A stretch of DNA of 64,000 nucleotides from Capnocytophaga ochracea DSM 7271 (lineage in GTDB: Bacteria > Bacteroidota > Bacteroidia > Flavobacteriales > Flavobacteriaceae), in the NCBI RefSeq assembly GCF_000023285.1, contig NC_013162.1:784501-848500 (forward strand), in the 5' to 3' direction. Within the stretch, counting starts at the first letter, position 1. Each line of letters starts with the position of its first letter. Positions 1-64,000 of this stretch are shown piece after piece. Made by a program: the position numbers and the translations under genes. The notes under the pieces were generated by a model, which saw only the letters and a list, made by a program, of their open reading frames with translations, ran no database searches and was not told where the DNA came from.

Positions 1-1
1 A

Positions 2-2908
2 CTACTTTGTACAGTAATGTTTTTCTTGTGCGTAGCTTTTGGTTATGCACAGCAAATCACTGTAAAAGGAACAGTGAAAGACGGCTCTGGACAACCTTTG
101 ATGGGTGCCAGTGTGCTTGTGAAAGGTACCTCTCACGGTACTGCTGCCGATTTTGACGGTAATTTTGAGTTAAAAGTAGACAAAGGGGTTACCCTTGTGG
201 TCTCATCAGTAGGCTATAAAAGCCGAGAAGTAGCTGCTAAAGCAGGTACTATGAACATTGTTCTCCAAGAGGATACACAACAATTGGAAGACGTGGTAGT
301 CATTGGGTATGGAGCTATAAAGAAAAAAGACCTTACAGGTTCTGTAAACTTGGTAACCGACAAGGACTTTAACAAAGCTCCTGCCGTAAATGCCGACCAG
401 CTTATCCAAGGTAAAATAGCTGGGGTACAAATGACCTCTGCTAGTGGAGCTCCTGGTGAAGGACAAACTATCCGTATCCGTGGTAATGGCTCTTTGTCCT
501 TAACTTCTAACCCGCTAATTGTAATTGACGGTGTGCCAATGAACGATGGAGGCGTGGGCGGTTCTCGTAGTATCTTCAACTCTATCAACCCCGAAGATAT
601 TGAGAGTATGACCGTGCTAAAAGACGCTTCGTCTACCGCTATCTTTGGTTCACGTGCTGCCAATGGGGTTATTATGATTACCACCAAAAAAGGAAAAGCA
701 AACCAAGATTTGAAGATTAGCTTCAATACTAGCATCGCCCTACAAGATGTAAACGACTATGTAGATGTAATGAATGCTAACCAATTCCGCCAAACAGTAA
801 AAGGATTGAATAACCCTGCTGCCGAAGCGCTCTTAGGAAATGCCGATACTAATTGGCAAAAAGAAATCTACCAAACTGCTCCAATGAGCAATAGTACTTT
901 GGTGCTCTCCGGCGCTTACAAAACTTTGCCTTACCGTGTATCAGTAGGACATTCGTATGCTGACGGGGTATTGCGCACCGATAACTTCAAACGTACCAAT
1001 GCCAAAATTAGCTTAAACCCTACTTTCTTTGATAAATCATTGAAATTAGAATTGAATGCCAATGGTACTTATATGCAAAACCGTTTTGCTAATAAAGATG
1101 CTATTGGGGCAGCCGTAGAGTACGACCCTACTCAGTCAGTGTTTGGAGGTCTCGCTAAATACGGAGGTTACCACGCTTGGGTGAACCCTAATAATGGCAG
1201 TCGCTACGACTTAGCTCCTAACAACCCTATGGCAATGCTAAAGTTTTTAGACGATTCTTCTAAAGTGTATCGTTTTATTGGGAATGCCAAAGTAGATTAT
1301 ACCTTGCCTTTCTTTAAAGATATTACCGCTAGTGTAAACGTGGGTATTGATTACAGTAAAGGGGAAGGTGATAAAATAACCGACCGCCGTATGCCTACCT
1401 CTACTCCTGATTTCGACGGAGCTAAAACTACTTATACTAATAAAGCTACCAACAAGCTCTTTGATGCCTATATAAACTATATGAAAGACATCAAAGAAAC
1501 TCATAATATAGGGCTAATGATAGGACACTCTTATCAGTCATTTGAGTTTGACGATAATTCCACTGATTACTCTTACTTCACTAACCCAGGTGATAACAAA
1601 GAGGTGCCTAACATCAACAAGAGTAGAAACGTATTGATGTCTTTCTTTGGTCGTGCAAACTATAGCTATAAGAATCGTTACCTTCTTACCGCTACCCTTC
1701 GTGCCGACGCATCTTCTAAACTAAACCCAGACGACCGTTGGGGTTACTTCCCTTCAGTAGCCTTGGCTTGGAACGTGAGCAACGAGAACTTCCTTAAAGA
1801 CAACAAAACTCTTAACGAACTCAAACTGCGTTTTGGTTATGGTGAAGTAGGGAACGTGAATGGTTTGGGCGACTACCTCTTCCTTACCAATTACACTCGT
1901 AGTCAAGACGGAGCTTCTTATCAATTGGGCGATAGCTTCTATCAAACTTACCGTCCTGGGGTAACCAATAAAAACCTACGTTGGGAAGTGGGGAATACCC
2001 TCAATGCTGGTATTGATTTTGGCTTCTTAGACAACCTCATCACAGGTACCCTCGATGTGTATCGCAAACAAACCAAAGACCTGATAGCTGAAACCACTAT
2101 CGACCCCTTTACCAACTTTAAAAACCGTGTAAATGCCAATGTAGGGGATATGGAAAACAAAGGTATTGAACTTGGTTTGACCGTAACTCCTATCCGTAAT
2201 ATTGAGAAGAATATCCGTTGGAGTTTCAACTATAACATAGCTTACAACGAAAATAAGATTACCCGTATGCCCGACGACCAGCCTACTGGAGGTATCTCAG
2301 GAGGTACTGGTAACCGTGTACAACTACACCGCGAAGGTGAAACCCCTTACTCTTTCTTTGTATACCAACAAGTGTACGACGCACAAGGCAATCCAGTAGA
2401 AAATGCTTTTGTAGATAGAAACGGTAATGGCAAAATAGACGAAGGCGACCGCTACTTGTACAAATCGCCTTTTGCCCCTGTGACAATGGGCTTTGGTACC
2501 GATTTGAACTACAAGAATTGGGATTTAAACATCACTACCCGTGCAAACATCGGTAACTATGTGTACAATAACACCCAATCACGCTTAGACCAATTCGGCG
2601 AAATTACTGCTAACAGTGGTTTCTTGCGCAATATTAAAGCGAATAGTAATTTCCAACGCCATAACGACCAATCGTGGTTAAGCGATTACTACTTAGAGAA
2701 CGCTTCATTCTTCAAGTTAGACAATATCACCTTGGGATATACTTTCCCTCATACCGATAAAATGTACATTCGCCTCTATGGTACAGTGCAAAATGTATTG
2801 ACTATTACTAAGTACAGCGGTTTAGACCCAGAAGTATATGGCGGTATCGACAACAACTTCTATCCACGCCCTCAAACTTACTTGTTGGGCTTGAATGTTA
2901 ACTTTTAA
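2..2908 (+). CDS. susC: SusC-like TonB-dependent outer-membrane transporter, 5' end outside window
   Basis: This is an outer-membrane TonB-dependent transporter that imports oligosaccharides, here probably starch-derived because of its neighbours. The frame is open to the left edge: the residues before the first ATG (position 17) still read as signal peptide (LLCTV, then MFFLCVAFGYAQQ), so the true start lies upstream. After cleavage at about AYAQ/Q comes a carboxypeptidase-D-regulatory-like domain (GTVKDGSGQPLMGASV), then the plug domain with the SusC hallmarks VVVIGYG, GKIAGVQ and IRIRGNGS, then a long beta-barrel ending in an aromatic strand (LGLNVNF). About 970 residues are visible, normal for the family. 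A SusD gene follows after 12 bp, in the standard SusCD order. The family call is firm; the substrate is inferred from the downstream amylase. Confidence 0.93.
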   Translation, partial: LLCTVMFFLCVAFGYAQQITVKGTVKDGSGQPLMGASVLVKGTSHGTAADFDGNFELKVDKGVTLVVSSVGYKSREVAAKAGTMNIVLQEDTQQLEDVVVIGYGAIKKKDLTGSVNLVTDKDFNKAPAVNADQLIQGKIAGVQMTSASGAPGEGQTIRIRGNGSLSLTSNPLIVIDGVPMNDGGVGGSRSIFNSINPEDIESMTVLKDASSTAIFGSRAANGVIMITTKKGKANQDLKISFNTSIALQDVNDYVDVMNANQFRQTVKGLNNPAAEALLGNADTNWQKEIYQTAPMSNSTLVLSGAYKTLPYRVSVGHSYADGVLRTDNFKRTNAKISLNPTFFDKSLKLELNANGTYMQNRFANKDAIGAAVEYDPTQSVFGGLAKYGGYHAWVNPNNGSRYDLAPNNPMAMLKFLDDSSKVYRFIGNAKVDYTLPFFKDITASVNVGIDYSKGEGDKITDRRMPTSTPDFDGAKTTYTNKATNKLFDAYINYMKDIKETHNIGLMIGHSYQSFEFDDNSTDYSYFTNPGDNKEVPNINKSRNVLMSFFGRANYSYKNRYLLTATLRADASSKLNPDDRWGYFPSVALAWNVSNENFLKDNKTLNELKLRFGYGEVGNVNGLGDYLFLTNYTRSQDGASYQLGDSFYQTYRPGVTNKNLRWEVGNTLNAGIDFGFLDNLITGTLDVYRKQTKDLIAETTIDPFTNFKNRVNANVGDMENKGIELGLTVTPIRNIEKNIRWSFNYNIAYNENKITRMPDDQPTGGISGGTGNRVQLHREGETPYSFFVYQQVYDAQGNPVENAFVDRNGNGKIDEGDRYLYKSPFAPVTMGFGTDLNYKNWDLNITTRANIGNYVYNNTQSRLDQFGEITANSGFLRNIKANSNFQRHNDQSWLSDYYLENASFFKLDNITLGYTFPHTDKMYIRLYGTVQNVLTITKYSGLDPEVYGGIDNNFYPRPQTYLLGLNVNF

Positions 2909-2920
2909 TGAATACAGAGT

Positions 2921-4543
2921 ATGAAAAAATATATCAAACATAGTATCTTTGGGGTAATATTAGCACTTTCGCTTAGTGCTTGTATGAAAGATTTAGACCA
3001 AGAGCCTATAGACCCCGATAGCTTTACTGAAAAAGACGTGTTTAAAAACGCTACTGAAGCTAAAGGTGCCTTAGCTAAAATTTATGCCTCATTATCGCTT
3101 ACTGGGCAAAAAGGTCCCAGCGGTGATGGCGATATAGCAGGTGCCGATGAAGGTTCTACTGGATACACTCGTATGCAATTCTACTTACAAGTAGCCAGTA
3201 CCGATGAGGCTATCATTCGCTGGAGTGATGCTGGTGTGCCCGACTTCCACAATATGAGTTGGACACCTGCTAACACCTTTAACAATGCCTATTACAACCG
3301 CTTGGGGCAACAAATCGCTTTTGCGAACTCGTTTATAGATAACGCACAAGCCTTAGCTTCTGACCCCGAAGTAGGTTATTATATTGCCGAAGCGCGCTTT
3401 ATCCGTGCTTATGCTTATTACAATGTAATAGATGCTTTTGGGAAAGCACCTTTGGTAACCTCCTCTAAGGCAGATTTAAAACCTGCTCAAAACACACGTG
3501 CCGAACTCTTTAACTTCGTAGAAAGTGAGTTAAAGGATTTAGAGGGCAAACTAAAAGCCGCACGTGCTAATGAATACGGACGTGTAGATGTGGTAGCCGC
3601 TCAAGCGCTCCTCGCTCGTTTATACCTCAACGCTAAAGTGTATATAGGACAAGATAAATATACCGATTGTATTACTTATGCTAAAAAGGTAATTGCCTCT
3701 TCCTATAGCTTAAACACTACCGATGCCAATAACAATGGTACCGCTTACGACGAGTTGTTCCTTGCCGATAACAACAGCAATGGCGCTCAAAACGAGTTTA
3801 TATTTTTAGCAAGTTTTGATGGGCTTAATACCAAAACTTTTGGAGGTACAGCTTTCATTATACACGGAGCTACCGGAGGAAATATGAATGCTTCTTCCTT
3901 GGGTATTAACGACGGTTGGAGTGGTCTTACAGCTCCTAAAGAATTTGTTAATAAATTTGAGGTATCAGCACGCAATAGTAATAATGAGCCTACCGCTTGG
4001 AAAGACAAACGCGCGATGTTCTATACCGATGGACAAACCTATGAGAACACAGACTTAAAAGACTTTACAAAGTCAGGCTATGCCATTACTAAATTCAAGA
4101 ACATAACCTCTACAGGAGCAGCAGGTAAAGACCCCGAAAAGAAATTCCCCGACACTGATTTACCACTTATCCGCTTAGCTGAAGTATATCTTACTTATGC
4201 TGAAGCCGTGCTACGCGGTGGTACAGGAGGTGATAGAGCTACTGCCTTAGGTTATATCAACCAATTGCGTAGCCGTGCTTATGGTAACGCTTCTGGCAAC
4301 ATAGCTGATAGCGACCTTACCTTAGATTTTATCTTAGATGAACGCGCTCGTGAATTGTACTGGGAAGGATTGCGCCGTACCGACCTTATTCGTTATGGTA
4401 AATTTACAGGAGGTGCTTACCTCTGGTCTTTCAAAGGAGGTACTGCTTCTGGTGTAGCTGTACCTGATTATAGAAACTTATATCCTATTCCTCAAGATGC
4501 ACGCACCGCTAATGAAAACCTTACTCAAAATACAGGATACTAA
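2921..4543 (+). CDS. susD: SusD-like glycan-binding lipoprotein (RagB/SusD family)
   Basis: This surface lipoprotein forms the lid of the SusC transporter and hands it oligosaccharides. It begins with a lipoprotein signal ending in LSLSAC, so Cys21 is the likely lipidated residue. A TPR-like alpha-helical scaffold follows: the stretch FIDNAQAL to RFIRAYAYYNVID is the usual first SusD helical pair, and the C-terminal signature is present (LPLIRLAEVYLTYAEA, then ERARELYWEGLRRTDLIRYG). At 540 residues it has the usual length. It is co-transcribed with the SusC gene 12 bp upstream and the SusE-like gene 12 bp downstream. The starch substrate is inferred from context. Confidence 0.94.
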   Translation: MKKYIKHSIFGVILALSLSACMKDLDQEPIDPDSFTEKDVFKNATEAKGALAKIYASLSLTGQKGPSGDGDIAGADEGSTGYTRMQFYLQVASTDEAIIRWSDAGVPDFHNMSWTPANTFNNAYYNRLGQQIAFANSFIDNAQALASDPEVGYYIAEARFIRAYAYYNVIDAFGKAPLVTSSKADLKPAQNTRAELFNFVESELKDLEGKLKAARANEYGRVDVVAAQALLARLYLNAKVYIGQDKYTDCITYAKKVIASSYSLNTTDANNNGTAYDELFLADNNSNGAQNEFIFLASFDGLNTKTFGGTAFIIHGATGGNMNASSLGINDGWSGLTAPKEFVNKFEVSARNSNNEPTAWKDKRAMFYTDGQTYENTDLKDFTKSGYAITKFKNITSTGAAGKDPEKKFPDTDLPLIRLAEVYLTYAEAVLRGGTGGDRATALGYINQLRSRAYGNASGNIADSDLTLDFILDERARELYWEGLRRTDLIRYGKFTGGAYLWSFKGGTASGVAVPDYRNLYPIPQDARTANENLTQNTGY

Positions 4544-4555
4544 AAAGAGAATACT

Positions 4556-5602
4556 ATGAAAAATATACTTAGAACAGCAGCGTTATGTATGGGACTTATC
4601 TCATTGGTAGCCTGCGAAAAAGATGAAGAAAAGGCAACCCTTAATGCCGATGCCAAAATAGAGGCTTCCCTATCTACCAACAATGTAGTACTTACACAGG
4701 GCACCGCCTCTCAAACAGCTCTTACTGTTTCTTGGGAAACGAAAAACCTCAACATAAACCTTGCTCCTAAATATACCGTTAATTTTGTAAGAAAAGATGG
4801 AAAAAAGGAGAAATCTATTTCAGTTGAGAAATCCCCTCTTGCTATCACAGGTAAAGAGTTAAATGACTATCTTATAAGTGATTTAGAAATTACAGCAGGA
4901 ACAACGACCGAAGTTACCGTAGCGGTAAGATTAGTCCTCAGCGACCAACGTAATTTTTCCTCCGAGCATAAATTGAAAGTAACCCCTTTCCTTGATGAAA
5001 TCAAACCAAGCGATTGGGGAATAGCCGGTGATGGTGCTAACGGTTGGGATCCAGATAAAGGATTAGATATTAAAATGTGGAAAGGTGACGATGGTGCATT
5101 AGTAGCCTATGCTACTTTAAAAACTGGTAGCATCAAATTCCGTAAAGATAATAAGTGGGATCTTAATTACGGTGGAAGTAACGGTAAATTAGTGTCTGGA
5201 GGAACTAATATTGCTGTCTTAGCAGGTACTTATAAGATTACTTTCAACGAAAAAGCCCTTACTTATAGTATCGAAAAATACTCTTGGGGTATAGTTGGTA
5301 GCGGTGCTAATGGTTGGGACGAAAATAAGGATTTAGACATCAAGTTGTCTTACAATGGTGCTTTTAACCAATGGGAAGCTAAAAATGTTAGTCTAAAGGA
5401 CGGAGAAATTAAAATCCGTTTAAATAACCAATGGGGTACAAACTTTGGTGCTGTTAGCACTGATGATAAGCCTGTAGCCGCTCTTAGTGGTAAACTTAAA
5501 GATGGTGGAAATAACATCAAAGTGAGTGCAGGCACTTACAACATTTCTTTCTCTTTTGATGTAAAAACCAAAGAAGGTACTTACAAGATAGAAAAATTAT
5601 AA
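4556..5602 (+). CDS. susE: SusE/SusF-like starch-binding outer-membrane lipoprotein
   Basis: This is a surface glycan-binding lipoprotein accompanying SusCD. The signal ends in ISLVAC (Cys20). Residues of about 25-150 form the SusE N-terminal Ig-like domain. Two related C-terminal modules then occur in tandem, each opening with a near-identical WGI(A/V)G(D/S)GANGWD motif and running through a KIR/KFR...W..N(Y/F)G motif, as in the CBM modules of SusE and SusF. Only two modules are present, whereas Bacteroides SusF has three, so it matches SusE better in size (348 residues). A strong hairpin follows the stop codon, before the amylase gene. Confidence 0.85.
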   Translation: MKNILRTAALCMGLISLVACEKDEEKATLNADAKIEASLSTNNVVLTQGTASQTALTVSWETKNLNINLAPKYTVNFVRKDGKKEKSISVEKSPLAITGKELNDYLISDLEITAGTTTEVTVAVRLVLSDQRNFSSEHKLKVTPFLDEIKPSDWGIAGDGANGWDPDKGLDIKMWKGDDGALVAYATLKTGSIKFRKDNKWDLNYGGSNGKLVSGGTNIAVLAGTYKITFNEKALTYSIEKYSWGIVGSGANGWDENKDLDIKLSYNGAFNQWEAKNVSLKDGEIKIRLNNQWGTNFGAVSTDDKPVAALSGKLKDGGNNIKVSAGTYNISFSFDVKTKEGTYKIEKL

Positions 5603-5605
5603 CAG

Positions 5606-5642
5606 AATACAGGCTGTCCGACAGTGTCGGACAGCCTGTATT
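5606..5642 (+). terminator. 37-nt perfect hairpin between SusE-like gene and amylase gene
   Basis: The arms at 5606-5623 and 5625-5642 are perfect reverse complements around a single central base, which leaves a tight loop in RNA. No T-run follows. It may therefore act as an attenuator or an mRNA-stabilising/processing hairpin that separates the binding-protein genes from the enzyme gene, rather than as a full terminator. The role is inferred; the inverted repeat is directly visible. Confidence 0.6.
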
Positions 5643-5664
5643 ATATCATTTAAATACCAAAAAT

Positions 5665-7074
5665 ATGAAATATTATATATACCTTCTCGCAGGATTGCTC
5701 GCCTTTTCTTGCGATAAAAAAAGCAACAACGACAACCCAGAACCCCAAAATACAGTTCCCTTAGACCTTACTAAAATAGACAACGGCAACCGTGTGATGA
5801 TGCAAGCCTTCTATTGGGACGTAACACCTCTTGGCGAATGGTGGAATACCATTACCCCAAAACTCACTGAGTGGAAAGCCAACGGAGTAGACCGCATATG
5901 GCTACCTCCTGCCACCAAAGGCGCTTCTGGGGGCTATTCTATGGGCTACGACCCCTCCGATTATTTCGATTTTGGCGAATATAACCAACACGGCACTGTA
6001 AAAACCCGCTTCGGCTCACGCGCTGAACTCGAAAACCTCATCAGCAAAGCCCACGAAAGTGGCTTGCAAGTAATTGCCGATATTGTTATAGGGCATAACA
6101 ATGGCGGGGGCAAAGAATGGAACCCTTACCGCAATAAAGAAACCTACACCCTTTTCGATGAAACCCACGGTAATGCTTCTGGAAAATTTAACCGCAACTA
6201 TGAGTGCTTTCACCCTAATAAATATGCAACTTCTGACGAAGGAGCTGACTTTTACGGGGAACAAGACCTATCGCATAAAGTACCCTATGTGCGTGAAGAA
6301 CTTTGGGAAAAAGATAACTCAATGGCTAAGTATTACAAAAATACAATGAAGTTTGACGGTTGGCGTTTCGACTATGTGAAGAGCTTTGGGGCTTGGGTAG
6401 TACGCGATTGGCTAAAAGCAGTAGGTGGTTTTGCCGTAGGTGAATTGTGGGACGGCAACCCCGAAACGCTTAAAAAATGGGTAGACGAGAGCGGTGCAAG
6501 TGCTTTCGACTTTGCCTGCTTTTATGCCCTCGAAAAAGCATTAGACCGCAATAAAGATATGCACGAACTAATGACCGATACCCACCCAATGCTTAGAACC
6601 TTGCGCACCGAGAAAGCTGTCACTTTTACAGCTAATCACGATACCGAGAAAGACAAAATAGCGGACAATACCATTGCGCCTGACAAAAAACTAATGGCGT
6701 ATGCCTATATCCTTACCCATAGTGGCTATCCTTGTATTTTCTATTCCGATTACGAAAATGAGGCTTTCAAAGCCAAGCTACAAAAGCTAATGCTCATCAA
6801 CCGCAGTTTGGCAGTAGGTGAAGAAAAATTCCATTTAGCCTCCAATACGGAGTATGTAGCCTCACGTCTGGGCAACGAGAAAAGTCCGGGCTTAGTGCTC
6901 TTTATCAACAACAGCACTCTCCCTGCCAAGCGTACAATCACCACCCATTGGAAAAATAAAACCTTGATAGACTACTCTGGTAATAGTCATTTATTTTTTG
7001 TTACCGATAGCGACGGCAATGTAACCATACAAGTACCCGCCAATAGCTACACCGTGTGGTCAATAGGTAAATAA
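5665..7074 (+). CDS. GH13 alpha-amylase lipoprotein (SusG role)
   Basis: This endo-acting alpha-amylase is probably anchored on the cell surface and cuts starch into oligosaccharides for the SusCDE complex. The lipobox LLAFSC gives lipidated Cys16. The four GH13 regions are visible: DIVIGHNNGG (region I, near residue 139), GWRFDYVKSF with nucleophile Asp236 (II), VGELWD with acid/base Glu260 (III), and TANHDTE with Asp326 (IV). The sequence around region II and the following AWVVRDWL segment resembles the archaeal/plant-like subfamilies GH13_6/7 more than neopullulanase-type SusG. The length, about 470 residues, fits a single-domain amylase with no extra binding module. It ends just before a hairpin shared with the convergent tail locus. 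The subfamily assignment is from memory of motifs. Confidence 0.92.
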   Translation: MKYYIYLLAGLLAFSCDKKSNNDNPEPQNTVPLDLTKIDNGNRVMMQAFYWDVTPLGEWWNTITPKLTEWKANGVDRIWLPPATKGASGGYSMGYDPSDYFDFGEYNQHGTVKTRFGSRAELENLISKAHESGLQVIADIVIGHNNGGGKEWNPYRNKETYTLFDETHGNASGKFNRNYECFHPNKYATSDEGADFYGEQDLSHKVPYVREELWEKDNSMAKYYKNTMKFDGWRFDYVKSFGAWVVRDWLKAVGGFAVGELWDGNPETLKKWVDESGASAFDFACFYALEKALDRNKDMHELMTDTHPMLRTLRTEKAVTFTANHDTEKDKIADNTIAPDKKLMAYAYILTHSGYPCIFYSDYENEAFKAKLQKLMLINRSLAVGEEKFHLASNTEYVASRLGNEKSPGLVLFINNSTLPAKRTITTHWKNKTLIDYSGNSHLFFVTDSDGNVTIQVPANSYTVWSIGK

Positions 7075-7095
7075 CATAAAGTTATACAGATAAAA

Positions 7096-7130
7096 AAAAC
7101 GAGCTACCTCGCGATGAAGTAGCTCGTTTT
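7096..7130. terminator. Bidirectional hairpin terminator between amylase and tail locus
   Basis: The arms AAAACGAGCTAC (7096-7107) and GTAGCTCGTTTT (7119-7130) flank an 11-nt loop. A-rich sequence precedes the stem and a T-run follows it, so the structure can end transcription from the amylase gene on the plus strand and from the convergent tail locus on the minus strand. Confidence 0.8.
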
Positions 7131-7141
7131 TTACTTAAGTT

Positions 7142-7672
7142 TTAAATCTTCTGTTTAAAACGCTTGTATCTCCAATATACATAAGCTAAAACTACGAGCA
7201 GTAACAACCAAAGAATATACCTTAATGGTGTACTTTGGGTGTGCTTTCGTATTTGCTCAGCTTGCTGTATTTCGTGCTTTCGAACTTCATTTTGAACACT
7301 TGCGTAGGATTGCTTATAAAGAGTAGTATCAGCCTGCTGTAAGCTCTTAGAATGGGCTCTGATAGCTTTAATCTTTACCTTGCCATTGCGTACCCTTATA
7401 GTCTCTCTATTAGCGTCCCGAGTGTGGGTATAGGTGAGTTCTTTAGCATTGCCAAGGCTGTCTTTGTCGTTTTCGAGTTCAATCTCGAAAGACGTGGCAG
7501 ACAGGTCAAACCATTCAGACTTATGAGACTGATGAACAAAGAGCTGGGAGCTATCTTTATTGGTGATAAAGTGCTCTTTCTGGACTTGCCTTTGTGTGTA
7601 GGTTTCTACTTTTTTGGTTCTGCAACCAATCACTGACAAAAGGAGTAACATCAATAATAAAAATCTTTTCAT
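7142..7672 (-). CDS. Putative unimolecular spanin: lipoprotein with C-terminal membrane segment
   Basis: I did not recognise a family, but the architecture is distinctive. An N-terminal lipoprotein signal ends LLSVIGC (Cys17). About 130 hydrophilic, charged residues with helical/coiled-coil character follow, then a single C-terminal transmembrane segment (ILWLLLLVVLAYVYW) and a basic tail. A lipid anchor at one end and a membrane helix at the other can bridge outer and inner membranes, as in the one-protein spanin of phage T1 (gp11). It lies 6 bp downstream of the endolysin gene, where phage lysis genes usually sit. Expected role: joining the two membranes so that tail particles can be released. 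The alternative is an ordinary envelope protein. Function is inferred. Confidence 0.55.
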   Translation of the reverse strand: MKRFLLLMLLLLSVIGCRTKKVETYTQRQVQKEHFITNKDSSQLFVHQSHKSEWFDLSATSFEIELENDKDSLGNAKELTYTHTRDANRETIRVRNGKVKIKAIRAHSKSLQQADTTLYKQSYASVQNEVRKHEIQQAEQIRKHTQSTPLRYILWLLLLVVLAYVYWRYKRFKQKI

Positions 7673-7678
7673 ACATAT

Positions 7679-8179
7679 TTATTTCGCTTGTTCAATCATT
7701 TTAATCACTTTTTTCAAAGTATCCGCATAGTTAGGAGCGGTAGCGTAACCCGCTTTAGCAACCTCCTCTGCAAACTTATAGGGGTCACTTTTCACTTTCA
7801 ATGCCTCTGCATAGCGTTCGTTTTTGATGAAGAATTGAGCGTGGTCAGTGAAACTCTCTTCTGGGGTATCGTACTTCCTAAACCAATCCCTCACCACGTA
7901 CAAATATTTGCCGTCCGCACGCTTAGTAATGCTGATAATCTCAGGAAAAAGTCCCTTTGTTACCATAGGCACAGAAAGTACCTCCGTAGTACGCACTAAC
8001 TGCTTCTTACTTGCAGGCGTATCCTTACTAGCTTTCACGCCGAACATCATATTACCGGGCACATTCTTACCCCAGCCCGTCTCTAATGCCGATTGTGCCA
8101 ATATAAATAGGTGTGATATTCCCGTTTTACGCTGAGTCTCGAGTGCGTAAAGCTTGTATTTTGTTATAAATTCTTTCAT
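7679..8179 (-). CDS. Glucosaminidase-domain endolysin
   Basis: This is a peptidoglycan hydrolase of the FlgJ/LytG-type beta-N-acetylglucosaminidase family, probably the lysin that frees the tail particles. The domain covers nearly the whole protein: ISHLFILAQSALETGWGK carries the catalytic-type Glu, MFGVKA follows, and the C-terminal part (YAEALKV, AEEVAKAGYATAPNYA) is typical of the fold. The start is taken at an internal ATG (8177-8179) giving MKEFITKYK and 166 residues. The frame stays open to an ATG at 8345-8347, but the extra 56 residues look unlike the family and would leave only 4 bp to the fibre gene. It has no signal peptide, so export would need a holin or other route. Confidence 0.82.
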   Translation of the reverse strand: MKEFITKYKLYALETQRKTGISHLFILAQSALETGWGKNVPGNMMFGVKASKDTPASKKQLVRTTEVLSVPMVTKGLFPEIISITKRADGKYLYVVRDWFRKYDTPEESFTDHAQFFIKNERYAEALKVKSDPYKFAEEVAKAGYATAPNYADTLKKVIKMIEQAK

Positions 8180-8351
8180 TTGCTTAATTAATGTGAATAT
8201 AGAGCGAGGGCTATAGCCGTTGCCTTCTAGACTTATGATGAATATTAACGAAAAGATAATATTAGTGGAGGGAGTTGAGCTCTTGGTTGTTTTTTCGAAA
8301 GGCACTATATAGCTGAGAGTAAATAATTTGATGATGTTTTTTCTCATTTTT

Positions 8352-9683
8352 TTAGAGTTTATAAATATTTTTAGTACTAATTATTGGAGCATTGAAAACG
8401 ACAGAAACATATCCCCCTCCTTCTTCAACATTTGATATATATCCTTTTATACTATAACATAATAGAGCATATTTTATCATATAAATACTTTTTGCTTCCG
8501 CTGGAAGTTCAATTGTCATTCTCGAATTAAAAGGATAATTAAGGGTAAATTTATTCATATTATCAGTACCTTCTATATCTTGAGATAATACAATTGCTAA
8601 TAAAGATAAGTGTGATGAAAGATTATTTTGCTTTTTCAAAGTTATAGGTTCTTTTTCAAAAGAAAAACAAATGTTTTTATCATCTGTTTGAATATCTTTT
8701 AAAGGGACTGCTACATAATAAAAATTTTCATAACCTGACATTTGAAAAGAAATTTCTACTTCTTTATTAAACTCAGATTTTATGTAATAATTAGAAAAGT
8801 CTGTTTTTGAAAATGGTTCAACAATTATATCTTTATCGAATTGCTCAATAAAAACAGTACCGTCATTGAGCTTTTTTAGTAGTACTTTAGAACCTCTTGC
8901 ACCAATAATAGGAGGGTCTCCAAAGAATTTATCTACCTTTATTGTCTTAGGAACAGGTTTAAAATTATAAATCTCTACTGCAGAACCGTTGGGTAGAGCA
9001 GTTATATCAATATCGCCATCAGGATAAGATTCCGTTAGGTAATACTTTTTTATTTCGTCACCTACACCAAAGTTAAGCAGTGGTTTTCTCTCTTCAAAGA
9101 ACCCTAGGCTCTCTAACTTGTTCTTTAGCGGTGTAGTAAAATCGTTAGAAGATAGCCCTTTCCCGTCTTCTTTGTCTACTTTTTTAGTAAGTAATGTTTG
9201 AAGATTTTTATTAGATTTCACTTGGGTTGCGATTTCCTGCAGGGTGTCAAAGTCGGTGTCATCTACGGAGAGGGTCGTCTCTACCTGACCCATTTTGGTT
9301 TGAAGACTGTCGATAGCGTCTTTGAGCTCCTTGCCCGTTCCCTCGTATCCTCCTTTTGGTAATAGTTCTGAAGTATCAGTAGGTTGCAGAGTGTCTAACT
9401 TTTGTTTGTAGTCGTTAGTAAAGTCATTAGAACTTAATTCTTTCCCCTCTACTTTGTCCACTTTTTTGTCAAATAACACCTTATGTGCCTGTGTATCGTT
9501 TAGGTGATTGCTCAATTGTTCAGCTGAAGCTGTACCTTCTACGAGTTTATCCAAGCCTTCTACACTTGCCATTGGTATCTTCTCGCTCTTATGCCAAAAA
9601 CTATCTAGCCAAGCCCAAAATTGCTCTTGCGTTGGTTTTTTAAGGTTAGAAAACCACTGCTTTAAAGTTTCTATTGCTGTCAT
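8352..9683 (-). CDS. Tail fibre protein
   Basis: This is the probable receptor-binding fibre of the contractile tail. The N-terminal half holds two copies of a common phage fibre motif: KKVDKVEGKELSSNDFT near residues 73-89 and KKVDKEDGKGLSSNDFT near 167-183, each followed by a K.KL.(T/S)L stretch. The C-terminal half (after about residue 195) has no recognised domain. Its DNA (about 8.35-9.06 kb) is visibly more AT-rich than the N-terminal part, which suggests an exchangeable tip that sets target specificity. It lies between the collar gene and the endolysin, the usual end of a tail operon. There is no dedicated fibre chaperone nearby. Confidence 0.75.
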   Translation of the reverse strand: MTAIETLKQWFSNLKKPTQEQFWAWLDSFWHKSEKIPMASVEGLDKLVEGTASAEQLSNHLNDTQAHKVLFDKKVDKVEGKELSSNDFTNDYKQKLDTLQPTDTSELLPKGGYEGTGKELKDAIDSLQTKMGQVETTLSVDDTDFDTLQEIATQVKSNKNLQTLLTKKVDKEDGKGLSSNDFTTPLKNKLESLGFFEERKPLLNFGVGDEIKKYYLTESYPDGDIDITALPNGSAVEIYNFKPVPKTIKVDKFFGDPPIIGARGSKVLLKKLNDGTVFIEQFDKDIIVEPFSKTDFSNYYIKSEFNKEVEISFQMSGYENFYYVAVPLKDIQTDDKNICFSFEKEPITLKKQNNLSSHLSLLAIVLSQDIEGTDNMNKFTLNYPFNSRMTIELPAEAKSIYMIKYALLCYSIKGYISNVEEGGGYVSVVFNAPIISTKNIYKL

Positions 9684-9700
9684 ATCGTTTAGTTTTTAAA

Positions 9701-10558
9701 TTAAAATCCTACATATTCAATAAACTGTACCACACGGTATGGAGGCATATTGTTGTGAGGCTGGTCGCCACCCGTATTGGATGTATGGGTTTCAGGCATT
9801 CTATTGAGATTCAGCATCCATCCTCCACTACCTCCATTTTCTTCGGCACCATCGCCATATACACCTACTACAAGGTTAGAGTATTTATAATTATGGTTGT
9901 GTTTTGGCATTTCGTCAATAGTAAGTTGATGTTCAAACTCACCTCCTGCATAACCTATTTCGTGTAATTTATATTTCATAAGATTACTTAATTGTATTCC
10001 TATATTAGATTTTCCTATGGGAAATTTTCCTCGTAAAGGTTCATACTCTCGCCAGCCTTCTGGTAAAGGAATGTTAGCTGGTTTTCCCCATATTGCCACC
10101 AACCCCAAGGGTACCGTTTTCTTTACGTGCTCTTCTAATTTCTCCAAGCGTTTCAGCAAAGAGGTTTCTTCTGTAAAAGATTTCTCTTCTATTTGTCTGT
10201 TGTTTAACACTCGTCTGAAGCTCTCCCACGGATAACTCTTTGTACTACTGCCAAAAGTAGCTACTTTCTCCACAAGCACTGTTTTCTGTGAGCCGTCTTC
10301 AAAAATTTTAGATGTATTCACTTCCTTAATGAATACGTGAGAGCCAAGTGTCGTACCCTGAAAAGGGTATATTTCTCCTTCAATGGCTACTACTCCGTCT
10401 GACACCGTGTTCCCTACTACTTCACACCCCGAAAGAATAATTAAATCTCCTGAAATACCACTCATTGCATTGAATATCTTATAAGCATTCTGCATATAAC
10501 TTAATACATCGGTAGTTAGTGGGAAACCTCCCGTTTGGTTTACATTAATACTGTTCAT
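9701..10558 (-). CDS. Phage tail-collar domain protein
   Basis: This is a short tail fibre or collar protein. Its C-terminal half is a phage tail collar domain: VAIWGKPANIPLPEGW, then LRGKFPIG, then the histidine-rich EMPKHNHNYKY, and finally HNNMPPYRVVQF at the end. The first 140 residues are an unrecognised assembly region. The neighbours, a baseplate J/I pair on one side and a longer fibre on the other, place it at the baseplate periphery. The histidines in the HNHN and HNN motifs may bind metal, as in other collar proteins. Domain call firm, precise structural position inferred. Confidence 0.8.
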   Translation of the reverse strand: MNSINVNQTGGFPLTTDVLSYMQNAYKIFNAMSGISGDLIILSGCEVVGNTVSDGVVAIEGEIYPFQGTTLGSHVFIKEVNTSKIFEDGSQKTVLVEKVATFGSSTKSYPWESFRRVLNNRQIEEKSFTEETSLLKRLEKLEEHVKKTVPLGLVAIWGKPANIPLPEGWREYEPLRGKFPIGKSNIGIQLSNLMKYKLHEIGYAGGEFEHQLTIDEMPKHNHNYKYSNLVVGVYGDGAEENGGSGGWMLNLNRMPETHTSNTGGDQPHNNMPPYRVVQFIEYVGF

Positions 10559-10564
10559 AATATT

Positions 10565-11059
10565 CTATACTTCTATAATATATCGTTTACTTGCTAATTT
10601 GTAAAAGTCTATTAGGGCTTCTATCTCAAAGAAACGGTACTTACCTATTTCACTTGTAGGAATCTTCTTCGCCTCCCATATCTCCAAAGGTATTTTTACG
10701 ATAAAGTCTACTCCTGTATCGCTGTAATCTACCTCACGATGTAAATACATAGTCCCTAAAAACTTCGGTTTTTGTTCTCCTTCAGTATAAAGATACTGTC
10801 CTTTGTACTGATTGCCGTCCCATATGCGTATGCGCCGTTGCTCAATGTCGAATGCATCATTTAGCGCTTTGCGTAAGTAACACACTTGCCCATTCAGTCC
10901 AAGTTTCTTAATATCCAAATATCTCTTCTGAATAAAGTCATAATACAACTGACTGATAGGAGCACTAAGCGTTCTTATCCATCCTACCATTCTTGCCTTT
11001 CGCAAAAAAGAAGGTATAAGTAGAATGACCAATTTTTCTATTTTGAAATTAAATATCAT
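10565..11059 (-). CDS. Baseplate protein in tail protein I / Mu gp48 position
   Basis: I do not recognise a clear family from the residues. Its place is informative: it starts inside the end of the baseplate J gene (4-bp overlap) and is followed 6 bp later by the collar gene. In P2- and Mu-like phages this slot holds tail protein I/gp48, which links the baseplate wedge to the fibres. The 164-residue protein is basic at the N terminus (SFLRKARMVGWIRTL) and has a mixed alpha/beta look with WDGNQYKGQYLY in the middle. Function rests on synteny. Confidence 0.5.
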   Translation of the reverse strand: MIFNFKIEKLVILLIPSFLRKARMVGWIRTLSAPISQLYYDFIQKRYLDIKKLGLNGQVCYLRKALNDAFDIEQRRIRIWDGNQYKGQYLYTEGEQKPKFLGTMYLHREVDYSDTGVDFIVKIPLEIWEAKKIPTSEIGKYRFFEIEALIDFYKLASKRYIIEV

Positions 11060-11898
11060 TTTGTGATGTATTTTATTTGTGAAGCATTCCAGTCTACCTC
11101 AAAGTAACCACTTTGCGGTATTTGGGTAACTCCTATGTTTTGTAATGCTCCATAGCCTTTGGTCTCGGGGTCTATCCACGCTGTTTTGAGTTCTTTTAAG
11201 TGGGGTATTTTCACCCCATTGGCTTGTTGCAAAGCGTCTACAAGGTGCGCTACAATAAGTTCACCGTTAAAAGGTAAGTTTTTAAGATAACCCTCTATGG
11301 CTTCTTGTATAGGGCGTTTGCCGTAAAGCACATCGCTTCCATTACTATCTAATACTAACGGGTCGTAATACACATCAAGGTTCAGAACAAGCTTATCAGG
11401 CAGATAATTAATAACCGTAGTGCGTACTCCAGCATCTTTAATTTCTGATAAATAACCGCTAAAGGCATTTTGTTCATCTGCTGTAATAGGCTGTAATCGT
11501 CCCCCGTTTTCAGTGGCTATCTTTACTATCAACCTACCGTCATTACTCTCCACCACTGCCGAGTATTTTATAATCTTACTCGCCTCTACCTGTTCCTTTG
11601 TCTTATCTTTGTTGTTAAACTTATCGCTGTCGGGTAAGAGGTCAAAACCATACTGAAAGGCAAGTGCTTTACTTCTATACCACCGTGCAGTATGAGGTTT
11701 TAATTCAGTAAGGCGTTTATCAATATCTGTCCTATGTAAGTCAAATAACTTTTCTAAGCTCCAAATAGCTACCGAGATAATATAAACCCACAGTCGCCAT
11801 ATAGCTACTCTTGAGTTTGAGTTAAGTCCGTTTAGAGCTTCTTCTCGCTCTTTCGCATTATAGATAATCTGTTGTATTTCTTGTATTGTACGTGCCAT
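11056..11898 (-). CDS. Baseplate J-like protein (Mu gp47-like wedge)
   Basis: This is a wedge component of the contractile baseplate. At 280 residues it is shorter than P2 gpJ plus Mu gp47 types but keeps the expected features: an N-terminal helical region (IQEIQQIIYNAKEREE), a central segment built of beta strands (VVESNDGRLIVKIATENGG), the stretch LVLNLDVYYDPLVLD and a helical IQEAIEGYLKNLPFNG section followed by an IVAHLVDALQQANGV helix. That strand-helix pattern is typical of baseplate J proteins in Bacteroidota phages. The gene overlaps the next one by 4 bp, as expected for a translationally coupled baseplate set. Confidence 0.7.
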   Translation of the reverse strand: MARTIQEIQQIIYNAKEREEALNGLNSNSRVAIWRLWVYIISVAIWSLEKLFDLHRTDIDKRLTELKPHTARWYRSKALAFQYGFDLLPDSDKFNNKDKTKEQVEASKIIKYSAVVESNDGRLIVKIATENGGRLQPITADEQNAFSGYLSEIKDAGVRTTVINYLPDKLVLNLDVYYDPLVLDSNGSDVLYGKRPIQEAIEGYLKNLPFNGELIVAHLVDALQQANGVKIPHLKELKTAWIDPETKGYGALQNIGVTQIPQSGYFEVDWNASQIKYITK

Positions 11899-11926
11899 AA
11901 TTCCGTAAATAGTGAAAAGTGAATAA

Positions 11927-12238
11927 TTACTGTCCGTCGTGACTCACGACAAAATCTAAGTTTATCGCCCATATGCTAATACCTTCTTGGCGTTCGCTTA
12001 TTCTTTTGTCCTCTTGCGTAAAAGCAGTTGCAGGCTGTATCTTCTTTGCGATGTAGTAGGTCAAAATATCTTTATTAGTGAATGATTCTGTAGGTATTGT
12101 TAATACTTTTCCTGCTAACACATCATCGGTAATACTCAAATTGTTGAGCATTGCCAATTCAAAGATGCTTTCAATAGTCCCTGTGTGCTGTAAAGCAAGG
12201 TCTAAAAGACTCTGATTATGTAAAACTACTACTTGCAT
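11927..12238 (-). CDS. LysM-domain tail adaptor protein
   Basis: This small protein has a LysM-like fold: VLHNQSLLDLALQHTGTIE, then IFELAMLNN and VLAGKVLTIPTE, which match the repeated asparagine/leucine pattern of LysM. In contractile tails and phage tails (P2 gpX, gp53-like and Bacteroidota homologues) LysM proteins sit between the tail tube end and the baseplate. The gene overlaps the preceding coiled-coil gene by one base. Whether it binds peptidoglycan or only structural partners cannot be told. Confidence 0.65.
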   Translation of the reverse strand: MQVVVLHNQSLLDLALQHTGTIESIFELAMLNNLSITDDVLAGKVLTIPTESFTNKDILTYYIAKKIQPATAFTQEDKRISERQEGISIWAINLDFVVSHDGQ

Positions 12239-12549
12239 TATTCTTTTGATTTTCCATTTAGTTGCTTGTATTTCTTTAATTCAGTTAATAGCCCTTCAAC
12301 AGAGTTTTCTAAATCTTTAATACGCTGATTTGCTTTTTTGAGCTCCTCAATAGCACTTGCGTATTTAGCCCCTAAATCTTCTATCATTTCTCGATAGATT
12401 TTCACGGCTTTATCCACATTCTCAAGTTCGCTGGTCTGTAGTTCCATACGTTGCTTAGGTCTACCAAAGAACCAACCCACTACTCCCGATAGTACCATTC
12501 CTATAAACGATACAAAATGCTCTTTAAGTCCTTCTATGATTATTCCCAT
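12238..12549 (-). CDS. Small membrane-anchored coiled-coil protein, possible holin-like
   Basis: I do not recognise a family. The sequence shows one N-terminal transmembrane segment (VSFIGMVLSGVVGWFFG), a basic RPKQR boundary, and then a long charged heptad region (residues about 45-95) that looks coiled-coil. Its size (103 residues) and single membrane helix would suit a holin or a membrane-tethered lysis accessory, but it is encoded inside the baseplate set, far from the endolysin. Its stop overlaps the start of the LysM gene by one base. Confidence 0.45.
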   Translation of the reverse strand: MGIIIEGLKEHFVSFIGMVLSGVVGWFFGRPKQRMELQTSELENVDKAVKIYREMIEDLGAKYASAIEELKKANQRIKDLENSVEGLLTELKKYKQLNGKSKE

Positions 12550-12577
12550 TGTGTTATTATGATAATTTACTAATCTA

Positions 12578-12799
12578 CTAATTAATCGTTCCTTTTCCCA
12601 TACCAGTAGTAACTCCTGTATAAGTGCCTGCCAGTACAGGTATGCCCGTTTGCACTATTACCTCTCCACTCTTTACATAAGCTTCAATGAGAGAGGCAAG
12701 TCGTTCGGCATATTCTTCCATTCCTGCTTCTGTTTTAGTAAGCATTTCTTGTTGCAGGCGTATAATCCCTGCTTTTAGTGCTTGTTTATCTAATGCCAT
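12578..12799 (-). CDS. Small conserved-looking tail-operon protein, function unknown
   Basis: This 73-residue protein is not recognised. The first 45 residues are helical and charged (IRLQQEMLTKTEAGMEEYA), and the C terminus is rich in Gly and Thr (TYTGVTTGMGKGTIN). It sits between the spike gene and the coiled-coil membrane protein, immediately downstream of a 38-bp perfect palindrome. Position suggests a baseplate or assembly role, but nothing in the sequence proves it. Confidence 0.5.
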   Translation of the reverse strand: MALDKQALKAGIIRLQQEMLTKTEAGMEEYAERLASLIEAYVKSGEVIVQTGIPVLAGTYTGVTTGMGKGTIN

Positions 12800-12817
12800 A
12801 AGTTTAGTGCTTAGTTT

Positions 12818-12855
12818 TTAGTAGTCAGTTGCAAGTACTTGCAACTGACTACTAA
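12818..12855. repeat. 38-bp perfect palindrome inside the tail operon
   Basis: The arms 12818-12836 and 12837-12855 are perfect reverse complements with no spacer. It lies in the 63-bp gap between the spike gene and the small 73-residue gene. In the leftward transcript it would form a hairpin directly after the spike stop codon, without a strong U-run. It could limit read-through or protect or process the message. Confidence 0.7.
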
Positions 12856-12862
12856 CTACTGA

Positions 12863-13354
12863 TTACTGTAATAATTTGTTTATCTTATTATTAATCTCCT
12901 CAAACTTCATCACGTTGTTCGGGGAAAAATTCCCTACACCCGAAGGTGTTTGTATCACCGCGTTTTTAAGTTCCGTTAGAAGCTCGTTTAAAAGACTTTT
13001 TAAATTCACTTCCCCGCGTTGCAAGTGCAAGCCTGCTTTGTCTATTGTAAGCTGTGTTTCTTCTATACGTAAGCTCACGCTCTCTATCTCACTATAAGCC
13101 ACCACGTAGTAGCGGTTCTCGTCTTCCCCTATCGAAGCTATCAACACACTGCTCCCCTCTTTGGGGAAGAGATAAAACCGCTCAGCATTATCGTTAATCA
13201 CCGAAGCTAAGCGCACGGTATATTGTAGCTCGTCGTCCTTCACCTCACACGTGCCCTTTTCTTTGTCTACCGATACCACTTCTACGGCTATGGTAGGTGT
13301 TTTGCGTCTTCCTATCTGCCTAAGCCCTTCTGCTAATTCTCTGTCTATACTCAT
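12863..13354 (-). CDS. Baseplate spike protein (gpV / Mu gp45-like)
   Basis: This is the likely membrane-piercing tip or its base. It has an N-terminal OB-fold-like region: TIAVEVVSVDKEKGTCEV, then a hydrophobic strand pair ending in FPKEGSSVLIASIGEDENRYYVV. A short beta-rich stretch follows (SVSLRIEETQLTIDKAGLHL), with a helical tail. The size (163 residues) suits a short gpV/gp45-like spike lacking a long beta-helix. The gene overlaps the hub gene by 4 bp, the usual hub-spike pairing. There is no visible HxH iron-binding tip motif at the C terminus, so another protein may cap it. Confidence 0.65.
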   Translation of the reverse strand: MSIDRELAEGLRQIGRRKTPTIAVEVVSVDKEKGTCEVKDDELQYTVRLASVINDNAERFYLFPKEGSSVLIASIGEDENRYYVVAYSEIESVSLRIEETQLTIDKAGLHLQRGEVNLKSLLNELLTELKNAVIQTPSGVGNFSPNNVMKFEEINNKINKLLQ

Positions 13355-14316
13355 AATTTTGCTCCTATGGTTACTTGTCGACGTGCGCCATTACGTCCGA
13401 AGGTAATCTCTACTTTCTTAATAAAGTAACGTTCGTCTATCTCTTTCAATTCATCATCTATCATATGAGCTTGCATACCCCTCGTCGCAAAAGGTACCAA
13501 GAAACTTGTTATAGAGCCGTCAAAGCCATCGTATTTCAGCCTTTCCATCTCCGCTCTTGCCATTTCTCGTAACTTAGGTTCCTCACTCACTACCGAAGTA
13601 TGAAAGGTTCTTAGCTCACCTTCGGGGTCGCCCTCTTCCACTGTTTTCTTTTTGTTATTTTTGTCGATATAAGTGTAACGTACTTTCAGTTTGCGTTCCT
13701 CCTTAGTCCTATACTCCAAATCATTGGCAACAATGTTATAATTGAGGTCATAGCGTGCCGTTTGCCCTATATTGGTAAGCTCTGAAAGTCCTGCGTACAG
13801 CTTGCCTTCATCATTGATAAACACGCTTAGCCTAAACTCTTCTTTCAGCTTCTCCAATACCTGCGTACCGTTCGCATTGCGAATAATCCACTGGTCTAAC
13901 TGTATTTCTGGAATATTGTCCGCCAGCACAATGGGCGTGTCCTTCACAACTTCCTGCAATACTTCTCTAAGTGTTGTTTTTTGCCACGACTTGCTGATAT
14001 TTTTACGTCTAAGTAAGTACATAGCGTCTTCACACTCTATGCTTACAGGAATGCTCGGTTTAACCTTCTTTACATAGCCTTCAAACTCCACTCCGCTATA
14101 CACACCCTCATAAGCAAGGGTAACACTCACTTTGTCACCCACCTTGATAGCCTTTTCAGTATAAAGGCTTTCGCCCCCTTTGGCTACTTTAAAATGGGTT
14201 GGCAGTTCAATCGTACAGGTGTCCGCCAATTCGTCTACCGATTTGGTGATTTTAACGTTATGTACTGCTCTAAAAGTGTAATCACCTATCTTTATAATCG
14301 CTTGTAATACAAACAT
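13351..14316 (-). CDS. Baseplate hub protein (gpD / Mu gp44, gp27-like)
   Basis: This is the hub that connects the tail tube to the spike. The N-terminal part reads as beta-strand domain (KIGDYTFRAVHNVKITKS, DTCTIELP, VGDKVSVTLAYEG). It is followed by the characteristic helical insertion TTLREVLQEVV and a middle segment with LEKLKEEFRLSVFINDEGKLY, a pattern found in late-control D/gp44 proteins. The C-terminal strand segment ends RRQVTIGAKL. The length of 321 residues is normal. The stop codon overlaps the spike start, and its own start shares one base with the stop of the upstream 198-residue gene. Confidence 0.72.
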   Translation of the reverse strand: MFVLQAIIKIGDYTFRAVHNVKITKSVDELADTCTIELPTHFKVAKGGESLYTEKAIKVGDKVSVTLAYEGVYSGVEFEGYVKKVKPSIPVSIECEDAMYLLRRKNISKSWQKTTLREVLQEVVKDTPIVLADNIPEIQLDQWIIRNANGTQVLEKLKEEFRLSVFINDEGKLYAGLSELTNIGQTARYDLNYNIVANDLEYRTKEERKLKVRYTYIDKNNKKKTVEEGDPEGELRTFHTSVVSEEPKLREMARAEMERLKYDGFDGSITSFLVPFATRGMQAHMIDDELKEIDERYFIKKVEITFGRNGARRQVTIGAKL

Positions 14317-14912
14317 TAGTATATCTTGTTAAGTTGGGTTCGTTTCTCGTCTAATTCCGCATAAAAGTCCATATCCGATACAGCTTTAATGGTGTACTTC
14401 TGTATACCTTCTTTGCCTTCCATTTCCTCAAAGCTAATATCTTTGAGCACGATGTTACCAATGTCAAAAAGAGTAAAGAGCTTATTGCCTATCACCTCCA
14501 AACTCTCATTCTTTTCAAACAATTTGTTAAGGCTTTGTACTTGTGCCGTAGGATATTGATCGGGATTTTTGGGGTCTACACACAGTCCTCTTATGGTAAT
14601 TTGCCAATCTTCAGTAGTGATATATTCCTTGACCTTACCTTTGCGTTGTTTGCCTACCGTTGCCGTTTCTACAATGGTTTTAGTAAGCGAAAAACTCACC
14701 AAAGGCTCATTGGGGAAAATCGTTTGCTCCCCCGATTTATCAGCCACTTTTAACGTCATAAAATACTGACTGCCATTACTGCGTGCCTCACTAATGTTAG
14801 ACAAACTCGGCAGTACAAATTTTGTCTTATTGTTTGCCCACCACTGCGGGAATGCTGGACCTACATAGTCCAAAAAAGCCCGTGCGGTGAGTTCTTTTAT
14901 ATCAAATTCCAT
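14316..14912 (-). CDS. Tail protein resembling DUF6046-type adaptor
   Basis: This 198-residue protein has no enzymatic motif. Strand-rich stretches (QYFMTLKVADKSGEQ, LVSFSLTKTIVETATVGKQ, TTEDWQITIRGLC) and a helix LNKLFEKNESLEVIG resemble the DUF6046 group found in Bacteroidota phages and tails, which I recall but cannot confirm here. Position between tape measure and hub matches the slot of proteins that join tube terminus and hub. It is translationally coupled to the hub gene (1-bp overlap). Confidence 0.5.
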   Translation of the reverse strand: MEFDIKELTARAFLDYVGPAFPQWWANNKTKFVLPSLSNISEARSNGSQYFMTLKVADKSGEQTIFPNEPLVSFSLTKTIVETATVGKQRKGKVKEYITTEDWQITIRGLCVDPKNPDQYPTAQVQSLNKLFEKNESLEVIGNKLFTLFDIGNIVLKDISFEEMEGKEGIQKYTIKAVSDMDFYAELDEKRTQLNKIY

Positions 14913-14915
14913 AAA

Positions 14916-16529
14916 TTACACTGTTTGCATTTGGTTTACACTGTTCACAATTCTCAAAAGCTCTTCTTTCAGTTGCGCCCCAAAGTTTTCCACCCCTTCC
15001 CGTACCGATGATACGTACACTTTGGTATCCGTGCCCAAGTTGCCTATCTGTATGTTGATATGCGTTTGACGGGTACCTCCCGTTACGATATTATCTTTGG
15101 TTTTATTACCCATCTCTGAAAAAGGTGTGCTGGCAATAGGTGTTGCTAACGGACTTGTTTTTTGTCCCGTTTGCCCTATGCCTAACTTGCCCATTAGCCC
15201 GTCTTTCACACTCGAAAGGCTCTTAAACTCCAAAGAGTTCCACGCTTTACCAAAATATTCTTTTGCTTTAGCTCCTGCCTCACCTGCTTTCTTATAGCCT
15301 TCTGCTACCGATTTGGCACGTTCTTGCAAGTCGTTTTGTATTTGGCTTATCATCGCTTGGTTCTCTTTACTATCCCCCAAACCTACAGCCTCTTTAAACT
15401 TATACCAAGCCAACTTACAGAGGTCTATACCTGCCATAAAAGCATTGACCGCCGTATTCCAATGGGCTTTGTAGGTGAGAATAAAAGCTTCCCACAAGTA
15501 TTTCATTCCTTGCACAGTGTTATCCCACGCTTTGCCCCAACCGCTCACGCCTACAATACAATAAGTGATGATAGCAATAAGAGCCACAATACCTGCTATA
15601 ATCAATACAATAGGATTAGCTAAAAAAGCTAGGTTCGTTTTAATTACTGCCCACGATAGTCGGTTCTGCCACGCCGCAGCAATAGCCATATAAGTGTTAT
15701 GCAATGTAATAGCTGTAATAAATACTCCTAACACTCCTGCAATACCAAGGATTATGGGGTTACCCTCTTGAAGCTTTTGGATAAACCAACTCAATCCGTC
15801 ATTCAAAGCTCCAAATACCATCGTAGAAAGTGCTACCAACGGAATCAGCAACGGACTTATAACCTCATATACTTTTACAGCTATAGATTGTATCGAAGCC
15901 ATTAAAACTGCAAACCTGCCTTGTAGAGTGCTGTTCACATTCTCAGCTCCTTGATAAAAATCTCCTTGTGCGTCGGTTGCCCATCGGAAAGCCTCAGCCA
16001 ACTCTCTTGCCGAAATTCTTCCTTTGTCCATTCGCTCTTGCAGAGAGCTCATAGTCTCGCCCGTACGCTCACTTATCACTTGCAAAGGATTAAATCCTGC
16101 CTGTTGCATCTGTGTGAGTATAGCTTCTTGCAACTTCCCTTGTGTGGTCACTTTGGCAAAGGCAGTAGCCAAGGTTTCTATCTTTTTGCTATCCCCCAAG
16201 GCAATATCTCCTATTTGTTTGAGCATTCCTAATGCTCCTTCAGGAAGCAAGCCTGCTCCCATCAAACTCTCTTGAGCCTTCACAAGCGATGGTACTTCAT
16301 AAGCCGTTTGCCCACTGTATTGTGTGAGATTCTGATGTATTTCTTGTGCCTTTTGCATATTACCTTGCACAAAAGTAGCCAGACTCATCTTTTGGGTGTC
16401 TGCCGTAAAACCTTGCTTAAATATTTTCTGTAAAGACGAGATAGGGTCTATAATGTTATTAACCACCTCCTTTAACCTTTTAGTCTGATCAAAGAAAGAA
16501 GATATCGTGTTTTTTGGATTTTCTGCCAT
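14916..16529 (-). CDS. Tail tape measure protein
   Basis: This is the scaffold that sets tail length and is released through the tube on firing. It has the expected layout: an N-terminal helical region, a tape-measure-type domain (LVKAQESLMGAGLLPE, LGDSKKIETLATAFAKVT, AGFNPLQVISERTGETM), then several hydrophobic helices in the middle (FLANPIVLIIAGIVALIAII and others) and a helical C terminus. At 537 residues it would set a tail of roughly 80 nm if the usual 0.15 nm per residue applies, which is shorter than Mu. It follows the tail chaperone frameshift region and precedes the hub genes, as in contractile tails. Confidence 0.85.
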   Translation of the reverse strand: MAENPKNTISSFFDQTKRLKEVVNNIIDPISSLQKIFKQGFTADTQKMSLATFVQGNMQKAQEIHQNLTQYSGQTAYEVPSLVKAQESLMGAGLLPEGALGMLKQIGDIALGDSKKIETLATAFAKVTTQGKLQEAILTQMQQAGFNPLQVISERTGETMSSLQERMDKGRISARELAEAFRWATDAQGDFYQGAENVNSTLQGRFAVLMASIQSIAVKVYEVISPLLIPLVALSTMVFGALNDGLSWFIQKLQEGNPIILGIAGVLGVFITAITLHNTYMAIAAAWQNRLSWAVIKTNLAFLANPIVLIIAGIVALIAIITYCIVGVSGWGKAWDNTVQGMKYLWEAFILTYKAHWNTAVNAFMAGIDLCKLAWYKFKEAVGLGDSKENQAMISQIQNDLQERAKSVAEGYKKAGEAGAKAKEYFGKAWNSLEFKSLSSVKDGLMGKLGIGQTGQKTSPLATPIASTPFSEMGNKTKDNIVTGGTRQTHINIQIGNLGTDTKVYVSSVREGVENFGAQLKEELLRIVNSVNQMQTV

Positions 16530-16553
16530 TTATAAACTTTTTTCTTTACTTTT

Positions 16554-16748
16554 TTATTCTCCGTACGATTCGCTCTCCTTTTGGCGAATCCATTCCAGTT
16601 CTTTCACTCGCATAGCCCACTCAGTATCATTGAGGGCATCGGGATTGGCAATGTGCATATAGTAACGCAGTGAGGCATTGGTAATACGCAACCAATCCCG
16701 AGGCTCGTCAATTTCCGCACTGCTTAAAGCTTTTCCAGGGTAGCTTCC
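16554..16748 (-). CDS. Frameshift extension of the tail assembly chaperone (-1 frame)
   Basis: This reading frame has no ATG of its own at the beginning and is too short for usual gene calls. It is open from just after a TAA at 16749-16751 down to a TAA at 16554-16556, and overlaps the end of the upstream chaperone gene in the -1 frame. Beyond the zero-frame stop it encodes a believable protein segment (LSSAEIDEPRDWLRI, then a helix with NDTEWAMRVKELEW). The slip would occur in the 22 nt before the zero-frame stop. The best candidate is GGAAAAG at 16730-16736, read G GAA AAG. A chaperone pair made by slippage is a conserved trait of long-tailed phages (lambda G/GT; Mu and P2 equivalents). An independent internal start at the ATG in YYMH is the alternative. 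Confidence 0.6.
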   Translation of the reverse strand, partial: GSYPGKALSSAEIDEPRDWLRITNASLRYYMHIANPDALNDTEWAMRVKELEWIRQKESESYGE

Positions 16749-17014
16749 TTAATCTGTATCAATTCGCCAAGCTTACTGCTTGCCGAAAGGAAAAGTGCAT
16801 CATCGGTCTTAATCTCTTCATCTCCTCCCAACCAACAGTTGGTAAGGATAGCCTCATTAAACTTCATCGGGTCTTTCGTTGCCAATGTCGAAGCATAACT
16901 CAGGGTAGCGCGGTCAGGCGTTCTCAAGTATGCCACTTTGTCATCTACTCGCAATACAAATACTTCTTTGTACTTGGCTTTCCATTGTTTGATTTGTTCT
17001 TTTGTTACGTCCAT
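16724..17014 (-). CDS. Tail assembly chaperone, short form
   Basis: This 96-residue protein lies exactly between the tail tube and tape measure genes, the position of the G protein that coats the tape measure during tail assembly. The sequence is helical and acidic in its second half (FNEAILTNCWLGGDEEIKTDD, then SSKLGELIQIKEATLEKL) and begins with a short strand region (YKEVFVLRVDDKVAYLRTP). Its end overlaps an open -1 frame that would make a longer GT-like form. The family assignment is by position and that overlap. Confidence 0.65.
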   Translation of the reverse strand: MDVTKEQIKQWKAKYKEVFVLRVDDKVAYLRTPDRATLSYASTLATKDPMKFNEAILTNCWLGGDEEIKTDDALFLSASSKLGELIQIKEATLEKL

Positions 17015-17050
17015 TTTTTATCAATTTGCTAATTTCTAATTTCCCCGCCT

Positions 17051-17113
17051 GTGTGGCTCACACTCGCTTGTGTGGCTCACACTTGGCTGTCGTGCTACGA
17101 CTGTGGCTCACAC
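17051..17113. repeat. GC-rich repeat words between tail tube and chaperone genes
   Basis: Three copies of the palindrome-like word GTGTGGCTCACAC (17051-17063 and 17070-17082, and a shorter one at 17102-17113) and one GTCGTGCTACGAC word fill the gap. The same words occur in chromosomal gaps elsewhere in the window (near 33.33, 47.66 and 51.5 kb), so they are host repeat words, not tail genes. Confidence 0.6.
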
Positions 17114-17530
17114 CTACGATTGGCGTTTTACATCAGTGAAGATAATAGGAAGCTCTACAACCATATTTTTATCCCCCTGCTTCATCGCCTTTTTCACTTC
17201 TGTAAATTCCACATTCTTGAGAATATCGGTTACTATTTGTCCACCTTCTGAGGGCACGTAAGCAACAACCAAGTCAAAGTTAAGGTTCAGAATGTCGTTG
17301 TTTTTGGCATCACGCGTCATTGCTTCCAATTCACTTTGCCAAATGCTCAACTTCCCCTCAAAACTGTGATTACCTCTTACAATGCTCAAAGGTTTACTCC
17401 CACGTCCGTAAAGCGCTGATTTCTCTTTTTTCTCAGTGTATTCTACTTCTGTCACCCCGGCAATAATACGCCCTCCAAAGGCAATCGAAATATCGCTCCA
17501 CGCATACTGTTTACTACTAAATGTTCCCAT
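17114..17530 (-). CDS. Tail tube protein
   Basis: This is the inner tube of the contractile tail. The 138-residue sequence opens GTFSSKQYAWSDISIAFGG and has the tube-protein pattern of alternating beta strands: VTEVEYTEKKEKSALYGRG, then GNHSFEGKLSIWQSELEAM, and a C-terminal strand region (NVEFTEVKKAMKQGDKNM, VVELPIIFTDVK). The GRGxKPLxI...G.....G motif is common to phage tubes. It sits directly downstream of the sheath gene, the standard order. Hcp-like and gp19-like tube proteins share this fold, so the exact family was not resolved. Confidence 0.75.
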   Translation of the reverse strand: MGTFSSKQYAWSDISIAFGGRIIAGVTEVEYTEKKEKSALYGRGSKPLSIVRGNHSFEGKLSIWQSELEAMTRDAKNNDILNLNFDLVVAYVPSEGGQIVTDILKNVEFTEVKKAMKQGDKNMVVELPIIFTDVKRQS

Positions 17531-17564
17531 TTTTTTCTAATTTATTAATTTATTAATTTGCTAA

Positions 17565-17646
17565 TTTCCCGCTCGTCGTGCTACGTCTGTCTGTGCGACT
17601 CGCTCCTGCCTATGCGGCTCGCATCTGTCGTGCTACGACCTCGCAC
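17565..17646. repeat. GC-rich repeat words between sheath and tube genes
   Basis: The 116-bp gap between the sheath and tube genes contains GTCGTGCTACG-like and TGCGGCTCGCA-like palindromic words that recur at 21.89-21.93, 23.66-23.70, 47.68 and 48.2 kb. They are evidence of host intergenic repeats having entered the tail locus. Confidence 0.5.
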
Positions 17647-18819
17647 CTAATTTTCTTCTTTCTTCGTGGTAAAACCAATATTCACCTCAATAAAATCAGC
17701 ATAACCCACAGGAAGGAGTTTTAATCCTACTACCACTTTACCTGTTTGCAACACCTTCTGTTCAGGGTCTATATTGATGTTCACTGCCGATAGCTCCCCT
17801 TTCGAAACCATTTCGCTCTGCAAAGTGCTCTCCAACTTGGTTTGCCAACTCTTGATAATAGCAGGGTGAATGCTTCCCTCTTCTGAAAGTAACACCTCAT
17901 CGCTTAATTCCTCTACCAAAGCCCCATAAGCAAGAAGTAACGCCTTGTCCATTACCAATCCGCTACTGAGACTCTTAAAATCATCAGTAGGTTTGGTAAG
18001 CGTATTATCTCCTGAAAAATAGTAGCCTGAACGCCCTACAAAGGTACGAAAGAAAATATACCCTTTGTCGTCTAAGGCGTCCCACTGGTCAGCTTTGCTG
18101 TCAATAGTAGTTCCGTCAGTAAAATAAGCCACCAATGGCAATACACTACCGTCCTTCACGCGGTGAATTTTTCGCTGTACGGGTATAGCACTCATTTTGC
18201 CTAAGAACAAACCTACTGATGCTTCTTTTTCCTTATCGTCATTACCGATAAAGCAAGCCACTTTGTTGAGTTCGTTTTCCGAAAAATTAGTAAGGTCAGC
18301 TACTTTGCCGTTCCAGCTGTTGCCCGATACCACTACTCTAAAAGGCATATACTTCTTTTCAAAGTGCTCAGCAATAGCTTGTGCTTTCACTACGGCTGTT
18401 TGTACATCAGTATCTAAGCCCGCGGTGATAGTTTCGCTACCAGTTGCTTTTTTCACCACACCCAATACCCTAATAGCACCTTTGGCATCAGCTATAAGAG
18501 TTGGAGCAAAAGCACCATCTTTGTCAAGCATTGCGGTCATAGTCGTAGCGTCCGATATGAGCATTACCCACAGAGGTGTACCCGTAGAAGCTTGTTCGTA
18601 AAATGCTTTAATGTGCTTGTAAGCAAAAGCGTTTTCAGCCTCCGAAATACCTAATGCTACGGCTTCGTTTAAGGAAAATACTTGGTACGATTTCCCGAGT
18701 TCTACCTTACTGGCTACTCCACTACCTGTAATAATAAGACCAGTAACTTTTTGAATGTTATTGCCTGTACGGTTCATACCATCCTTGGCAATGTTAAATA
18801 ATACTTTTGGTAATCCCAT
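17647..18819 (-). CDS. Contractile tail sheath protein (DUF2586-like)
   Basis: This is the sheath whose contraction drives the tube. The 390-residue sequence matches the DUF2586 type used by Bacteroidota tails: N-terminal VLFNIAKDGMNRTGNNI, then VTGLIITGSGVASKVELGK, the helix AYKHIKAFYEQA followed by STGTPLWVMLISDAT, and the C-terminal core strand-helix segment (AIIKSWQTKLESTLQSEMV, then VGLKLLPVGYADFIEVNIGF). The FIEVNIGF end is the part that forms the sheath handshake strand in other sheaths. Presence of a sheath shows the tail is contractile, so an R-type rather than F-type particle. Confidence 0.8.
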   Translation of the reverse strand: MGLPKVLFNIAKDGMNRTGNNIQKVTGLIITGSGVASKVELGKSYQVFSLNEAVALGISEAENAFAYKHIKAFYEQASTGTPLWVMLISDATTMTAMLDKDGAFAPTLIADAKGAIRVLGVVKKATGSETITAGLDTDVQTAVVKAQAIAEHFEKKYMPFRVVVSGNSWNGKVADLTNFSENELNKVACFIGNDDKEKEASVGLFLGKMSAIPVQRKIHRVKDGSVLPLVAYFTDGTTIDSKADQWDALDDKGYIFFRTFVGRSGYYFSGDNTLTKPTDDFKSLSSGLVMDKALLLAYGALVEELSDEVLLSEEGSIHPAIIKSWQTKLESTLQSEMVSKGELSAVNINIDPEQKVLQTGKVVVGLKLLPVGYADFIEVNIGFTTKKEEN

Positions 18820-18953
18820 TTTTTAATTATGTGTTTTTGTTAATTATTTAATAAATGTCCCCCTACCCCTCCCTTATTATATCCTTAATTGTAACTCTAC
18901 TAATAAAAAGGCAAAATAGTTAAAAACAACTGTTCTCTATTAACTCTCAATCG

Positions 18954-19517
18954 TTAAAGGCTTTCCTCTTTTTTAGAATTGTTACCAGGGCGGTCAGTAG
19001 CGGTTACTATTATTTTATCACCTGTAAGCGAGGTATTAGTAACCGTAGTGGTGTACACCCATTTGCCCTGTACAAGAGTGGCGCTACCTTCTTCCACAAG
19101 AGTAGCATCGTGGTCTTCAATACGCACTTTCACAGCTACGACCTTAAAAGCATCACCCGCCTCTATCATTATTTTCTCTCCTGTGGCACTACCTGTATAG
19201 CCTGAATGGTCTATATGGGTAATTTTAGGAGCGCGCAAATAGTCAGTCATCGCCATATTATAAGCCGATACATTCCTGCGCTTTTTAGCCTCTGCTGTAT
19301 AATCCTCTTTTAGCGAAGGGTCTTGCAAAGCGTTTTTGGCATATGCCGAAGCGCGTACAAATCTCTCTTGTTGTGCTTTCTGAGAAGCACTGGGAGCTTT
19401 GGTGTGTGAAGGAGGGGTCGCGACAATAGTTTCTCCTCCGCGTTGGCGAAATACAAACACTTTCCCTACTTTACCACTAAGCCCTGTAATGGCATAGTTT
19501 GATTTACTTTTTCCCAT
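18954..19517 (-). CDS. Unrecognised structural protein upstream of the sheath gene
   Basis: This 187-residue protein is not recognised with certainty. Its first half contains a conserved-looking motif (SNYAITGLSGKVGKVFVFRQ) and basic helical stretches (KKRRNVSAYNMAMTDYLRA). The second half reads as a beta-rich Ig-like domain (KITHIDHSGYTGSATGEKI, WVYTTTVTNTSLTGDKIIV). It is the first gene of the structural block, 134 bp upstream of the sheath gene. It might be a tail terminator, decoration or secreted cap. I would not call it a head protein. Confidence 0.5.
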   Translation of the reverse strand: MGKSKSNYAITGLSGKVGKVFVFRQRGGETIVATPPSHTKAPSASQKAQQERFVRASAYAKNALQDPSLKEDYTAEAKKRRNVSAYNMAMTDYLRAPKITHIDHSGYTGSATGEKIMIEAGDAFKVVAVKVRIEDHDATLVEEGSATLVQGKWVYTTTVTNTSLTGDKIIVTATDRPGNNSKKEESL

Positions 19518-19600
19518 TTCTTTAATTTTTTTTGTTATACATTATTTTAATTGTAAGTGCACTTCTATCGTTTGTTTTACGGTGCAAAATTCCGGCGGTT

Positions 19601-19671
19601 TTTTCAGTTCTGAAAATCGGCAAACAAGCCTTGTACTTATTTTCCCCAACCATTGTACTAATTTGGTACAA
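19601..19671. promoter_or_regulatory. Cluster of palindromes upstream of the structural operon
   Basis: Between the divergent structural operon and the gp25-like gene are TTTTCAG/CTGAAAA (19601-19607 and 19610-19616) and TTGTAC/GTACAA (19653-19658 and 19666-19671), with a third TTGTAC at 19631-19636. They lie upstream of the sheath block on one side and of the 93-residue gene on the other, so they may be operators for the late genes. The string TTGTTTTACGGTGCAAAA near 19.57 kb also occurs in the repressor control region near 22.05 kb. Confidence 0.45.
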
Positions 19672-19736
19672 GCGTTGAACGTCTTTTTCCTTACCTCATC
19701 TATATGTACGACCTTTGCACTATCAACAAATAACAA

Positions 19737-20018
19737 ATGTGTAAAATGAAAGATTTACTCTTAATCAAAAACGATTTGCACCTTGCTGAAGGTGATTTTC
19801 AAGTAGGCTTATCTGAGCCCCAACATCAAAAAGCTATTCTTACTGCCGAAAAAGGACAGTGGAAAGAGCACCCCGAAGTGGGGGTGGGTATTGCCCAAAT
19901 GCTCGCCGACGACCTTTATACCGAAATGCTTATTGAGGTAAAAAAGCAATTGGAGTACGACGGTATACCCGTGAAAAACGTAACCCTTACCCCTCAGAGC
20001 TCACTGCTGATAGACTAA
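19737..20018 (+). CDS. Baseplate wedge protein, gp25 / Mu gp46-like
   Basis: This 93-residue protein reads like the small baseplate wedge component: NDLHLAEGDFQVGLSEPQHQ, then AILTAEKGQWKEHPEVGVGI, then KKQLEYDGIPVKNVTLTP, the GD..(V/I)G...Q...L....G....P..GVG pattern of gp25/gp46 proteins in Bacteroidota phages. An ATG at 19746 (MKDLLLI) is an equally good start. It is transcribed opposite to every other tail gene, an odd arrangement for a stoichiometric baseplate part. A weak promoter-like GACCTTTG precedes it. Confidence 0.55.
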   Translation: MCKMKDLLLIKNDLHLAEGDFQVGLSEPQHQKAILTAEKGQWKEHPEVGVGIAQMLADDLYTEMLIEVKKQLEYDGIPVKNVTLTPQSSLLID

Positions 20019-20038
20019 TAGTTCCCCCTTTGTGGGGA

Positions 20039-20251
20039 CTATCTTTCGGCATAACCGCCCTGAAAATAAAGTATTGCTTCAATAGTACGAGGTGATAAAA
20101 ACATAATGTTTGCCACCTCCTCTACAAGAGCATCTATCTTCCACTGAGGGTGCTTGGCGCTCAGTTCTTCAAAAAGTTGACGCACTTTTTCATTGCGTTT
20201 TTGCAAGCGCTCTTTGCGCTGTTGTGTATTATCACATTTCATATGTTTCAT
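20039..20251 (-). CDS. Small HTH-like phage protein
   Basis: This 70-residue protein is basic at its N terminus and has a helix-turn-helix-like C-terminal part (PQWKIDALVEEVANIMFLS, then PRTIEAILYFQGGY). Proteins of this size with the same layout are frequent beside Gam in Mu-like phages of Bacteroidota, which fits its neighbour. It could be a small transcription regulator of the tail genes. It faces the gp25-like gene tail to tail. Confidence 0.5.
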   Translation of the reverse strand: MKHMKCDNTQQRKERLQKRNEKVRQLFEELSAKHPQWKIDALVEEVANIMFLSPRTIEAILYFQGGYAER

Positions 20252-20275
20252 TTTTTAAATGTTAAACTTTTTGCC

Positions 20276-20311
20276 AACTTTGGTAGAGCTTTTTTCAACT
20301 CTACCAAAGTT
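20276..20311. terminator. Hairpin with T-run on the plus strand
   Basis: The arms AACTTTGGTAGAG (20276-20288) and CTCTACCAAAGTT (20299-20311) flank a 10-nt loop, and a run of T follows on the plus strand. It would end rightward transcription from the 93-residue gene after it has passed antisense over the small HTH gene. On the minus strand no T-run follows. Confidence 0.55.
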
Positions 20312-20365
20312 TTTTTTTCACCTTTGCTTCTCACTCCCTATTGCCTGAGACCTGGGGCCTATTAC

Positions 20366-20869
20366 CTAAGCCTTCACTTCCACAAAAAAAGTCTCATCTT
20401 GAGTCACCACTACTCCTATTTTTGGAAAGAAGTCAGCTATTTGCGTATTGTTGCGTTCAGCAAGTAGCTTATCTTTTGCTGGTTCTTCGGCTATGCGCAC
20501 ATAAGCAGGCAAAAATTCTTTCAGCAGGTTTGTTACCGTATTCCACGTAAAACCTTTTAGCGTTTTCAGTTTCGGCGTACCTGTGCGGAATCCTATGGTA
20601 CCGTGCAAACTGTCGAGTGATTTCTTCTTAACAAATAAACTGTCTTTATTTGCCAATGCATAGGCTTGTAATACATCAAAATTGGTGTCTTTTATTTCTT
20701 TAAGAGTCGCCAATTCATTCGTGTATTTATTGCGTATCGTTGCAATTTGCTTCTCTATCAACGCATTTATTTTACTCATTCGCGCCTCTGCCTTTGCATA
20801 AGTAGAAAAAGCATTCTCCATTTGTGTTTTAGTTACCCCAGTAGGGATTATTCTTTTTGTTCTTGCCAT
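20366..20869 (-). CDS. gam: Host-nuclease inhibitor Gam-like DNA-end-binding protein
   Basis: This 167-residue protein matches Mu Gam: a long N-terminal coiled coil (MENAFSTYAKAEARMSKIN, then LIEKQIATIRNKYTNELA) followed by a beta region with SLDSLHGTIGFRTGTPKLK, the conserved Gam signature, and a C-terminal helix plus strand (ADFFPKIGVVVTQDETFFVE). Mu Gam binds free double-stranded DNA ends and is related to Ku. Here it is kept although no transposase is nearby, so it is probably a relic or has a new role. Confidence 0.8.
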   Translation of the reverse strand: MARTKRIIPTGVTKTQMENAFSTYAKAEARMSKINALIEKQIATIRNKYTNELATLKEIKDTNFDVLQAYALANKDSLFVKKKSLDSLHGTIGFRTGTPKLKTLKGFTWNTVTNLLKEFLPAYVRIAEEPAKDKLLAERNNTQIADFFPKIGVVVTQDETFFVEVKA

Positions 20870-21017
20870 TTTTGTATTGTTTTTTAATCGTTAATTTTAA
20901 ATGTAAATAGAGAGAGGTTCATAATCAATTTGTTAACCCATCCCTTGATTGGTATTACTAATTCTAAAATTCTCTCCCCTACCCTACCTTTAGCCCATCG
21001 CCAGTTTTATCTTTTAC

Positions 21018-21320
21018 TCACATACCCAGCTGTGAGCCCTCGCTGGCTTTATCTTTTACCTTATAAAGCGGGTGTTTTCTTACTGGTTGCCACTCCCTTT
21101 GCTCGTCTAGCCAAAGCAGGTGTCGCTCTTCGTCGTATTTAAAGATGGGGGCACGCCAACCGTTCTGTTCCACCCACGTTTGTAGTTCTTGCACGCGAGC
21201 AGGTACCTCATCCGTACGTCCTGCGCGGTATTGTGAGGTTTGTAGTCTTTCCTCAAAAGTAAGCACCTGCAAAAAACTATCAAGAGCAAGCGCTTGGGTA
21301 TATTCTAAAAATCTATTCAT
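21018..21320 (-). CDS. Unknown early-region protein
   Basis: This 100-residue protein is not recognised. It is tryptophan-rich in the middle (LQTWVEQNGWRAPIFKYDEE, then HLLWLDEQREWQPV) and otherwise charged. It follows the 65-residue gene and precedes the gam-like gene, so it belongs to the early block of a Mu-like element. The gap from 20870 to 21017 has no gene and only an AT-rich spacer. Confidence 0.5.
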   Translation of the reverse strand: MNRFLEYTQALALDSFLQVLTFEERLQTSQYRAGRTDEVPARVQELQTWVEQNGWRAPIFKYDEERHLLWLDEQREWQPVRKHPLYKVKDKASEGSQLGM

Positions 21321-21408
21321 TGTAATTTTTTTTGTTATTTGTTATTTTTCACTTTACTATTCACTTTTGCATCACTTTCCCTAATGCCTGAAACCTGATG
21401 CCTGAAAC

Positions 21409-21606
21409 CTAATCCCTATTCACTACAAGCCGTCCATATTTTTTCAGCTCACTCCACCAGTTCACCTTATGCCCACTAACTCTTCTGGGCAAATAGCGCA
21501 CAGGCTGATGATAACTTTTGGCTTTTTCTAACAACACAACCGCTTGCTCGCGGAGCTTGCGCTGTACATACTCATAGTCACTGACTTCATTTAAATGTAT
21601 TCTCAT
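21409..21606 (-). CDS. Small basic protein, first gene of the leftward block
   Basis: This 65-residue protein is not recognised. It is basic with an N-terminal helix (SDYEYVQRKLREQAVVLLEK) and Arg/Trp-rich end (YLPRRVSGHKVNWW). It is the first gene downstream of the divergent repressor control region, separated by about 450 bp, the position of early regulators in Mu-like phages. Evidence for its being expressed is positional only. Confidence 0.4.
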   Translation of the reverse strand: MRIHLNEVSDYEYVQRKLREQAVVLLEKAKSYHQPVRYLPRRVSGHKVNWWSELKKYGRLVVNRD

Positions 21607-22018
21607 TGTTTTTAATTTTTAATATTAATTCAATTTATAACCCTAATAATCAATCGTCACATTCTCAGCAACACTAACTTGCCGACTTTACAGGATTTCT
21701 TTTTAATAATCCCTTAAAATTCTTACGTCTTCTTACGTTTAATTGCACTCTACAAGGCGAAGCCCTGATTTTTTTGAAACTAATTTGTTTTTAATTTCTA
21801 CCTTTTAGGTGTTCTTCATTAAAAATATAATTTCGTACGCCTCTCTCATTTTCTAATTTTCAAATTTGCTAATTTGCTAATTTTCCTCGTGCCTGTGCGG
21901 CTCGCACCTGCTCGTCGTGCTACAACCCTACTTCTCATTTTCTAATTTTCTAATTCTCAAATTTACTAATTTGCTAATTTTTCTACTGCCGTAACGTCGA
22001 TTATCCATAAAATTTTTG
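21607..22018. other. Long leader/low-complexity gap between early tail block and control region
   Basis: No gene is seen here. The stretch contains AT-rich (TTTCTAAT)-like tracts, one TGCGGCTCGCA/CGTCGTGCTACAA repeat pair near 21.89-21.93 kb, and would be the untranslated leader of the leftward transcript starting near 22050. Confidence 0.5.
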
Positions 22019-22026
22019 TACTTTTG
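22019..22026 (+). promoter_or_regulatory. Possible promoter -7 box of the repressor gene
   Basis: TACTTTTG matches the Bacteroidota -7 consensus TAnnTTTG and points toward the repressor gene 130 bp downstream. No clear TTG box is present at the right distance upstream, so this is tentative. Confidence 0.35.
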
Positions 22027-22057
22027 CTCATTGTTCTATTCATTTTGTTTTACGGTG

Positions 22058-22088
22058 CAAAAATATAGGATATTTTCTACATTTCCAA
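22058..22088 (-). promoter_or_regulatory. Leftward promoter of the tail locus
   Basis: On the minus strand the box TATTTTTG (22058-22065) lies 20 bp from a TTG (22086-22088), exactly the Bacteroidota TTG-N20-TAnnTTTG form. It would start transcription leftward toward the Gam and tail genes and overlaps a long inverted repeat. Confidence 0.6.
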
Positions 22089-22103
22089 TTTTTTTGTAGA
22101 AAA
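22073..22103. promoter_or_regulatory. Inverted repeat, candidate repressor operator
   Basis: The arms TTTTCTACA (22073-22081) and TGTAGAAAA (22095-22103) are perfect 9-bp inverted repeats with a 13-bp spacer. The spacer contains the TTG box of the leftward promoter. A dimeric repressor bound here would block that promoter. It lies 54 bp upstream of the repressor start codon. Confidence 0.55.
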
Positions 22104-22156
22104 TTTTTTATGTTTTTGTCTATCTGATTAATTGTCAATAAAATATTTTTCTCAGT

Positions 22157-22990
22157 ATGTCAAATATTGTTAGTAGAGTAAAAGATTATATCGATTTCAA
22201 GGGATTATCGGTTAGAAAGTTTGAAGAGCTTGTGGGCTTTTCCAACGGTGCTTTTGCGACTCAGTATAAAAATAACAAGTCTATTGGAAGCGATAAAATA
22301 GAAAATATTCTACAATCTTTTCCCGAACTAAATGCTGAATGGTTGCTCACAGGTAAAGGTCCTATGTTAAAAAATAAGGAGATTGTCGAAACTCCCCGTG
22401 TAGAAATTATCAAACCTTTAAAAGTAGAAGGAAGAGATTTAACTCCCAAGGTGGTAGTGGTTGAAGAAGACGAACTTTTTAACCCCATACCCTTAGTGCC
22501 TATATACGCTCAAGCGGGCTATCTCAATGGTTATGAAGACCCCGAATACATAAAAGAACTCCCTATGTACAACCTTCCCGAAATGCGAAACGGCACTTTC
22601 AGAATGTTTCAAGTAAACGGACTCTCTATGTTCCCCACTCTGCAAGACGGCAGTTATGTGGTAGGGCAATTCGTCGAAAATTGGGAGTGGCTATCAGATA
22701 ACAGGGTGTGCGTAGTAGTTACAGAGCGCGACGGAGTGATTGTAAAACGGGTTTTAAACAAAATAAGAAAATATGGTAGTCTGTATTGCAAATCCGATAA
22801 TCGCGACTACCCGCATATTACCGTTAGAGCTGAAGATATTAAAGAAGTATGGGAATGTAAAATGCACCTCTCTTTCGAGTTCCTCGACCCTATCCCTGAG
22901 TACCAAAAAATTGCCGATTTAGAAGCCAACGTTCAGTTCCTAACCGAACGTGTAGAACAATTAGAACATCACAACAAACCCATTTTATAG
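22157..22990 (+). CDS. LexA/CI-type S24 repressor with HTH domain
   Basis: This is a phage-type repressor, transcribed away from the tail locus. Residues 1-65 form a helix-turn-helix (FEELVGFSNGAFATQYKNN, then ILQSFPELNAEWLLTGKGP). The C-terminal S24 peptidase domain has the catalytic Ser157 in GLSMFPTLQDG and Lys197 in GVIVKRV, and a likely self-cleavage site Ala120-Gly121 in YAQAGYLNG. Such repressors are cut with the help of activated RecA during DNA damage, so tail expression could be tied to the SOS response. The 277-residue length is normal, and the C terminus adds a short coiled coil. The inverted repeat at 22073-22103 is the candidate operator. Confidence 0.85.
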   Translation: MSNIVSRVKDYIDFKGLSVRKFEELVGFSNGAFATQYKNNKSIGSDKIENILQSFPELNAEWLLTGKGPMLKNKEIVETPRVEIIKPLKVEGRDLTPKVVVVEEDELFNPIPLVPIYAQAGYLNGYEDPEYIKELPMYNLPEMRNGTFRMFQVNGLSMFPTLQDGSYVVGQFVENWEWLSDNRVCVVVTERDGVIVKRVLNKIRKYGSLYCKSDNRDYPHITVRAEDIKEVWECKMHLSFEFLDPIPEYQKIADLEANVQFLTERVEQLEHHNKPIL

Positions 22991-23304
22991 CCTATCAGAA
23001 TTGGTTTGCGAATCTTTTTTGTCCTACACTTTGCCAAAGTTATACTGCGTCTCGTGCCACAACCTCATATTATCCTCGTCATTGGTCATTCGTCCCTCGT
23101 CATTTCTTCCCTTTTCCGTCCCTACATTCCCCCTCGTAGAGGGAAGTCCGCGAGAGCGGAGTAAGTGTAAAGGGGGAGGTTTCTATTACACTTCCCCATT
23201 TACTAATTTTCTAATTTTCTAATTTGCTAATTCCCTAATTATCCCTTCTCCTTCCCATCATACTCCCCCCTATTGCCTAAGGCCTAAGACCTATCACCCA
23301 TTCC
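22991..23304. other. Intergenic repeat mosaic between repressor and trpS
   Basis: No gene is seen. This part contains an ACTTTGCCAAAGT word near 23.03 kb, a TCCGCGAGAGCGGA hairpin (23147-23160) and CTAAGGCC-like words near 23.28 kb. The next 200 bp are a copy of the five-copy repeat element. Confidence 0.5.
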
Positions 23305-23520
23305 TCTTTCTTTCGCCTCGAAACCCTCTTTTTACCATTTTTAGCCTTGTTGTATTATATTATGAATCAACTTTTTATATACCCTTTCTATAACAATCGT
23401 CCAAGATTCGTATAAGCTTCCTATAAGCTCTCTATAAGCTAACCCCACCCTTCTTACACCCTTTTTTCATCAAAAACCCTACCTCCCCTCTTCCGAACTT
23501 CTCCGATATCTTCCGAAAAC
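23305..23520 (+). repeat. Five-copy intergenic repeat element, copy A
   Basis: This stretch of about 210 bp is shared with four others in the window. It opens with a C/T-rich segment containing TTTCGCCTCGAAACC, then a T-rich part with TTAGCCTTGTTGTATTATA, then an array in which 11-bp units such as TATAAGCTnnC repeat head to tail, and ends with TTACACCCTTTTTTCATCAA. No open reading frame is conserved. See copies B-E at about 33.4, 41.9, 47.7 and 61.4 kb. Confidence 0.85.
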
Positions 23521-23876
23521 TCCTATACGTCATTTTTGCGGTATACACTTTGGCAAAGTTTTAAACTTTGCCAAAGTTAATTCTCTCCTCTGGCGCTTCT
23601 CTTGTAGCCTTCACCTCATTTTCTAATTCTCTAATTTTCTCATTTCCTAATTCTCTAATTTTCTCTGCCTGTTGTGCTACGACTGCGCTCGCACCTAATT
23701 CTCTTTTCCGTCACCACATTCATCTTTTGAAGATAGCCAGCGACAGCTAGGTATGTGTCCCGCGAGAGCGGAGTATGTGTAAAGAGGAATGTTATCCCTA
23801 GTGCCTATGGCCTAAGGCCTAATGCCTTTTCTCTAATTTCCTCATTCTCTAATTTTCTCATTTCCTAATTATTTCA
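23521..23876. other. Palindrome and low-complexity gap before trpS
   Basis: Two opposed ACTTTGsCAAAGT-type words (near 23.55 and 23.57 kb) form a strong inverted repeat, followed by AT-rich (TTCTAAT)-like tracts, another GCGAGAGCGGA hairpin near 23.76 kb and a GGCCTAAGGCC-type word near 23.81 kb. No gene is seen. Confidence 0.5.
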
Positions 23877-23884
23877 TATCTTTG
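23877..23884 (+). promoter_or_regulatory. Promoter -7 box of the trpS operon
   Basis: TATCTTTG matches the Bacteroidota consensus TAnnTTTG, 34 bp before the trpS ATG. No good TTG box at the 20-bp distance was found. Confidence 0.5.
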
Positions 23885-23917
23885 CACTTTCTTAACTTAT
23901 TAACTTTTAATAAAACA

Positions 23918-24886
23918 ATGGCTCGTGTATTAACAGGCATTCAAAGTACAGGTACTCCCCACTTAGGAAATATCCTCGGAGCAATCCTCCCAGCAGTGCA
24001 AATGGCATCAGACCCTTCTAACGAATCGTTTCTGTTCATCGCCGATATGCACTCCCTTACTCAAATAAAAGACGGTGCGCAACTCCGCGCCAACACTTAT
24101 AGCGTTGCTGCCACTTGGTTGGCTTTCGGTTTAGATACTGATAAAGTAACCTTCTACCGCCAGAGCGACGTACCCCAAACCGCTGAACTCTCGTGGTACT
24201 TGGCTTGTTTTTTCCCTTACCAACGCCTCACCCTCGCCCATTCGTTTAAAGACAAAATGGACTACCTGCAAGACGTAAATGCTGGGCTCTTCACTTACCC
24301 TATGCTAATGGCAGCCGACATACTCTTGTATGATGCTGAGGTCGTACCTGTGGGCAAAGACCAGTTGCAACACCTCGAAATTACCCGCGATGTAGCTTCT
24401 CGTTTCAATCACCAAATGGGCGAAACTTTCGTATTGCCACAAGCTAAAATAGAGGAGAAAATAATGATTATACCAGGTACCGACGGCGAAAAGATGAGCA
24501 AGTCACGCAACAATTTCATCAATATTTTCTTGCCCGAAAAACAACTCCGCAAGCAAATAATGGCAATCCAAACCGATAGTACTCCTTTGGAAGCTCCCAA
24601 AGACCCCGATACTTGCAACGTGATGAGGCTCTACCGCCTGTTAGCTTCTCCTGAGCAAATACAAGCAATGGAAGAGGCTTACCGTGCAGGAGGTTATGGC
24701 TTCGGTCAAGCCAAACAAACCCTTTACGAACTGATATTAGAAAAATTTGCTACCCCACGCGAGCGCTACGTTTACTATATGGAGCATTTAAGCGAACTCG
24801 ATGCTATATTAAAAGAAGGTGCTGCCAAAGCACACCGCGTAGCCGATGAAACTTTGCGCAGGGTACGCACCAAAATAGGATATTAA
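23918..24886 (+). CDS. trpS: Tryptophanyl-tRNA synthetase
   Basis: This enzyme charges tRNA-Trp with tryptophan. Class I synthetase signatures are visible: the HIGH-like TPHLGN in the first 20 residues and the KMSKS loop in GTDGEKMSKSRNN. The protein is 322 residues, a normal bacterial length. The ATG at 23918 (MARVLTGIQS) is preferred to a TTG 36 bp upstream because family members begin with that motif and the promoter box lies between them. It starts an apparent operon: the next gene begins 1 bp after its stop. Confidence 0.95.
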   Translation: MARVLTGIQSTGTPHLGNILGAILPAVQMASDPSNESFLFIADMHSLTQIKDGAQLRANTYSVAATWLAFGLDTDKVTFYRQSDVPQTAELSWYLACFFPYQRLTLAHSFKDKMDYLQDVNAGLFTYPMLMAADILLYDAEVVPVGKDQLQHLEITRDVASRFNHQMGETFVLPQAKIEEKIMIIPGTDGEKMSKSRNNFINIFLPEKQLRKQIMAIQTDSTPLEAPKDPDTCNVMRLYRLLASPEQIQAMEEAYRAGGYGFGQAKQTLYELILEKFATPRERYVYYMEHLSELDAILKEGAAKAHRVADETLRRVRTKIGY

Positions 24887-24887
24887 A

Positions 24888-25850
24888 ATGACAAAATTAA
24901 AAGCTGGCGTCCTCGGTGCAGGACATTTAGGAAAGATACATTTGCGATTGCTCAACCAATCCGAAAAATACGAACTCGTAGGCTTCTACGACCCCGATGA
25001 AGCAAACGCTAAAAAAGTAAGCGAAGAGTTTGGCTATAAGCGTTTCGATAGTATAGAAGCACTCATCGCCGAATGTGATATGGTAGACGTAGTAACCCCT
25101 ACCCTCAACCATTTTATGTGTGCCGAAAAGATTATCAAAGCAGGCAAACACCTCTTTATCGAAAAACCTATCGCTACTACGGTAGAAGAGGCAGAAGCTA
25201 TGATTGCTCTTGCCAAAGAACACCACGTGAAAGGACAAGTAGGACACGTAGAGCGCTTCAATCCGGCTTTTATTGCCGTACGCGACCAAATTCACAACCC
25301 TATGTTCATCGAGGCACACCGCTTAGCTGAGTTCAACCCTCGTGGTACCGATGTGCCCGTAGTGCTCGACCTAATGATTCACGATATCGATGTAATCCTA
25401 AGCGTCGTAAAATCTAAGGTGAAACACATTTCGGCAAGTAGTGCAATGGTCATCAGTCATTCCCCCGATATTACTAATGCCCGCTTAGAGTTTGAGAACG
25501 GTTGTGTAGCCAATATCACTGCCAGCCGTATCTCTATGAAGAATATGCGCAAAAGCCGTTTCTTCCAGAAAGACGCTTATATATCCGTAGATTTTTTGGA
25601 GAAAAAAGTAGAGGTAGTGAAGATGAAAGACGCCCCAGAAGTACCAGGAGACTTCGATATGATACTCCAAAATGCAGAAGGAGAGCGCCGTCAAATCTAT
25701 TTCGAATACCCTGAAATACATAATAACAACGCTATCTTAGACGAGCTCGAAAGCTTTGCCAATGCCATTGTAAACGATACGACCCCTATGGTCACTCTCG
25801 AACAAGGCACCGAAGCCCTCCGGATTGCCAAGAAAATAGTAAGTTTATGA
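24888..25850 (+). CDS. Gfo/Idh/MocA-family NAD(P)-dependent oxidoreductase
   Basis: This is a cytoplasmic dehydrogenase of the Gfo/Idh/MocA family. The N-terminal Rossmann motif AGVLGAGHLGKIHLRLL binds the nicotinamide cofactor, and FIEKPIATTVEEAEAMI carries the catalytic EKP lysine. The C-terminal alpha/beta domain contains VPVVLDLMIHDIDVILSVV with the usual histidine. The sugar or inositol substrate cannot be told from sequence. It begins 1 bp after trpS and overlaps the next gene by 4 bp, so it is translated from the same message. Confidence 0.9.
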   Translation: MTKLKAGVLGAGHLGKIHLRLLNQSEKYELVGFYDPDEANAKKVSEEFGYKRFDSIEALIAECDMVDVVTPTLNHFMCAEKIIKAGKHLFIEKPIATTVEEAEAMIALAKEHHVKGQVGHVERFNPAFIAVRDQIHNPMFIEAHRLAEFNPRGTDVPVVLDLMIHDIDVILSVVKSKVKHISASSAMVISHSPDITNARLEFENGCVANITASRISMKNMRKSRFFQKDAYISVDFLEKKVEVVKMKDAPEVPGDFDMILQNAEGERRQIYFEYPEIHNNNAILDELESFANAIVNDTTPMVTLEQGTEALRIAKKIVSL

Positions 25851-27259
25851 AACATATCATCACATTGCTCGCTTGTGTGGGACTCGTTTTCTCCCTAAAA
25901 GCACAATCTACTACCGATTTTAACATTAGGTACGAAACCTTTATCAAAGGGGATATCAAAATTATAGGGAATAACATTCTTAATCGTAAAGAGAAACGCA
26001 ATAGCCCTAACGACCCTTATAACGACCGTAGTCCGAAAGCTAAACTCAACGACGAGTTCGATATGCAATACATCGATATCGATGCTGACCCTAATACGTT
26101 TTCATCTAGTAGTGCCAATTTCTCTTACGAAGGAACAGGCGGAAAGGTAGCTTATGCAGGTTTGTATTGGTCGGCTACCTATCCATATGCTAAGGGCGCC
26201 CTAAGAGGTAATAAAAATATCCCTGTTGATTCCAATAGAGAAGACGCCAGTAGTGTACTACTGAAAATACCCGAAACCAATACCTATACTCCTATCGCTG
26301 GTGAACTCATTTACGACGGACGCACCGACGATGAGTTAAAAAATTCAGCACCTTATGTGTATTACGCCAATATCACCAATCTTTTAGCTCCGGCAACTAA
26401 AATAGAAGGCGATTATACCGTAGCCAATGTAAAAGCTGCTTTGGGGCAAATAGAAGGCGGTTCGGCAGCAGGCTGGGCGTTAGTAATAGTATACGAAAAT
26501 CCTGATAGCAATGTAAAGAAAATCATTACTTACGATGGCTTTTCGGCTATTACCAATGAAGCTTCCAAAACCTTTACTTTTAGTGGATTTAAAACCCCTG
26601 AGGCAGGCGACTTTAAAACGCGTATTATGGGAGTAGCCCTCGAAGGCGACTTTAATATGGCAGGTGATAACGTAGCCGTTGGTGTACCTACCAGCGGTAA
26701 AACCTCCTCTTTGGAAAGCAAATGGCGCCCTAATCAAAACTTTTTTAGCAGTGCCATTACAAATAACGATGAGATAGTAAAAACACGCACCCCTAACAGC
26801 GAAAACACCTTAGGCTTTGATATCTTCCGTATGGATATCAAAAACGACAGTCAATACCTTATTCCTAACAACACCCATTCATTAGATTTGAGTTATACAC
26901 GTAGTCGCGACCGTTATTATTTGTTTCTTACTGCCTTGGAGATAGAAAATAATCCCAAGGAGATTACCCATTTACACCGTTCAACGAGAATAAGCAAACT
27001 GAAAGTCACCGATACTCAGCAGGGTTATTATGTGGTAGTAGGAGTCTTCTTAAACTTCAATAATGTAAACAAACGGGTAGAAGAAATGAAGAAATGGGGG
27101 TATGATGCCCAAGTGTATTACAATAAAGACCAAGTACTAAACTACATTTATATAGCCCGTTATAATACCTACGACGAAGCTATGAAAAAGGTAGAAGAAG
27201 TACGAGAAAACACCGAAATCCCCGACCCGTGGATATTAGATGTGGCTAATTACGAATAA
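25847..27259 (+). CDS. Secreted SPOR-domain protein
   Basis: This 470-residue exported protein has a signal peptide (LLACVGLVFSLKAQ) and, at residues about 390-465, a C-terminal SPOR domain (QGYYVVVGVFLNFNNVN, YDAQVYYNKDQVLNYIYI) that normally binds denuded peptidoglycan glycan strands. The larger N-terminal part opens with FIKGDIKIIGNNILNRKEK, a motif I associate with flavobacterial envelope proteins, followed by a long beta-rich region. Its role is unknown. It may act in cell-envelope maintenance or division. Its start overlaps the upstream gene by 4 bp, and queE follows 3 bp after its stop. Confidence 0.75.
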   Translation: MKHIITLLACVGLVFSLKAQSTTDFNIRYETFIKGDIKIIGNNILNRKEKRNSPNDPYNDRSPKAKLNDEFDMQYIDIDADPNTFSSSSANFSYEGTGGKVAYAGLYWSATYPYAKGALRGNKNIPVDSNREDASSVLLKIPETNTYTPIAGELIYDGRTDDELKNSAPYVYYANITNLLAPATKIEGDYTVANVKAALGQIEGGSAAGWALVIVYENPDSNVKKIITYDGFSAITNEASKTFTFSGFKTPEAGDFKTRIMGVALEGDFNMAGDNVAVGVPTSGKTSSLESKWRPNQNFFSSAITNNDEIVKTRTPNSENTLGFDIFRMDIKNDSQYLIPNNTHSLDLSYTRSRDRYYLFLTALEIENNPKEITHLHRSTRISKLKVTDTQQGYYVVVGVFLNFNNVNKRVEEMKKWGYDAQVYYNKDQVLNYIYIARYNTYDEAMKKVEEVRENTEIPDPWILDVANYE

Positions 27260-27262
27260 TAA

Positions 27263-27895
27263 ATGCTAAACAAAGATACACAGATAGCTTTGCAGAAGGG
27301 GGAGCTCCTCCCCCTGATGGAGGCTTTTTATACCTTACAAGGCGAAGGTTTCTACAAAGGAACAGCCGCTTATTTCATTCGCTTAGGCGGTTGTGATGTA
27401 GGCTGTCATTGGTGTGATGTAAAGGAAAGTTGGCAAGCCGAAGCTCACCCCTTAGTGCCCGTAGATACCATTGTAGCCGAAGCCTTAGCACACTCCAAAA
27501 CTATCATTATTACAGGGGGTGAACCACTGATGTGGAACTTAACTTTACTTACCGAAAAACTGAGAGCAGGAGGTGCTCGCACTCATATAGAGACCTCAGG
27601 AGCACACCCGTTATCAGGCTCTTGGGATTGGATATGCCTATCGCCTAAAAAAATAAAACGCCCCGTAGGAGACGTTCTTCAAAAAGCTAATGAGCTCAAA
27701 ATGGTAATCTATAACAATCACGATTTTATTTTTGCCGAAGAAATGGCAGCGCAAGTATCGCCTGAGTGCTTACTTTACCTCCAACCCGAGTGGAGCAAAC
27801 GCGCTGAGGTAATGCCTAAAATTGTAGATTATGTAATGGCTCACCCTCAGTGGAAAGCCTCTTTACAAATGCATAAATACCTTGACATTAGGTAA
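27263..27895 (+). CDS. queE: 7-carboxy-7-deazaguanine synthase QueE
   Basis: This radical SAM enzyme makes the 7-deazaguanine core on the path to queuosine tRNA modification. The iron-sulfur motif C-x3-C-x2-C is seen at Cys44, Cys48 and Cys51 (GGCDVGCHWCD). The short N-terminal sequence AFYTLQGEGFYKGTAAYFIR is the QueE signature, and ITGGEPL contains the SAM-binding GGE. At 210 residues it is the compact form common in Bacteroidota. It is the last gene of the trpS operon. Confidence 0.92.
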   Translation: MLNKDTQIALQKGELLPLMEAFYTLQGEGFYKGTAAYFIRLGGCDVGCHWCDVKESWQAEAHPLVPVDTIVAEALAHSKTIIITGGEPLMWNLTLLTEKLRAGGARTHIETSGAHPLSGSWDWICLSPKKIKRPVGDVLQKANELKMVIYNNHDFIFAEEMAAQVSPECLLYLQPEWSKRAEVMPKIVDYVMAHPQWKASLQMHKYLDIR

Positions 27896-27957
27896 TTAGA
27901 TAATGTGATAATTAGAAAATGTGAAGCTACCCAATCATTTGCTAATTTACTAATTTG

Positions 27958-28662
27958 CTAATTTACTAATTTTGCAAGGTAATCAAAGTGTTCTCCTTCG
28001 GCGATGAGTTCACATTGTAAGCCCACTGAAATTGCTACGTTTTGTAAAGTGTTGTAATCTACATACATCCACGGGAAAGATTTTTCTTTCTGTCCCTTGT
28101 ACTTCACCACGTAATCCACTTCTCCATAATAATCGAAATAGAGCGGTACATCATAACTGCCATCAGGGTTTTCATCGAACATATAGATAATATCAGATGA
28201 GTCGGTGAGGATTTGTCCGTGTGGAGCTAAAAGTGTTTTCAGGTGAGCATAGAAAGCGCCCATTTTTTTGAGTCGTCCACACATACCTGCGCCATTCATC
28301 AGCAAAAGAATCGTGTCGTACTGCCCTGTTGTTTCCAATACATTCTGTACTTTGGCGTTGCGTAAGCCTCTCAACAGGCACGCCTCAATAGCCTTAGGCG
28401 ATAGGTCGATAGAATGTACTTCAAGCTTGCGTTCGTTCTGCAAATAAAGTCCGTGAGAGCCTGCTCCGCACCCCACTTCCAATACTTTACCTTTCGCCAT
28501 TTGTAGGGCTTTTTGCTCTAACGCAGGCATCTGTTCAAAGGAACGAAACAAATAAGGCAAGGGCAATACATCTTCTTCGGAAATAGTAGTTTCCGTTTTA
28601 ATATCTTCGGTGTATTGCCCTTGCTGATAATCTAAAATAGCTTGTCCGAATAAGTCTTTCAT
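27958..28662 (-). CDS. Class I SAM-dependent methyltransferase
   Basis: This 234-residue enzyme has a standard class I methyltransferase fold: motif I VLEVGCGAGSHGLYLQ, an acidic loop VHSIDLSPKAIEACL, and the DTILLLMNGAGMCGRL segment. The substrate is unknown. The gene shares one base (TAATG) with the upstream hemerythrin/PAS gene, so the two are coupled. Confidence 0.85.
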   Translation of the reverse strand: MKDLFGQAILDYQQGQYTEDIKTETTISEEDVLPLPYLFRSFEQMPALEQKALQMAKGKVLEVGCGAGSHGLYLQNERKLEVHSIDLSPKAIEACLLRGLRNAKVQNVLETTGQYDTILLLMNGAGMCGRLKKMGAFYAHLKTLLAPHGQILTDSSDIIYMFDENPDGSYDVPLYFDYYGEVDYVVKYKGQKEKSFPWMYVDYNTLQNVAISVGLQCELIAEGEHFDYLAKLVN

Positions 28663-29654
28663 TAGTTATCCCACTCCAATAAACGGCGTTCGCCTTCTAT
28701 TTTTTGAATATCGGTAATATCTTGCGACATTTCAATCACGCCTTTATAGTTCTTTTCTTTATCGCGTACAGCAAAATAACGCACATAGATAAGGCGACCG
28801 CGATAATTGAACCAGAAATTAGCTTCGTTTTGAGTACCTGCCTTGAAGTTCTCTACGATTTTAAGTACCGTGCCCACGCTCTTAGGAGGGTGACAGAACT
28901 TCACTTCGCGCCCTATAATACCGGCACTGCGAGGGAATACGCGTTCTTCGCCACGATTGTAGAAAATCACGCGGTCGTGTTCATCTACAAAAGTGATATC
29001 AATAGGAAGGGTTTTGAGCAAGAGGTTTACCTGTTCAACAGTCATATAGCCCTCATCGTAATGAGCAGCATCATCGGCGAATTTAACATCGGTGCGGCGT
29101 TCGGTATCCATTGAAGGGTGTACGTACACAGGCTCATTGGGGTTGTTGTTAGGGTAAGGTGCAGGTTCTTCTTTCAGCATCCAACCTATTTCCTCTTCGC
29201 CTTTGCGCATTTCAATCCAATCTTCTTCGGTGAGTAATTGCAAGGCGTTAGGGAACAGGATATTCGCTTCTACATTTAGCAAACGACCTAAGTTATCTTC
29301 GATATAGCGCACATTGGTTTGCGCCGCATCAAGGTCTTTTTCTTCTAAGTTTTTGCGTACCAAACGGAAGATATCGCGAATGGTATCGTGGAAAGACCAC
29401 ATATTCTGTGAAGGATTCGTCCAACCGCGTTTTTCCAAGAAAGGGAAAAGCTGGTTTTCTTTGCGAGCAAAGTGTTTTTCTACCGTTGCCAAATGATTAA
29501 ACACGTTGTAGAATTTCTGATAATCGGTATGAGGGTCTATGCTGAGCAACTCGTCCATAAGTGAGTAAATAAGTTCAGCTTCAAGCATATAGGTATGCAC
29601 GGGGTGTCCTGCGGGTAAAGTTTGTTCCATAAATGATTTTATTTTAGGACGCAA
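28662..29654 (-). CDS. Hemerythrin-like and PAS domain sensor protein (DUF438-like)
   Basis: This 330-residue cytoplasmic protein has an N-terminal four-helix hemerythrin-like domain with histidines and glutamates arranged as metal ligands (HPVHTYMLEAE, ATVEKHFARKENQLFPF, then SFHDTIR and NVEANILFP), and a C-terminal PAS domain (ITFVDEHDRVIFYNRGEERV, then FCHPPKSVGTVLKIV). This pairing suggests sensing of oxygen, redox state or nitric oxide. It has no output domain, so its signal may pass to the adjacent methyltransferase or a partner. The ATG start is 1 bp before the upstream gap, with the gene ending in a TAATG overlap. Confidence 0.82.
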   Translation of the reverse strand: MRPKIKSFMEQTLPAGHPVHTYMLEAELIYSLMDELLSIDPHTDYQKFYNVFNHLATVEKHFARKENQLFPFLEKRGWTNPSQNMWSFHDTIRDIFRLVRKNLEEKDLDAAQTNVRYIEDNLGRLLNVEANILFPNALQLLTEEDWIEMRKGEEEIGWMLKEEPAPYPNNNPNEPVYVHPSMDTERRTDVKFADDAAHYDEGYMTVEQVNLLLKTLPIDITFVDEHDRVIFYNRGEERVFPRSAGIIGREVKFCHPPKSVGTVLKIVENFKAGTQNEANFWFNYRGRLIYVRYFAVRDKEKNYKGVIEMSQDITDIQKIEGERRLLEWDN

Positions 29655-29659
29655 AGGTA
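29652..29659 (-). promoter_or_regulatory. Promoter -7 box of the hemerythrin/PAS gene
   Basis: On the minus strand TACCTTTG matches the Bacteroidota -7 box directly upstream of the gene. No convincing TTG box is seen. Confidence 0.4.
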
Positions 29660-29794
29660 TGAAATAATTAGGAAATTAGAAAATTTGGAAAATGAGAGAA
29701 TTGGAAAATGAGAGAATGAGAAAATGTTTTTTTGATAGACCAGACTTATCGAGCAAATCGGACAAGGTAGAGGTATAGGGATAACTCTTTCTTA

Positions 29795-30883
29795 TCAATC
29801 TGGGAATTCTAGTTTTAGTTGTATGTACATTGGCTTCTTTACTTCTTCTTTTTCGGGTTCGTTGTTGAGATGAGAAAGCGAGATACCTAAGAGTCGTACT
29901 GATTCGGCAGGGCGTTCTTGATAGAGCAGTTCTTTGATGTGCAAGAGTATGTCGTCTTTACTACTTATGAAATCTTTAAGGGTTTTACTGCGCGTTTGCA
30001 CCGTAAAGTTACTGTATTTGATTTTCAGGGTAACGGTTTTGCCAGCTACTTGCTGTTTGTCGAGACGACGGGCTACGTCTTCGGCTATATGGTCGAGTTC
30101 GCGTAGCATATACACCTCGCTAGTAAGGTTCTCGGGAAAAGTTTCTTCTGCACCTACTGATTTGCGTATTCTGAAAGGTTGTACCTCACTGCGGTGAATG
30201 CCTCGTGAGAGTTCGTAGTAATAATGACCGCTATTACCAAAATTCCGCTCTAAGAACTCCAATGATTTCTCGCGCAAGTCCCTTCCTTTAAATATCCCCA
30301 GCTGGTACATCTTCTCGGCTGTTACTTTGCCTATGCCGTAGAACTTGCGCACATCGAGTCTGTCTAAAAAATCTTGCACTTCGGCTTCGGTGATGGTGGT
30401 TTGTCCGTTGGGCTTACGGTAGTCGCTAGCGATTTTAGCGATAAACTTATTTACCGAAATGCCTGCCGAAGCCGTGAGTCCGGTTTGTTGGAAGATGCGT
30501 TGGCGAATCTCTTGGGCGATAAGGGTAGCCGAAGGGTTGCTCTTTTTGTTTACGGTTACGTCTAAGTAAGCTTCATCAAGGGAAAGAGGTTCGACCAAAT
30601 CAGTATATTCGTGGAAAATAGCGCGTATTTGCATCGATATTTGCTTGTAGCGCTCGAATCGAGGTTTTACAAAAATGAGATGTGGACACAGTTTGCGCGC
30701 TTGTGCCCCACTGATAGCACTGCGCACCCCAAACTTGCGCGCCTCGTAGCTGGCAGTAGCTACCACACCGCGTGGTTCCCCTCCGCCTACTGCAATTGCT
30801 TTCCCACGCAGTTCGGGGTAGTCGAGCTGTTCTACCGAAGCATAGAAGGCGTCCATATCGATATGTATGATTTTTCTGTTCAA
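29795..30883 (-). CDS. dinB: DNA polymerase IV
   Basis: This is a Y-family translesion DNA polymerase that copies past damaged bases. Catalytic residues are visible: Asp9 and Asp11 in IHIDMDAFYASVEQ and Asp103/Glu104 in SLDEAYLD. The helix-hairpin-helix thumb region (VRKFYGIGKVTAEKMYQLGI) and the little-finger region (SVGAEETFPENLTS) follow. The 362-residue length is normal. A beta-clamp-binding tail is likely near the end. It sits next to dprA, and the two may share regulation. Confidence 0.93.
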   Translation of the reverse strand: MNRKIIHIDMDAFYASVEQLDYPELRGKAIAVGGGEPRGVVATASYEARKFGVRSAISGAQARKLCPHLIFVKPRFERYKQISMQIRAIFHEYTDLVEPLSLDEAYLDVTVNKKSNPSATLIAQEIRQRIFQQTGLTASAGISVNKFIAKIASDYRKPNGQTTITEAEVQDFLDRLDVRKFYGIGKVTAEKMYQLGIFKGRDLREKSLEFLERNFGNSGHYYYELSRGIHRSEVQPFRIRKSVGAEETFPENLTSEVYMLRELDHIAEDVARRLDKQQVAGKTVTLKIKYSNFTVQTRSKTLKDFISSKDDILLHIKELLYQERPAESVRLLGISLSHLNNEPEKEEVKKPMYIQLKLEFPD

Positions 30884-30901
30884 GGGATTAGGATTTAGTA
30901 A

Positions 30902-31996
30902 TTAGATTGCTTCAAACCTCTTGCCTGGGAGGGGTTTTATCACTCCTTTGATTTCCATTTGAAAGAGAAGATTGGAGAGTTGGTAGATGGGCATTTGGCA
31001 CCCCAAGGCGAGCTCATCTAAACTTTGTTTGCCATTGGCTTTGAGAAATGCGCTAATAGTTTCTTCCTCAGGGGAAAGAGTTACAAAAAGTTCTTGCTGT
31101 ACGGCTTTTGGGGCTGGGGTATCCCAACCTAATTGGTAAATGAGGTCTTTGGCTGAGGTGAGTAGGGTTGCTTTACCATTGCGTATCAGTTCATTGCACC
31201 CCATACTATACGGGTCGGTGGTGCGCCCTGGCACGGCAAATACTTCGCGGTTGTAGGAGAAAGCTATATCGGCAGTGACTAAGCTACCGCCTTTTAATCC
31301 GGACTCAACAACTACGGTAGCCTGTGAAAGCCCTGCGATAATGCGATTACGACTGAGGAAATTCTTTCTATCGAAGGGACTCTGGCTACTGAAATCGGTG
31401 ATGAAACCGCCGTTTTCTTCCATTGCCTCACAATACTTGCTATGAGTAGCGGGGTAGATGGTATTGAGTCCGTGGGCAAGACAAGCCACCGTTTGTAGGC
31501 GGTGTTTCATCGCTGCCTTATGGGCGGTAATATCTACTCCGTAGGCATACCCACTGACGATTACCACATCTAACGAGGCGAGTTCCTCGATGAGTTTTTC
31601 GCAAAAAGCTGTGCCATAGCTGGTAATATTGCGAGTACCTACAATACTGAGCAGTCGTTTATTTTGCAAGTGGATATTTCCTTTTTGGTAAAACAGTATT
31701 GGGCTGTCTACACACTGTTTGAGTGAGGAGGGATACTGTTCATCGGTATAGGTTATAATACTGATGTTTTGCTTTTGAGTGAATTGTAATTCGGTTTCTG
31801 CTTCGTGCAAACACCTAGCACTGAGTATGTTTTGAGTAATCTTAGAGCCAATACCTGCTACCTTCTCTAAGGCACTTTTGGGTTGAGCGAATACGTTTTG
31901 AGCACTTCCAAAGTGTGAGATGAGTTTCTTGGCAGTTATATCGCCTATGAGAGGGATTTTCTTTAAGGCAATAAGATACAACAAATCGTCTTTCAT
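30902..31996 (-). CDS. dprA: DNA-processing protein DprA
   Basis: DprA loads RecA on incoming single-stranded DNA during natural transformation. An N-terminal helix-hairpin-helix (PLIGDITAKKLISHFG) precedes the Rossmann-like core. The nucleotide/ssDNA-binding motifs are VSGYAYGVDITAHKAAM, QTVACLAHGLNTIYPATH, and GLKGGSLVTADIAFSYNREV followed by FAVPG. The length (364 residues) is complete, with a winged-helix C terminus. The presence of DprA suggests natural competence. A -7 box lies just upstream. Confidence 0.94.
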   Translation of the reverse strand: MKDDLLYLIALKKIPLIGDITAKKLISHFGSAQNVFAQPKSALEKVAGIGSKITQNILSARCLHEAETELQFTQKQNISIITYTDEQYPSSLKQCVDSPILFYQKGNIHLQNKRLLSIVGTRNITSYGTAFCEKLIEELASLDVVIVSGYAYGVDITAHKAAMKHRLQTVACLAHGLNTIYPATHSKYCEAMEENGGFITDFSSQSPFDRKNFLSRNRIIAGLSQATVVVESGLKGGSLVTADIAFSYNREVFAVPGRTTDPYSMGCNELIRNGKATLLTSAKDLIYQLGWDTPAPKAVQQELFVTLSPEEETISAFLKANGKQSLDELALGCQMPIYQLSNLLFQMEIKGVIKPLPGKRFEAI

Positions 31997-32018
31997 AATA
32001 AAGTATTAATGCGTAGTG

Positions 32019-32026
32019 CAAAGGTA
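32019..32026 (-). promoter_or_regulatory. Promoter -7 box of dprA
   Basis: On the minus strand TACCTTTG lies 22 bp before the dprA start. No clear TTG box at the usual distance. Confidence 0.4.
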
Positions 32027-32104
32027 TAAATATTTTTTGAAATGGATATAATGGGAGAAAGGCCACAGGCCATAGGCCTTAGGCACTAGGAGGTGATAGG
32101 GATT

Positions 32105-32200
32105 AGAAAATTTGGAAATGAGGAAATGAGGAAATGAGGAAATGAGGAAATGAAGAAATGAGGAAATGAGGAAATGAGAAAATGAGAAAATGAGGAGGTG
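32105..32200. repeat. Tandem 8-bp repeat tract (GGAAATGA-like)
   Basis: About eleven tandem units of GGAAATGA, some imperfect (GAAGAAATGA, GAGAAAATGA), form a short VNTR, followed by GGCCTTAGG-type words. It could vary in unit number between strains. No gene covers it. It fills the gap 31997-32378 together with the words around it. Confidence 0.7.
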
Positions 32201-32378
32201 TGAGGCCTTAGGGCATAGGCAATAGGCCATAGGCCTTAGGCACTAGGGTAGCGACGGAAAGGCGTTAGGCTTTAGGGGAAATGTGGGGACGGTGATTGTA
32301 CACGAATGTTTTTGTAATATTCTCTCTTTAAAATAAAAAAAGAAGTATATTTGCGGGCTTTTGCGTATTTAACTGTAT

Positions 32379-33122
32379 TTGGCTTTGAAACATTTGGTAT
32401 ACGACAGTACTTTTGAGGGGTTCCTCACAGCGGTATTTGCTGTTTTTGAGTATCGTTACAACGAGGTGACTATTGTAGCGAGACATCGGTTTGCGCCTTT
32501 GCTTTTTGGCGAGGAGGAAACGGTGTATACCGATGCTAATAAAGCGCAACGGGTGCTTACCAAAATAGAACTGTGTTGGGGTAAAGAAGGGGTGGCGATT
32601 GTGCTAAGGGCTTTCTTATCGGAAGAAACACATATGGAAGACTACTTATTGGAGGCTATTAGGCTGATGGTGAAATACCCTGAGGGGAAAGTGTTGGAGA
32701 ACTTTGCCCATAGGGCTATTGCCTCTATACACAAAGCGGCTAAGAGTGTGGGACGTGAAGTACACCGAATGAAAGAGTTTGTGCGCTTTGAAAAGGTAGG
32801 CGAACTTTACTTTGCCAAAATAGTACCTGAGTATGACGTGTTGCCACTGGTTGTTTCTCATTTCAAAACGCGTTTTTCTGACCAACAGTGGGTACTTTAC
32901 GACCCTGAACGGGGTTATGGTTTTATTTACAATCTACACGAGGTGTTGCCTTTTACTCCTGCGGATAAGCATTTTGGAGCACTTACTCCGGCTACTGCTG
33001 ATGCTTATCAAACACTTTGGAAGACTTATTTTCAGCATATTAACATAGCCGAGCGCAAGAACGCAAAATACCAAATGAGGAATATGCCGAAACGCTATTG
33101 GCAGTACTTACCAGAAGTGTAA
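32379..33122 (+). CDS. TIGR03915-family putative DNA repair protein
   Basis: This 247-residue protein resembles the TIGR03915 family, which is encoded beside a radical SAM protein and suspected to act in DNA modification or repair. The N terminus HLVYDSTFEGFLTAVFAVFE and the helical middle with MVKYPEGKVLENFAHRAI match family patterns. The C terminus is helical with RKNAKYQMRNMPKRYWQYL. The start is a TTG at 32379 because the upstream frame is closed by a stop; a second TTG at 32385 is possible. Its usual radical SAM partner lies 5.5 kb away at 38681-39940 on the other strand. Confidence 0.75.
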   Translation: MALKHLVYDSTFEGFLTAVFAVFEYRYNEVTIVARHRFAPLLFGEEETVYTDANKAQRVLTKIELCWGKEGVAIVLRAFLSEETHMEDYLLEAIRLMVKYPEGKVLENFAHRAIASIHKAAKSVGREVHRMKEFVRFEKVGELYFAKIVPEYDVLPLVVSHFKTRFSDQQWVLYDPERGYGFIYNLHEVLPFTPADKHFGALTPATADAYQTLWKTYFQHINIAERKNAKYQMRNMPKRYWQYLPEV

Positions 33123-33143
33123 TTTAGTTTCTTTCAAAATAAT

Positions 33144-33174
33144 TTGTATAGTTCGACTCTATTTACTACTTTTG
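33144..33174 (+). promoter_or_regulatory. Strong promoter-like site with no gene downstream
   Basis: TTG (33144-33146), 20 bp, TACTTTTG (33167-33174) is a near-perfect Bacteroidota promoter. It lies after the TIGR03915 gene and points into a repeat-rich gap with no open reading frame before 33916, about 740 bp away. Confidence 0.55.
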
Positions 33175-33419
33175 TCGCCGTTAAAAAAGAGTTGAGGCCA
33201 TAGGCCTTAGGCACTAGGCATTAGGAGGGGAATGAGGAAATTAGAAAATGAGAGAATTAGGAAATGAGGTAAATGCCAATAATACCACTAATCAACTTTG
33301 GCAAAGGTGCGAGTCGCACAGGCAGTGTGAGCCACACGGGCAAAAATTTTGGCAAAGTGTATACCCCTAAAAGTGACACATCTGAGGGAGCGAAAGGAAA
33401 CGAAGATTTTCAGAAAGAG
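33175..33419. other. Intergenic repeat words upstream of the second SusC gene
   Basis: This part contains a GGCCTTAGGCACTAGGC word, an (A/G)AATGAGG low-complexity tract, and partial ACTTTGGCAAAG and GTGTGAGCCACACGGGC words. No gene is seen. A repeat element copy follows. Confidence 0.5.
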
Positions 33420-33600
33420 ACTAAGAGGTTTTTTGATAAAAAAAGGGTGTAAGAAGGGTGTGGATAGCTTATAGAGAGCTTATAGGAAGCTTATACGAAT
33501 CTTGGACGATTGGTATAGGAAGGGTATATAAATAATTGATTTATACTATAATACAACAAGGCTAAAAATGTTAAAAACGGGGTTTCGAGGCGAAAGAAAA
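33420..33600 (-). repeat. Five-copy intergenic repeat element, copy B (reverse orientation)
   Basis: This is the reverse complement of copy A: AGCTTATAGAGAGCTTATAG, the 11-bp array reversed, appears at its centre, and TGTATTATAGTATAAATC-like sequence and GGTTTCGAGGCGAAAG follow. It sits upstream of the SusC gene, away from any terminator. Confidence 0.85.
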
Positions 33601-33915
33601 AGGAATTAATGACGAATGACGAGAGACGAATGACGAAGGAAATATGATGAAAATATCTCCCTATTCACATACTCCGCTCTCGCGGACTTCCATTCAAAGG
33701 GGGAATGTGGTGACGGAAAAAGGAATTAGTAAATTAGAAAATTTGGAAATTAGAAAATTTGTGGGAGGAGTTTAGTGGGAGTGTGGTGGTGGAAAAAGGA
33801 TTGAAAGATAGTTTTTTGACCTGTCAGAGTTATGGGAGGAGTGGGACGAGAGTGATGACTTTATTAATGTATATAAAATGTATATAAGAGGTATTGTTTA
33901 CCAATAAGACTGTTT
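33601..33915. other. Leader gap before the second SusC gene
   Basis: A TCCGCTCTCGCGGA hairpin is visible (33673-33686) inside a CACATACTCCGC... word, followed by AT-rich low-complexity sequence. No gene or clear TAnnTTTG promoter was found just upstream of the SusC start. Confidence 0.45.
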
Positions 33916-36900
33916 ATGAAAAAATATGTAATAGCGTGGGGGTTCTTCCTCTGCTGTTTTGTGGGCGCTTTCGCCCAAATGATTAGTGTATCGGGCAAAG
34001 TAACCGATGTGACAAACCACCCTTTGGAAGGTGCAGCAGTAGTAGTTAAAAACGACAATATACTGCTATCTATGGGAACCCTTACCGATATCAAAGGGGA
34101 ATTTCGGATCTCTGCAAAAGCAGGAGAAGTGATAAGGATTTCGTACTTAGGTATGAAATCTCGTGAATTTACCGTTTCGGCTGAACAACCCTTCTTAAAA
34201 GTGCATTTGGAACCGGAGATTATCACTTTAAGTTCTACCGATGTAGTAGCTACGGGCTACCAAAATCTTCACAAAGAGCAAACTACTTCGGCTTATACCA
34301 AAATAAGGACAGACCAGCTCAACCGTCAGCTTAATAGAACCGTACAAGAAGCTATTGAGGGACAAATAGCAGGTGTGCGCTTTACAAAAGACCCTTTTAC
34401 AGGGAAAGAGGTGCCTATACTGCGCGGGGTAGGTACTTTTTCGGGCAATGTGGGCTATTCGCCTTTGGTGGTGATTGACGATATCCCTACCGATACGCCA
34501 TTAGAGGATATCAACCCCAAAGATATCGAGTCGGTAACGGTACTGAAAGACGCTGCTGCGACGGCTATCTACGGGGTGCGCGCTGCCAATGGGGTGATTG
34601 TGATTGTCACCAAAAAGGGCTTACAGAATGGTTTGCGTATCAACGTGCATACCGACCTGTTCTATACTTTTAAACCCAATATGAGCCGTATGCGCTACGC
34701 TTCGACGTCCGACCTTATCGACCTCGAAACGGCTTTCTACCAAAGCAAATTGGCTGATAGCAATGGCAATGTAGATGACCTTTTTGCTTCCTACGGAGAA
34801 ATTGGGGGCAGGCAAACAGTGAGGTATTACTCGCCTCTCTTCCAGCTATACCGCGACCAAGCCAAAGGAAAACTCAGCCAGCAAGAGGTGAACAGCACGC
34901 TTAACGAGTGGCGCAACCGCGATTACCTTCGCGACTTCAAGCGTTATGTGTGGCAACCTATCATCAGCAAACGCTACAATATAAGCGTAGAAAGTGGTAA
35001 TAACCGCAGTCAGAATTACGCTTCGTTGCAATATGAAGACACCGATGAGCGTATCGTTACCGAAAAGACGCGCGCTCTGAACCTTTATTTAAAAAACACT
35101 TACCAGCTCACGCCTTGGCTAAAAAGCACCATAGGGGTGAATGGCAGATATACCGCTGTTGATGCCGTAGCTGAACAAGTGCGGAATTTGTATACCGATT
35201 ACTTAAAGCAACCGCGTTACACTCGGCTATTGGGAACGAATCCGTATGCGGGTTTTAATTTAGTTGCCCCCATAAACGGACATATTTTAGAACAAATTGC
35301 GGACAATGATGCTTTCCGCTCGTATAGCTTCAATTTATTGGAATCGATAGCGCAAGAACATCAAAAACAGTACAACCTCAGTTTGCGTCCGTTTGCAAAT
35401 CTGCAAGTATCTATCATCAAAGGTTTGCAATACCAAAGCTATTTTCAATATGAGTTAAACACTCACAACAGTGAAACTTTCTTTGGAAAAGACACTTATT
35501 ATATGCGTTTGCGCCACAACCAATTGGTAAAACAAGATGCTACTACTCAAAAATTCTCTTCTGAACTGCCCGAAGGCGGTTATTACGAACAGGAGAAAGG
35601 GCAGACACAGCATTATACCTTCCGTCAGCAGTTGGATTTCAATCGCACTTTTGCGGAGGCACACAATGTGACAGCGCTATTGGGCTTCGAGATGCGTCAG
35701 CACTACACCCCGCGCAATACTAAGGAAATGCAATATGGTTACGACGAGCAAACGCTCTCCTTCCCTACCCTGAACTGGAAAGACCTCTACAATCCTGGTG
35801 TTACTAGCTATCTTTACGGCAGGCAGTCGCTATCGCTAAGCCGTAATCAGCAAAGCGAAACCAAACACCGCTTTATCTCTTTTTATAGCACGTTGGGCTA
35901 TTCATACCGTCAGAAATACAACCTCACAGGGAGTGTGCGCGTAGACCAAGCTGATATGTTTGGGGCAGACCCCAAGTACAAATACCGTCCGCTATGGTCA
36001 GTAGGCGGTAGCTGGAATTTGCATCGCGAAGATTTCTTCTATGGTAATGTAGTAAACTTGCTAAAACTGCGCCTTACCTATGGTGTCAGTGGTAATGTAG
36101 ACCAAACTACTACGCCTTTCTTACGCGGACATTTGCTTACCGATGTGCGAGGCGCTTACCCTAACCAACAGTATTTACAGTTCAACGATACCGATTTGCC
36201 TAACCCTAAATTACGTTGGGAAAAGACTGAAACCACCAATTTAGGTATTGACTTCGGTATGTGGTATTGGCTCTCAGGAAGTATCGACCTTTATCGTCGT
36301 TACAGTTCTGACCTGTTGGTACTCACTGAACTCGACCCTACCGTAGGTGCTCAAAGACGACTCATCAATAACGGAGCTTTACTGAATAAAGGAATAGAAG
36401 TGAGTTTGAATGCTACGCGTGAATTAGCCAAAGATTTGCAACTTACTGTAAGAACTACTTTTGCCTACAACAAAAATACCATTGAGAAAGTGAGTAGCAA
36501 GCCTACTAATGCCGTGGAATACGCTCGTAACCCCTTGCGTTATTACAAACAAGGAGACGACTTTAACTCGCTTTATGCCTATCGGTACAAGGAAACCACC
36601 AATGGCTACCCTATTTATTTAGACGAAAACGGCAACCCTAATACCACTTTCGACGCCAATGGTGTGCCCACTATTAAAGATATCAAAAGCGAAGATGCCC
36701 TCGTAAGATTAGGAACGATGAACCCCACCTTTAACGGAGCCCTTAGCTTGCAACTGCGCTATAAGGCTTTTGAGCTCGGTACGATGTTCGTGTATGCGGG
36801 TGGACATAAACTTCGCAAAGACACTTATTCCATCAATCAAGAAAACGAAACCCATCGCGATATTACCCAACGTTGGACAGCTACGAACCCCACTGATATG

Positions 36901-37221
36901 CCCCGTATGTCGTTCGACTATCCAGCGACTTTGAGACGTACTGCTAATACGGTGAATACTCTTTGGCAACTCGGCGACAATCAGGTGGTAAACGCCGATT
37001 ATATCAAATGGCGCAATGTGTTATTTTCGTGTTATATTCCTAAAAACATTTGCGAGAAATTGCGCTTACAAGAGGCTAAAATCACCGCTCAGCTCAACAA
37101 CCTAATCACTTGGTGTGCTGCTGGCGACGATATAGACCCCGAAACCTATCACCTCAACTCTGGAAGTCGCGCTTTGCCCGTAGCAACAGCAGCGTTTTTC
37201 GGTATATCATTTAGTTTTTAG
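33916..37221 (+). CDS. SusC-like TonB-dependent transporter, second locus
   Basis: This is a 1101-residue outer-membrane transporter. It has a signal peptide (ending GAFAQ), a carboxypeptidase-D-regulatory-like domain (GKVTDVTNHPLEGAAVVVK), a TonB box-like stretch ahead of the plug, a plug domain with QIAGVRF, ILRGVGTFSG and the SusC motif YGVRAANGVIVIVTKKG, and a full beta-barrel ending in an aromatic strand. The substrate is unknown because no glycosidase or regulator is nearby. The following SusD gene and the 67-bp gap containing host repeat words place the two in one operon. Confidence 0.93.
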   Translation: MKKYVIAWGFFLCCFVGAFAQMISVSGKVTDVTNHPLEGAAVVVKNDNILLSMGTLTDIKGEFRISAKAGEVIRISYLGMKSREFTVSAEQPFLKVHLEPEIITLSSTDVVATGYQNLHKEQTTSAYTKIRTDQLNRQLNRTVQEAIEGQIAGVRFTKDPFTGKEVPILRGVGTFSGNVGYSPLVVIDDIPTDTPLEDINPKDIESVTVLKDAAATAIYGVRAANGVIVIVTKKGLQNGLRINVHTDLFYTFKPNMSRMRYASTSDLIDLETAFYQSKLADSNGNVDDLFASYGEIGGRQTVRYYSPLFQLYRDQAKGKLSQQEVNSTLNEWRNRDYLRDFKRYVWQPIISKRYNISVESGNNRSQNYASLQYEDTDERIVTEKTRALNLYLKNTYQLTPWLKSTIGVNGRYTAVDAVAEQVRNLYTDYLKQPRYTRLLGTNPYAGFNLVAPINGHILEQIADNDAFRSYSFNLLESIAQEHQKQYNLSLRPFANLQVSIIKGLQYQSYFQYELNTHNSETFFGKDTYYMRLRHNQLVKQDATTQKFSSELPEGGYYEQEKGQTQHYTFRQQLDFNRTFAEAHNVTALLGFEMRQHYTPRNTKEMQYGYDEQTLSFPTLNWKDLYNPGVTSYLYGRQSLSLSRNQQSETKHRFISFYSTLGYSYRQKYNLTGSVRVDQADMFGADPKYKYRPLWSVGGSWNLHREDFFYGNVVNLLKLRLTYGVSGNVDQTTTPFLRGHLLTDVRGAYPNQQYLQFNDTDLPNPKLRWEKTETTNLGIDFGMWYWLSGSIDLYRRYSSDLLVLTELDPTVGAQRRLINNGALLNKGIEVSLNATRELAKDLQLTVRTTFAYNKNTIEKVSSKPTNAVEYARNPLRYYKQGDDFNSLYAYRYKETTNGYPIYLDENGNPNTTFDANGVPTIKDIKSEDALVRLGTMNPTFNGALSLQLRYKAFELGTMFVYAGGHKLRKDTYSINQENETHRDITQRWTATNPTDMPRMSFDYPATLRRTANTVNTLWQLGDNQVVNADYIKWRNVLFSCYIPKNICEKLRLQEAKITAQLNNLITWCAAGDDIDPETYHLNSGSRALPVATAAFFGISFSF

Positions 37222-37288
37222 TCGGCCGTAGCACGGCAGGCAGTTAGTCGTAGCTAGTAGGCAGTTTGTATACCTTAATTATTTTACA

Positions 37289-38680
37289 ATGAAAAGAATC
37301 ATAAGCACAATAATATTCATAACGTTGACTTTCAGCGCTTGTGACAAATACACCGACCTCACTCCCAAAGGTGAAAAGATTATCAACACCGCCGAGGAAT
37401 ACTATGATTTGGTAGTACTCCCCACTAAAAACTACCCTCCTTTTAACTTCCGCACTCTGGTAGACGACAATTGGGTGAAGGAGAGTAGTATCATCGGTAA
37501 GACACCCGACCTGAACAGTATTAATTTTTATTACGAAGAAAGTGCCCCACGTGCCGATTACATCGAGTCGTCACCCTTTTATAACAATGTATACAGCTAT
37601 ATAGGTAGGTGGAATATGATTATTACTACCGTTGATAATGCCAAAGGCGATGCCTCACTAAAAGCACGTGCCAAAGCCGAAGCCCGCTTGCTAAGAGCTT
37701 TTGACTATTTTATGCTGGTAAACGTTTACGCCAAAGGCTACGACCCTACCACAGCAGCTACCGATGGTGGCGTGTGCCTAATGCGTGAATTCGACTTAGA
37801 AGCTCACCCTACCAAAGCTACCGTAAAAGAAGTGTATGACTTTATTCAAGAAGATATCGAGGCGGCGTTGCCCCTTTTGCAAAAACACCCTGTGAATGTA
37901 TATCACCCCTCATTAGCTTTTGGCTATGCCTTGAAAGCCAGAGTGCACCTATTCAGAAGAGAATATCAGCAGGCATTAGCAGCAGCCCAAAAGAGTCTGT
38001 CGTACAACAACCAACTGATAGATATGGTGGCTTATGAGGCGAATCCTACCCCTATCACGGTAGATAAAAACCCCGAAGTGCTCAACTTAGCCTATATGAA
38101 CGGACATACCGAGATGAACATTTGGTACATCTACCCGGTAAGTCCTGAGTTTTGCAACCTTTTTGATGCAACAAACGATATGCGCTTCAAGCTCTTTTTC
38201 AATAAGAACCACCGTTATAACGATAAAGGTTCGGGTACTGCCAACTGGGATATGCTCGCCACTAAGTTCTTCTACCCTACCGTAGGAATGAAAACAGGTG
38301 AGATGTACCTTACTTTAGCCGAGTGCAAAGCGCGCTTAGGCAACCTCAGTGGGGCGATGCAAACCATAAATATCCTCCGTAGCAAACGCATAAAAGGCAG
38401 TGGTGCGACCCTCGCTACCCCTGCTACTACTGAGGAGACCGTAAAGCTCATCATCGACGAGCGCCGTAGAGAGCTCGCTATGGGCTTTAATCGCTTTTTC
38501 GATTTAAAACGATTGAACACCGAGAGTGCTTATGCCAAAACCTTGCAACGCACCTTCCCTCTGGTGAATACCACTGTACCGCAACGCACCTATACCCTGC
38601 CTCCCAATTCGCCTATGTACATCGTTCCCTTTCCTAAGGACGTAATGGAGAAGAACCCATCGCTTACACAGAATTATTAA
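37289..38680 (+). CDS. SusD-like substrate-binding lipoprotein, second locus
   Basis: This 463-residue lipoprotein (lipobox near TFSAC, Cys17) is the partner of the SusC gene just upstream. SusD-type helices are present (KARAKAEARLLRAFDYFML, VKEVYDFIQEDIEAALPLL) with the C-terminal motif LIIDERRRELAMGFNRFFDL. It is shorter than the first SusD. Its stop codon TAA (38678-38680) abuts, with no gap, the stop codon of the convergent radical SAM gene. Confidence 0.92.
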   Translation: MKRIISTIIFITLTFSACDKYTDLTPKGEKIINTAEEYYDLVVLPTKNYPPFNFRTLVDDNWVKESSIIGKTPDLNSINFYYEESAPRADYIESSPFYNNVYSYIGRWNMIITTVDNAKGDASLKARAKAEARLLRAFDYFMLVNVYAKGYDPTTAATDGGVCLMREFDLEAHPTKATVKEVYDFIQEDIEAALPLLQKHPVNVYHPSLAFGYALKARVHLFRREYQQALAAAQKSLSYNNQLIDMVAYEANPTPITVDKNPEVLNLAYMNGHTEMNIWYIYPVSPEFCNLFDATNDMRFKLFFNKNHRYNDKGSGTANWDMLATKFFYPTVGMKTGEMYLTLAECKARLGNLSGAMQTINILRSKRIKGSGATLATPATTEETVKLIIDERRRELAMGFNRFFDLKRLNTESAYAKTLQRTFPLVNTTVPQRTYTLPPNSPMYIVPFPKDVMEKNPSLTQNY

Positions 38681-39940
38681 TCAGAATAACGATAACTGCC
38701 CACCGAAAAGCTCCTTATGCTTGTTGTGGCTATTAGCGATAAGCAAATGGCGAAGTTTGGAGGGCTCCATAGTGCCTGCCAACGGCGTAGCCCCGCTACA
38801 AGTAATGAAGTATTTTGCTCTGTTTAAGGTTACCCCTATCTGTTTGAGCGAGTAATACGTGAGCTTCTGAAAAGTACGCGCCGCAAGTATCTTCTGTACC
38901 GACCGTACTCCCACCCCCGGAACGCGCAAGAGCATTTCACGCGGAGCCGTGTTCACATCTACGGGAAAAAGATGAGGGTGACGCAATGCCCACGCTAATT
39001 TAGGGTCTATCTCCAAATCGAGGAACGGTTGCCGAGCATCTAAAATCTCATCAGGAGCAAAGCCGTAGTAACGCATCAGCCAATCGGCTTGGTATAGGCG
39101 GTTTTCTCTCACTATGGGCACTTGGCTGTGGATAGACGGTAACCTACTGTCCTGCAATACCGGCACATAACCCGAATAATACACTCGCTTCATTTCAAGC
39201 TTGTCATACATATAGCTGGCAACCTTTATAATCTTATGGTCGGTTTCGTCAGTCGCGCCTATAATCATTTGGGTGGTCTGTCCGGCAGGCGCAAACTTAG
39301 GCGTATGCTTAAACTTCTTCTTCTCAAGCGAATGCATTGCCAACTCGTTTTTCACCTGTTGCATCGGGGTAAGCATCTGCCGGTGGTCTTTCTCTGGCGC
39401 AAGCAGTTTCAACCCCTCTTTGGTAGGTATTTCAAGATTGACCGACAAACGGTCCGCATAAAGTCCTGCTTCGTGAATCAGTTCTTCGCTTGCCCCAGGT
39501 ATTGTTTTCAGGTGAATATAACCGTTAAAGCGCTCTTCTGTCCGCAACTTCTTAGCCACACGCACCAATCGTTCCATCGTAGTATTAGGGTCTTTGAACA
39601 CTCCCGAACTCAAAAACAGCCCCTCGATGTAATTCCGTCGGTAGAAATTAATAGTAAGGTCTACCACTTCCTGCACACTAAAAGCAGCGCGCTGTATATC
39701 GTTACTGCGTCGCGACACACAATAAATACAATCGTAGATACAGTGGTTCGTAAGTAAGATTTTGAGCAAAGAAATACACCTGCCGTCCTCAGTAAACGAG
39801 TGGCAGATACCGAAGTTCGCAGCGTTGCCCAATTCACCTTTCACCGCCTTACGAGCACTCCCACTACTCGAGCAAGACACGTCGTATTTGGCAGCATCGG
39901 CAAGGATAGCCAGCTTTTCTTTGATACGTTCAAAATCCAT
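38681..39940 (-). CDS. TIGR03916-type radical SAM protein, putative DNA modification/repair
   Basis: This 419-residue radical SAM enzyme has the iron-sulfur motif at Cys67, Cys71 and Cys74 (CIYDCIYC) and a C-terminal helix-hairpin-helix DNA-binding module (LLRVPGVGVRSVQKILAA). It resembles TIGR03916, a putative DNA repair/modification enzyme partnered with TIGR03915. The N-terminal SCSSSGSARK and KGELGNAANFGICHSF segments are typical. Its partner here is the TIGR03915 gene at 32379-33122, but the two are not adjacent or codirectional. Confidence 0.85.
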   Translation of the reverse strand: MDFERIKEKLAILADAAKYDVSCSSSGSARKAVKGELGNAANFGICHSFTEDGRCISLLKILLTNHCIYDCIYCVSRRSNDIQRAAFSVQEVVDLTINFYRRNYIEGLFLSSGVFKDPNTTMERLVRVAKKLRTEERFNGYIHLKTIPGASEELIHEAGLYADRLSVNLEIPTKEGLKLLAPEKDHRQMLTPMQQVKNELAMHSLEKKKFKHTPKFAPAGQTTQMIIGATDETDHKIIKVASYMYDKLEMKRVYYSGYVPVLQDSRLPSIHSQVPIVRENRLYQADWLMRYYGFAPDEILDARQPFLDLEIDPKLAWALRHPHLFPVDVNTAPREMLLRVPGVGVRSVQKILAARTFQKLTYYSLKQIGVTLNRAKYFITCSGATPLAGTMEPSKLRHLLIANSHNKHKELFGGQLSLF

Positions 39941-40160
39941 TTAATTTATTTTAGTATAACGAATCACGAGTGCAAATGTACTACTTTTTCTGAGATAAAC
40001 AAGAAAAAACAATAAGCAAAATAACTCGCCAATTTCACAAAGTGAAGCCTTAATTTTTATTCAACTTCTATAACGTAAACCATACTTCTTTAAAGGTTTA
40101 ATTCCCCTCGCCCAACCCAAAATAAAACCTCTTAAATACCCTCCTTTTCTTCAAAAGTTG

Positions 40161-40168
40161 TATCTTTG
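40161..40168 (+). promoter_or_regulatory. Promoter -7 box of nadK
   Basis: TATCTTTG matches the -7 consensus 27 bp before the nadK start. A clear TTG box at 20 bp is absent. Confidence 0.45.
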
Positions 40169-40195
40169 CCAAAATTTCTTAGTTTTCTGCTTAAA

Positions 40196-41080
40196 ATGAA
40201 GATTGCTATTTACATACGTCAGTACTCCGAGGAAAACGAAGCCATTCTCAATGAGCTTTTTACCCTTCTATTGCCCTCCGATAAGGTGTTTATAGAACGC
40301 GAAATCCTCAGCGACCTCAACGATCGCTCCGAGCAATTCCTCAAAGCAAAATCTTTTGCTTCCTTCGAAGACCTCAACTCCTCTTACGATGTAATGCTCA
40401 CTATTGGTGGCGACGGCACATTGCTCAAAGGGGTTACTTATGTACGAAACCTGCAAATCCCCATTCTCGGTATCAATGCAGGACGCTTGGGCTTCTTGGC
40501 AAATGCCCATAAAGACGACCTGAAAAACGTACTAACACAACTCCGCGAACGAAATTACAAAGTAGTAGAACGCTCCGTTATCGAAGCCGTTTACGCCGAT
40601 ACAGGCGAACCCGTAGCCCCTGTGAACTTCGCTCTGAACGAAATAACCTTTACTCGTAAAGATACCGCCTCTATGATTACTATCGATACTGAACTCAACG
40701 GCGATTTCCTCTCCTCCTATTGGGCTGACGGGCTCATCATCTCCACCCCCACAGGCTCCACAGGCTACTCTCTTAGCTGCGGCGGACCTGTAATACTCCC
40801 TACCGCCAAAAACTTTGTGATTACCCCCATCGCCCCTCACAACCTCAATGCGCGCCCACTGGTAATCCCCGAAGATACCGAAGTAAAACTCACTGTATCA
40901 GGCAGAGAAAAGAAGTTTTTAATGTCGCTCGACTCACATATCAAGCCCATTGCTAACAAACACTCCATTATAGTCCGTAAAGCTCCCTTTGTCGTGAAAA
41001 TGATACGCCTCGACGGAGACAGCTTTATAAACACCCTGCGCTATAAACTACTCTGGGGTGAAGACCGACGTAACAAGTAA
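40196..41080 (+). CDS. nadK: NAD kinase
   Basis: This enzyme phosphorylates NAD to NADP. The glycine-rich nucleotide motif is VMLTIGGDGTLLKG with the catalytic Asp in GGDGT. The second signature is in ISTPTGSTGYSLSCGGP, and FALNEI the conserved NE. The 294-residue length is typical. The ATG at 40196 is chosen over an in-frame TTG 30 bp upstream, which lies at the end of the promoter box. It is followed after 8 bp by pgmB. Confidence 0.94.
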   Translation: MKIAIYIRQYSEENEAILNELFTLLLPSDKVFIEREILSDLNDRSEQFLKAKSFASFEDLNSSYDVMLTIGGDGTLLKGVTYVRNLQIPILGINAGRLGFLANAHKDDLKNVLTQLRERNYKVVERSVIEAVYADTGEPVAPVNFALNEITFTRKDTASMITIDTELNGDFLSSYWADGLIISTPTGSTGYSLSCGGPVILPTAKNFVITPIAPHNLNARPLVIPEDTEVKLTVSGREKKFLMSLDSHIKPIANKHSIIVRKAPFVVKMIRLDGDSFINTLRYKLLWGEDRRNK

Positions 41081-41088
41081 CTAAAAAA

Positions 41089-41712
41089 ATGAAAGGATAT
41101 ATTTTCGACTTAGATGGTGTGCTCGTCGACACCGCAAAATACCACTATATCGCGTGGAAAACCATTGCCAAAGAATTCAATTTTGAGCTCACTCCTCAGC
41201 ATAACGAACAGCTGAAAGGCATCGGGCGCGAAGTCTCGTTGCACCAAATCCTCCAATGGGCAGGCAAAACACTCTCCGAAACCGACTTTACCGATACCGC
41301 CTTGCGCAAAAACAAATTGTACTTAGAGCAAATCAGTAGTATCGATAGCTCCGAGTTACTCCCTGGTGTGTTAAACTTCTTACAGCTCCTCAAAGCCCAT
41401 CACAAAAAGATAGCCTTGGGCTCCGCAAGTCGTAATGCCCGTTTAGTGTTGGAGCGCACCGGCATTCTCCCCCTATTCGATGCTATTGTCGATGGCACAA
41501 TGGTAAGCAAAGCCAAACCCGACCCCGAAGTATTCCTCAAAGCCGCCGAAGGTTTAGGGCTTCCCCCTGCTGATTGTTGCGTATTCGAAGACGCTCCCGC
41601 AGGCGTACAAGCCGCCAAGAGTGCCGGAATGAAAGTAATAGGAGTCGGCAATCCCGAAGTCCTTAAAGCCGCTGATACCGTGATTCCCAACTTTTTAAAT
41701 ATGAAGATATAA
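41089..41712 (+). CDS. pgmB: Beta-phosphoglucomutase
   Basis: This HAD-superfamily enzyme interconverts beta-glucose-1-phosphate and glucose-6-phosphate, linking maltose or trehalose breakdown to glycolysis. The HAD motif I is FDLDGVLVDTAKYHY with nucleophile Asp8, followed by the cap domain. The motif GSASRNARLVLERTG (II) and KAKPDPEVFLKAAEGLG (III) with VFEDAPAGVQAAKSAG (IV) are seen. The N-terminal and family-specific residues match pgmB. It is the second gene after nadK; the operon is inferred. Confidence 0.88.
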   Translation: MKGYIFDLDGVLVDTAKYHYIAWKTIAKEFNFELTPQHNEQLKGIGREVSLHQILQWAGKTLSETDFTDTALRKNKLYLEQISSIDSSELLPGVLNFLQLLKAHHKKIALGSASRNARLVLERTGILPLFDAIVDGTMVSKAKPDPEVFLKAAEGLGLPPADCCVFEDAPAGVQAAKSAGMKVIGVGNPEVLKAADTVIPNFLNMKI

Positions 41713-41890
41713 GCACCCAATGTAGCCAATAGTTGGAGAAGTCTCTCAGAGTCTCTCCAACTAATTTCCTAATTTTCCCATTTCCAAATTTCCTAATTCT
41801 CTAATTATCCCTTCTCCTTTCCGTCTCCACATTCCCCCTCTCCTTGGGAGAAGTCTCCGAATAGGAAAGTATGTGAACGGGGTGAGGATT
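41713..41890. other. Intergenic gap after pgmB
   Basis: No gene is seen. A GAGAAGTCTCTCAGAGTCTCTC-like imperfect hairpin region directly after the pgmB stop may act as a terminator, then AT-rich low-complexity tracts lead into a repeat element copy. Confidence 0.4.
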
Positions 41891-42105
41891 CTCTTTCTTT
41901 CGCCTCGAAACCCCGTTTTTACCATTTTTAGCCTTGTTGTATTATACTATTAATCAATTATTTATATACCCTTCCTATACCAATCTTCCAAGATTCGTAT
42001 AAGCTTCCTATAAGCTCTCTATAAGCTAACCCCACCCTTCTTACACCCTTTTTTCATCAAAACCCCTCTCGCCTCTCTTCCGAACTTTTCCGTTTCTTTC
42101 CGAAC
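41891..42105 (+). repeat. Five-copy intergenic repeat element, copy C
   Basis: This copy has the same order as copy A: TTTCGCCTCGAAACC, TTAGCCTTGTTGTATTATA, the 11-bp array with three TATAAGCTnnC units, and TTACACCCTTTTTTCATCAA. It is nearly identical to copy A and ends with TTCCGAAC... words. Confidence 0.85.
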
Positions 42106-42424
42106 ACCCCTAATAGTCTCAACACGTCGCTTTTTCATCTCAAACTTTGGCAAAGTTTTAAATTTTGCCAAAGTTGAATAAACAGACAATTCCTCCGCTG
42201 GTTTACAAGGCGTAGCCTTGATTTTGTTTAAAATTTGTTTAATTTCTGAGGCACAGCCTCATTCCTCTAACTCAACCTCGCACCCATTTTCTCATTTCCT
42301 AATTTCCAAATTTTCTAATTTCTGAGATTTACGCCCAACTCACATTCATTAACATAAAAAAACAAATGGCAAACTTTGTACAACTACAAAATCTACCATT
42401 TGTTCTTGTATATAACCAAAACGT
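42106..42424. other. Palindromes and low-complexity gap before the phosphopantetheinyl transferase gene
   Basis: An ACTTTGGCAAAGT-type pair of opposed words (near 42.16 kb) recalls 23.55 kb. A GGCGTAGCCTTGATTTTG word, which also occurs at 61.71 kb, and AT tracts follow. No gene is seen. Confidence 0.45.
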
Positions 42425-43042
42425 TTATTTATTGGCTTTGCAATATCCTAAAACAAAATCTTCTATCAAAACAAAAAAGACCTTATACATAGTGTTCCCT
42501 ATCTTAATATCCGTCTCCTTGTCATTAGGAAAAAAGTCTTTTACCCTCACATCGTTTAGGGTAAGAGTAGGTTTGTTGTGAATTTTAAAACCTACTTCTT
42601 TGGCACACCACGTCATTGTAAGTTTCTGAATGATGTTCTGAATCGAGTAATCCGCTGAACGGTAATTCCATTGAGTGAATTTATGTGCGATACGCAATAT
42701 TTTCTCTCGTTTCTTCTCAATATCCACCCCCACAGGTTTATTACTTATCATCACCACAACCTTATCAAACGAATGACTAATTGAAATAAAATCTTTTCCC
42801 TTTAAAAAAGGCTTCCCGTAAGCATTGTAATGCAAAGAATTGGGGGCGTGTCCTAACTGAGTTAGCAATAAACGCGTGGCTAAAAAGTTCTTTTTAGCCC
42901 TCTCATTGCTAATAGCATTGTAACTCTCCTTTTGTTCAGGAGTAAGAGGAGTTTCTTCTTCCAACACAGCAAGCTCCTCCCTTACCTCCCAAATGTACAA
43001 GGTGGTTTTTTTATCTACTTTTATGGTGCTCTCTAATGGCAT
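42425..43042 (-). CDS. 4'-phosphopantetheinyl transferase superfamily protein
   Basis: This 205-residue enzyme attaches a 4'-phosphopantetheine arm to a carrier protein. Signatures are GVDIEKKREKIL with the metal-binding Asp and WCAKEVGFK, the WxxKE motif. The N-terminal segment KKNFLATRLLLTQLG and ISISHSFDKVVVMISN are normal. It is a Sfp/HetI-type transferase by length. No polyketide or fatty-acid synthase gene is near, so the target may be a housekeeping acyl carrier protein. Confidence 0.85.
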   Translation of the reverse strand: MPLESTIKVDKKTTLYIWEVREELAVLEEETPLTPEQKESYNAISNERAKKNFLATRLLLTQLGHAPNSLHYNAYGKPFLKGKDFISISHSFDKVVVMISNKPVGVDIEKKREKILRIAHKFTQWNYRSADYSIQNIIQKLTMTWCAKEVGFKIHNKPTLTLNDVRVKDFFPNDKETDIKIGNTMYKVFFVLIEDFVLGYCKANK

Positions 43043-43067
43043 ATATAATTCCCCTCCAAATTTCGCA

Positions 43068-43075
43068 CAAAGATA
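43068..43075 (-). promoter_or_regulatory. Promoter -7 box of the phosphopantetheinyl transferase gene
   Basis: On the minus strand TATCTTTG lies 26 bp upstream of the start. No TTG box at the standard spacing was found. Confidence 0.4.
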
Positions 43076-43298
43076 CTGAAAAATTCTTAATTCTTACAAG
43101 TTATATAAACCACCTCTGTATCTTTTTCTTTTCTTTCAGAAATCAATAATATGTTAAAACAACGCCCTTATAATGAGCTTATTTAGCATCATTTTAATAG
43201 TTCATAAACAATGAAGACGTTAATTTGTGTTACAAACATAACTTTTATTCTTTTGCTTTCCTATCAAAAGTTTAACAAAAGATTAACGCTCTTAAACG
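43076..43298. other. Intergenic gap between pdhB and the phosphopantetheinyl transferase gene
   Basis: Nothing is recognised in this AT-rich stretch apart from the promoter box at its left and the pdhB terminator at its right. Confidence 0.4.
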
Positions 43299-43336
43299 AA
43301 AAAAAGTCTTCACGATGAGGAAAAATCGTGAAGACT
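43299..43336 (-). terminator. Intrinsic terminator of pdhB
   Basis: The arms AGTCTTCACGAT (43305-43316) and ATCGTGAAGACT (43325-43336) flank an 8-nt loop. On the minus strand, the direction of pdhB transcription, the stem is followed by a run of six T. This is a clear intrinsic terminator. Confidence 0.85.
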
Positions 43337-43383
43337 AAAAAATAAAATATAACTTTTAAAAAAATAAAAATGATAGCAAATTC

Positions 43384-44361
43384 TTATTTATAAAGTACTT
43401 TTTTTACTGCTTTTACTACGTCGTCAGCATTTGGCAAAAACTCTTTCAAAAGCTCTGAAGAGAATGGTGCTGGCGTATCAGTGGTAGTAATGCGTTGTAC
43501 AGGCGCATCGAGATAATCGAAGATGTGCTCTTGTACTTGATAAGTAATTTCAGAAGATACACTGGCAAAAGGCCACGCTTCTTCCAAAATCACTAAGCGA
43601 TTAGTTTTCTTAACCGATGCGAATACCGTGTCAAAGTCAAGCGGACGTACAGTACGCAAGTCGATGATTTCACACTCAATACCTTCTTTGGCTAAAATAT
43701 CAGCAGCTTTATGCGCTTCTTTAATAATTTTACCGAAAGAAACGATAGTTACATCAGTACCCGCACGCTTGATATCGGCAACGCCTAATGGAATAGTGTA
43801 TTCTTCTTCTGGCACTTCACCTTTATCGCCGTACATTTGCTCAGATTCCATAAAGATAACAGGGTCGTTATCACGGATAGCCGACTTCAAGAGTCCTTTT
43901 GCATCGTAAGGCGTAGAAGGAACTACTACTTTCAATCCAGGGCAGTTAGCATACCAGTTCTCAAAAGCTTGAGAGTGGGTAGCCGCCAACTGACCAGCAG
44001 AAGCGGTAGGACCACGAAAAACGATAGGAATATTAAACTGACCTCCTGACATCTGGCGCATTTTAGCCGCGTTGTTAATGATTTGGTCAATCGCTACTAA
44101 TGAAAAGTTGAAAGTCATAAACTCTACAATAGGGCGGTTACCATTCATAGCAGCCCCTACTGAGATACCTGCAAAACCACCTTCAGCGATAGGGGTATCA
44201 ATAATACGTTTAGGCCCAAATTCATCGAGCATTCCTTTAGAGGCTTTGTAAGCGCCATTATATTCGGCTACCTCTTCACCCATCAAATAAATAGACTCGT
44301 CGCGACGCATCTCTTCACTCATCGCTTCGCAAACGGCTTCTCTAAATTGTATTGTTCTCAT
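43384..44361 (-). CDS. pdhB: Pyruvate dehydrogenase E1 component, beta subunit
   Basis: This is the beta subunit of the E1 enzyme of pyruvate dehydrogenase, which with E1-alpha decarboxylates pyruvate with thiamine diphosphate. The family signature is the N-terminal REAVCEAMSEEMRRDESIY, VGAAMNGNRPIVEFMTF, SGGQFNIPIVFRGP and AATHSQAFENWYANCPGLKV. It is 325 residues, complete. A partner alpha subunit is not in this window. The gene has its own terminator 48 bp downstream. Confidence 0.95.
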   Translation of the reverse strand: MRTIQFREAVCEAMSEEMRRDESIYLMGEEVAEYNGAYKASKGMLDEFGPKRIIDTPIAEGGFAGISVGAAMNGNRPIVEFMTFNFSLVAIDQIINNAAKMRQMSGGQFNIPIVFRGPTASAGQLAATHSQAFENWYANCPGLKVVVPSTPYDAKGLLKSAIRDNDPVIFMESEQMYGDKGEVPEEEYTIPLGVADIKRAGTDVTIVSFGKIIKEAHKAADILAKEGIECEIIDLRTVRPLDFDTVFASVKKTNRLVILEEAWPFASVSSEITYQVQEHIFDYLDAPVQRITTTDTPAPFSSELLKEFLPNADDVVKAVKKVLYK

Positions 44362-44411
44362 TTATATTTATTAAAATAAGGTATATAACTAAAATTTCTG
44401 TTTTGAAAGCA

Positions 44412-44419
44412 CAAAAGTA
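44412..44419 (-). promoter_or_regulatory. Promoter -7 box of pdhB
   Basis: On the minus strand TACTTTTG lies about 50 bp upstream of the pdhB start. The TTG box is not clear. Confidence 0.4.
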
Positions 44420-44509
44420 ATAATAATTATTTAATCTCCTAATTTTTTTACTACTTTTATTTTCTATATATTATCTAAAACATTATATATCAAATATTTA
44501 TTATGTTAT

Positions 44510-45313
44510 TTACCTTATCTCTAATCTCACCACTCTCTGGTTAAATCGCCTATAAAAATACGGAATCTTATATAGCATACGGAAGATAAATGGGTAGCGT
44601 CCTTGGTCGTACTTACTCATAAAATACTCTTTCGCCACGTGCAACTTAGGGTGCCACTGCTCCATCGCCTCGCTATACTTTTCACTCCATTGAAATTCAG
44701 GGCGCCTGTCTTTATCCATTGCTTTTAGTGTATCGTGGTTCTTAGCGTGTCCTACCAAAGCGTAAGCCAGCATATCGAAGAGAAGAGTAGCCTCAGTAAA
44801 TGCTTCACAGAGATGTATCATAAAATCTTTTACCTCAAACGGAGGGAAATACATCAGTACCCCCTCAACAATAATGAGCACAGGCTTGTGGTGAGCTTTT
44901 ACTTTCTCTATCCATTCGGTATCAAAGAGAGACATTTCTAAAAAACTACGTCTTTCATTCTCCTCAAAAAACTGACGCCGGATAGCAATCACCTCAGGTA
45001 AATCGAGGTCATACCAATGGGTAAGTTCCGGACAACCCAAACGCTCATAACGAGCATCAAGACCCGTACCCAATTGTATTATTACTGCATCGGGGTGTTG
45101 CTCTATAAAAGCACGTGTTTCTTCGTCTATCAGGTGAGCGCGCACACACACGCCTGCTTGGGAGAATTTAGCTTTCTTGAATCGGCTAAAATCATAGTCT
45201 ATTTTGTTTATAATCTCAGCAGCCTTCTCATCGCGTAACAGCGGTTGAGGTTCTTTATTTTCAGTAGCTTTTGCCCATAAAGTAATGAGCATTGTTTCGG
45301 GTATTTTGTTCAT
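44510..45313 (-). CDS. LCM-type class I SAM-dependent methyltransferase
   Basis: This 267-residue enzyme belongs to the leucine carboxyl methyltransferase-like family. It shows VCVRAHLIDEETRAFIEQ, then VIIQLGTGLDARYERLG (SAM-binding motif I, with Gly residues), HWYDLDLPEVIAIRRQFF (acidic loop), and VLIIVEGVLMYFPP. The target (a small O- or carboxyl acceptor) is not known. It is divergent from an AraC regulator, so the regulator may control it. Confidence 0.82.
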   Translation of the reverse strand: MNKIPETMLITLWAKATENKEPQPLLRDEKAAEIINKIDYDFSRFKKAKFSQAGVCVRAHLIDEETRAFIEQHPDAVIIQLGTGLDARYERLGCPELTHWYDLDLPEVIAIRRQFFEENERRSFLEMSLFDTEWIEKVKAHHKPVLIIVEGVLMYFPPFEVKDFMIHLCEAFTEATLLFDMLAYALVGHAKNHDTLKAMDKDRRPEFQWSEKYSEAMEQWHPKLHVAKEYFMSKYDQGRYPFIFRMLYKIPYFYRRFNQRVVRLEIR

Positions 45314-45436
45314 TTTAGTTGATGGATTTATTGTATAATATTCTATATTTTAAGTGATTTAATCATAGAAAGGTAGGGTAGGTGATAAGTAATAAGTGAA
45401 AAATATTGTTCATAATTAACAAAAAAGCAAATTTAT

Positions 45437-45467
45437 TTGGTCAATACATTCATATTATTTACTTTTG
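45437..45467 (+). promoter_or_regulatory. Strong promoter upstream of the AraC gene
   Basis: TTG (45437-45439), 20 bp, TACTTTTG (45460-45467) is a near-consensus Bacteroidota promoter. The AraC gene starts 165 bp downstream. The rest of the gap 45314-45632 holds no gene. Confidence 0.6.
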
Positions 45468-45632
45468 TTCTAAACAACAGGTTTCAGAGTGCAAAAATAC
45501 AGCAAAAAGGAAGTACGATTGTTTAATTTCCTTAGCAAAGTTTTACATCTGAATAGCAAATAATGTGATTAGTTGTTCGTAGCCAGCCGGTGGTGCTGAC
45601 GGCAAACGGCTTATGAACGTGAAAAACGACTG

Positions 45633-46598
45633 ATGAATATGATAAACGAAATAACATTACCTTTGGCAACCAACGAAGAAGAGGTGCAAAATTATTACGA
45701 AAGAGTGAATGAACAAATAGGGGTGTTCCGATTGGAACAACAAACCTTAGGCAATCATACTTACTACCGATGGCTAGCACAAATGAAAGAAGATGTGGCT
45801 TTTGAGGGAGGTATGGATATCCCCTCAGTGCGTCTTTATTTCGTAACCCGAACCCACAAAGGTATGACGGTGCAGGTAGATGGGCAAAATTGTTTCAGTA
45901 AGGCGGGGACTCACAATATCTTTTTTGGTAAAGAAGAATGCTTGGGCAAAGACTTGTTGCATAAAGGTGATATTATAGAAGTGATTACGGTTGCTATCAG
46001 TGCTGAGCAATTTGCACAAATAGCTACCCAATACCCCGAAACTTTTATGGCGTGGTACCAGCGCTATGAGCGAGGAGGTAACTTTATTCTTTCGCCTGAA
46101 CAATCACTTCCTACTGACTTTGCTATGCAAACTGTTCTTGACCAACTGCAACACGCTTCTCTTTTGGGCAAGGCAGCACGACCTTATGCCGACCTAAAAG
46201 TGCAGGAACTCTTTTTGTTACAATTACATCAATACGAACAGCAACAGCTACAAGTATACCAATACTGCAAAACCCAAACCGACGTACGAAAGATGTACGA
46301 AGTGCGCGACCGCCTTACGGCTCAGTTGGACGTTACGCCTTCGATAGCTGAACTGGCACGTGCCGTAGGTGTGAACGAAAAGAAGTTGTGTTATGGTTTT
46401 AAAGAGGTATTTGGCACTACTGTTTTTGGTTATCTATACGACTATAAAATGGAATTGGCACAACAACTGCTCCTTCACACCGATAAGAGTATAGGTGAAA
46501 TTGCCCTCACCTGTGGGTATGATTATATATCGCATTTTTCGACTGCCTTTAAGAAGAAGTTTGGTAGAAATGCAAAGGAGGTAAGAAATAAGAGGTAA
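45633..46598 (+). CDS. AraC-family transcriptional regulator
   Basis: This 321-residue regulator has a C-terminal AraC double helix-turn-helix: first HTH LDVTPSIAELARAVGVNEKK, then LCYGFKEVFGTTVFGYLYDY, and second HTH LLLHTDKSIGEIALTCGYDY with ISHFSTAFKKKFG. The N-terminal part (about 200 residues) is the cupin-like sensing region, whose effector is not known. ATG 45633 gives MNMINEITL. It is divergent from the methyltransferase gene, and a hairpin terminator follows its stop. Confidence 0.92.
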   Translation: MNMINEITLPLATNEEEVQNYYERVNEQIGVFRLEQQTLGNHTYYRWLAQMKEDVAFEGGMDIPSVRLYFVTRTHKGMTVQVDGQNCFSKAGTHNIFFGKEECLGKDLLHKGDIIEVITVAISAEQFAQIATQYPETFMAWYQRYERGGNFILSPEQSLPTDFAMQTVLDQLQHASLLGKAARPYADLKVQELFLLQLHQYEQQQLQVYQYCKTQTDVRKMYEVRDRLTAQLDVTPSIAELARAVGVNEKKLCYGFKEVFGTTVFGYLYDYKMELAQQLLLHTDKSIGEIALTCGYDYISHFSTAFKKKFGRNAKEVRNKR

Positions 46599-46634
46599 AA
46601 AAAGACTGTCTATGGTTTTTAGACAGTCTTTTTT
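46598..46634. terminator. Bidirectional terminator between AraC and outer-membrane protein genes
   Basis: The arms GACTGTCTA (46604-46612) and TAGACAGTC (46620-46628) with a short loop are flanked by A-run (46598-46603) and T-run (46629-46634), able to terminate transcription in both directions. Confidence 0.85.
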
Positions 46635-46659
46635 ATAAAAATTTTTCTATGAAGGCTTA

Positions 46660-47352
46660 CTAGAACTTGTAACCTACCCCTACTTGGAATACGCGGTTTT
46701 TGAAATTCAAAGTAGGAAGTTTATATCCGTTTTCTGAATACGATTTAGTCGATAAGTCGGTAAGACCTAAATTAAAGGAAGCATCGAAAAAGAAACCAGA
46801 ATCGAAGTTGTATTCAGCACCAAAGCCTAATCCTAAATCGAATTTCTTGTCGAGAGTTAAAGGTTCATTGTCTACATTTACAAAACCAAAACTCGAATTA
46901 TCTTTACCGCTGGCTTTAGCTTTTGACACAAAACCTAAGTTTACCCCTATTTTAGGGCGGAACCCGTTGAAGTCGTATTTAATCCAAAGGGGAATGTTGA
47001 ACTGCTCGATTTTCAATTTACCGTCCTTAATATCTAATTCTCCAAGCGAAATGTTGTTGATGCTACCACTTAAAGAATTGATATTAGCTCCTTGGAAAGC
47101 ATAGTCAACGCCAGCTTCTACCCATAATTGTTCGTTGAAGCCATATTCGATAAAAGCTCCGAAGTGAAACCCAGGGGTGTAAGAAGAACTAAATTTGGCG
47201 GTTCCTGTAACTCCTCCTACTGAAACTGAAGTTTCAGGGTCAGAAACATTGGACATCAAAAAGCCGGCTTTAGCACCTACTTTAAATTCTTGGGCGTTAG
47301 CCGTAATGATAGTGGCAATTGCCACAACAAAAGTAATAAATGTTTTTTTCAT
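46660..47352 (-). CDS. Outer-membrane beta-barrel protein (PF13568-like)
   Basis: This 230-residue secreted protein has a signal peptide ending in ITANAQ, then a repetitive beta-strand pattern of an outer-membrane barrel (GAKAGFLMSNVSD, GFHFGAFIEYGFNEQLWVEA, GVNLGFVSKAKASGKDN, LGLGFGAEYNFDSGFFFDA) and a terminal aromatic strand (VFQVGVGYKF). It resembles the outer-membrane beta-barrel family of Bacteroidota porins. Its role (transport, structural or adhesion) is unknown. It is convergent with the AraC gene and shares a terminator. Confidence 0.82.
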   Translation of the reverse strand: MKKTFITFVVAIATIITANAQEFKVGAKAGFLMSNVSDPETSVSVGGVTGTAKFSSSYTPGFHFGAFIEYGFNEQLWVEAGVDYAFQGANINSLSGSINNISLGELDIKDGKLKIEQFNIPLWIKYDFNGFRPKIGVNLGFVSKAKASGKDNSSFGFVNVDNEPLTLDKKFDLGLGFGAEYNFDSGFFFDASFNLGLTDLSTKSYSENGYKLPTLNFKNRVFQVGVGYKF

Positions 47353-47487
47353 TTGTAATATGATTTAATGGTTTTTACTTATGGTTATTAATATCTCTGA
47401 GCTCATAGAGTTTTCAGAGGGGTAGTAGAATAGTAAATTAAATGAAGTGTGATATAAAACTTGGATTTCTGATGAGTTTTTATTTTG

Positions 47488-47518
47488 CAAAGATAAATAA
47501 AAAATTTTAATTAGCAAA
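47488..47518 (-). promoter_or_regulatory. Promoter of the outer-membrane protein gene
   Basis: On the minus strand TATCTTTG (47488-47495) lies 19 bp from a TTG (47515-47517), a near-consensus Bacteroidota promoter. The gene starts 136 bp downstream. Confidence 0.55.
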
Positions 47519-47559
47519 TTTGGAAATGAGAGAATGAGGAAATTAACAGGTTAGTAAAT

Positions 47560-47645
47560 GGAGTAAATGCCAATAATGCCAATAATACTAATAATACCAA
47601 TAATGCCAATAATACTGATAATACCAGAAATGCCAAAAATACCAT
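47560..47645. repeat. Short tandem repeat tract (AATAATGCC/AATAATACC)
   Basis: About nine units of nine bases of the form AATAATGCC and AATAATACC, with some mutation, form a VNTR tract. A shorter run of the same units is at about 33.27 kb. Confidence 0.65.
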
Positions 47646-47734
47646 ATTAATCAACTTTGCCAAAGGTGTGAGCCACACGGGCAGCCGTAGCACGGCAGGC
47701 GGGGAAAAATTAGCAAATGGGGAAGGGTTGAGGG
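47646..47734. other. Repeat words between tandem tract and repeat element copy D
   Basis: Here are an ACTTTGCCAAAG-type word, GTGTGAGCCACACGGG and CCGTAGCACGGCAGGC words, which also occur elsewhere. No gene is seen. Confidence 0.5.
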
Positions 47735-47950
47735 GTTCGGAAAATATCGGAAGAGTTCGGAAGAGGGAAGGGAGAGTTTTTGATGAAAAAAGGGTGTAAG
47801 ATGGGTGGGGTTAGCTTATAGAGAGCTTATAGGAAGCTTATACGAATCTTGGACGATTGGTATAGGAAGGGTATATAAAAAGTTGATTCATAATATAATA
47901 CAACAAGGCTAAAAATGGTAAAAACGGGGGTTCGAGGCGAAAGAAAAGGG
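47735..47950 (-). repeat. Five-copy intergenic repeat element, copy D (reverse orientation)
   Basis: Reverse copy of the same element as at 23.3 and 41.9 kb, with the reversed 11-bp array AGCTTATAGAGAGCTTATAG and the reversed TTTCGCCTCGAA end. Very close in sequence to copy A. Confidence 0.85.
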
Positions 47951-48417
47951 AAGAGGTGATAGGCCTCAGGCCTTAGGCACTAGGGGATAACCTCTCCCTT
48001 TACACATACTCCGCTCTCGCGGACTTCCGTTCAAAGGGGAATGTGGTGAGTCATTTATTCGGTAAGCCCCCGAACCCCCGAAGGGGGACAAGCTGTAAAA
48101 GGAGACAAACCTCCCCTTTTACACATACTCCGCTTTTGCGGTGCACATACCCAGCTGTCGCTGGCTATCTTCAAAGGGGGAATGTGGCGACGGGAAAGGG
48201 GTGAGGTCGTAGCACGATGGGTGATTGAAAGTAGTACGACAGGTGATTGAAAGTAGTGTTTTATTACATTAAATAGAGGTTAAATAAGGATAGAAAAATT
48301 CTTTTTAAAAGAGGCACAAACGGCAGTTATTTAGTTATAAATATAACAAGAGGGGCTTTATTATTCTCATTTTACTTTGTTTTGGCATAGTTTTGGTGAA
48401 TAGGTGGATATGGCGTA
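47951..48417. other. Repeat-rich gap before the YD-repeat protein gene
   Basis: A TCCGCTCTCGCGGA hairpin (48010-48023), a variant one near 48.13 kb, GGCCTTAGG words and a GTCGTAGCACGA word are present. No gene is seen. Confidence 0.5.
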
Positions 48418-48448
48418 TTGGTACATTTAGAAATCTTTTGTACTTTTG
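48418..48448 (+). promoter_or_regulatory. Promoter of the YD-repeat protein gene
   Basis: TTG (48418-48420), 20 bp, TACTTTTG (48441-48448), 38 bp before the start codon, is a clear Bacteroidota promoter. Confidence 0.65.
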
Positions 48449-48485
48449 CACCCCAAAAAAGTATTATTTTAAATAGAACATTATT

Positions 48486-49295
48486 ATGAAAAGAATCATA
48501 GCTATTGCCTTATTAGCTACTACTGTCGCTTTTGGGCAGAGTCACAAAAAGAATGGTTGGGAGCGTGCTCAGCTGAAAGGGAAAGTAAAAACGGTTGTGC
48601 AATCGGGTATTCAAATTGGTGAAAACGGAGAAGAAATACCGATGAACTCTGAGCTTTTTTCGCAGTTTGACAAAAAGGGAACTGTTGTGAAAATGCAATC
48701 GAAGCAAAATGGAATGACGATTAAATTCGTGGATGTGTATGACAAAGACGGGAATATGATAGAGTCGGCTTCGAGAGATGATTCGAACACGTTGCTTTCT
48801 AAGAATGTGTATGAGTATGACGAAAAAGGGAACCTTACCAAGCACGATGTAGAGACGCCCGACGGGAATATTTTTATGAGCCGAATAAATGTTTATAACG
48901 AACAGAATCAGCTTGTAGAACGCACGGATTGTATAGCAGGAATGTGCCAAGATAAAACGACTTATAAGTATACTCCTGAGGGGAAATTATCGGAAGAGTC
49001 TAAATACACAAAGGATGAGCTTACTAGCAAAACGGTATATACTTACGATGCCAAAGGGAATATGGTAGAAAAGCAAGTGTTTGACAAAGATAACGCTTTG
49101 AAACAGAGAGTTGTTTCAGCTTTTGACAAAAATGACAATGAGGTGGAGGTTAAATACTTTGACAAAGATGGTAACGTTACTAAAACAGAGACTTACGAGT
49201 TTGTGTATGACAAGAAGAACAACTGGACAAAGAAAACAATGTCGGTTGACGGTCAGCGTGTAACGATTTTCACACAGAAGTTGAAATATTTTTAG
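48486..49295 (+). CDS. Secreted YD/RHS-like repeat protein
   Basis: This 269-residue exported protein (signal peptide ends AFGQ) is built of repeats of about 20-25 residues with Y-x-D/K-x-G-N pattern: DVYDKDGNMIESASRDD, VYEYDEKGNLTKHDVE, NVYNEQNQLVERTD, TYDAKGNMVEKQVFD and FDKDGNVTKTETYE. These are YD-type repeats as in RHS proteins, which fold into beta-structures and often bind carbohydrate. The function is unknown. It has a strong upstream promoter and a hairpin after it. Confidence 0.78.
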   Translation: MKRIIAIALLATTVAFGQSHKKNGWERAQLKGKVKTVVQSGIQIGENGEEIPMNSELFSQFDKKGTVVKMQSKQNGMTIKFVDVYDKDGNMIESASRDDSNTLLSKNVYEYDEKGNLTKHDVETPDGNIFMSRINVYNEQNQLVERTDCIAGMCQDKTTYKYTPEGKLSEESKYTKDELTSKTVYTYDAKGNMVEKQVFDKDNALKQRVVSAFDKNDNEVEVKYFDKDGNVTKTETYEFVYDKKNNWTKKTMSVDGQRVTIFTQKLKYF

Positions 49296-49317
49296 GAATA
49301 AGAAGTTTTTTTAATAG

Positions 49318-49355
49318 CATAAGGGTTGGCTTACGAAGGTGAGTCAACCCTTATG
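49318..49355. terminator. Hairpin after the YD-repeat gene
   Basis: The arms CATAAGGGTTG (49318-49328) and CAACCCTTATG (49345-49355) form a hairpin without a T-run following. It may act as an mRNA end or stabiliser. Confidence 0.6.
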
Positions 49356-49398
49356 TGTTAAGAAGGGGGATATTTTTATATAATTCAAAATATTTTTG

Positions 49399-49406
49399 TA
49401 TCTTTG
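49399..49406 (+). promoter_or_regulatory. Possible promoter upstream of the toxin-antitoxin-like pair
   Basis: TATCTTTG lies about 150 bp before the small gene of the GNAT pair. No good TTG box at 20 bp was seen. Confidence 0.35.
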
Positions 49407-49553
49407 CACTGTGGAAGGCTGTGTTTAATGGCTATAGAACTGTGGCGCGGTAGGCATTACGTAGTCGTAGTGCGACGGGCTATTAGGACTTTGACAAAAG
49501 TCGTGGCAAAGCAACACTAACTATTAAGGATTAAAAACTAAGAATTAAGTATT

Positions 49554-49736
49554 ATGGCAAGAGAAATAAAACCAACACCTGTATTAGAAGGGCAAGATGT
49601 AATAGAGTTCTACAAAAAATTAGCAGGTTTTAGACGAAGCTTAGCTGAAAAAGGAATTACACGTGAGAGCGTTCGCAAGAATGCTATGCTATTGAAGTCA
49701 ATTTTTAAAGACGATAGAGATAATGCAAGCAGATGA
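49554..49736 (+). CDS. Putative antitoxin of a GNAT toxin-antitoxin pair
   Basis: This 60-residue protein is not recognised, but its size and its 14-bp overlap with the GNAT gene downstream fit an antitoxin. It is charged and helical (VIEFYKKLAGFRRSLAEKG), with a basic end (VRKNAMLLKSIFKDDRDNAS). It has no obvious ribbon-helix-helix like the usual DUF1778 antitoxin, so it may be a new kind, or a regulator of unknown purpose. Confidence 0.45.
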   Translation: MAREIKPTPVLEGQDVIEFYKKLAGFRRSLAEKGITRESVRKNAMLLKSIFKDDRDNASR

Positions 49737-50286
49737 TTTTGCACAACTTTTAAAAGGCTTATCTTTTTTTCGGCTTAAAGAAGGACATACAATAAAGCCT
49801 TTTGATTGTGGAGACGACGATTTGAATGAGTTTCTTTTTGAGGAAGCAGTTCCTTACCGAAAACAATTACTTGCCACCACTTTTGTTATTGAAAATGATG
49901 AGCGTACTTTAGGTTATTACAGTCTATTGAATGATAGTCTGTTACTCAAAGAAGAGATGTTCTCATCAAAAAGTCAGTATAACAAATTTCGCAGAGAGTT
50001 ATTACCCTATCCTAAACGGCATTTAAACAACGTTCCTTCTCTAAAAATAGGGAGATTGGCTATCGATAAAACTTTTAAAGGTAAAGGGTTAGGAAGAATT
50101 ATTATTGATACTATTATCAATCACTGTGTAGATTTGAATGAAGATGAGGCTTGTCGCCTTATTACAGTTGATGCATATGCACAAGCAGTAAGTTTCTATC
50201 AAAAGATAGGGTTTGAATTTCTAACGAAATTAGATGAAGGAGAAGAAACAAGATTAATGTTTCTTGATTTGATAAGTTTTTTGTAA
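49723..50286 (+). CDS. GNAT-family acetyltransferase, TacT-like toxin candidate
   Basis: This 187-residue GNAT enzyme opens with the motif IKPFDCGDDDLNEFLFEEA found in toxin-type GNAT proteins such as TacT/AtaT, which acetylate charged tRNAs and stop translation. The acetyl-CoA binding site is KIGRLAIDKTFKGKGLGRII (R-x-x-G-K-G-x-G) and the tyrosine region AYAQAVSFYQKIGFEF is intact. Together with the small overlapping gene upstream it forms a likely type II toxin-antitoxin module. An ordinary GNAT with a different target cannot be excluded. Confidence 0.7.
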   Translation: MQADDFAQLLKGLSFFRLKEGHTIKPFDCGDDDLNEFLFEEAVPYRKQLLATTFVIENDERTLGYYSLLNDSLLLKEEMFSSKSQYNKFRRELLPYPKRHLNNVPSLKIGRLAIDKTFKGKGLGRIIIDTIINHCVDLNEDEACRLITVDAYAQAVSFYQKIGFEFLTKLDEGEETRLMFLDLISFL

Positions 50287-50310
50287 CGAACAATTAATAA
50301 TATTCGACAT

Positions 50311-51435
50311 ATGAAAAAAATACAAATGGTTGACCTACAAGGTCAGTACGAAAGAATTAAAAACGACGTACAAGCCTCTTTTGAGGAAGTACTCAGCACC
50401 ACAGCTTTTATCAACGGTCCCCAAGTACAAGCTTTTCAAAAGGAATTGGAAAACTATATGGGGGTAAAACACGTAATCCCTTGCGCTAATGGTACTGATG
50501 CCCTACAAATAGCAATGATGGGGCTCGGACTCAAAGAAGGCGATGAAGTTATCACTGCCGATTTTACCTTCGCTGCAACTGTGGAAGTGATCGCCCTACT
50601 GAAACTCACCCCTGTATTGGTAGATGTATACGACGATACTTTCGACATCAACATCGAGGCAATTGAAAAAGCTATTACTCCTCGCACGAAAGCCATAGTG
50701 CCAGTACATTTGTTCGGTCAGCCAGCTAATATGGAAGCTATTATGGCTTTGGCTAAAAAACATAACCTCTTTGTGATTGAAGACAATGCGCAAGCCATTG
50801 GTGCCGATTACACTTTTGCCGATGGACACAAACAAAAAGTAGGAACTATTGGTCACGTAGGGGCAACTTCTTTCTTCCCTTCTAAGAACCTCGGTTGCTA
50901 CGGGGACGGAGGGGCTATCTTCACTAACGACGACGACCTTGCTTACACCCTTCGCGGTATCGTAAATCACGGTATGTACGTGCGTTATCACCACGATGTA
51001 GTAGGCGTAAATTCACGTCTCGACTCTTTACAAGCGGCAGTGTTGCGCGCCAAACTTCCTCACCTAAACGATTATAACGCCCGCCGCCGTGAAGCTGCTC
51101 GCAAATATACGGAAGCGCTGAAAGGCAATCCTCATATCATTACTCCTGTAATCGCCAAAGGTTACGACCACGTATTCCACCAATATACCCTCCGCATCAC
51201 CAATGGCAAACGCGATGAACTCGCTAAAGTATTGGGTGAAAACGGAGTGCCTTTTGGTATTTACTACCCTATACCATTGCACGCCCAAAAAGCCTATACT
51301 CGTAGCTCTTATAACGAAGCTGATTTTGGTGTTACCAATAAATTAGTACAAGAAGTCATCTCACTGCCTATGCACACCGAGCTTGACGATGAGCAAATAG
51401 CGTTTATCACAGAATTGATAAAGAAAACAGTGTAG
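50311..51435 (+). CDS. DegT/DnrJ/EryC1-family aminotransferase
   Basis: This 374-residue PLP enzyme transfers an amino group to a sugar nucleotide keto-intermediate. The family signature is VDLQGQYERIKNDVQASFE at the N terminus, VIPCANGTDALQIAMMGLGL, VPVHLFGQPANMEAIM, EDNAQAIGADYTF and the PLP lysine in GATSFFPSKNLGCYGDGGA. It resembles WbpE/WlbC-type enzymes of O-antigen or capsule synthesis. No other sugar-nucleotide genes are near. Confidence 0.92.
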   Translation: MKKIQMVDLQGQYERIKNDVQASFEEVLSTTAFINGPQVQAFQKELENYMGVKHVIPCANGTDALQIAMMGLGLKEGDEVITADFTFAATVEVIALLKLTPVLVDVYDDTFDINIEAIEKAITPRTKAIVPVHLFGQPANMEAIMALAKKHNLFVIEDNAQAIGADYTFADGHKQKVGTIGHVGATSFFPSKNLGCYGDGGAIFTNDDDLAYTLRGIVNHGMYVRYHHDVVGVNSRLDSLQAAVLRAKLPHLNDYNARRREAARKYTEALKGNPHIITPVIAKGYDHVFHQYTLRITNGKRDELAKVLGENGVPFGIYYPIPLHAQKAYTRSSYNEADFGVTNKLVQEVISLPMHTELDDEQIAFITELIKKTV

Positions 51436-51475
51436 TGGTAGGTCGTGGTAGGACGGGCTGTTATTTGCGTTACAC

Positions 51476-51525
51476 ACTTTGCCAAAGTTCTTAACACCTA
51501 CCCGTGCTACGGTCTTTGGCAAAGT
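51476..51525. repeat. Inverted repeat of the ACTTTGsCAAAGT word
   Basis: ACTTTGCCAAAG (51476-51487) and CTTTGGCAAAGT (51514-51525) are opposed copies of a recurrent intergenic word, separated by 26 bp containing CCCGTGCTACGG. It lies between the aminotransferase gene and the Mrr-like gene and may form a hairpin. Confidence 0.6.
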
Positions 51526-51606
51526 CTATAAAATCAATAACAATTAAAAACAAGACATCACTTTTTCAGATGTTTTAAAAAATTAACAATTAAAAATTGA
51601 TTAAAT

Positions 51607-52521
51607 ATGGCATTACCTGATTTCCAATCCTTTTTTTATCCTACTTTTTTAATGATAAAAGATAAAAAGGAGTATTCTATAGATGAGCTAAGAAACTTCT
51701 TAACAAAGTATTTTAAATTAACGGAGGATGATAAATCTGAAAAAGTACCAAGTGGTACTCAAACAAAATTCAACAATCGAATTTATTGGACAAAAAGTTA
51801 TTTTACAAAAGCAAATCTTATAGAATCTACTAAACGATCTCATTTTAAGATTACTAAAAAAGGTGTTGAGTTCTTTAATAAGTTAGAAAACAACAAAAAA
51901 ATCACAATTAAGGATTTAGAGAATATTCCTGAATTCCATAGTTTTAAGTATGGAGATTCTTTAAATCAATTAAGTATAGAAGAAAATCTAATAGAAGATA
52001 AAACACCTTTTGAAAGACTAGAAGATATTCATCAGCTGTTACAAGATGAATTAGCTCATGAGTTATTGATAAAGGTTCGTGAAAATTCTTGGCAATTCTT
52101 TGAAGATTTAGTTATAGACCTAATGGTAAAAATGGGATATGGAGGAGCAAAAAGTAGAAAAGGAAATTCTGTAAAAAGAACAAATGATGAAGGAATAGAT
52201 GGCATAATTAATGAAGATAAGTTAGGGTTAGAACTTATCTATCTACAAGCTAAAAAATGGGATACAGAAACTACAATAGGAAGACCTGAAGTTCAAAAGT
52301 TTGTAGGAGCTTTACATGGACAAAGAGCAAAAAAAGGAGTTTTTATCACAACAAGTAAATTTTCCGATAATGCTTATGAATATGTGAAGACAATTGATCC
52401 AAAAGTTGTTCTTATTGATGGAAAAACGCTTACTAAACTTATGATTGAATATGAAATAGGAACAACAGTTGTAGAAAATTATCAGGTGAAAAAAATTGAT
52501 ACTGATTACTTTGAAAAATAA
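51607..52521 (+). CDS. mrr: Mrr-like restriction endonuclease
   Basis: This 304-residue protein has an N-terminal winged-helix-like Mrr domain (KKEYSIDELRNFLTKYFKL, RIYWTKSYFTKANLIE, HFKITKKGVEFFNKL) and a C-terminal Mrr-type PD-(D/E)xK domain (FFEDLVIDLMVKMGYGG, then GIDGIINEDK with Asp198, and LIYLQAKKWD with Gln214 and Lys216). Mrr nucleases cut foreign, often modified DNA. The gene is markedly AT-rich compared with its upstream neighbour, which suggests transfer. It opens the defence cluster. Confidence 0.9.
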   Translation: MALPDFQSFFYPTFLMIKDKKEYSIDELRNFLTKYFKLTEDDKSEKVPSGTQTKFNNRIYWTKSYFTKANLIESTKRSHFKITKKGVEFFNKLENNKKITIKDLENIPEFHSFKYGDSLNQLSIEENLIEDKTPFERLEDIHQLLQDELAHELLIKVRENSWQFFEDLVIDLMVKMGYGGAKSRKGNSVKRTNDEGIDGIINEDKLGLELIYLQAKKWDTETTIGRPEVQKFVGALHGQRAKKGVFITTSKFSDNAYEYVKTIDPKVVLIDGKTLTKLMIEYEIGTTVVENYQVKKIDTDYFEK

Positions 52522-52539
52522 AAACTTAAAAGTAACCTT

Positions 52540-52919
52540 ATGGAAATCACTAATATCAACCAGTTAGACCCTCTATATGGAGTATACTCGTATGCCGATT
52601 ATCTATTGTGGAAATTTAAAGAACGTGTAGAACTTTTTAAAGGAAAGCTCTTCAAAATGTCTGCACCTTCAGCAGTACATCAAGAAATATCAATGAAATT
52701 AGCAGGAGAGCTCTATCAGTTTCTTAAATGAAGTTCAAATATGCCCTTTATGAGGAAGCTAAAGTACCAGAATATTGGATTATTGACCCCGATCACCAAA
52801 ATATTTTAGTTTATATACTGAAAGGTGATAAGTGCCAAAATCCTATCAATGTAGTAGATGATTATATCCCCTCGGAGAAATTTCCGACTCTTAAACTACA
52901 TACTAACGATATTTTTTAA
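52540..52919 (+). pseudogene. Uma2-family endonuclease, internally deleted and split
   Basis: Two short frames in close order correspond to the two ends of one Uma2-type nuclease (DUF820). The first (52540-52731) carries the N-terminal part up to SAPSAVHQEISMKLAGELYQ. The second (52728-52919) begins MKFKYALYEEAKVPEYWIID and contains the C-terminal Lys and family strand. The central part, which normally holds the catalytic PD-D/ExK motif, is missing (about 70-80 residues), and the frames are shifted. It is therefore probably a dead remnant. Confidence 0.75.
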
Positions 52920-52930
52920 ACAACAACCTT

Positions 52931-53197
52931 ATGGCAAAGACGGCACTACAAATAGCTATTGATGAGGAAGACTTACCTATTTTCAACTCTCTATTTGAAA
53001 AGTTTGAGGTAGAAACATCAGATATTGTTTATTTTCTTACAAAAGAAGATTTACAAACAGTATCTAATGAGGTATTAAATAGAGATTTAACGACAGAAGA
53101 AGTTACTTTGTTAGAAAGTAAGATAGGTGATTACATCGATTGGTATGATAACATAGAGAACGCCATTCAACAGTTGATACCCTATGAAAATATTTAA
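52931..53197 (+). CDS. Small acidic protein of unknown function
   Basis: This 88-residue, strongly acidic protein is not recognised. It is helical (LPIFNSLFEKFEVETSDIV, EVTLLESKIGDYIDWYDNIE). It lies 23 bp before the DNA methyltransferase gene, so it could belong to the restriction system, for instance as a controller or a DNA-mimic inhibitor, but nothing proves this. Confidence 0.5.
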   Translation: MAKTALQIAIDEEDLPIFNSLFEKFEVETSDIVYFLTKEDLQTVSNEVLNRDLTTEEVTLLESKIGDYIDWYDNIENAIQQLIPYENI

Positions 53198-53219
53198 TTA
53201 TCTACCTAATTAGAAAAAT

Positions 53220-54806
53220 ATGCTAAATACAAATCAATACTTTACATTGCAACAAGCCTCATTGTGGGCAACGGAATATATGGGGAAGAATGTTACTTCC
53301 TCAAATATCTCCTATTTAGTACAGTATGGTAAAGTAAAGAAATTTGAAAACAATGGCATCACTCAAATCGCTAAAGAGGAACTTAAAGCCTATTACGATG
53401 CTTTGGGTGGAAATCGCGCCTCACAGTGGAAAGAGAAATTAGGCGATGACCTCAATTGGAGTCTGTCGTTTGAGCAATATAAAGAAGCAGAAACTACTAA
53501 GCACGTACACCGCTTGCACCCTTACAAGGGGAAGTTTATTCCGCAATTGGTAGAGTATTTTTTAGATGGGCATACTGATGCTTTCAAAAAAGAAGTCTTT
53601 TTTAAAGCAGGTGATATAGTCCTCGACCCTTTTTCGGGTAGTGGTACTACTATGGTACAAGCCTCAGAATTAGGAATGCACGCTATAGGGATAGACGTAT
53701 CAGCTTTCAATGCTCTCATAGGCAATGCTAAAGTAGGGCATTACGATTTGGTAGATGTGTATAACGAAACGCACCGCATTACCCAAGCTTTAAAGGAGTT
53801 TTTAGCAGAAAAACACATACTTGCTTTTGATGCTGAACTTACCGAAGCGCTCAATAATTTCAATAAAGAGTTCTTCCCCGTACCCGACTATAAATACCGT
53901 TTGCAACGCAAGGAGATAGACGGCAAAATATATGGTGCTGAAAAAGAACAACAGTTTTTACCTATTTATCAGGCACTTGTGGAAAAGTATCACATTCAGC
54001 TGAAACAACCTAAAGCTGACACTTTCTTAGACAAGTGGTATATACAGCACGTGCGCGAGGAAATAGATTTTGTGTTTAACCTTATTAAACAGATTGCTAA
54101 TCTCGCTACCAAGCGTATAGTTACCCTCATATTGAGCCGAACCATTCGCAGTTGTCGTGCCACTACTCACGCCGATTTAGCAACCCTGATAGAGCCCATA
54201 ACTACCACTTACTATTGTGCTAAACACGGCAAGGTGTGCAAACCACTTTTTTCGATATTGAAATGGTGGGAAACCTACACCAAAGACACTATCAAGCGTT
54301 TGCAACAATTTAAAGAATTGCGTACTAATACCTACCAAAAGTGTTTACAAGGCGACAGTCGTACTATTGACATCTTTGAGGCATTAGAGCATAAGAGCCC
54401 AGAGTTTGCCGCTTTAGCAAAAAAGCAGAAGATTAAAGGCATTTTCTCATCGCCCCCTTATGTAGGGCTGATTGATTATCACGAGCAACACGCTTATGCT
54501 TACGACCTTTTTGGTTTTGAGCGCAATGACGATAAAGAGATAGGTCCCCTTTACAAAGGACAAGGGCAGGAAGCCAAACGTATGTATGTATCGGGTATTG
54601 CTGAGGTACTTACCAATAGCAAACGCTTTTTAGCCGATGATTACGATGTATTTTTGGTAGCCAACGACAAGTACGGCTTATACCCCGAAATAGCCGAGCG
54701 AGCAGGAATGCGCATTGTAAATCAATACAAACGCCCTGTACTCAACCGTACCGAAAAAGACAAAAATGCGTACGCTGAGATTATATTTCATTTAAAAGAG
54801 AAATAG
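53220..54806 (+). CDS. Type II DNA methyltransferase (SPPY type)
   Basis: This 528-residue methyltransferase has SAM-binding motif I VLDPFSGSGTTMVQA (residues about 134-148) before the catalytic motif IV SSPPYVGLIDYHEQHAYAYD (about 410). An SPPY motif IV is typical of N4-cytosine methylases. An N-terminal region of 70 residues with a helix-turn-helix-like look and a long insert between motifs may form the target recognition part. Together with the TdeIII-like endonuclease downstream it forms a restriction-modification system. The two are separated by an AIPR gene. The GC content is close to the host. Confidence 0.85.
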   Translation: MLNTNQYFTLQQASLWATEYMGKNVTSSNISYLVQYGKVKKFENNGITQIAKEELKAYYDALGGNRASQWKEKLGDDLNWSLSFEQYKEAETTKHVHRLHPYKGKFIPQLVEYFLDGHTDAFKKEVFFKAGDIVLDPFSGSGTTMVQASELGMHAIGIDVSAFNALIGNAKVGHYDLVDVYNETHRITQALKEFLAEKHILAFDAELTEALNNFNKEFFPVPDYKYRLQRKEIDGKIYGAEKEQQFLPIYQALVEKYHIQLKQPKADTFLDKWYIQHVREEIDFVFNLIKQIANLATKRIVTLILSRTIRSCRATTHADLATLIEPITTTYYCAKHGKVCKPLFSILKWWETYTKDTIKRLQQFKELRTNTYQKCLQGDSRTIDIFEALEHKSPEFAALAKKQKIKGIFSSPPYVGLIDYHEQHAYAYDLFGFERNDDKEIGPLYKGQGQEAKRMYVSGIAEVLTNSKRFLADDYDVFLVANDKYGLYPEIAERAGMRIVNQYKRPVLNRTEKDKNAYAEIIFHLKEK

Positions 54807-54814
54807 AAAGAGTT

Positions 54815-56530
54815 ATGGAACAAAATTTTGACATTGGATTAAATGCAAAAATAAATGAGTTTGCAAAAAAATTTAATATAGATAGGGAAAAAATCAAAGA
54901 TGACGATATCTTTGAAGATTTTGCAAACTATACCATTGCTTCTACTTTATTGGAAGAAGAGGTAGAGAATGTTAAGTCTGTCTCAACAAATAAGGCACAA
55001 GGAATTGATGGTATAGCAATCATTATTAATGATAAATTAATCTCTGAAGAGTCTGATTTATCAAAATTTGGAGAATCTGAAAAATTAAAAATAAGAATAG
55101 GATTCATACAGTCAACTATAAAAGGGAGTTTTGATGAACAGAAATTACGATCTTTTACAGATGAAGTTGTTAATTTTCTTGTAGGAGACATTAGAATTGA
55201 ACCGTTTTGTAGTATTTATAATAAATTACTTGATCAAGAAGGTGATTATATTAAAAAAATTGCTGAAACTCCTCGCGTCTCATTGTTTTTTCTGTCAGCA
55301 AAAACATTACATAATATACAAGAAGATAAAATTAATATTGAAAAAGCAAAAATTACTTCAAGAAGTGAACTTAAAAATAAATGTCATTTAGATAATTTTT
55401 GTATTTATCAAAAAGAAGATATAAAGAATGAATATGATAAAATATCTAAGTTTCATACTTCAGAAATAACATTTGAAAAAAGTATTTCATTATCTTCTGT
55501 AGATAAAGTAGAATTAAGCCTTTTAACTATTATAAAATTTTCAGAGTTGAAGAAGTTAATTCTTACTCCTGATGGTAATTTGAAAGAACGATTATTTGTT
55601 GAAAATGTGAGAAGTTACATTGGTTCAACAAATGTAAATTTAGATATTAGAAATACTTTAAACACAGATTTACAGAAACAGTATTTTCCTTTTTTAAATA
55701 ATGGGCTAGTTATTATTTGTGATAAAATAGAGAGACATTCTGTTATTGAAAATAGTTTTAAATTAACTTTTCCAAGAATTATCAATGGATGTCAAACAAC
55801 TAATGAATTGTTCAAGAAATATAAAAAATCAAATGATATTGATTCAGTAGAAATAGTAGCTAAGGTAATATCTACAAAAGACAATGAAATAAAGAAAAGA
55901 ATTATTTATTCTGCAAACAATCAAAATTCCATTAGTAAAGACTTACAATCTTTAAATGAAATTCATGAAAAAATAGAGAATTATTTTTTAGGAAAAGACT
56001 CCTGTAACTATCATTTATATTTTGAGAGACTGAGAGGTCAGCATTCAAACGTTACACCTCCTTACAGTAAAATAAATATAGAAACATTGGCTAGAGTATT
56101 TATTTCTGTATTTTTAAAGAAACCTCATGAAATGAAGAGCAATGCTCTTGCTATAATAAAGTATTATCAAGGGGAAAATCTAATATTTAATTCTACAAGA
56201 GATTTTAACCAATATTATTATTGTGCACTTTTGTGGTATTGGTTTAATTATCTTTTGGTTAACGAGAAGTTTACTTTGAGATCAAAGACAATGGATATGC
56301 ATGTTTTAATGGCTTCTGATATTTTTTTAGAGAAAAAGCAAATCAACTCTATTGATAATAAAATTAGTTTTTTAGATAATGAAAATAATGCTACGAATTT
56401 AATTTTAGAGACGGTAAATATTCTCAATAATCAAGAATATCTATTTGAAAGAAGGGGATTATATTCAAATCCTAAAACACAAGAACTTATAACATTTTTA
56501 ACAAATGCTAACCCCACAACAAATAGCTAA
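54815..56530 (+). CDS. AIPR-family abortive phage infection protein
   Basis: This 571-residue protein matches the AIPR (abortive infection phage resistance) family: RNTLNTDLQKQYFPFLNNGL near residues 280-300, and the signature FPRIINGCQTTNELFKKY near 322. The N-terminal part (KAQGIDGIAIIINDKLI) may be a nuclease-like domain. It is far richer in A/T than the methyltransferase on its left and the endonuclease on its right, as if inserted between them. Its last 26 bp overlap the start of the endonuclease gene, so all three genes would be made from one transcript. Confidence 0.85.
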   Translation: MEQNFDIGLNAKINEFAKKFNIDREKIKDDDIFEDFANYTIASTLLEEEVENVKSVSTNKAQGIDGIAIIINDKLISEESDLSKFGESEKLKIRIGFIQSTIKGSFDEQKLRSFTDEVVNFLVGDIRIEPFCSIYNKLLDQEGDYIKKIAETPRVSLFFLSAKTLHNIQEDKINIEKAKITSRSELKNKCHLDNFCIYQKEDIKNEYDKISKFHTSEITFEKSISLSSVDKVELSLLTIIKFSELKKLILTPDGNLKERLFVENVRSYIGSTNVNLDIRNTLNTDLQKQYFPFLNNGLVIICDKIERHSVIENSFKLTFPRIINGCQTTNELFKKYKKSNDIDSVEIVAKVISTKDNEIKKRIIYSANNQNSISKDLQSLNEIHEKIENYFLGKDSCNYHLYFERLRGQHSNVTPPYSKINIETLARVFISVFLKKPHEMKSNALAIIKYYQGENLIFNSTRDFNQYYYCALLWYWFNYLLVNEKFTLRSKTMDMHVLMASDIFLEKKQINSIDNKISFLDNENNATNLILETVNILNNQEYLFERRGLYSNPKTQELITFLTNANPTTNS

Positions 56531-57278
56531 TGTAGAAAACACACTTAGGCATAGTCTTAGAACAAAGTTTCAGCACTATAACCCTGAGCCTGCGGTAATG
56601 CCTTTCCATACACGCTTATTGGGTAAAGACCGTATGGCACTGTTTTCGTTTATTCATTCTTTGAATACTAATTTTGGGACGAGCATTTTTGAGCCTGTAG
56701 CTAAATCATTAGCTGAATCTCGGTTTAAGGTTGCTAAACTACAAGCGGTAGCTGGTGATAAAATAAGTGAAAAAGCGGAACGGGTTATTCAAGATATTAT
56801 GGATAATCTCACCGTAAATGGTAACCCTAATAAGACAGATGAAATAGAAGCTATTAGAGCTGTTTGCCAAGAAGGAAAAATGAACACCGTAAAGCCTACC
56901 AAAGTAGATGTATGGTTAGAAAGTCATTCAGATGAGCTTTTCTTGTTTGACATTAAAACAGCTAAGCCTAACAAAGGAGGCTTTAAAGAGTTTAAACGCA
57001 CTTTATTAGAGTGGGTGGGTTGTGTATTGGCAGAAAACCCTAACAGAAAAATACATACCCTTATTGCTATACCTTACAATCCGTATGAGCCTAAGCCCTA
57101 TTCACGTTGGACGATGGCGGGAATGTTAGATTTAGATAACGAGCTAAAAGTAGCCCAAGAGTTTTGGGATTTTCTCGCAGGAGAGAATGCCTATCAGGAT
57201 TTGTTAGATTGCTTTGAACGTGTAGGGATAGAGTTACATAATGAAATTGATGAATATTTTAAAAAATTTAATAACTAA
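56505..57278 (+). CDS. TdeIII-family type II restriction endonuclease
   Basis: This 257-residue protein resembles TdeIII-type endonucleases, reported to cut GGNCC-type sites. The PD-D/ExK catalytic motif is seen at Asp135 ([10 protein letters not shown]), Asp149 and Lys151 ([15 protein letters not shown]). The following [17 protein letters not shown] segment is typical of the family. The gene begins inside the end of the AIPR gene and its likely partner methylase is upstream. The recognition site is inferred only from the family name. Confidence 0.82.
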
Positions 57279-57288
57279 AACAAAAATA

Positions 57289-58257
57289 ATGAGTCAAAAA
57301 ATTCCTTGGCAAGAACGCCCTGCGGGTTGTACCGATGTAATGTGGCGTTATTCTGAAAACCCTATTATCGGTAGGTATGATATCCCTACCTCTAACAGTA
57401 TTTTTAACTCGGCTGTTGTGCCTTTTGGCGACGGCTATGCAGGGGTTTTCCGTTGCGACAACAAAGCAGTGCAAATGAACATCTTCGCTGGATTCAGTAA
57501 AGATGCTATTCACTGGGAAATCAACCACGAACCTATCGTGATGAAAGGTGGTAATACTGATTTCTTACATTCTGAATATAAGTACGACCCTCGCGTAACG
57601 TTTATTGAAGACCGCTATTGGGTAACTTGGTGTAATGGCTATTGTGGTCCTACTATTGGGATTGCTTATACTTTTGATTTCAAAGAGTTTTTCCAATGCG
57701 AGAATGCCTTTTTGCCTTTCAACCGCAACGGAGTGCTCTTCCCTGAGAAAATCAACGGTAAATACGCAATGCTTAGCCGTCCAAGTGATAACGGACATAC
57801 ACCTTTCGGTGATATTTTCATCAGCTATAGCCCCGATATGAAATACTGGGGTGAACACCGCTGTGTGATGAAAGTAACGCCTTTTATAGATAGCGCTTGG
57901 CAATGTACCAAAATAGGGGCAGGAGCCGTGCCTATCAAAACAAAAGACGGATGGCTATTGTTCTATCACGGGGTAATCAACACTTGCAACGGTTTCCGCT
58001 ACTCTATGGGGGCTGCACTATTAGACCTCAACGATCCAAGCAAGGTAATTGCTCGTACACAGCCTTACCTCTTGGCACCTGCAACTCTCTACGAAACTAC
58101 CGGCGATGTGCCTAATGTGGTATTCCCTTGTGCTGCCTTGCATTCTATCGAAGAAGACAAAGTAGCAGTGTACTACGGTGCTGCCGATACAGTAGTGGGC
58201 GTTGCCTTCGGACGTATTTCCGAAATCGTAAAATTCACTAAAGAAAACTCATTGTAA
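57289..58257 (+). CDS. GH130-family glycosidase/phosphorylase
   Basis: This 322-residue enzyme of family GH130 acts on beta-mannosides, commonly as beta-1,4-mannosyl-glucose or mannan oligosaccharide phosphorylase. Family features include [38 protein letters not shown], the catalytic-type region [16 protein letters not shown], and [20 protein letters not shown]. The ATG at 57289 ([11 protein letters not shown]) is preferred to an upstream ATG at 57241 that would overlap the endonuclease. It ends before a strong hairpin shared with the convergent gene. Confidence 0.88.
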
Positions 58258-58268
58258 ACAGATAAATA

Positions 58269-58317
58269 TAACAAGTGAAAAAGCGCAAGCCGTCGGCTTG
58301 TGCTTTTTCACTTGTTA
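58269..58317. terminator. Bidirectional terminator between GH130 and phosphoethanolamine transferase genes
   Basis: The arms 58269-58292 and 58294-58317 form a long, nearly perfect stem with one G-T wobble, including GTGAAAAAGC and its complement GCTTTTTCAC. The right arm overlaps the stop codon and last codons of the convergent gene. Confidence 0.85.
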
Positions 58318-59861
58318 TTAGTTATTATATTGTCTTCTTCTAAGCTCTCAAAAGGAACATTCTCATATTGGTTGAATACTTTTAAAGAATCAGGCGTTGC
58401 CGATAAAAACTCATATCCTCTAAGAGTCGGCTCGTCTATTCCTAACCAGTGGGCATAACCTTTTAGAAAGTAAAAACCCGATTTAGGAACTTTTACTACC
58501 TTGTGCTCTCTGTCGTCACTGCTTAGCAAAGCAAACGGAATACGGTAAACGGCTTTGTTAGGATGAGTATCGCCGTGAGTAAGAGTGGCAAAAAACGATG
58601 ACGATCGGTCTTTGGTCATCAGTCCGTGATCGGCAAAGTAAAGCATAGAGAAGGGATGATGTTGTGCTTCTAAAAGCTCATAAACGCGTTGTAAGAACTT
58701 GTCAGTCTGCTCAATCGTTTGTAAGTAAGCCGAAAAGTTACGGTTGTAATAGTTGTAATGTACCGATTGCTCTAAGCGTTCAGGAAAGTAAATGTGCGAG
58801 CCCATAATATGTAATACAAACAAACGCGGGCGTGCGCTCTTTTCTTCTAAAAAGCGTTGCAGTACGGGTAGTAAAGCCGTGTCGTAGATATTCATTGATG
58901 AGTAGTCACCTTTCTTTGTAAAGACCTTATGGTCGCATAACGAGGCTATCTTAGCAATAGGCGTATCCCATTCGCCTACTGACCCTTGATTTGAAAGCCA
59001 ATAGGTGTCAAAACCTCCCATTTTTGCCAAAGAGATGAGATTATCAGCATAAACAAAATCACCGTTCTTTTGCTTTAAGAACATTCGCAAAAGGGCAGTA
59101 GTAGTGTTGGGAGCGGTTGCCGTATAGCCATCTATTATTGTCCCCTTAGCACTCTTCAAGAAAGAGGAATTCTCTATTGGAAATCCGTATAACGACATAT
59201 AGTCCTTCCGTACGCTTTCGCCTATCACAAGCACATAGTTCATATACTTAGGTTTAGCGCTCACCACCTGCCACGAAGGTGTGCCTTCAATGCTTTGGTT
59301 GAGCTCCTTGCGCAATTGTTTGTAGTTCTTCACATTGTGGTAGATAGAAGCATAGAACGCAATAGGCGCCGTGCGTGTGTTTTGCCACTGGAAACCGCCC
59401 TCTTCCTGAATCTTTGTAAAAGGACGGTACACTGTAAGTGCCACGCCTACTATACCTATCCCCAAAGTAATAAACCACTGTTGGCGATTGTATATTGTCT
59501 TTTTCTTCTTGCCTAAGTAAAGAATGAAACTTCCAAATAATAAAGTAAGTACCGATACTCCATAGGAATAAAAAGGTAATTGTTGCATAAACTCTTTAGA
59601 CTCTTGGAAATCTGTTTCAAAGAAGGCGCCAATCATCGTAGCAGGCGGATGACCAAACCAGATAATTTGAGGTAAAAAGAGCACACAAGTGAGTAGTACA
59701 AAACCAAAGATAATAGCAAACAACCAGTAGTTTACCCGCCTAAGCGTCAAAAATAACAAGAAAGTAGCAAGCATTCCGTAGACTGCTAAGTTCATATCTA
59801 AAGCCAACGGTATTGCTACTGAAAAGAGCAATAGCAGTATTTCAAAAAGATATTTTTTCAT
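58308..59861 (-). CDS. Phosphoethanolamine transferase (EptA-like, sulfatase fold)
   Basis: This 517-residue inner-membrane enzyme transfers phosphoethanolamine, probably to lipid A or a core sugar. Five N-terminal membrane helices (residues about 5-140) are followed by a periplasmic sulfatase-type domain. Metal and catalytic residues are visible: Glu215 in VIGESVRKDYMSLYGF, the nucleophile threonine near residues 253-255 in TAPNTTTALLRMF, a His in MGSHIYFPER, and the metal ligands in YFADHGLMTK. It neighbours waaA. In Capnocytophaga phosphoethanolamine on lipid A lowers innate recognition, so this would matter for the envelope. The acceptor is inferred. Confidence 0.82.
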   Translation of the reverse strand: MKKYLFEILLLLFSVAIPLALDMNLAVYGMLATFLLFLTLRRVNYWLFAIIFGFVLLTCVLFLPQIIWFGHPPATMIGAFFETDFQESKEFMQQLPFYSYGVSVLTLLFGSFILYLGKKKKTIYNRQQWFITLGIGIVGVALTVYRPFTKIQEEGGFQWQNTRTAPIAFYASIYHNVKNYKQLRKELNQSIEGTPSWQVVSAKPKYMNYVLVIGESVRKDYMSLYGFPIENSSFLKSAKGTIIDGYTATAPNTTTALLRMFLKQKNGDFVYADNLISLAKMGGFDTYWLSNQGSVGEWDTPIAKIASLCDHKVFTKKGDYSSMNIYDTALLPVLQRFLEEKSARPRLFVLHIMGSHIYFPERLEQSVHYNYYNRNFSAYLQTIEQTDKFLQRVYELLEAQHHPFSMLYFADHGLMTKDRSSSFFATLTHGDTHPNKAVYRIPFALLSSDDREHKVVKVPKSGFYFLKGYAHWLGIDEPTLRGYEFLSATPDSLKVFNQYENVPFESLEEDNIITNNK

Positions 59862-59899
59862 CTAACAATAGAGTTTAAGCAATTCGCTTTCTGAGATTG

Positions 59900-59907
59900 C
59901 AAAAGTA
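59900..59907 (-). promoter_or_regulatory. Promoter -7 box of the phosphoethanolamine transferase gene
   Basis: TACTTTTG on the minus strand, 38 bp before the start. No TTG box. Confidence 0.4.
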
Positions 59908-59947
59908 CAAAATAATACTAAAAAGACGATACTTTTTACTTTTTTAC

Positions 59948-59955
59948 TACCTTTG
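59948..59955 (+). promoter_or_regulatory. Promoter -7 box of waaA
   Basis: TACCTTTG lies 41 bp before the waaA start. No clear TTG box. Confidence 0.4.
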
Positions 59956-59996
59956 CGCCTTGTATCGTCATTTCTCATTCGTAATTCGTCATTAAA

Positions 59997-61226
59997 ATGT
60001 ATAGATTCTCTCTTTATATCATCAAGGCAATCCTCCCCCTCGTTGCCCTATTCAACAAAAAAATACACCTCTTTGTAAGCGGACGTAAAACCGTATGGAC
60101 TACCCTTACCGCAAAACTCGACCCTCATACCCGCTATGTGTGGATACATACCGCTTCTCTCGGCGAGTTCGAACAAGGATTGCCCGTTGTTAAAGCCCTG
60201 AAAAAACAAGGCTATAAAATACTCATTACCTTCTTTTCTCCCTCAGGCTACGAGGTGCGCAAAAACACCCCCGATGCCGATATAGTGGTCTATCTTCCCC
60301 TTGATACACCCGCTAATGCCCGCAAGTTCGTGCAAATGGTAAATCCTGCAATGGCTATTTTTGTGAAATACGAGTTTTGGGTCAATTACCTTACCGAGCT
60401 CAAAAAAGCACAAGTACCCACTTATTTGCTCTCCGGTATTTTTCGCAAAAATCAAATCTTTTTCAAGCCTTACGGCGGAATGATGCGCCGAGCTCTCCAT
60501 TGCTTTACTCATTTCTTCGTGCAGAACGAGCTTTCTCAGCAACTACTTAAAAACTTAGGCTTCAATAATGTAACTGTCAGTGGCGACACCCGTTTCGACC
60601 GTGTGGCTGAAATATTGGAACGAGACAACCATTTAGATTTTGTAGAGCAGTTCAAAGGAAACAATCTATGTGTGGTCTTCGGTAGTTCGTGGGCTACCGA
60701 CGAAGACATTTACTTGCAATATATCAACACTTGCACTGCCCCAGTGAAGTTCATTATTGCCCCTCATAATATTCACCCTACCGATATCGCAGAACTCAAA
60801 CACAACCAGCAGAAGTTAAACCGTAAAGTTGCCCTATTCTCCGAGAAAGATTCTCTCAACCTTTCTGATTACGACGTACTCATCATCGATACCATAGGCA
60901 TTCTCACCAAAGTGTATAGCTATGCCGATATAGCCTATGTAGGAGGTGGAATGGGCACTACGGGCTTACACAATGTCTTAGAGCCCGCCGTATTTGGGGT
61001 ACCTGTAATCATCGGTAAGAATTATGAAAAGTTCAATGAAGCAAAGGAGTTAGTCACCTTAGGAGGCGTTCTCTCCGTAAGCAGTAAAGAAGAATTCGCC
61101 CAGGTGATGAATAACCTTGTTACTTCACCCGAAAAGCGCATCGCTATAGGCAATATCAATCGCCAATATATAAACGAAAAACAAGGCGCTACTAAGGCTT
61201 TTTTACAAGCAATAACTTCGTTTTAG
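59997..61226 (+). CDS. waaA: KDO transferase (3-deoxy-D-manno-octulosonic acid transferase)
   Basis: This GT30 enzyme adds KDO to the lipid A precursor at the inner membrane. The N-terminal hydrophobic anchor (FSLYIIKAILPLVALFN) is present, then the catalytic-base region IHTASLGEFEQGLPVVKAL and the CMP-KDO-binding C-terminal region with YVGGGMGTTGLHNVLEPAVF followed by GVPVIIG. The 409-residue length is normal. It is transcribed divergently from the phosphoethanolamine transferase gene, and the two may share lipid A modification duties. Confidence 0.94.
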   Translation: MYRFSLYIIKAILPLVALFNKKIHLFVSGRKTVWTTLTAKLDPHTRYVWIHTASLGEFEQGLPVVKALKKQGYKILITFFSPSGYEVRKNTPDADIVVYLPLDTPANARKFVQMVNPAMAIFVKYEFWVNYLTELKKAQVPTYLLSGIFRKNQIFFKPYGGMMRRALHCFTHFFVQNELSQQLLKNLGFNNVTVSGDTRFDRVAEILERDNHLDFVEQFKGNNLCVVFGSSWATDEDIYLQYINTCTAPVKFIIAPHNIHPTDIAELKHNQQKLNRKVALFSEKDSLNLSDYDVLIIDTIGILTKVYSYADIAYVGGGMGTTGLHNVLEPAVFGVPVIIGKNYEKFNEAKELVTLGGVLSVSSKEEFAQVMNNLVTSPEKRIAIGNINRQYINEKQGATKAFLQAITSF

Positions 61227-61370
61227 CCTCGCCTTACCGCCTTTTTACCTTCGCTTTTCCGTCACCACATTCCCCCTATTACCTCCGTCATTCGTCATTC
61301 GTTCCTCGTCATTCCTTCCCTTTTCCGTCATACTCCCCCCTAGTGCCTATGGTCTAAGGCCTAATGCCTT
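61227..61370. other. Repeat words after waaA
   Basis: No gene. Contains TCGTCATTCGTTCCTCGTCATT-like words, a CTATGGTCTAAGGCC word and T-rich sequence. The next 220 bp are the fifth repeat element copy. Confidence 0.45.
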
Positions 61371-61590
61371 TTCTCTTTCTTTCGTCTCGAAACCCCGATT
61401 TTAACATTTTTTGCACCGCTGTATTATATTATGAGTCAATTACTTATATACCCTTTCTATACCAATCGTCCAAGATTCGTATAAGCTTCCTATAAGCTCT
61501 CTATAAGCTACCCCCACCCTTCTTATACCCTTTTTTCACCAAATTTTCTCTCAGCTCTCTTCCGTTCTTTTCCGATATCTTTTGAAAGCC
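61371..61590 (+). repeat. Five-copy intergenic repeat element, copy E
   Basis: This is the most diverged copy: it has TTTCGTCTCGAAACC for the usual TTTCGCCTCGAAACC and CACCGCTGTATTATA for CCTTGTTGTATTATA. The 11-bp array with three TATAAGCTnnC units and the following CTTATACCCTTTTTTCACC end are kept. It confirms which part of the element is conserved. Confidence 0.82.
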
Positions 61591-61904
61591 CCTAGCAGTC
61601 CCAGCATATCTCTTTTTCATCTCAAACTTTGCCCAAGTTAATTGCCCGTCGTGCTACGACCTTTGGCAAAGTTTAATAAACTGACAATCCCTCCGCTGGT
61701 TTACAAGGCGTAGCTTTGATTTTGTTTAAATTTTGTTTGATTTCTGAGGCACAGCCTCATTCCTCTAATACAACTTCACATCCCATTTTCTAATTTTCTC
61801 ATTCTCTAATTTCTCCCCCGCCCGTGCACCTCACACCTAAAAACCACAAAATCACCACATTTGTTTTTTTTCTTTCTTTTTTAGTAAATATTTTTTGAAA
61901 TAAT
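61591..61904. other. Gap upstream of the PAP2 phosphatase gene
   Basis: Two opposed CTTTGsCAAAG-type words near 61.62 and 61.66 kb with GTCGTGCTACGAC between them, a GGCGTAGCTTTGATTTTG word as at 42.2 kb, and AT tracts are present. No gene is seen. Confidence 0.5.
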
Positions 61905-61935
61905 TTGCACATTTATTCTTTTTTTTCTACATTTG
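61905..61935 (+). promoter_or_regulatory. Promoter of the PAP2 phosphatase-porin pair
   Basis: TTG (61905-61907), 20 bp, TACATTTG (61928-61935) is a consensus Bacteroidota promoter, 65 bp before the start codon. Confidence 0.65.
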
Positions 61936-62000
61936 TAGTGTCTTTTAAAACCTAAATACCTTCCAAAAGAGAATACAATAAATTTTAACTGTATAATAAG

Positions 62001-62777
62001 ATGAGAAAAACATTATTATTCGTAGCCTTGCTATCGGTGATGGCAACTACATTCGCACAAGAGAAAATCAAAGACGTAAGAACCAAACCCGACCTCTACT
62101 TCTTGCAAATCGGTGAGGTGGCAAACAGTCTTGAGCTCCTACCTCCTCCTCCTCAACCAGGTAGTATTCTTTTCCTTAACGACGAAGCCCAATACCAATG
62201 GGGCTTAATGCAACGCCGTACCCCTCGTGGTGAGCAAGCCGTATCGGATGCTCGTGTAGAGGGTCCTGGCGTGCCTAATGCTTTTTCCGAAGCTTTTGGC
62301 ATCAAGATTTCTAAGGAAACTACTCCCGAAATCTTCAAACTTGTAGTAAATATGCGCGAAGATGCAGGCGACCTCGCTACTCGTGCCGCCAAAGAACACT
62401 ATATGCGCGTGCGTCCGTTTGCTTTCTACGAAAAGACCACTTGCAATCCCGAACAACAAAAAGAACTCTCTACTAATGGTTCTTATCCCTCTGGTCACAC
62501 CGCTATTGGGTGGGCTACCGCTTTGGTGCTTGCCGAAATCAATGTCGATAGACAAAACGAAATCCTCAAACGCGGATATGAAATGGGACAAAGTCGCGTG
62601 ATTTGTGGTTACCATTTCCAAAGTGATGTAGATGCTGCTCGTCTCGTAGCAAGTGCCGTAGTAGCGCGTCTCCACGCCAATGATGCCTTTATGAAACAAC
62701 TCGAAAAAGCTAAAAAAGAGTTTGAAGGACTTGTAAAAAAAAGCAAAGTAAAGAAAAGTGAACGTATGACTAAATAA
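62001..62777 (+). CDS. PAP2-family class A acid phosphatase
   Basis: This 258-residue exported phosphatase (signal peptide ends TFAQ) releases phosphate from organic phosphates in the periplasm or outside. The three PAP2 signature parts are clear: [10 protein letters not shown], then [13 protein letters not shown] with the catalytic His, and [17 protein letters not shown] with the second His. It is followed after 11 bp by a porin gene, so the pair probably serves phosphate acquisition. The C-terminal tail is basic ([12 protein letters not shown]). Confidence 0.93.
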
Positions 62778-62788
62778 AATTTAAAACT

Positions 62789-64000
62789 ATGAAAAAGATA
62801 TATTTTATGATGTTCAGCCTAATGGCTGTGGGCTATACCTATGCCCAAGAAGAACCAACCACCGTTACCGATACCACCGAACCTATGCCCGCTACACCTA
62901 TACAGGAAGCTCCTAAACCCGAAGAAAAGTTAGAAGTAAAACCCGGAGGACGTATTTTATTGGACGCTGGTTATTTCAATGCCAATGAGCAAAAAGATAA
63001 GTTCGTAAGTGGGGTAGCTATCCCCGATGTGCGTATGGGCTTAGGCGTACGCTATGGTAATTGGAAAGGAAAAGTAGATATCGGCTTTGCTTATGGCAAA
63101 GTTTCTCCTAAGGATATCTTTATCGAATACGGTTTCAGCAAACACACACTTTTGCGTGGAGGTTATTTCGTACACCAATTCGGTATGCAAAGTGCCACCA
63201 GTTCTTCTTTCAAAATATCGATGGAAGAACCCCAAAGTAACGAGGCTTTCTTCAACTCTCGTCTCATCGGTTTGATGCTCTTACACCAAAAAGATGACTT
63301 TATGGGTACTTTAAGCCTCTTTGCCGAAGGTGAAACGATGAAGAAAAGCTCTGATGCTACAGGCGACCAAGGTATGGGTATGATGAGCCGTTTGCTCTAT
63401 CGCCCACAACGTGAAGAAGGCAAGATTTTTCACGTAGGACTCTCAGGTGCTTTCGAAACACCTCGTTATAACGAAACACCAGCACTTAACCACAACTCTT
63501 ATGTGCTCAAAACACCTTTCCCTACTCGTATCGCTAAGGTAACCGCACAACAAGCAACTATTGATAACGCTACTTTCCTTTATAAATTCTCCCCCGAATT
63601 GCTCTTTGCACGTGGTCGTTTAGGTTTAGAAGCCCAATATTACTATGTGAATGTAAATCGCAAGAGTGGTTTCGATAATTTCAAAGCAAGTGGTGCTTAT
63701 GGTATGTTCCGTGCTATCGTAAAAGGAAACCCTTACGAATATACTGACATCGATGGAGGTATCGCTACCCCCAGACCTGGTGCTATGGAACTCGTTGCTG
63801 GTTATAACTACACCGATTTATCCGACCCTAAAGCGGGTATCTTAGGAGGTCGCCTCAACGATTATTCACTTACATTCAACTATTATATCAATAAGTATAT
63901 GATTTGGCGTGTACGTGCTTCCTACACCGGTGTTACTTACCGTGAAAGCATTCCCGACACCAATTTAAGTCTTATCGAAACTCGTTTGCAAATCAAGTTC
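62789..64000 (+). CDS. Phosphate-selective porin-like (OprO/OprP type), cut by the right edge
   Basis: The frame opens at ATG 62789 and stays open to the window end, so the 3' end is missing. It starts with a signal peptide (MVGYTYAQ-like end: AVGYTYAQ), a Pro/Thr/Glu-rich linker, and then beta-barrel strands typical of phosphate-selective porins: GGRILLDAGYFNANEQK, IPDVRMGLGVRYGNWKGK, VDIGFAYGKVSPKDIFIEY, HTLLRGGYFVHQFGMQS, and later FSPELLFARGRLGLEAQYYY. About 404 residues are visible. It lies 11 bp after the PAP2 phosphatase gene. The specificity (phosphate/polyphosphate) is inferred from family and context. Confidence 0.82.
   Translation, partial: MKKIYFMMFSLMAVGYTYAQEEPTTVTDTTEPMPATPIQEAPKPEEKLEVKPGGRILLDAGYFNANEQKDKFVSGVAIPDVRMGLGVRYGNWKGKVDIGFAYGKVSPKDIFIEYGFSKHTLLRGGYFVHQFGMQSATSSSFKISMEEPQSNEAFFNSRLIGLMLLHQKDDFMGTLSLFAEGETMKKSSDATGDQGMGMMSRLLYRPQREEGKIFHVGLSGAFETPRYNETPALNHNSYVLKTPFPTRIAKVTAQQATIDNATFLYKFSPELLFARGRLGLEAQYYYVNVNRKSGFDNFKASGAYGMFRAIVKGNPYEYTDIDGGIATPRPGAMELVAGYNYTDLSDPKAGILGGRLNDYSLTFNYYINKYMIWRVRASYTGVTYRESIPDTNLSLIETRLQIKF

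What the first reader, a model, noticed from the sequence alone, without database searches (positions are those of the whole stretch)
7142..22990. Headless contractile tail locus: candidate tailocin of a Capnocytophaga-like bacterium
The block encodes sheath, tube, tail chaperone, tape measure, hub, spike, wedge (gp25-like, J, I-like), LysM adaptor, collar, fibre, endolysin and putative spanin, all consistent with a complete contractile tail plus lysis. No portal, capsid, terminase, protease, integrase or transposase reading frame is seen between the Sus operon and trpS. An S24 repressor stands at the regulated end. This is the pattern of R-type pyocin-like tailocins, and the early Gam-like gene points to a Mu-like ancestor that lost its transposase and head genes. 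The usual alternatives are a decayed prophage or an extracellular injection system. The lack of AAA+ ATPase and toxin cargo genes argues against an injection system.
Basis: partly seen in the sequence, partly recalled or inferred. Interest (0 to 1): 0.92.

Follow-up and report, generated by a model that had tools for sequence, protein, structure and literature searches.

The report
Headless phage-tail locus in Capnocytophaga
This oral bacterium carries the contractile tail, release genes and switch of a Mu-like virus without its head or transposase, probably kept as a weapon against related bacteria, although it lacks the protein that usually caps such tails.

Summary
The observation largely holds. 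Window 7142-22990 encodes a contractile tail, lysis genes and an S24 repressor. No head, portal, terminase, integrase or transposase gene or remnant was found there, and no Mu-type portal in the closed 2.61-Mb genome.

The ancestor type is identified. Headed prophages of C. sputigena and C. leadbetteri have sheath and hub proteins about 90% identical. Headed relatives keep head genes in three blocks around two tail genes: p158, with a tail-terminator fold, and the wedge gp25. Six headless loci in three lineages lack all three blocks yet keep both genes in place, still inverted. The window keeps gp25 but lacks p158.

A tree needs at least five headed/headless changes, read as head losses. In two sister genomes most headless tail genes are under purifying selection. 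Three headless relatives still carry MuA and MuB.

Best reading: a Mu-derived R-type tailocin-like locus, probably independent of the Mu-derived tailocin of Pseudomonas syringae. The missing terminator leaves a recently broken tail locus as the serious rival. The searches listed found no description of it.

The parts
22157..22990 (+). S24-type repressor (HTH + peptidase S24). By eye it has the Ala-Gly, Ser (GLSMFPT) and Lys (VIVKRV) arrangement of self-cleaving repressors (motif recalled)
   Evidence: PF00717 8.6e-8, phrog_4 repressor 1.2e-19; 29% identical to fF4 repressor
22058..22118 (.). inverted repeat (24-nt arms, 83% complementary) between repressor and early genes; candidate operator
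   Evidence: function inferred from position only
21409..21606 (-). 65-aa early ORF, unknown
   Evidence: no family
21018..21320 (-). 100-aa early ORF; 28% identical to an early ORF of the MuA-bearing headless locus L022
20366..20869 (-). Mu Gam-like protein
   Evidence: PF07352 1.5e-36; 57% identical to Porphyromonas phage proteins annotated Mu Gam-like
20039..20251 (-). p70, early protein found in headed and headless relatives
19737..20018 (+). gp25-like baseplate wedge, kept in inverted orientation between the lost head blocks
   Evidence: phrog_120 0.0046; homologues in headed relatives; order
18954..19517 (-). 187-aa protein of a multicopy chromosomal Capnocytophaga family, where headed relatives have protease and capsid; not a known tail part
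   Evidence: 6 matches in own genome (itself included, two being adjacent pieces), 21 of 296 genomes; no match in phages or viral contigs; no tail protein in the 50 Foldseek rows shown
17647..18819 (-). tail sheath
   Evidence: PF10758 2.9e-50, phrog_907 2.7e-56
17114..17530 (-). tail tube
   Evidence: phrog_4579 2.3e-17; synteny
16724..17014 (-). tail assembly chaperone, short form
   Evidence: phrog_19076 6e-43, unknown function; position
16554..16730 (-). -1 frame extension of the chaperone (58 codons), reached at GGAAAAG before the short form's stop
   Evidence: 82-86% identical in L007, L008 and L016; related sequence in 15 of 16 loci searched
14916..16529 (-). tape measure protein
   Evidence: PF20155 5e-13, phrog_991
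14316..14912 (-). hub-region protein (DUF6046)
   Evidence: PF19512 1e-39, phrog_5233 baseplate hub
13351..14316 (-). baseplate hub (gpD-like)
   Evidence: phrog_4930 3e-107
12863..13354 (-). spike-like protein
   Evidence: phrog_5275 7.5e-35, unknown function; synteny
12578..12799 (-). 73-aa conserved tail-region protein
   Evidence: phrog_5576 3e-4, unknown
12238..12549 (-). one-TM coiled-coil protein at the holin position
   Evidence: 85% identical in the headed C. leadbetteri prophage; weak Rz-like hits
11927..12238 (-). LysM-like baseplate adaptor
   Evidence: phrog_975 0.042; homologues in relatives
11056..11898 (-). baseplate J-like protein
   Evidence: phrog_38413 1e-111, unknown function; 44% to fF4 gp43
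10565..11059 (-). gpI-like baseplate protein
   Evidence: 44% to fF4 gp44
9701..10558 (-). tail fibre protein A
   Evidence: phrog_5795 tail protein 5e-25
8352..9683 (-). tail fibre B, conserved N-terminus, little conservation beyond
7679..8347 (-). endolysin, glucosaminidase
   Evidence: PF01832 3e-27
7142..7672 (-). lipobox at N-terminus and TM at C-terminus: unimolecular spanin-like
   Evidence: sequence; 52% identical homologue near the end of the headed L007 and L008 prophages

Best explanation
A Mu-like contractile phage of the kind still present whole in C. sputigena and C. leadbetteri became fixed in this genome and lost transposase and head, keeping repressor, a few early genes, tail, tail-assembly chaperone, fibres and lysis genes. 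When DNA damage activates RecA, the S24 repressor cleaves itself (inferred), tails assemble, endolysin and spanin burst the producer, and the free contractile tails bind related cells through their fibres and pierce the envelope (inferred). It works like an R-type tailocin. Shown: gene content, homology, missing head genes, open frames, repeated headless states in relatives, purifying selection on most genes of one headless relative. Inferred: induction, particle formation, release and killing.
For: Tail, lysis and repressor genes open and close to full length. Head genes missing on both sides of a retained, inverted gp25. Frameshift chaperone intact. Sheath, hub and spike dN/dS 0.03-0.06 against headed relatives, in the range between headed relatives (0.01-0.08). 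At least five headed/headless changes on the tree. The headless loci of G102 and G236 share the left flank, all 21 element ORFs in the 20 kb fetched from G102 have an open partner, and dN/dS is 0.02-0.1 in sheath, tube, chaperone, wedge, spike and repressor. fF4, a headed relative, makes virions with contractile tails (PMC7761591, abstract and passages).
Against: No tail terminator in the locus or detected in the genome, whereas six of the eleven other headless loci keep p158 by profile (the five without are the L039-L043 type). gp25 and J have higher dN/dS against headed relatives (0.13-0.24 and 0.10-0.20) than headed pairs have (0.05-0.11 and 0.05-0.06), with dS near or at saturation: perhaps relaxed constraint. 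Only one genome of this species was seen. The window's dN/dS includes time before head loss. A chromosomal multicopy gene lies inside the operon. In the genus the headless state is seen in 1 of 20 genomes.
Confidence: 0.55

Rival explanations
1. A recently deleted prophage or an already broken tailocin: head, transposase and terminator were lost by deletion and the remaining open frames have not yet decayed.
For: Terminator not found; unrelated gene within the operon; somewhat raised dN/dS of gp25 and J; headless in 1 of 20 genomes of the genus; at a junction special to this genome.
Against: Losses on both sides of gp25 without a detectable remnant of a head gene; chaperone frameshift, lysis genes and repressor intact; a similarly pruned order arose elsewhere and is under selection there.
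Confidence: 0.33
2. An extracellular contractile injection system that delivers a protein cargo to bacteria or host cells.
For: Contractile tail without head; related loci L039-L043 have modular cargo-like proteins beside the same tail type.
Against: No AAA+ ATPase or cargo-like family hit among the 23 ORFs; lysis genes and phage-type repressor present.
Confidence: 0.07
3. The tail half of a two-part system: the tails join heads made by another phage or satellite in the same cell.
For: Transposase-bearing headless relatives would need some way to spread between cells.
Against: No Mu-type portal elsewhere in G000 or in F. hydatis G024 (other portal families were not searched); the terminator, where a head would join, was not found in the window.
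Confidence: 0.03

Closest known systems
R-type tailocin of Pseudomonas syringae (R-type syringacin; name recalled)
   Same: Mu-derived R-type tailocin, an origin independent of the P2-derived one of P. aeruginosa (passage of review PMC12090994; the primary paper is not held)
   Different: Pseudomonas host; activity shown there, not here. Its genes were not compared here; independence is inferred from the window's place among phages of Flavobacteriia
R2 pyocin, diffocin, monocin
   Same: Tail-like bacteriocins (recalled); their collars or caps share the fold of p158
   Different: Window lacks a recognisable p158; other gene content not compared
fF4 and other Winoviridae-type phages; prophages of C. 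sputigena and C. leadbetteri
   Same: Same sheath family and much of the tail order; repressor related to fF4's; sheath and hub about 90% identical in the two Capnocytophaga prophages
   Different: They have portal, terminase, protease and capsid; fF4 also has MuA and MuB
Headless loci of G102/G236, F. hydatis (L011), L021, L022, G040 (L051)
   Same: Same tail, no head genes found, gp25 inverted upstream of the sheath
   Different: All six keep p158; L011, L021 and L022 also keep MuA and MuB
Extracellular contractile injection systems of Bacteroidetes
   Same: Headless contractile tails in the same phylum (titles and abstract starts only)
   Different: The window has a lysis cassette and phage repressor, and no ATPase or cargo hit

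Membership tests
R-type tailocin | contractile tail gene set (sheath, tube, tape measure, hub, wedge, J/I, fibres) | tested here: met
   J and I by homology to unnamed fF4 proteins
R-type tailocin | no capsid, portal, packaging, replication or integration genes | tested here: met
   MuA profile control weak, protease/MuF/MuB without control
R-type tailocin | tail terminator / collar | tested here: inconclusive
   p158 homologue not found in locus or genome, but one search also missed the diverged one of headed G016 (L029), and an unrelated substitute cannot be excluded
R-type tailocin | lysis cassette for release | tested here: met
   glucosaminidase and spanin-like protein; holin only by position
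R-type tailocin | SOS-type control | not tested
   S24 repressor present; induction needs an experiment
R-type tailocin | DNA-free particles that kill related bacteria | not testable with these tools
   -
Mu-like / Winoviridae-type prophage | portal, terminase, major capsid | tested here: not met
Mu-like / Winoviridae-type prophage | MuA/MuB transposition genes (not all Winoviridae have them: pippi8-1 and FPSV-S1 gave no MuA hit) | tested here: not met
   no such Pfam or PHROG hit in the 23 ORFs scanned

The most novel reading that the evidence does not exclude
Mu-like contractile phages of Flavobacteriia repeatedly turn into headless killing tails by the same pruning: three head blocks are removed around two retained, inverted tail genes (terminator and wedge). 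Some headless forms (F. hydatis and two viral contigs) still carry MuA and MuB and would be self-transposing tailocins, an intermediate that could explain how tail weapons spread; the Capnocytophaga locus is a further, independent, later-stage case that has even dispensed with the ancestral terminator.
Probability: 0.4. Interest if true: 0.78.

Novelty: new member of a known kind. Interest (0 to 1): 0.55.

Why it matters
If functional, this is a narrow-range weapon of an oral commensal and opportunist. In the listings I saw, no title or abstract start described a tailocin in Capnocytophaga (10 of 20 papers listed), in Bacteroidota, in Flavobacterium or with transposable phages of flavobacteria (12 of 22 listed); contractile injection systems of Bacteroidetes are described. 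The headed, headless-with-transposase and headless-without-transposase states within one tail lineage make the route from phage to weapon directly testable, including which head-side genes must be kept.

Tried and rejected
PF04984 (another sheath profile) found nothing in the own genome: the sheath belongs to PF10758. PF09299 rang nowhere, controls included, so phrog_310 was used.

Same-site conservation: trpS was found in 20 of 20 genomes of the genus. In the 9 neighbourhoods fetched, none has the amylase or the tail locus within about 8 kb upstream. The amylase was found in 3 of 5 other genomes searched, on another contig or more than 250 kb from trpS in the record. No empty site could be read.

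More strains: a tape-measure search of viral contigs returned 4 loci, three of them the headed Capnocytophaga prophages already known and one other with terminase and capsid (L083); near-copies of the window's own genome may be left out by the tool.

That 18954-19517 is a collar was tested and not supported; its model is poor over the first 35 residues, and the 50 Foldseek rows shown are Ig-like and other domains at low TM-score. A PDB sequence search with p158 gave only E 0.28, with the repressor nothing.

Rows dropped: six IMG/VR loci that repeat genome loci (L014, L015, L017, L018, L020, L023) were left out from then on. The tree used 34 of the 39 loci; left out were L027 (distant), L042 and L043 (hub genes not in the fetched part), L055 (fragmentary) and L057 (hub genes not found). 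L046 (G420), a 6-kb contig with a capsid gene, was not counted as headless. The tree warns of long branches (L056; L048 and 1 more with L052 and 1 more) and odd composition of L051, whose place is less sure. In one search the tube could be compared with L016 and L028 only, and many dS values are saturated.

Odds: after rechecking (gp25 and J), I lowered the main reading from 0.58 to 0.55 and raised the broken-locus rival from 0.30 to 0.33.
Full report
WHAT IS THERE. The window is bases 784501-848500 of a closed 2,612,925-bp genome. Between an alpha-amylase gene ending at 7074 and trpS at about 23909 lie 23 ORFs that I listed, covering 88% of 7142-22990. PHROGs and Pfam name sheath, tape measure, two hub proteins, a tail/fibre protein, Gam, endolysin and an S24 repressor with strong scores. 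The tube's best PHROG carries the label 'major head protein', but the match covers only the first third of that profile; the second best is a tail protein and synteny agrees. Spike, J and gpI rest on homology to other phages' unnamed proteins.

NO HEAD. tblastn of head proteins from fF4, pippi8-1, FPSV-S1 and MMP7 found none in the window but found them in headed relatives. Profiles of portal (25 sequences), terminase (24), capsid (25), protease (25), MuF (22), p158 (24), MuA (4) and MuB (5) against six-frame stretches of 20 or more residues in 5001-26000 gave nothing better than E 0.02. With L007 left out, the portal, terminase, capsid and p158 profiles find their targets in L007 at 7e-66 or better. 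The MuA profile is weak (E 0.036 for the true one in L022); protease, MuF and MuB had no such control. PF06074 (Mu portal) is absent from the whole genome, and phrog_310 (transposase) gives one weak match with two stops more than 600 kb away.

ANCESTOR TYPE. L007 (C. sputigena), L008 (C. leadbetteri) and L016 (viral contig) hold sheath, hub and spike proteins 88-91% identical to the window's, with portal, terminase, protease and capsid genes beside them. The other tail and lysis proteins that match are 39-85% identical, some over part of their length, so the cassette is mosaic. As far as fetched, headed L010, L047, L009 and L028 have the order p70 (seen in L047 and L009) / MuF, portal / p158 / terminase / gp25, all but p70 on the opposite strand, then protease, capsid / sheath, tube, hub genes and onward. 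The window has p70, inverted gp25, sheath, tube, hub, spike, LysM, J without the head genes and without p158. The C. sputigena type has its hub genes in the head block, so the window more likely descends from the commoner order (inference).

HEADLESS RELATIVES. Six loci share p158 / gp25 / sheath with all three head blocks missing: L011 (F. hydatis), L021, L022, L044 (G102), L045 (G236) and L051 (G040). L011, L021 and L022 keep MuA and MuB (phrog_310 3e-33 and phrog_296 2e-33 in L011); in F. hydatis the tail is followed by fibre-like ORFs and no head gene was matched in the 40 kb fetched. In L044, L045 and L051 no MuA or MuB was matched; L044 keeps DUF3164, listed among genes of fF4-like prophages in PMC7761591 (passages). 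Five further headless loci, L039-L043, are more distant, carry cargo-like ORFs and show no p158 by profile, although L039 has a 191-aa ORF before the sheath with weak similarity (4e-5) to pippi8-1 gp31, which the profile counts as p158. In an order-wide sample PF10758 was found in 23 of 395 genomes; 14 of those 23 have a Mu portal. The nine without are the window's genome, G102, G236, G040, G206, G216, G241, G246 and G420; G420's locus is a 6-kb contig with a capsid gene and is not counted as headless. G178 has a headless copy and a second copy near a portal.

WHAT p158 IS. Its predicted structure (pLDDT 77) matches the Mu tail terminator (9khy, Z 13.4, 137 residues), the lambda terminator (3fz2, Z 12.5), the R2 pyocin collar (6u5f, Z 12.2), the diffocin collar and the monocin cap. 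Six headless loci therefore keep the head-side gene that a free tail would be expected to need. The window does not: no p158 in the locus or, at this sensitivity, in the genome (which also missed the diverged p158 of headed G016). This is the main evidence against a working tail.

HOW OFTEN. On a tree of sheath and two hub proteins (34 of 39 loci), the headed/headless label needs five changes, and starred branches force five: window; L011+L021; L022; L044+L045+L051; and L039-L041. The count gives no direction; loss is my reading, because headless loci nest among headed ones and keep the inverted gp25 of the headed order.

SELECTION. Window against headed relatives: dN/dS 0.03-0.06 for sheath, hub and spike (headed pairs 0.01-0.08), 0.08 for the chaperone where measurable (headed 0.09-0.13), 0.12-0.16 for tape measure (headed 0.09-0.16), 0.22-0.25 for the spanin-like protein (headed 0.27). 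For gp25 (0.13-0.24 against 0.05-0.11) and J (0.10-0.20 against 0.05-0.06) the window's values are higher; dS is large or saturated. All this covers time before and after head loss. G102 against G236 is the cleaner test: both are headless, share the left flank (84% over 5.3 kb including the repressor), and flanking genes have dS about 1.35. Within the element dN/dS is 0.093 sheath, 0.027 tube, 0.016 chaperone, 0.087 gp25, 0.049 spike, 0.026 repressor; 0.17-0.18 hub and fibre, 0.22 LysM-like, 0.28 terminator, 0.46 tape measure; hub2 saturated. Sheath and tube dS (0.4-0.6) is below the flanks', so exchange cannot be excluded. The right flank could not be compared because the G236 contig begins in fibre genes.

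CONTROL AND ASSEMBLY. The chaperone's -1 extension (58 codons) begins at the same GGAAAAG as in L007, L008 and L016; related sequence was found in 15 of 16 loci. The repressor has by eye the residues of self-cleaving S24 repressors (motif recalled), and an inverted repeat lies upstream of it. These fit induction but do not show it.

LITERATURE. A review passage states that P. syringae R-type tailocins derive from Mu and P. aeruginosa's from P2 (PMC12090994). fF4 is a spontaneously induced phage resembling transposable phages, with a contractile tail of about 95 nm (PMC7761591, abstract and passages). Mu-like structural proteins in all Winoviridae, with MuA in two environmental genomes, are in PMC8776804 (passages). 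Searches: Capnocytophaga with tailocin (one paper, in which C. ochracea is a tree row, passages), with Mu-like prophage, C. ochracea with bacteriocin, Flavobacterium with tailocin, Bacteroidota with tailocin, Mu-like with tailocin and transposase, flavobacteria with tailocin or transposable phage. Their listings showed no description of this locus or of headless Mu-type elements in this group; listings and passages were read, no whole paper.

VERDICT. A Mu-derived, R-type tailocin-like locus, confidence 0.55; a recently broken one, 0.33.

Noticed in passing
L039-L043 (G178, G246, G241, G206, G216): Another headless locus with the same sheath family in another genus of the same family: repressor 45-48% identical to the window's, tail genes, and modular proteins with a shared N-terminus (MIIKNH/MIVKNH...DTS) and variable C-termini followed by small ORFs, like cargo/immunity pairs of an injection system. 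Four ORFs tried gave no Pfam hit above its cut-off; an M15 peptidase ORF is also present.
   Followed up: partly
L011, L021, L022: Headless tail elements that still carry MuA and MuB: possible transposable tailocins.
   Followed up: partly
window 18954-19517: Member of a multicopy chromosomal Capnocytophaga protein family (6 matches in this genome, itself included; 21 of 296 genomes) inside the tail operon.
   Followed up: yes
window 21836-21998 and 23186-23892: Arrays of an 8-base period (TCTAATTT-like) and other short direct repeats in the intergenic stretches beside the repressor.
   Followed up: no
window 7074-7142 and 22990-23890: The locus lies at a junction special to this genome: in the three other Capnocytophaga genomes with both genes, trpS and the amylase are not neighbours.
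   Followed up: partly
L007, L008, L016: In the C. sputigena-type prophage the hub-spike genes lie in the head block on the opposite strand, and gp25 follows the tape measure.
   Followed up: no
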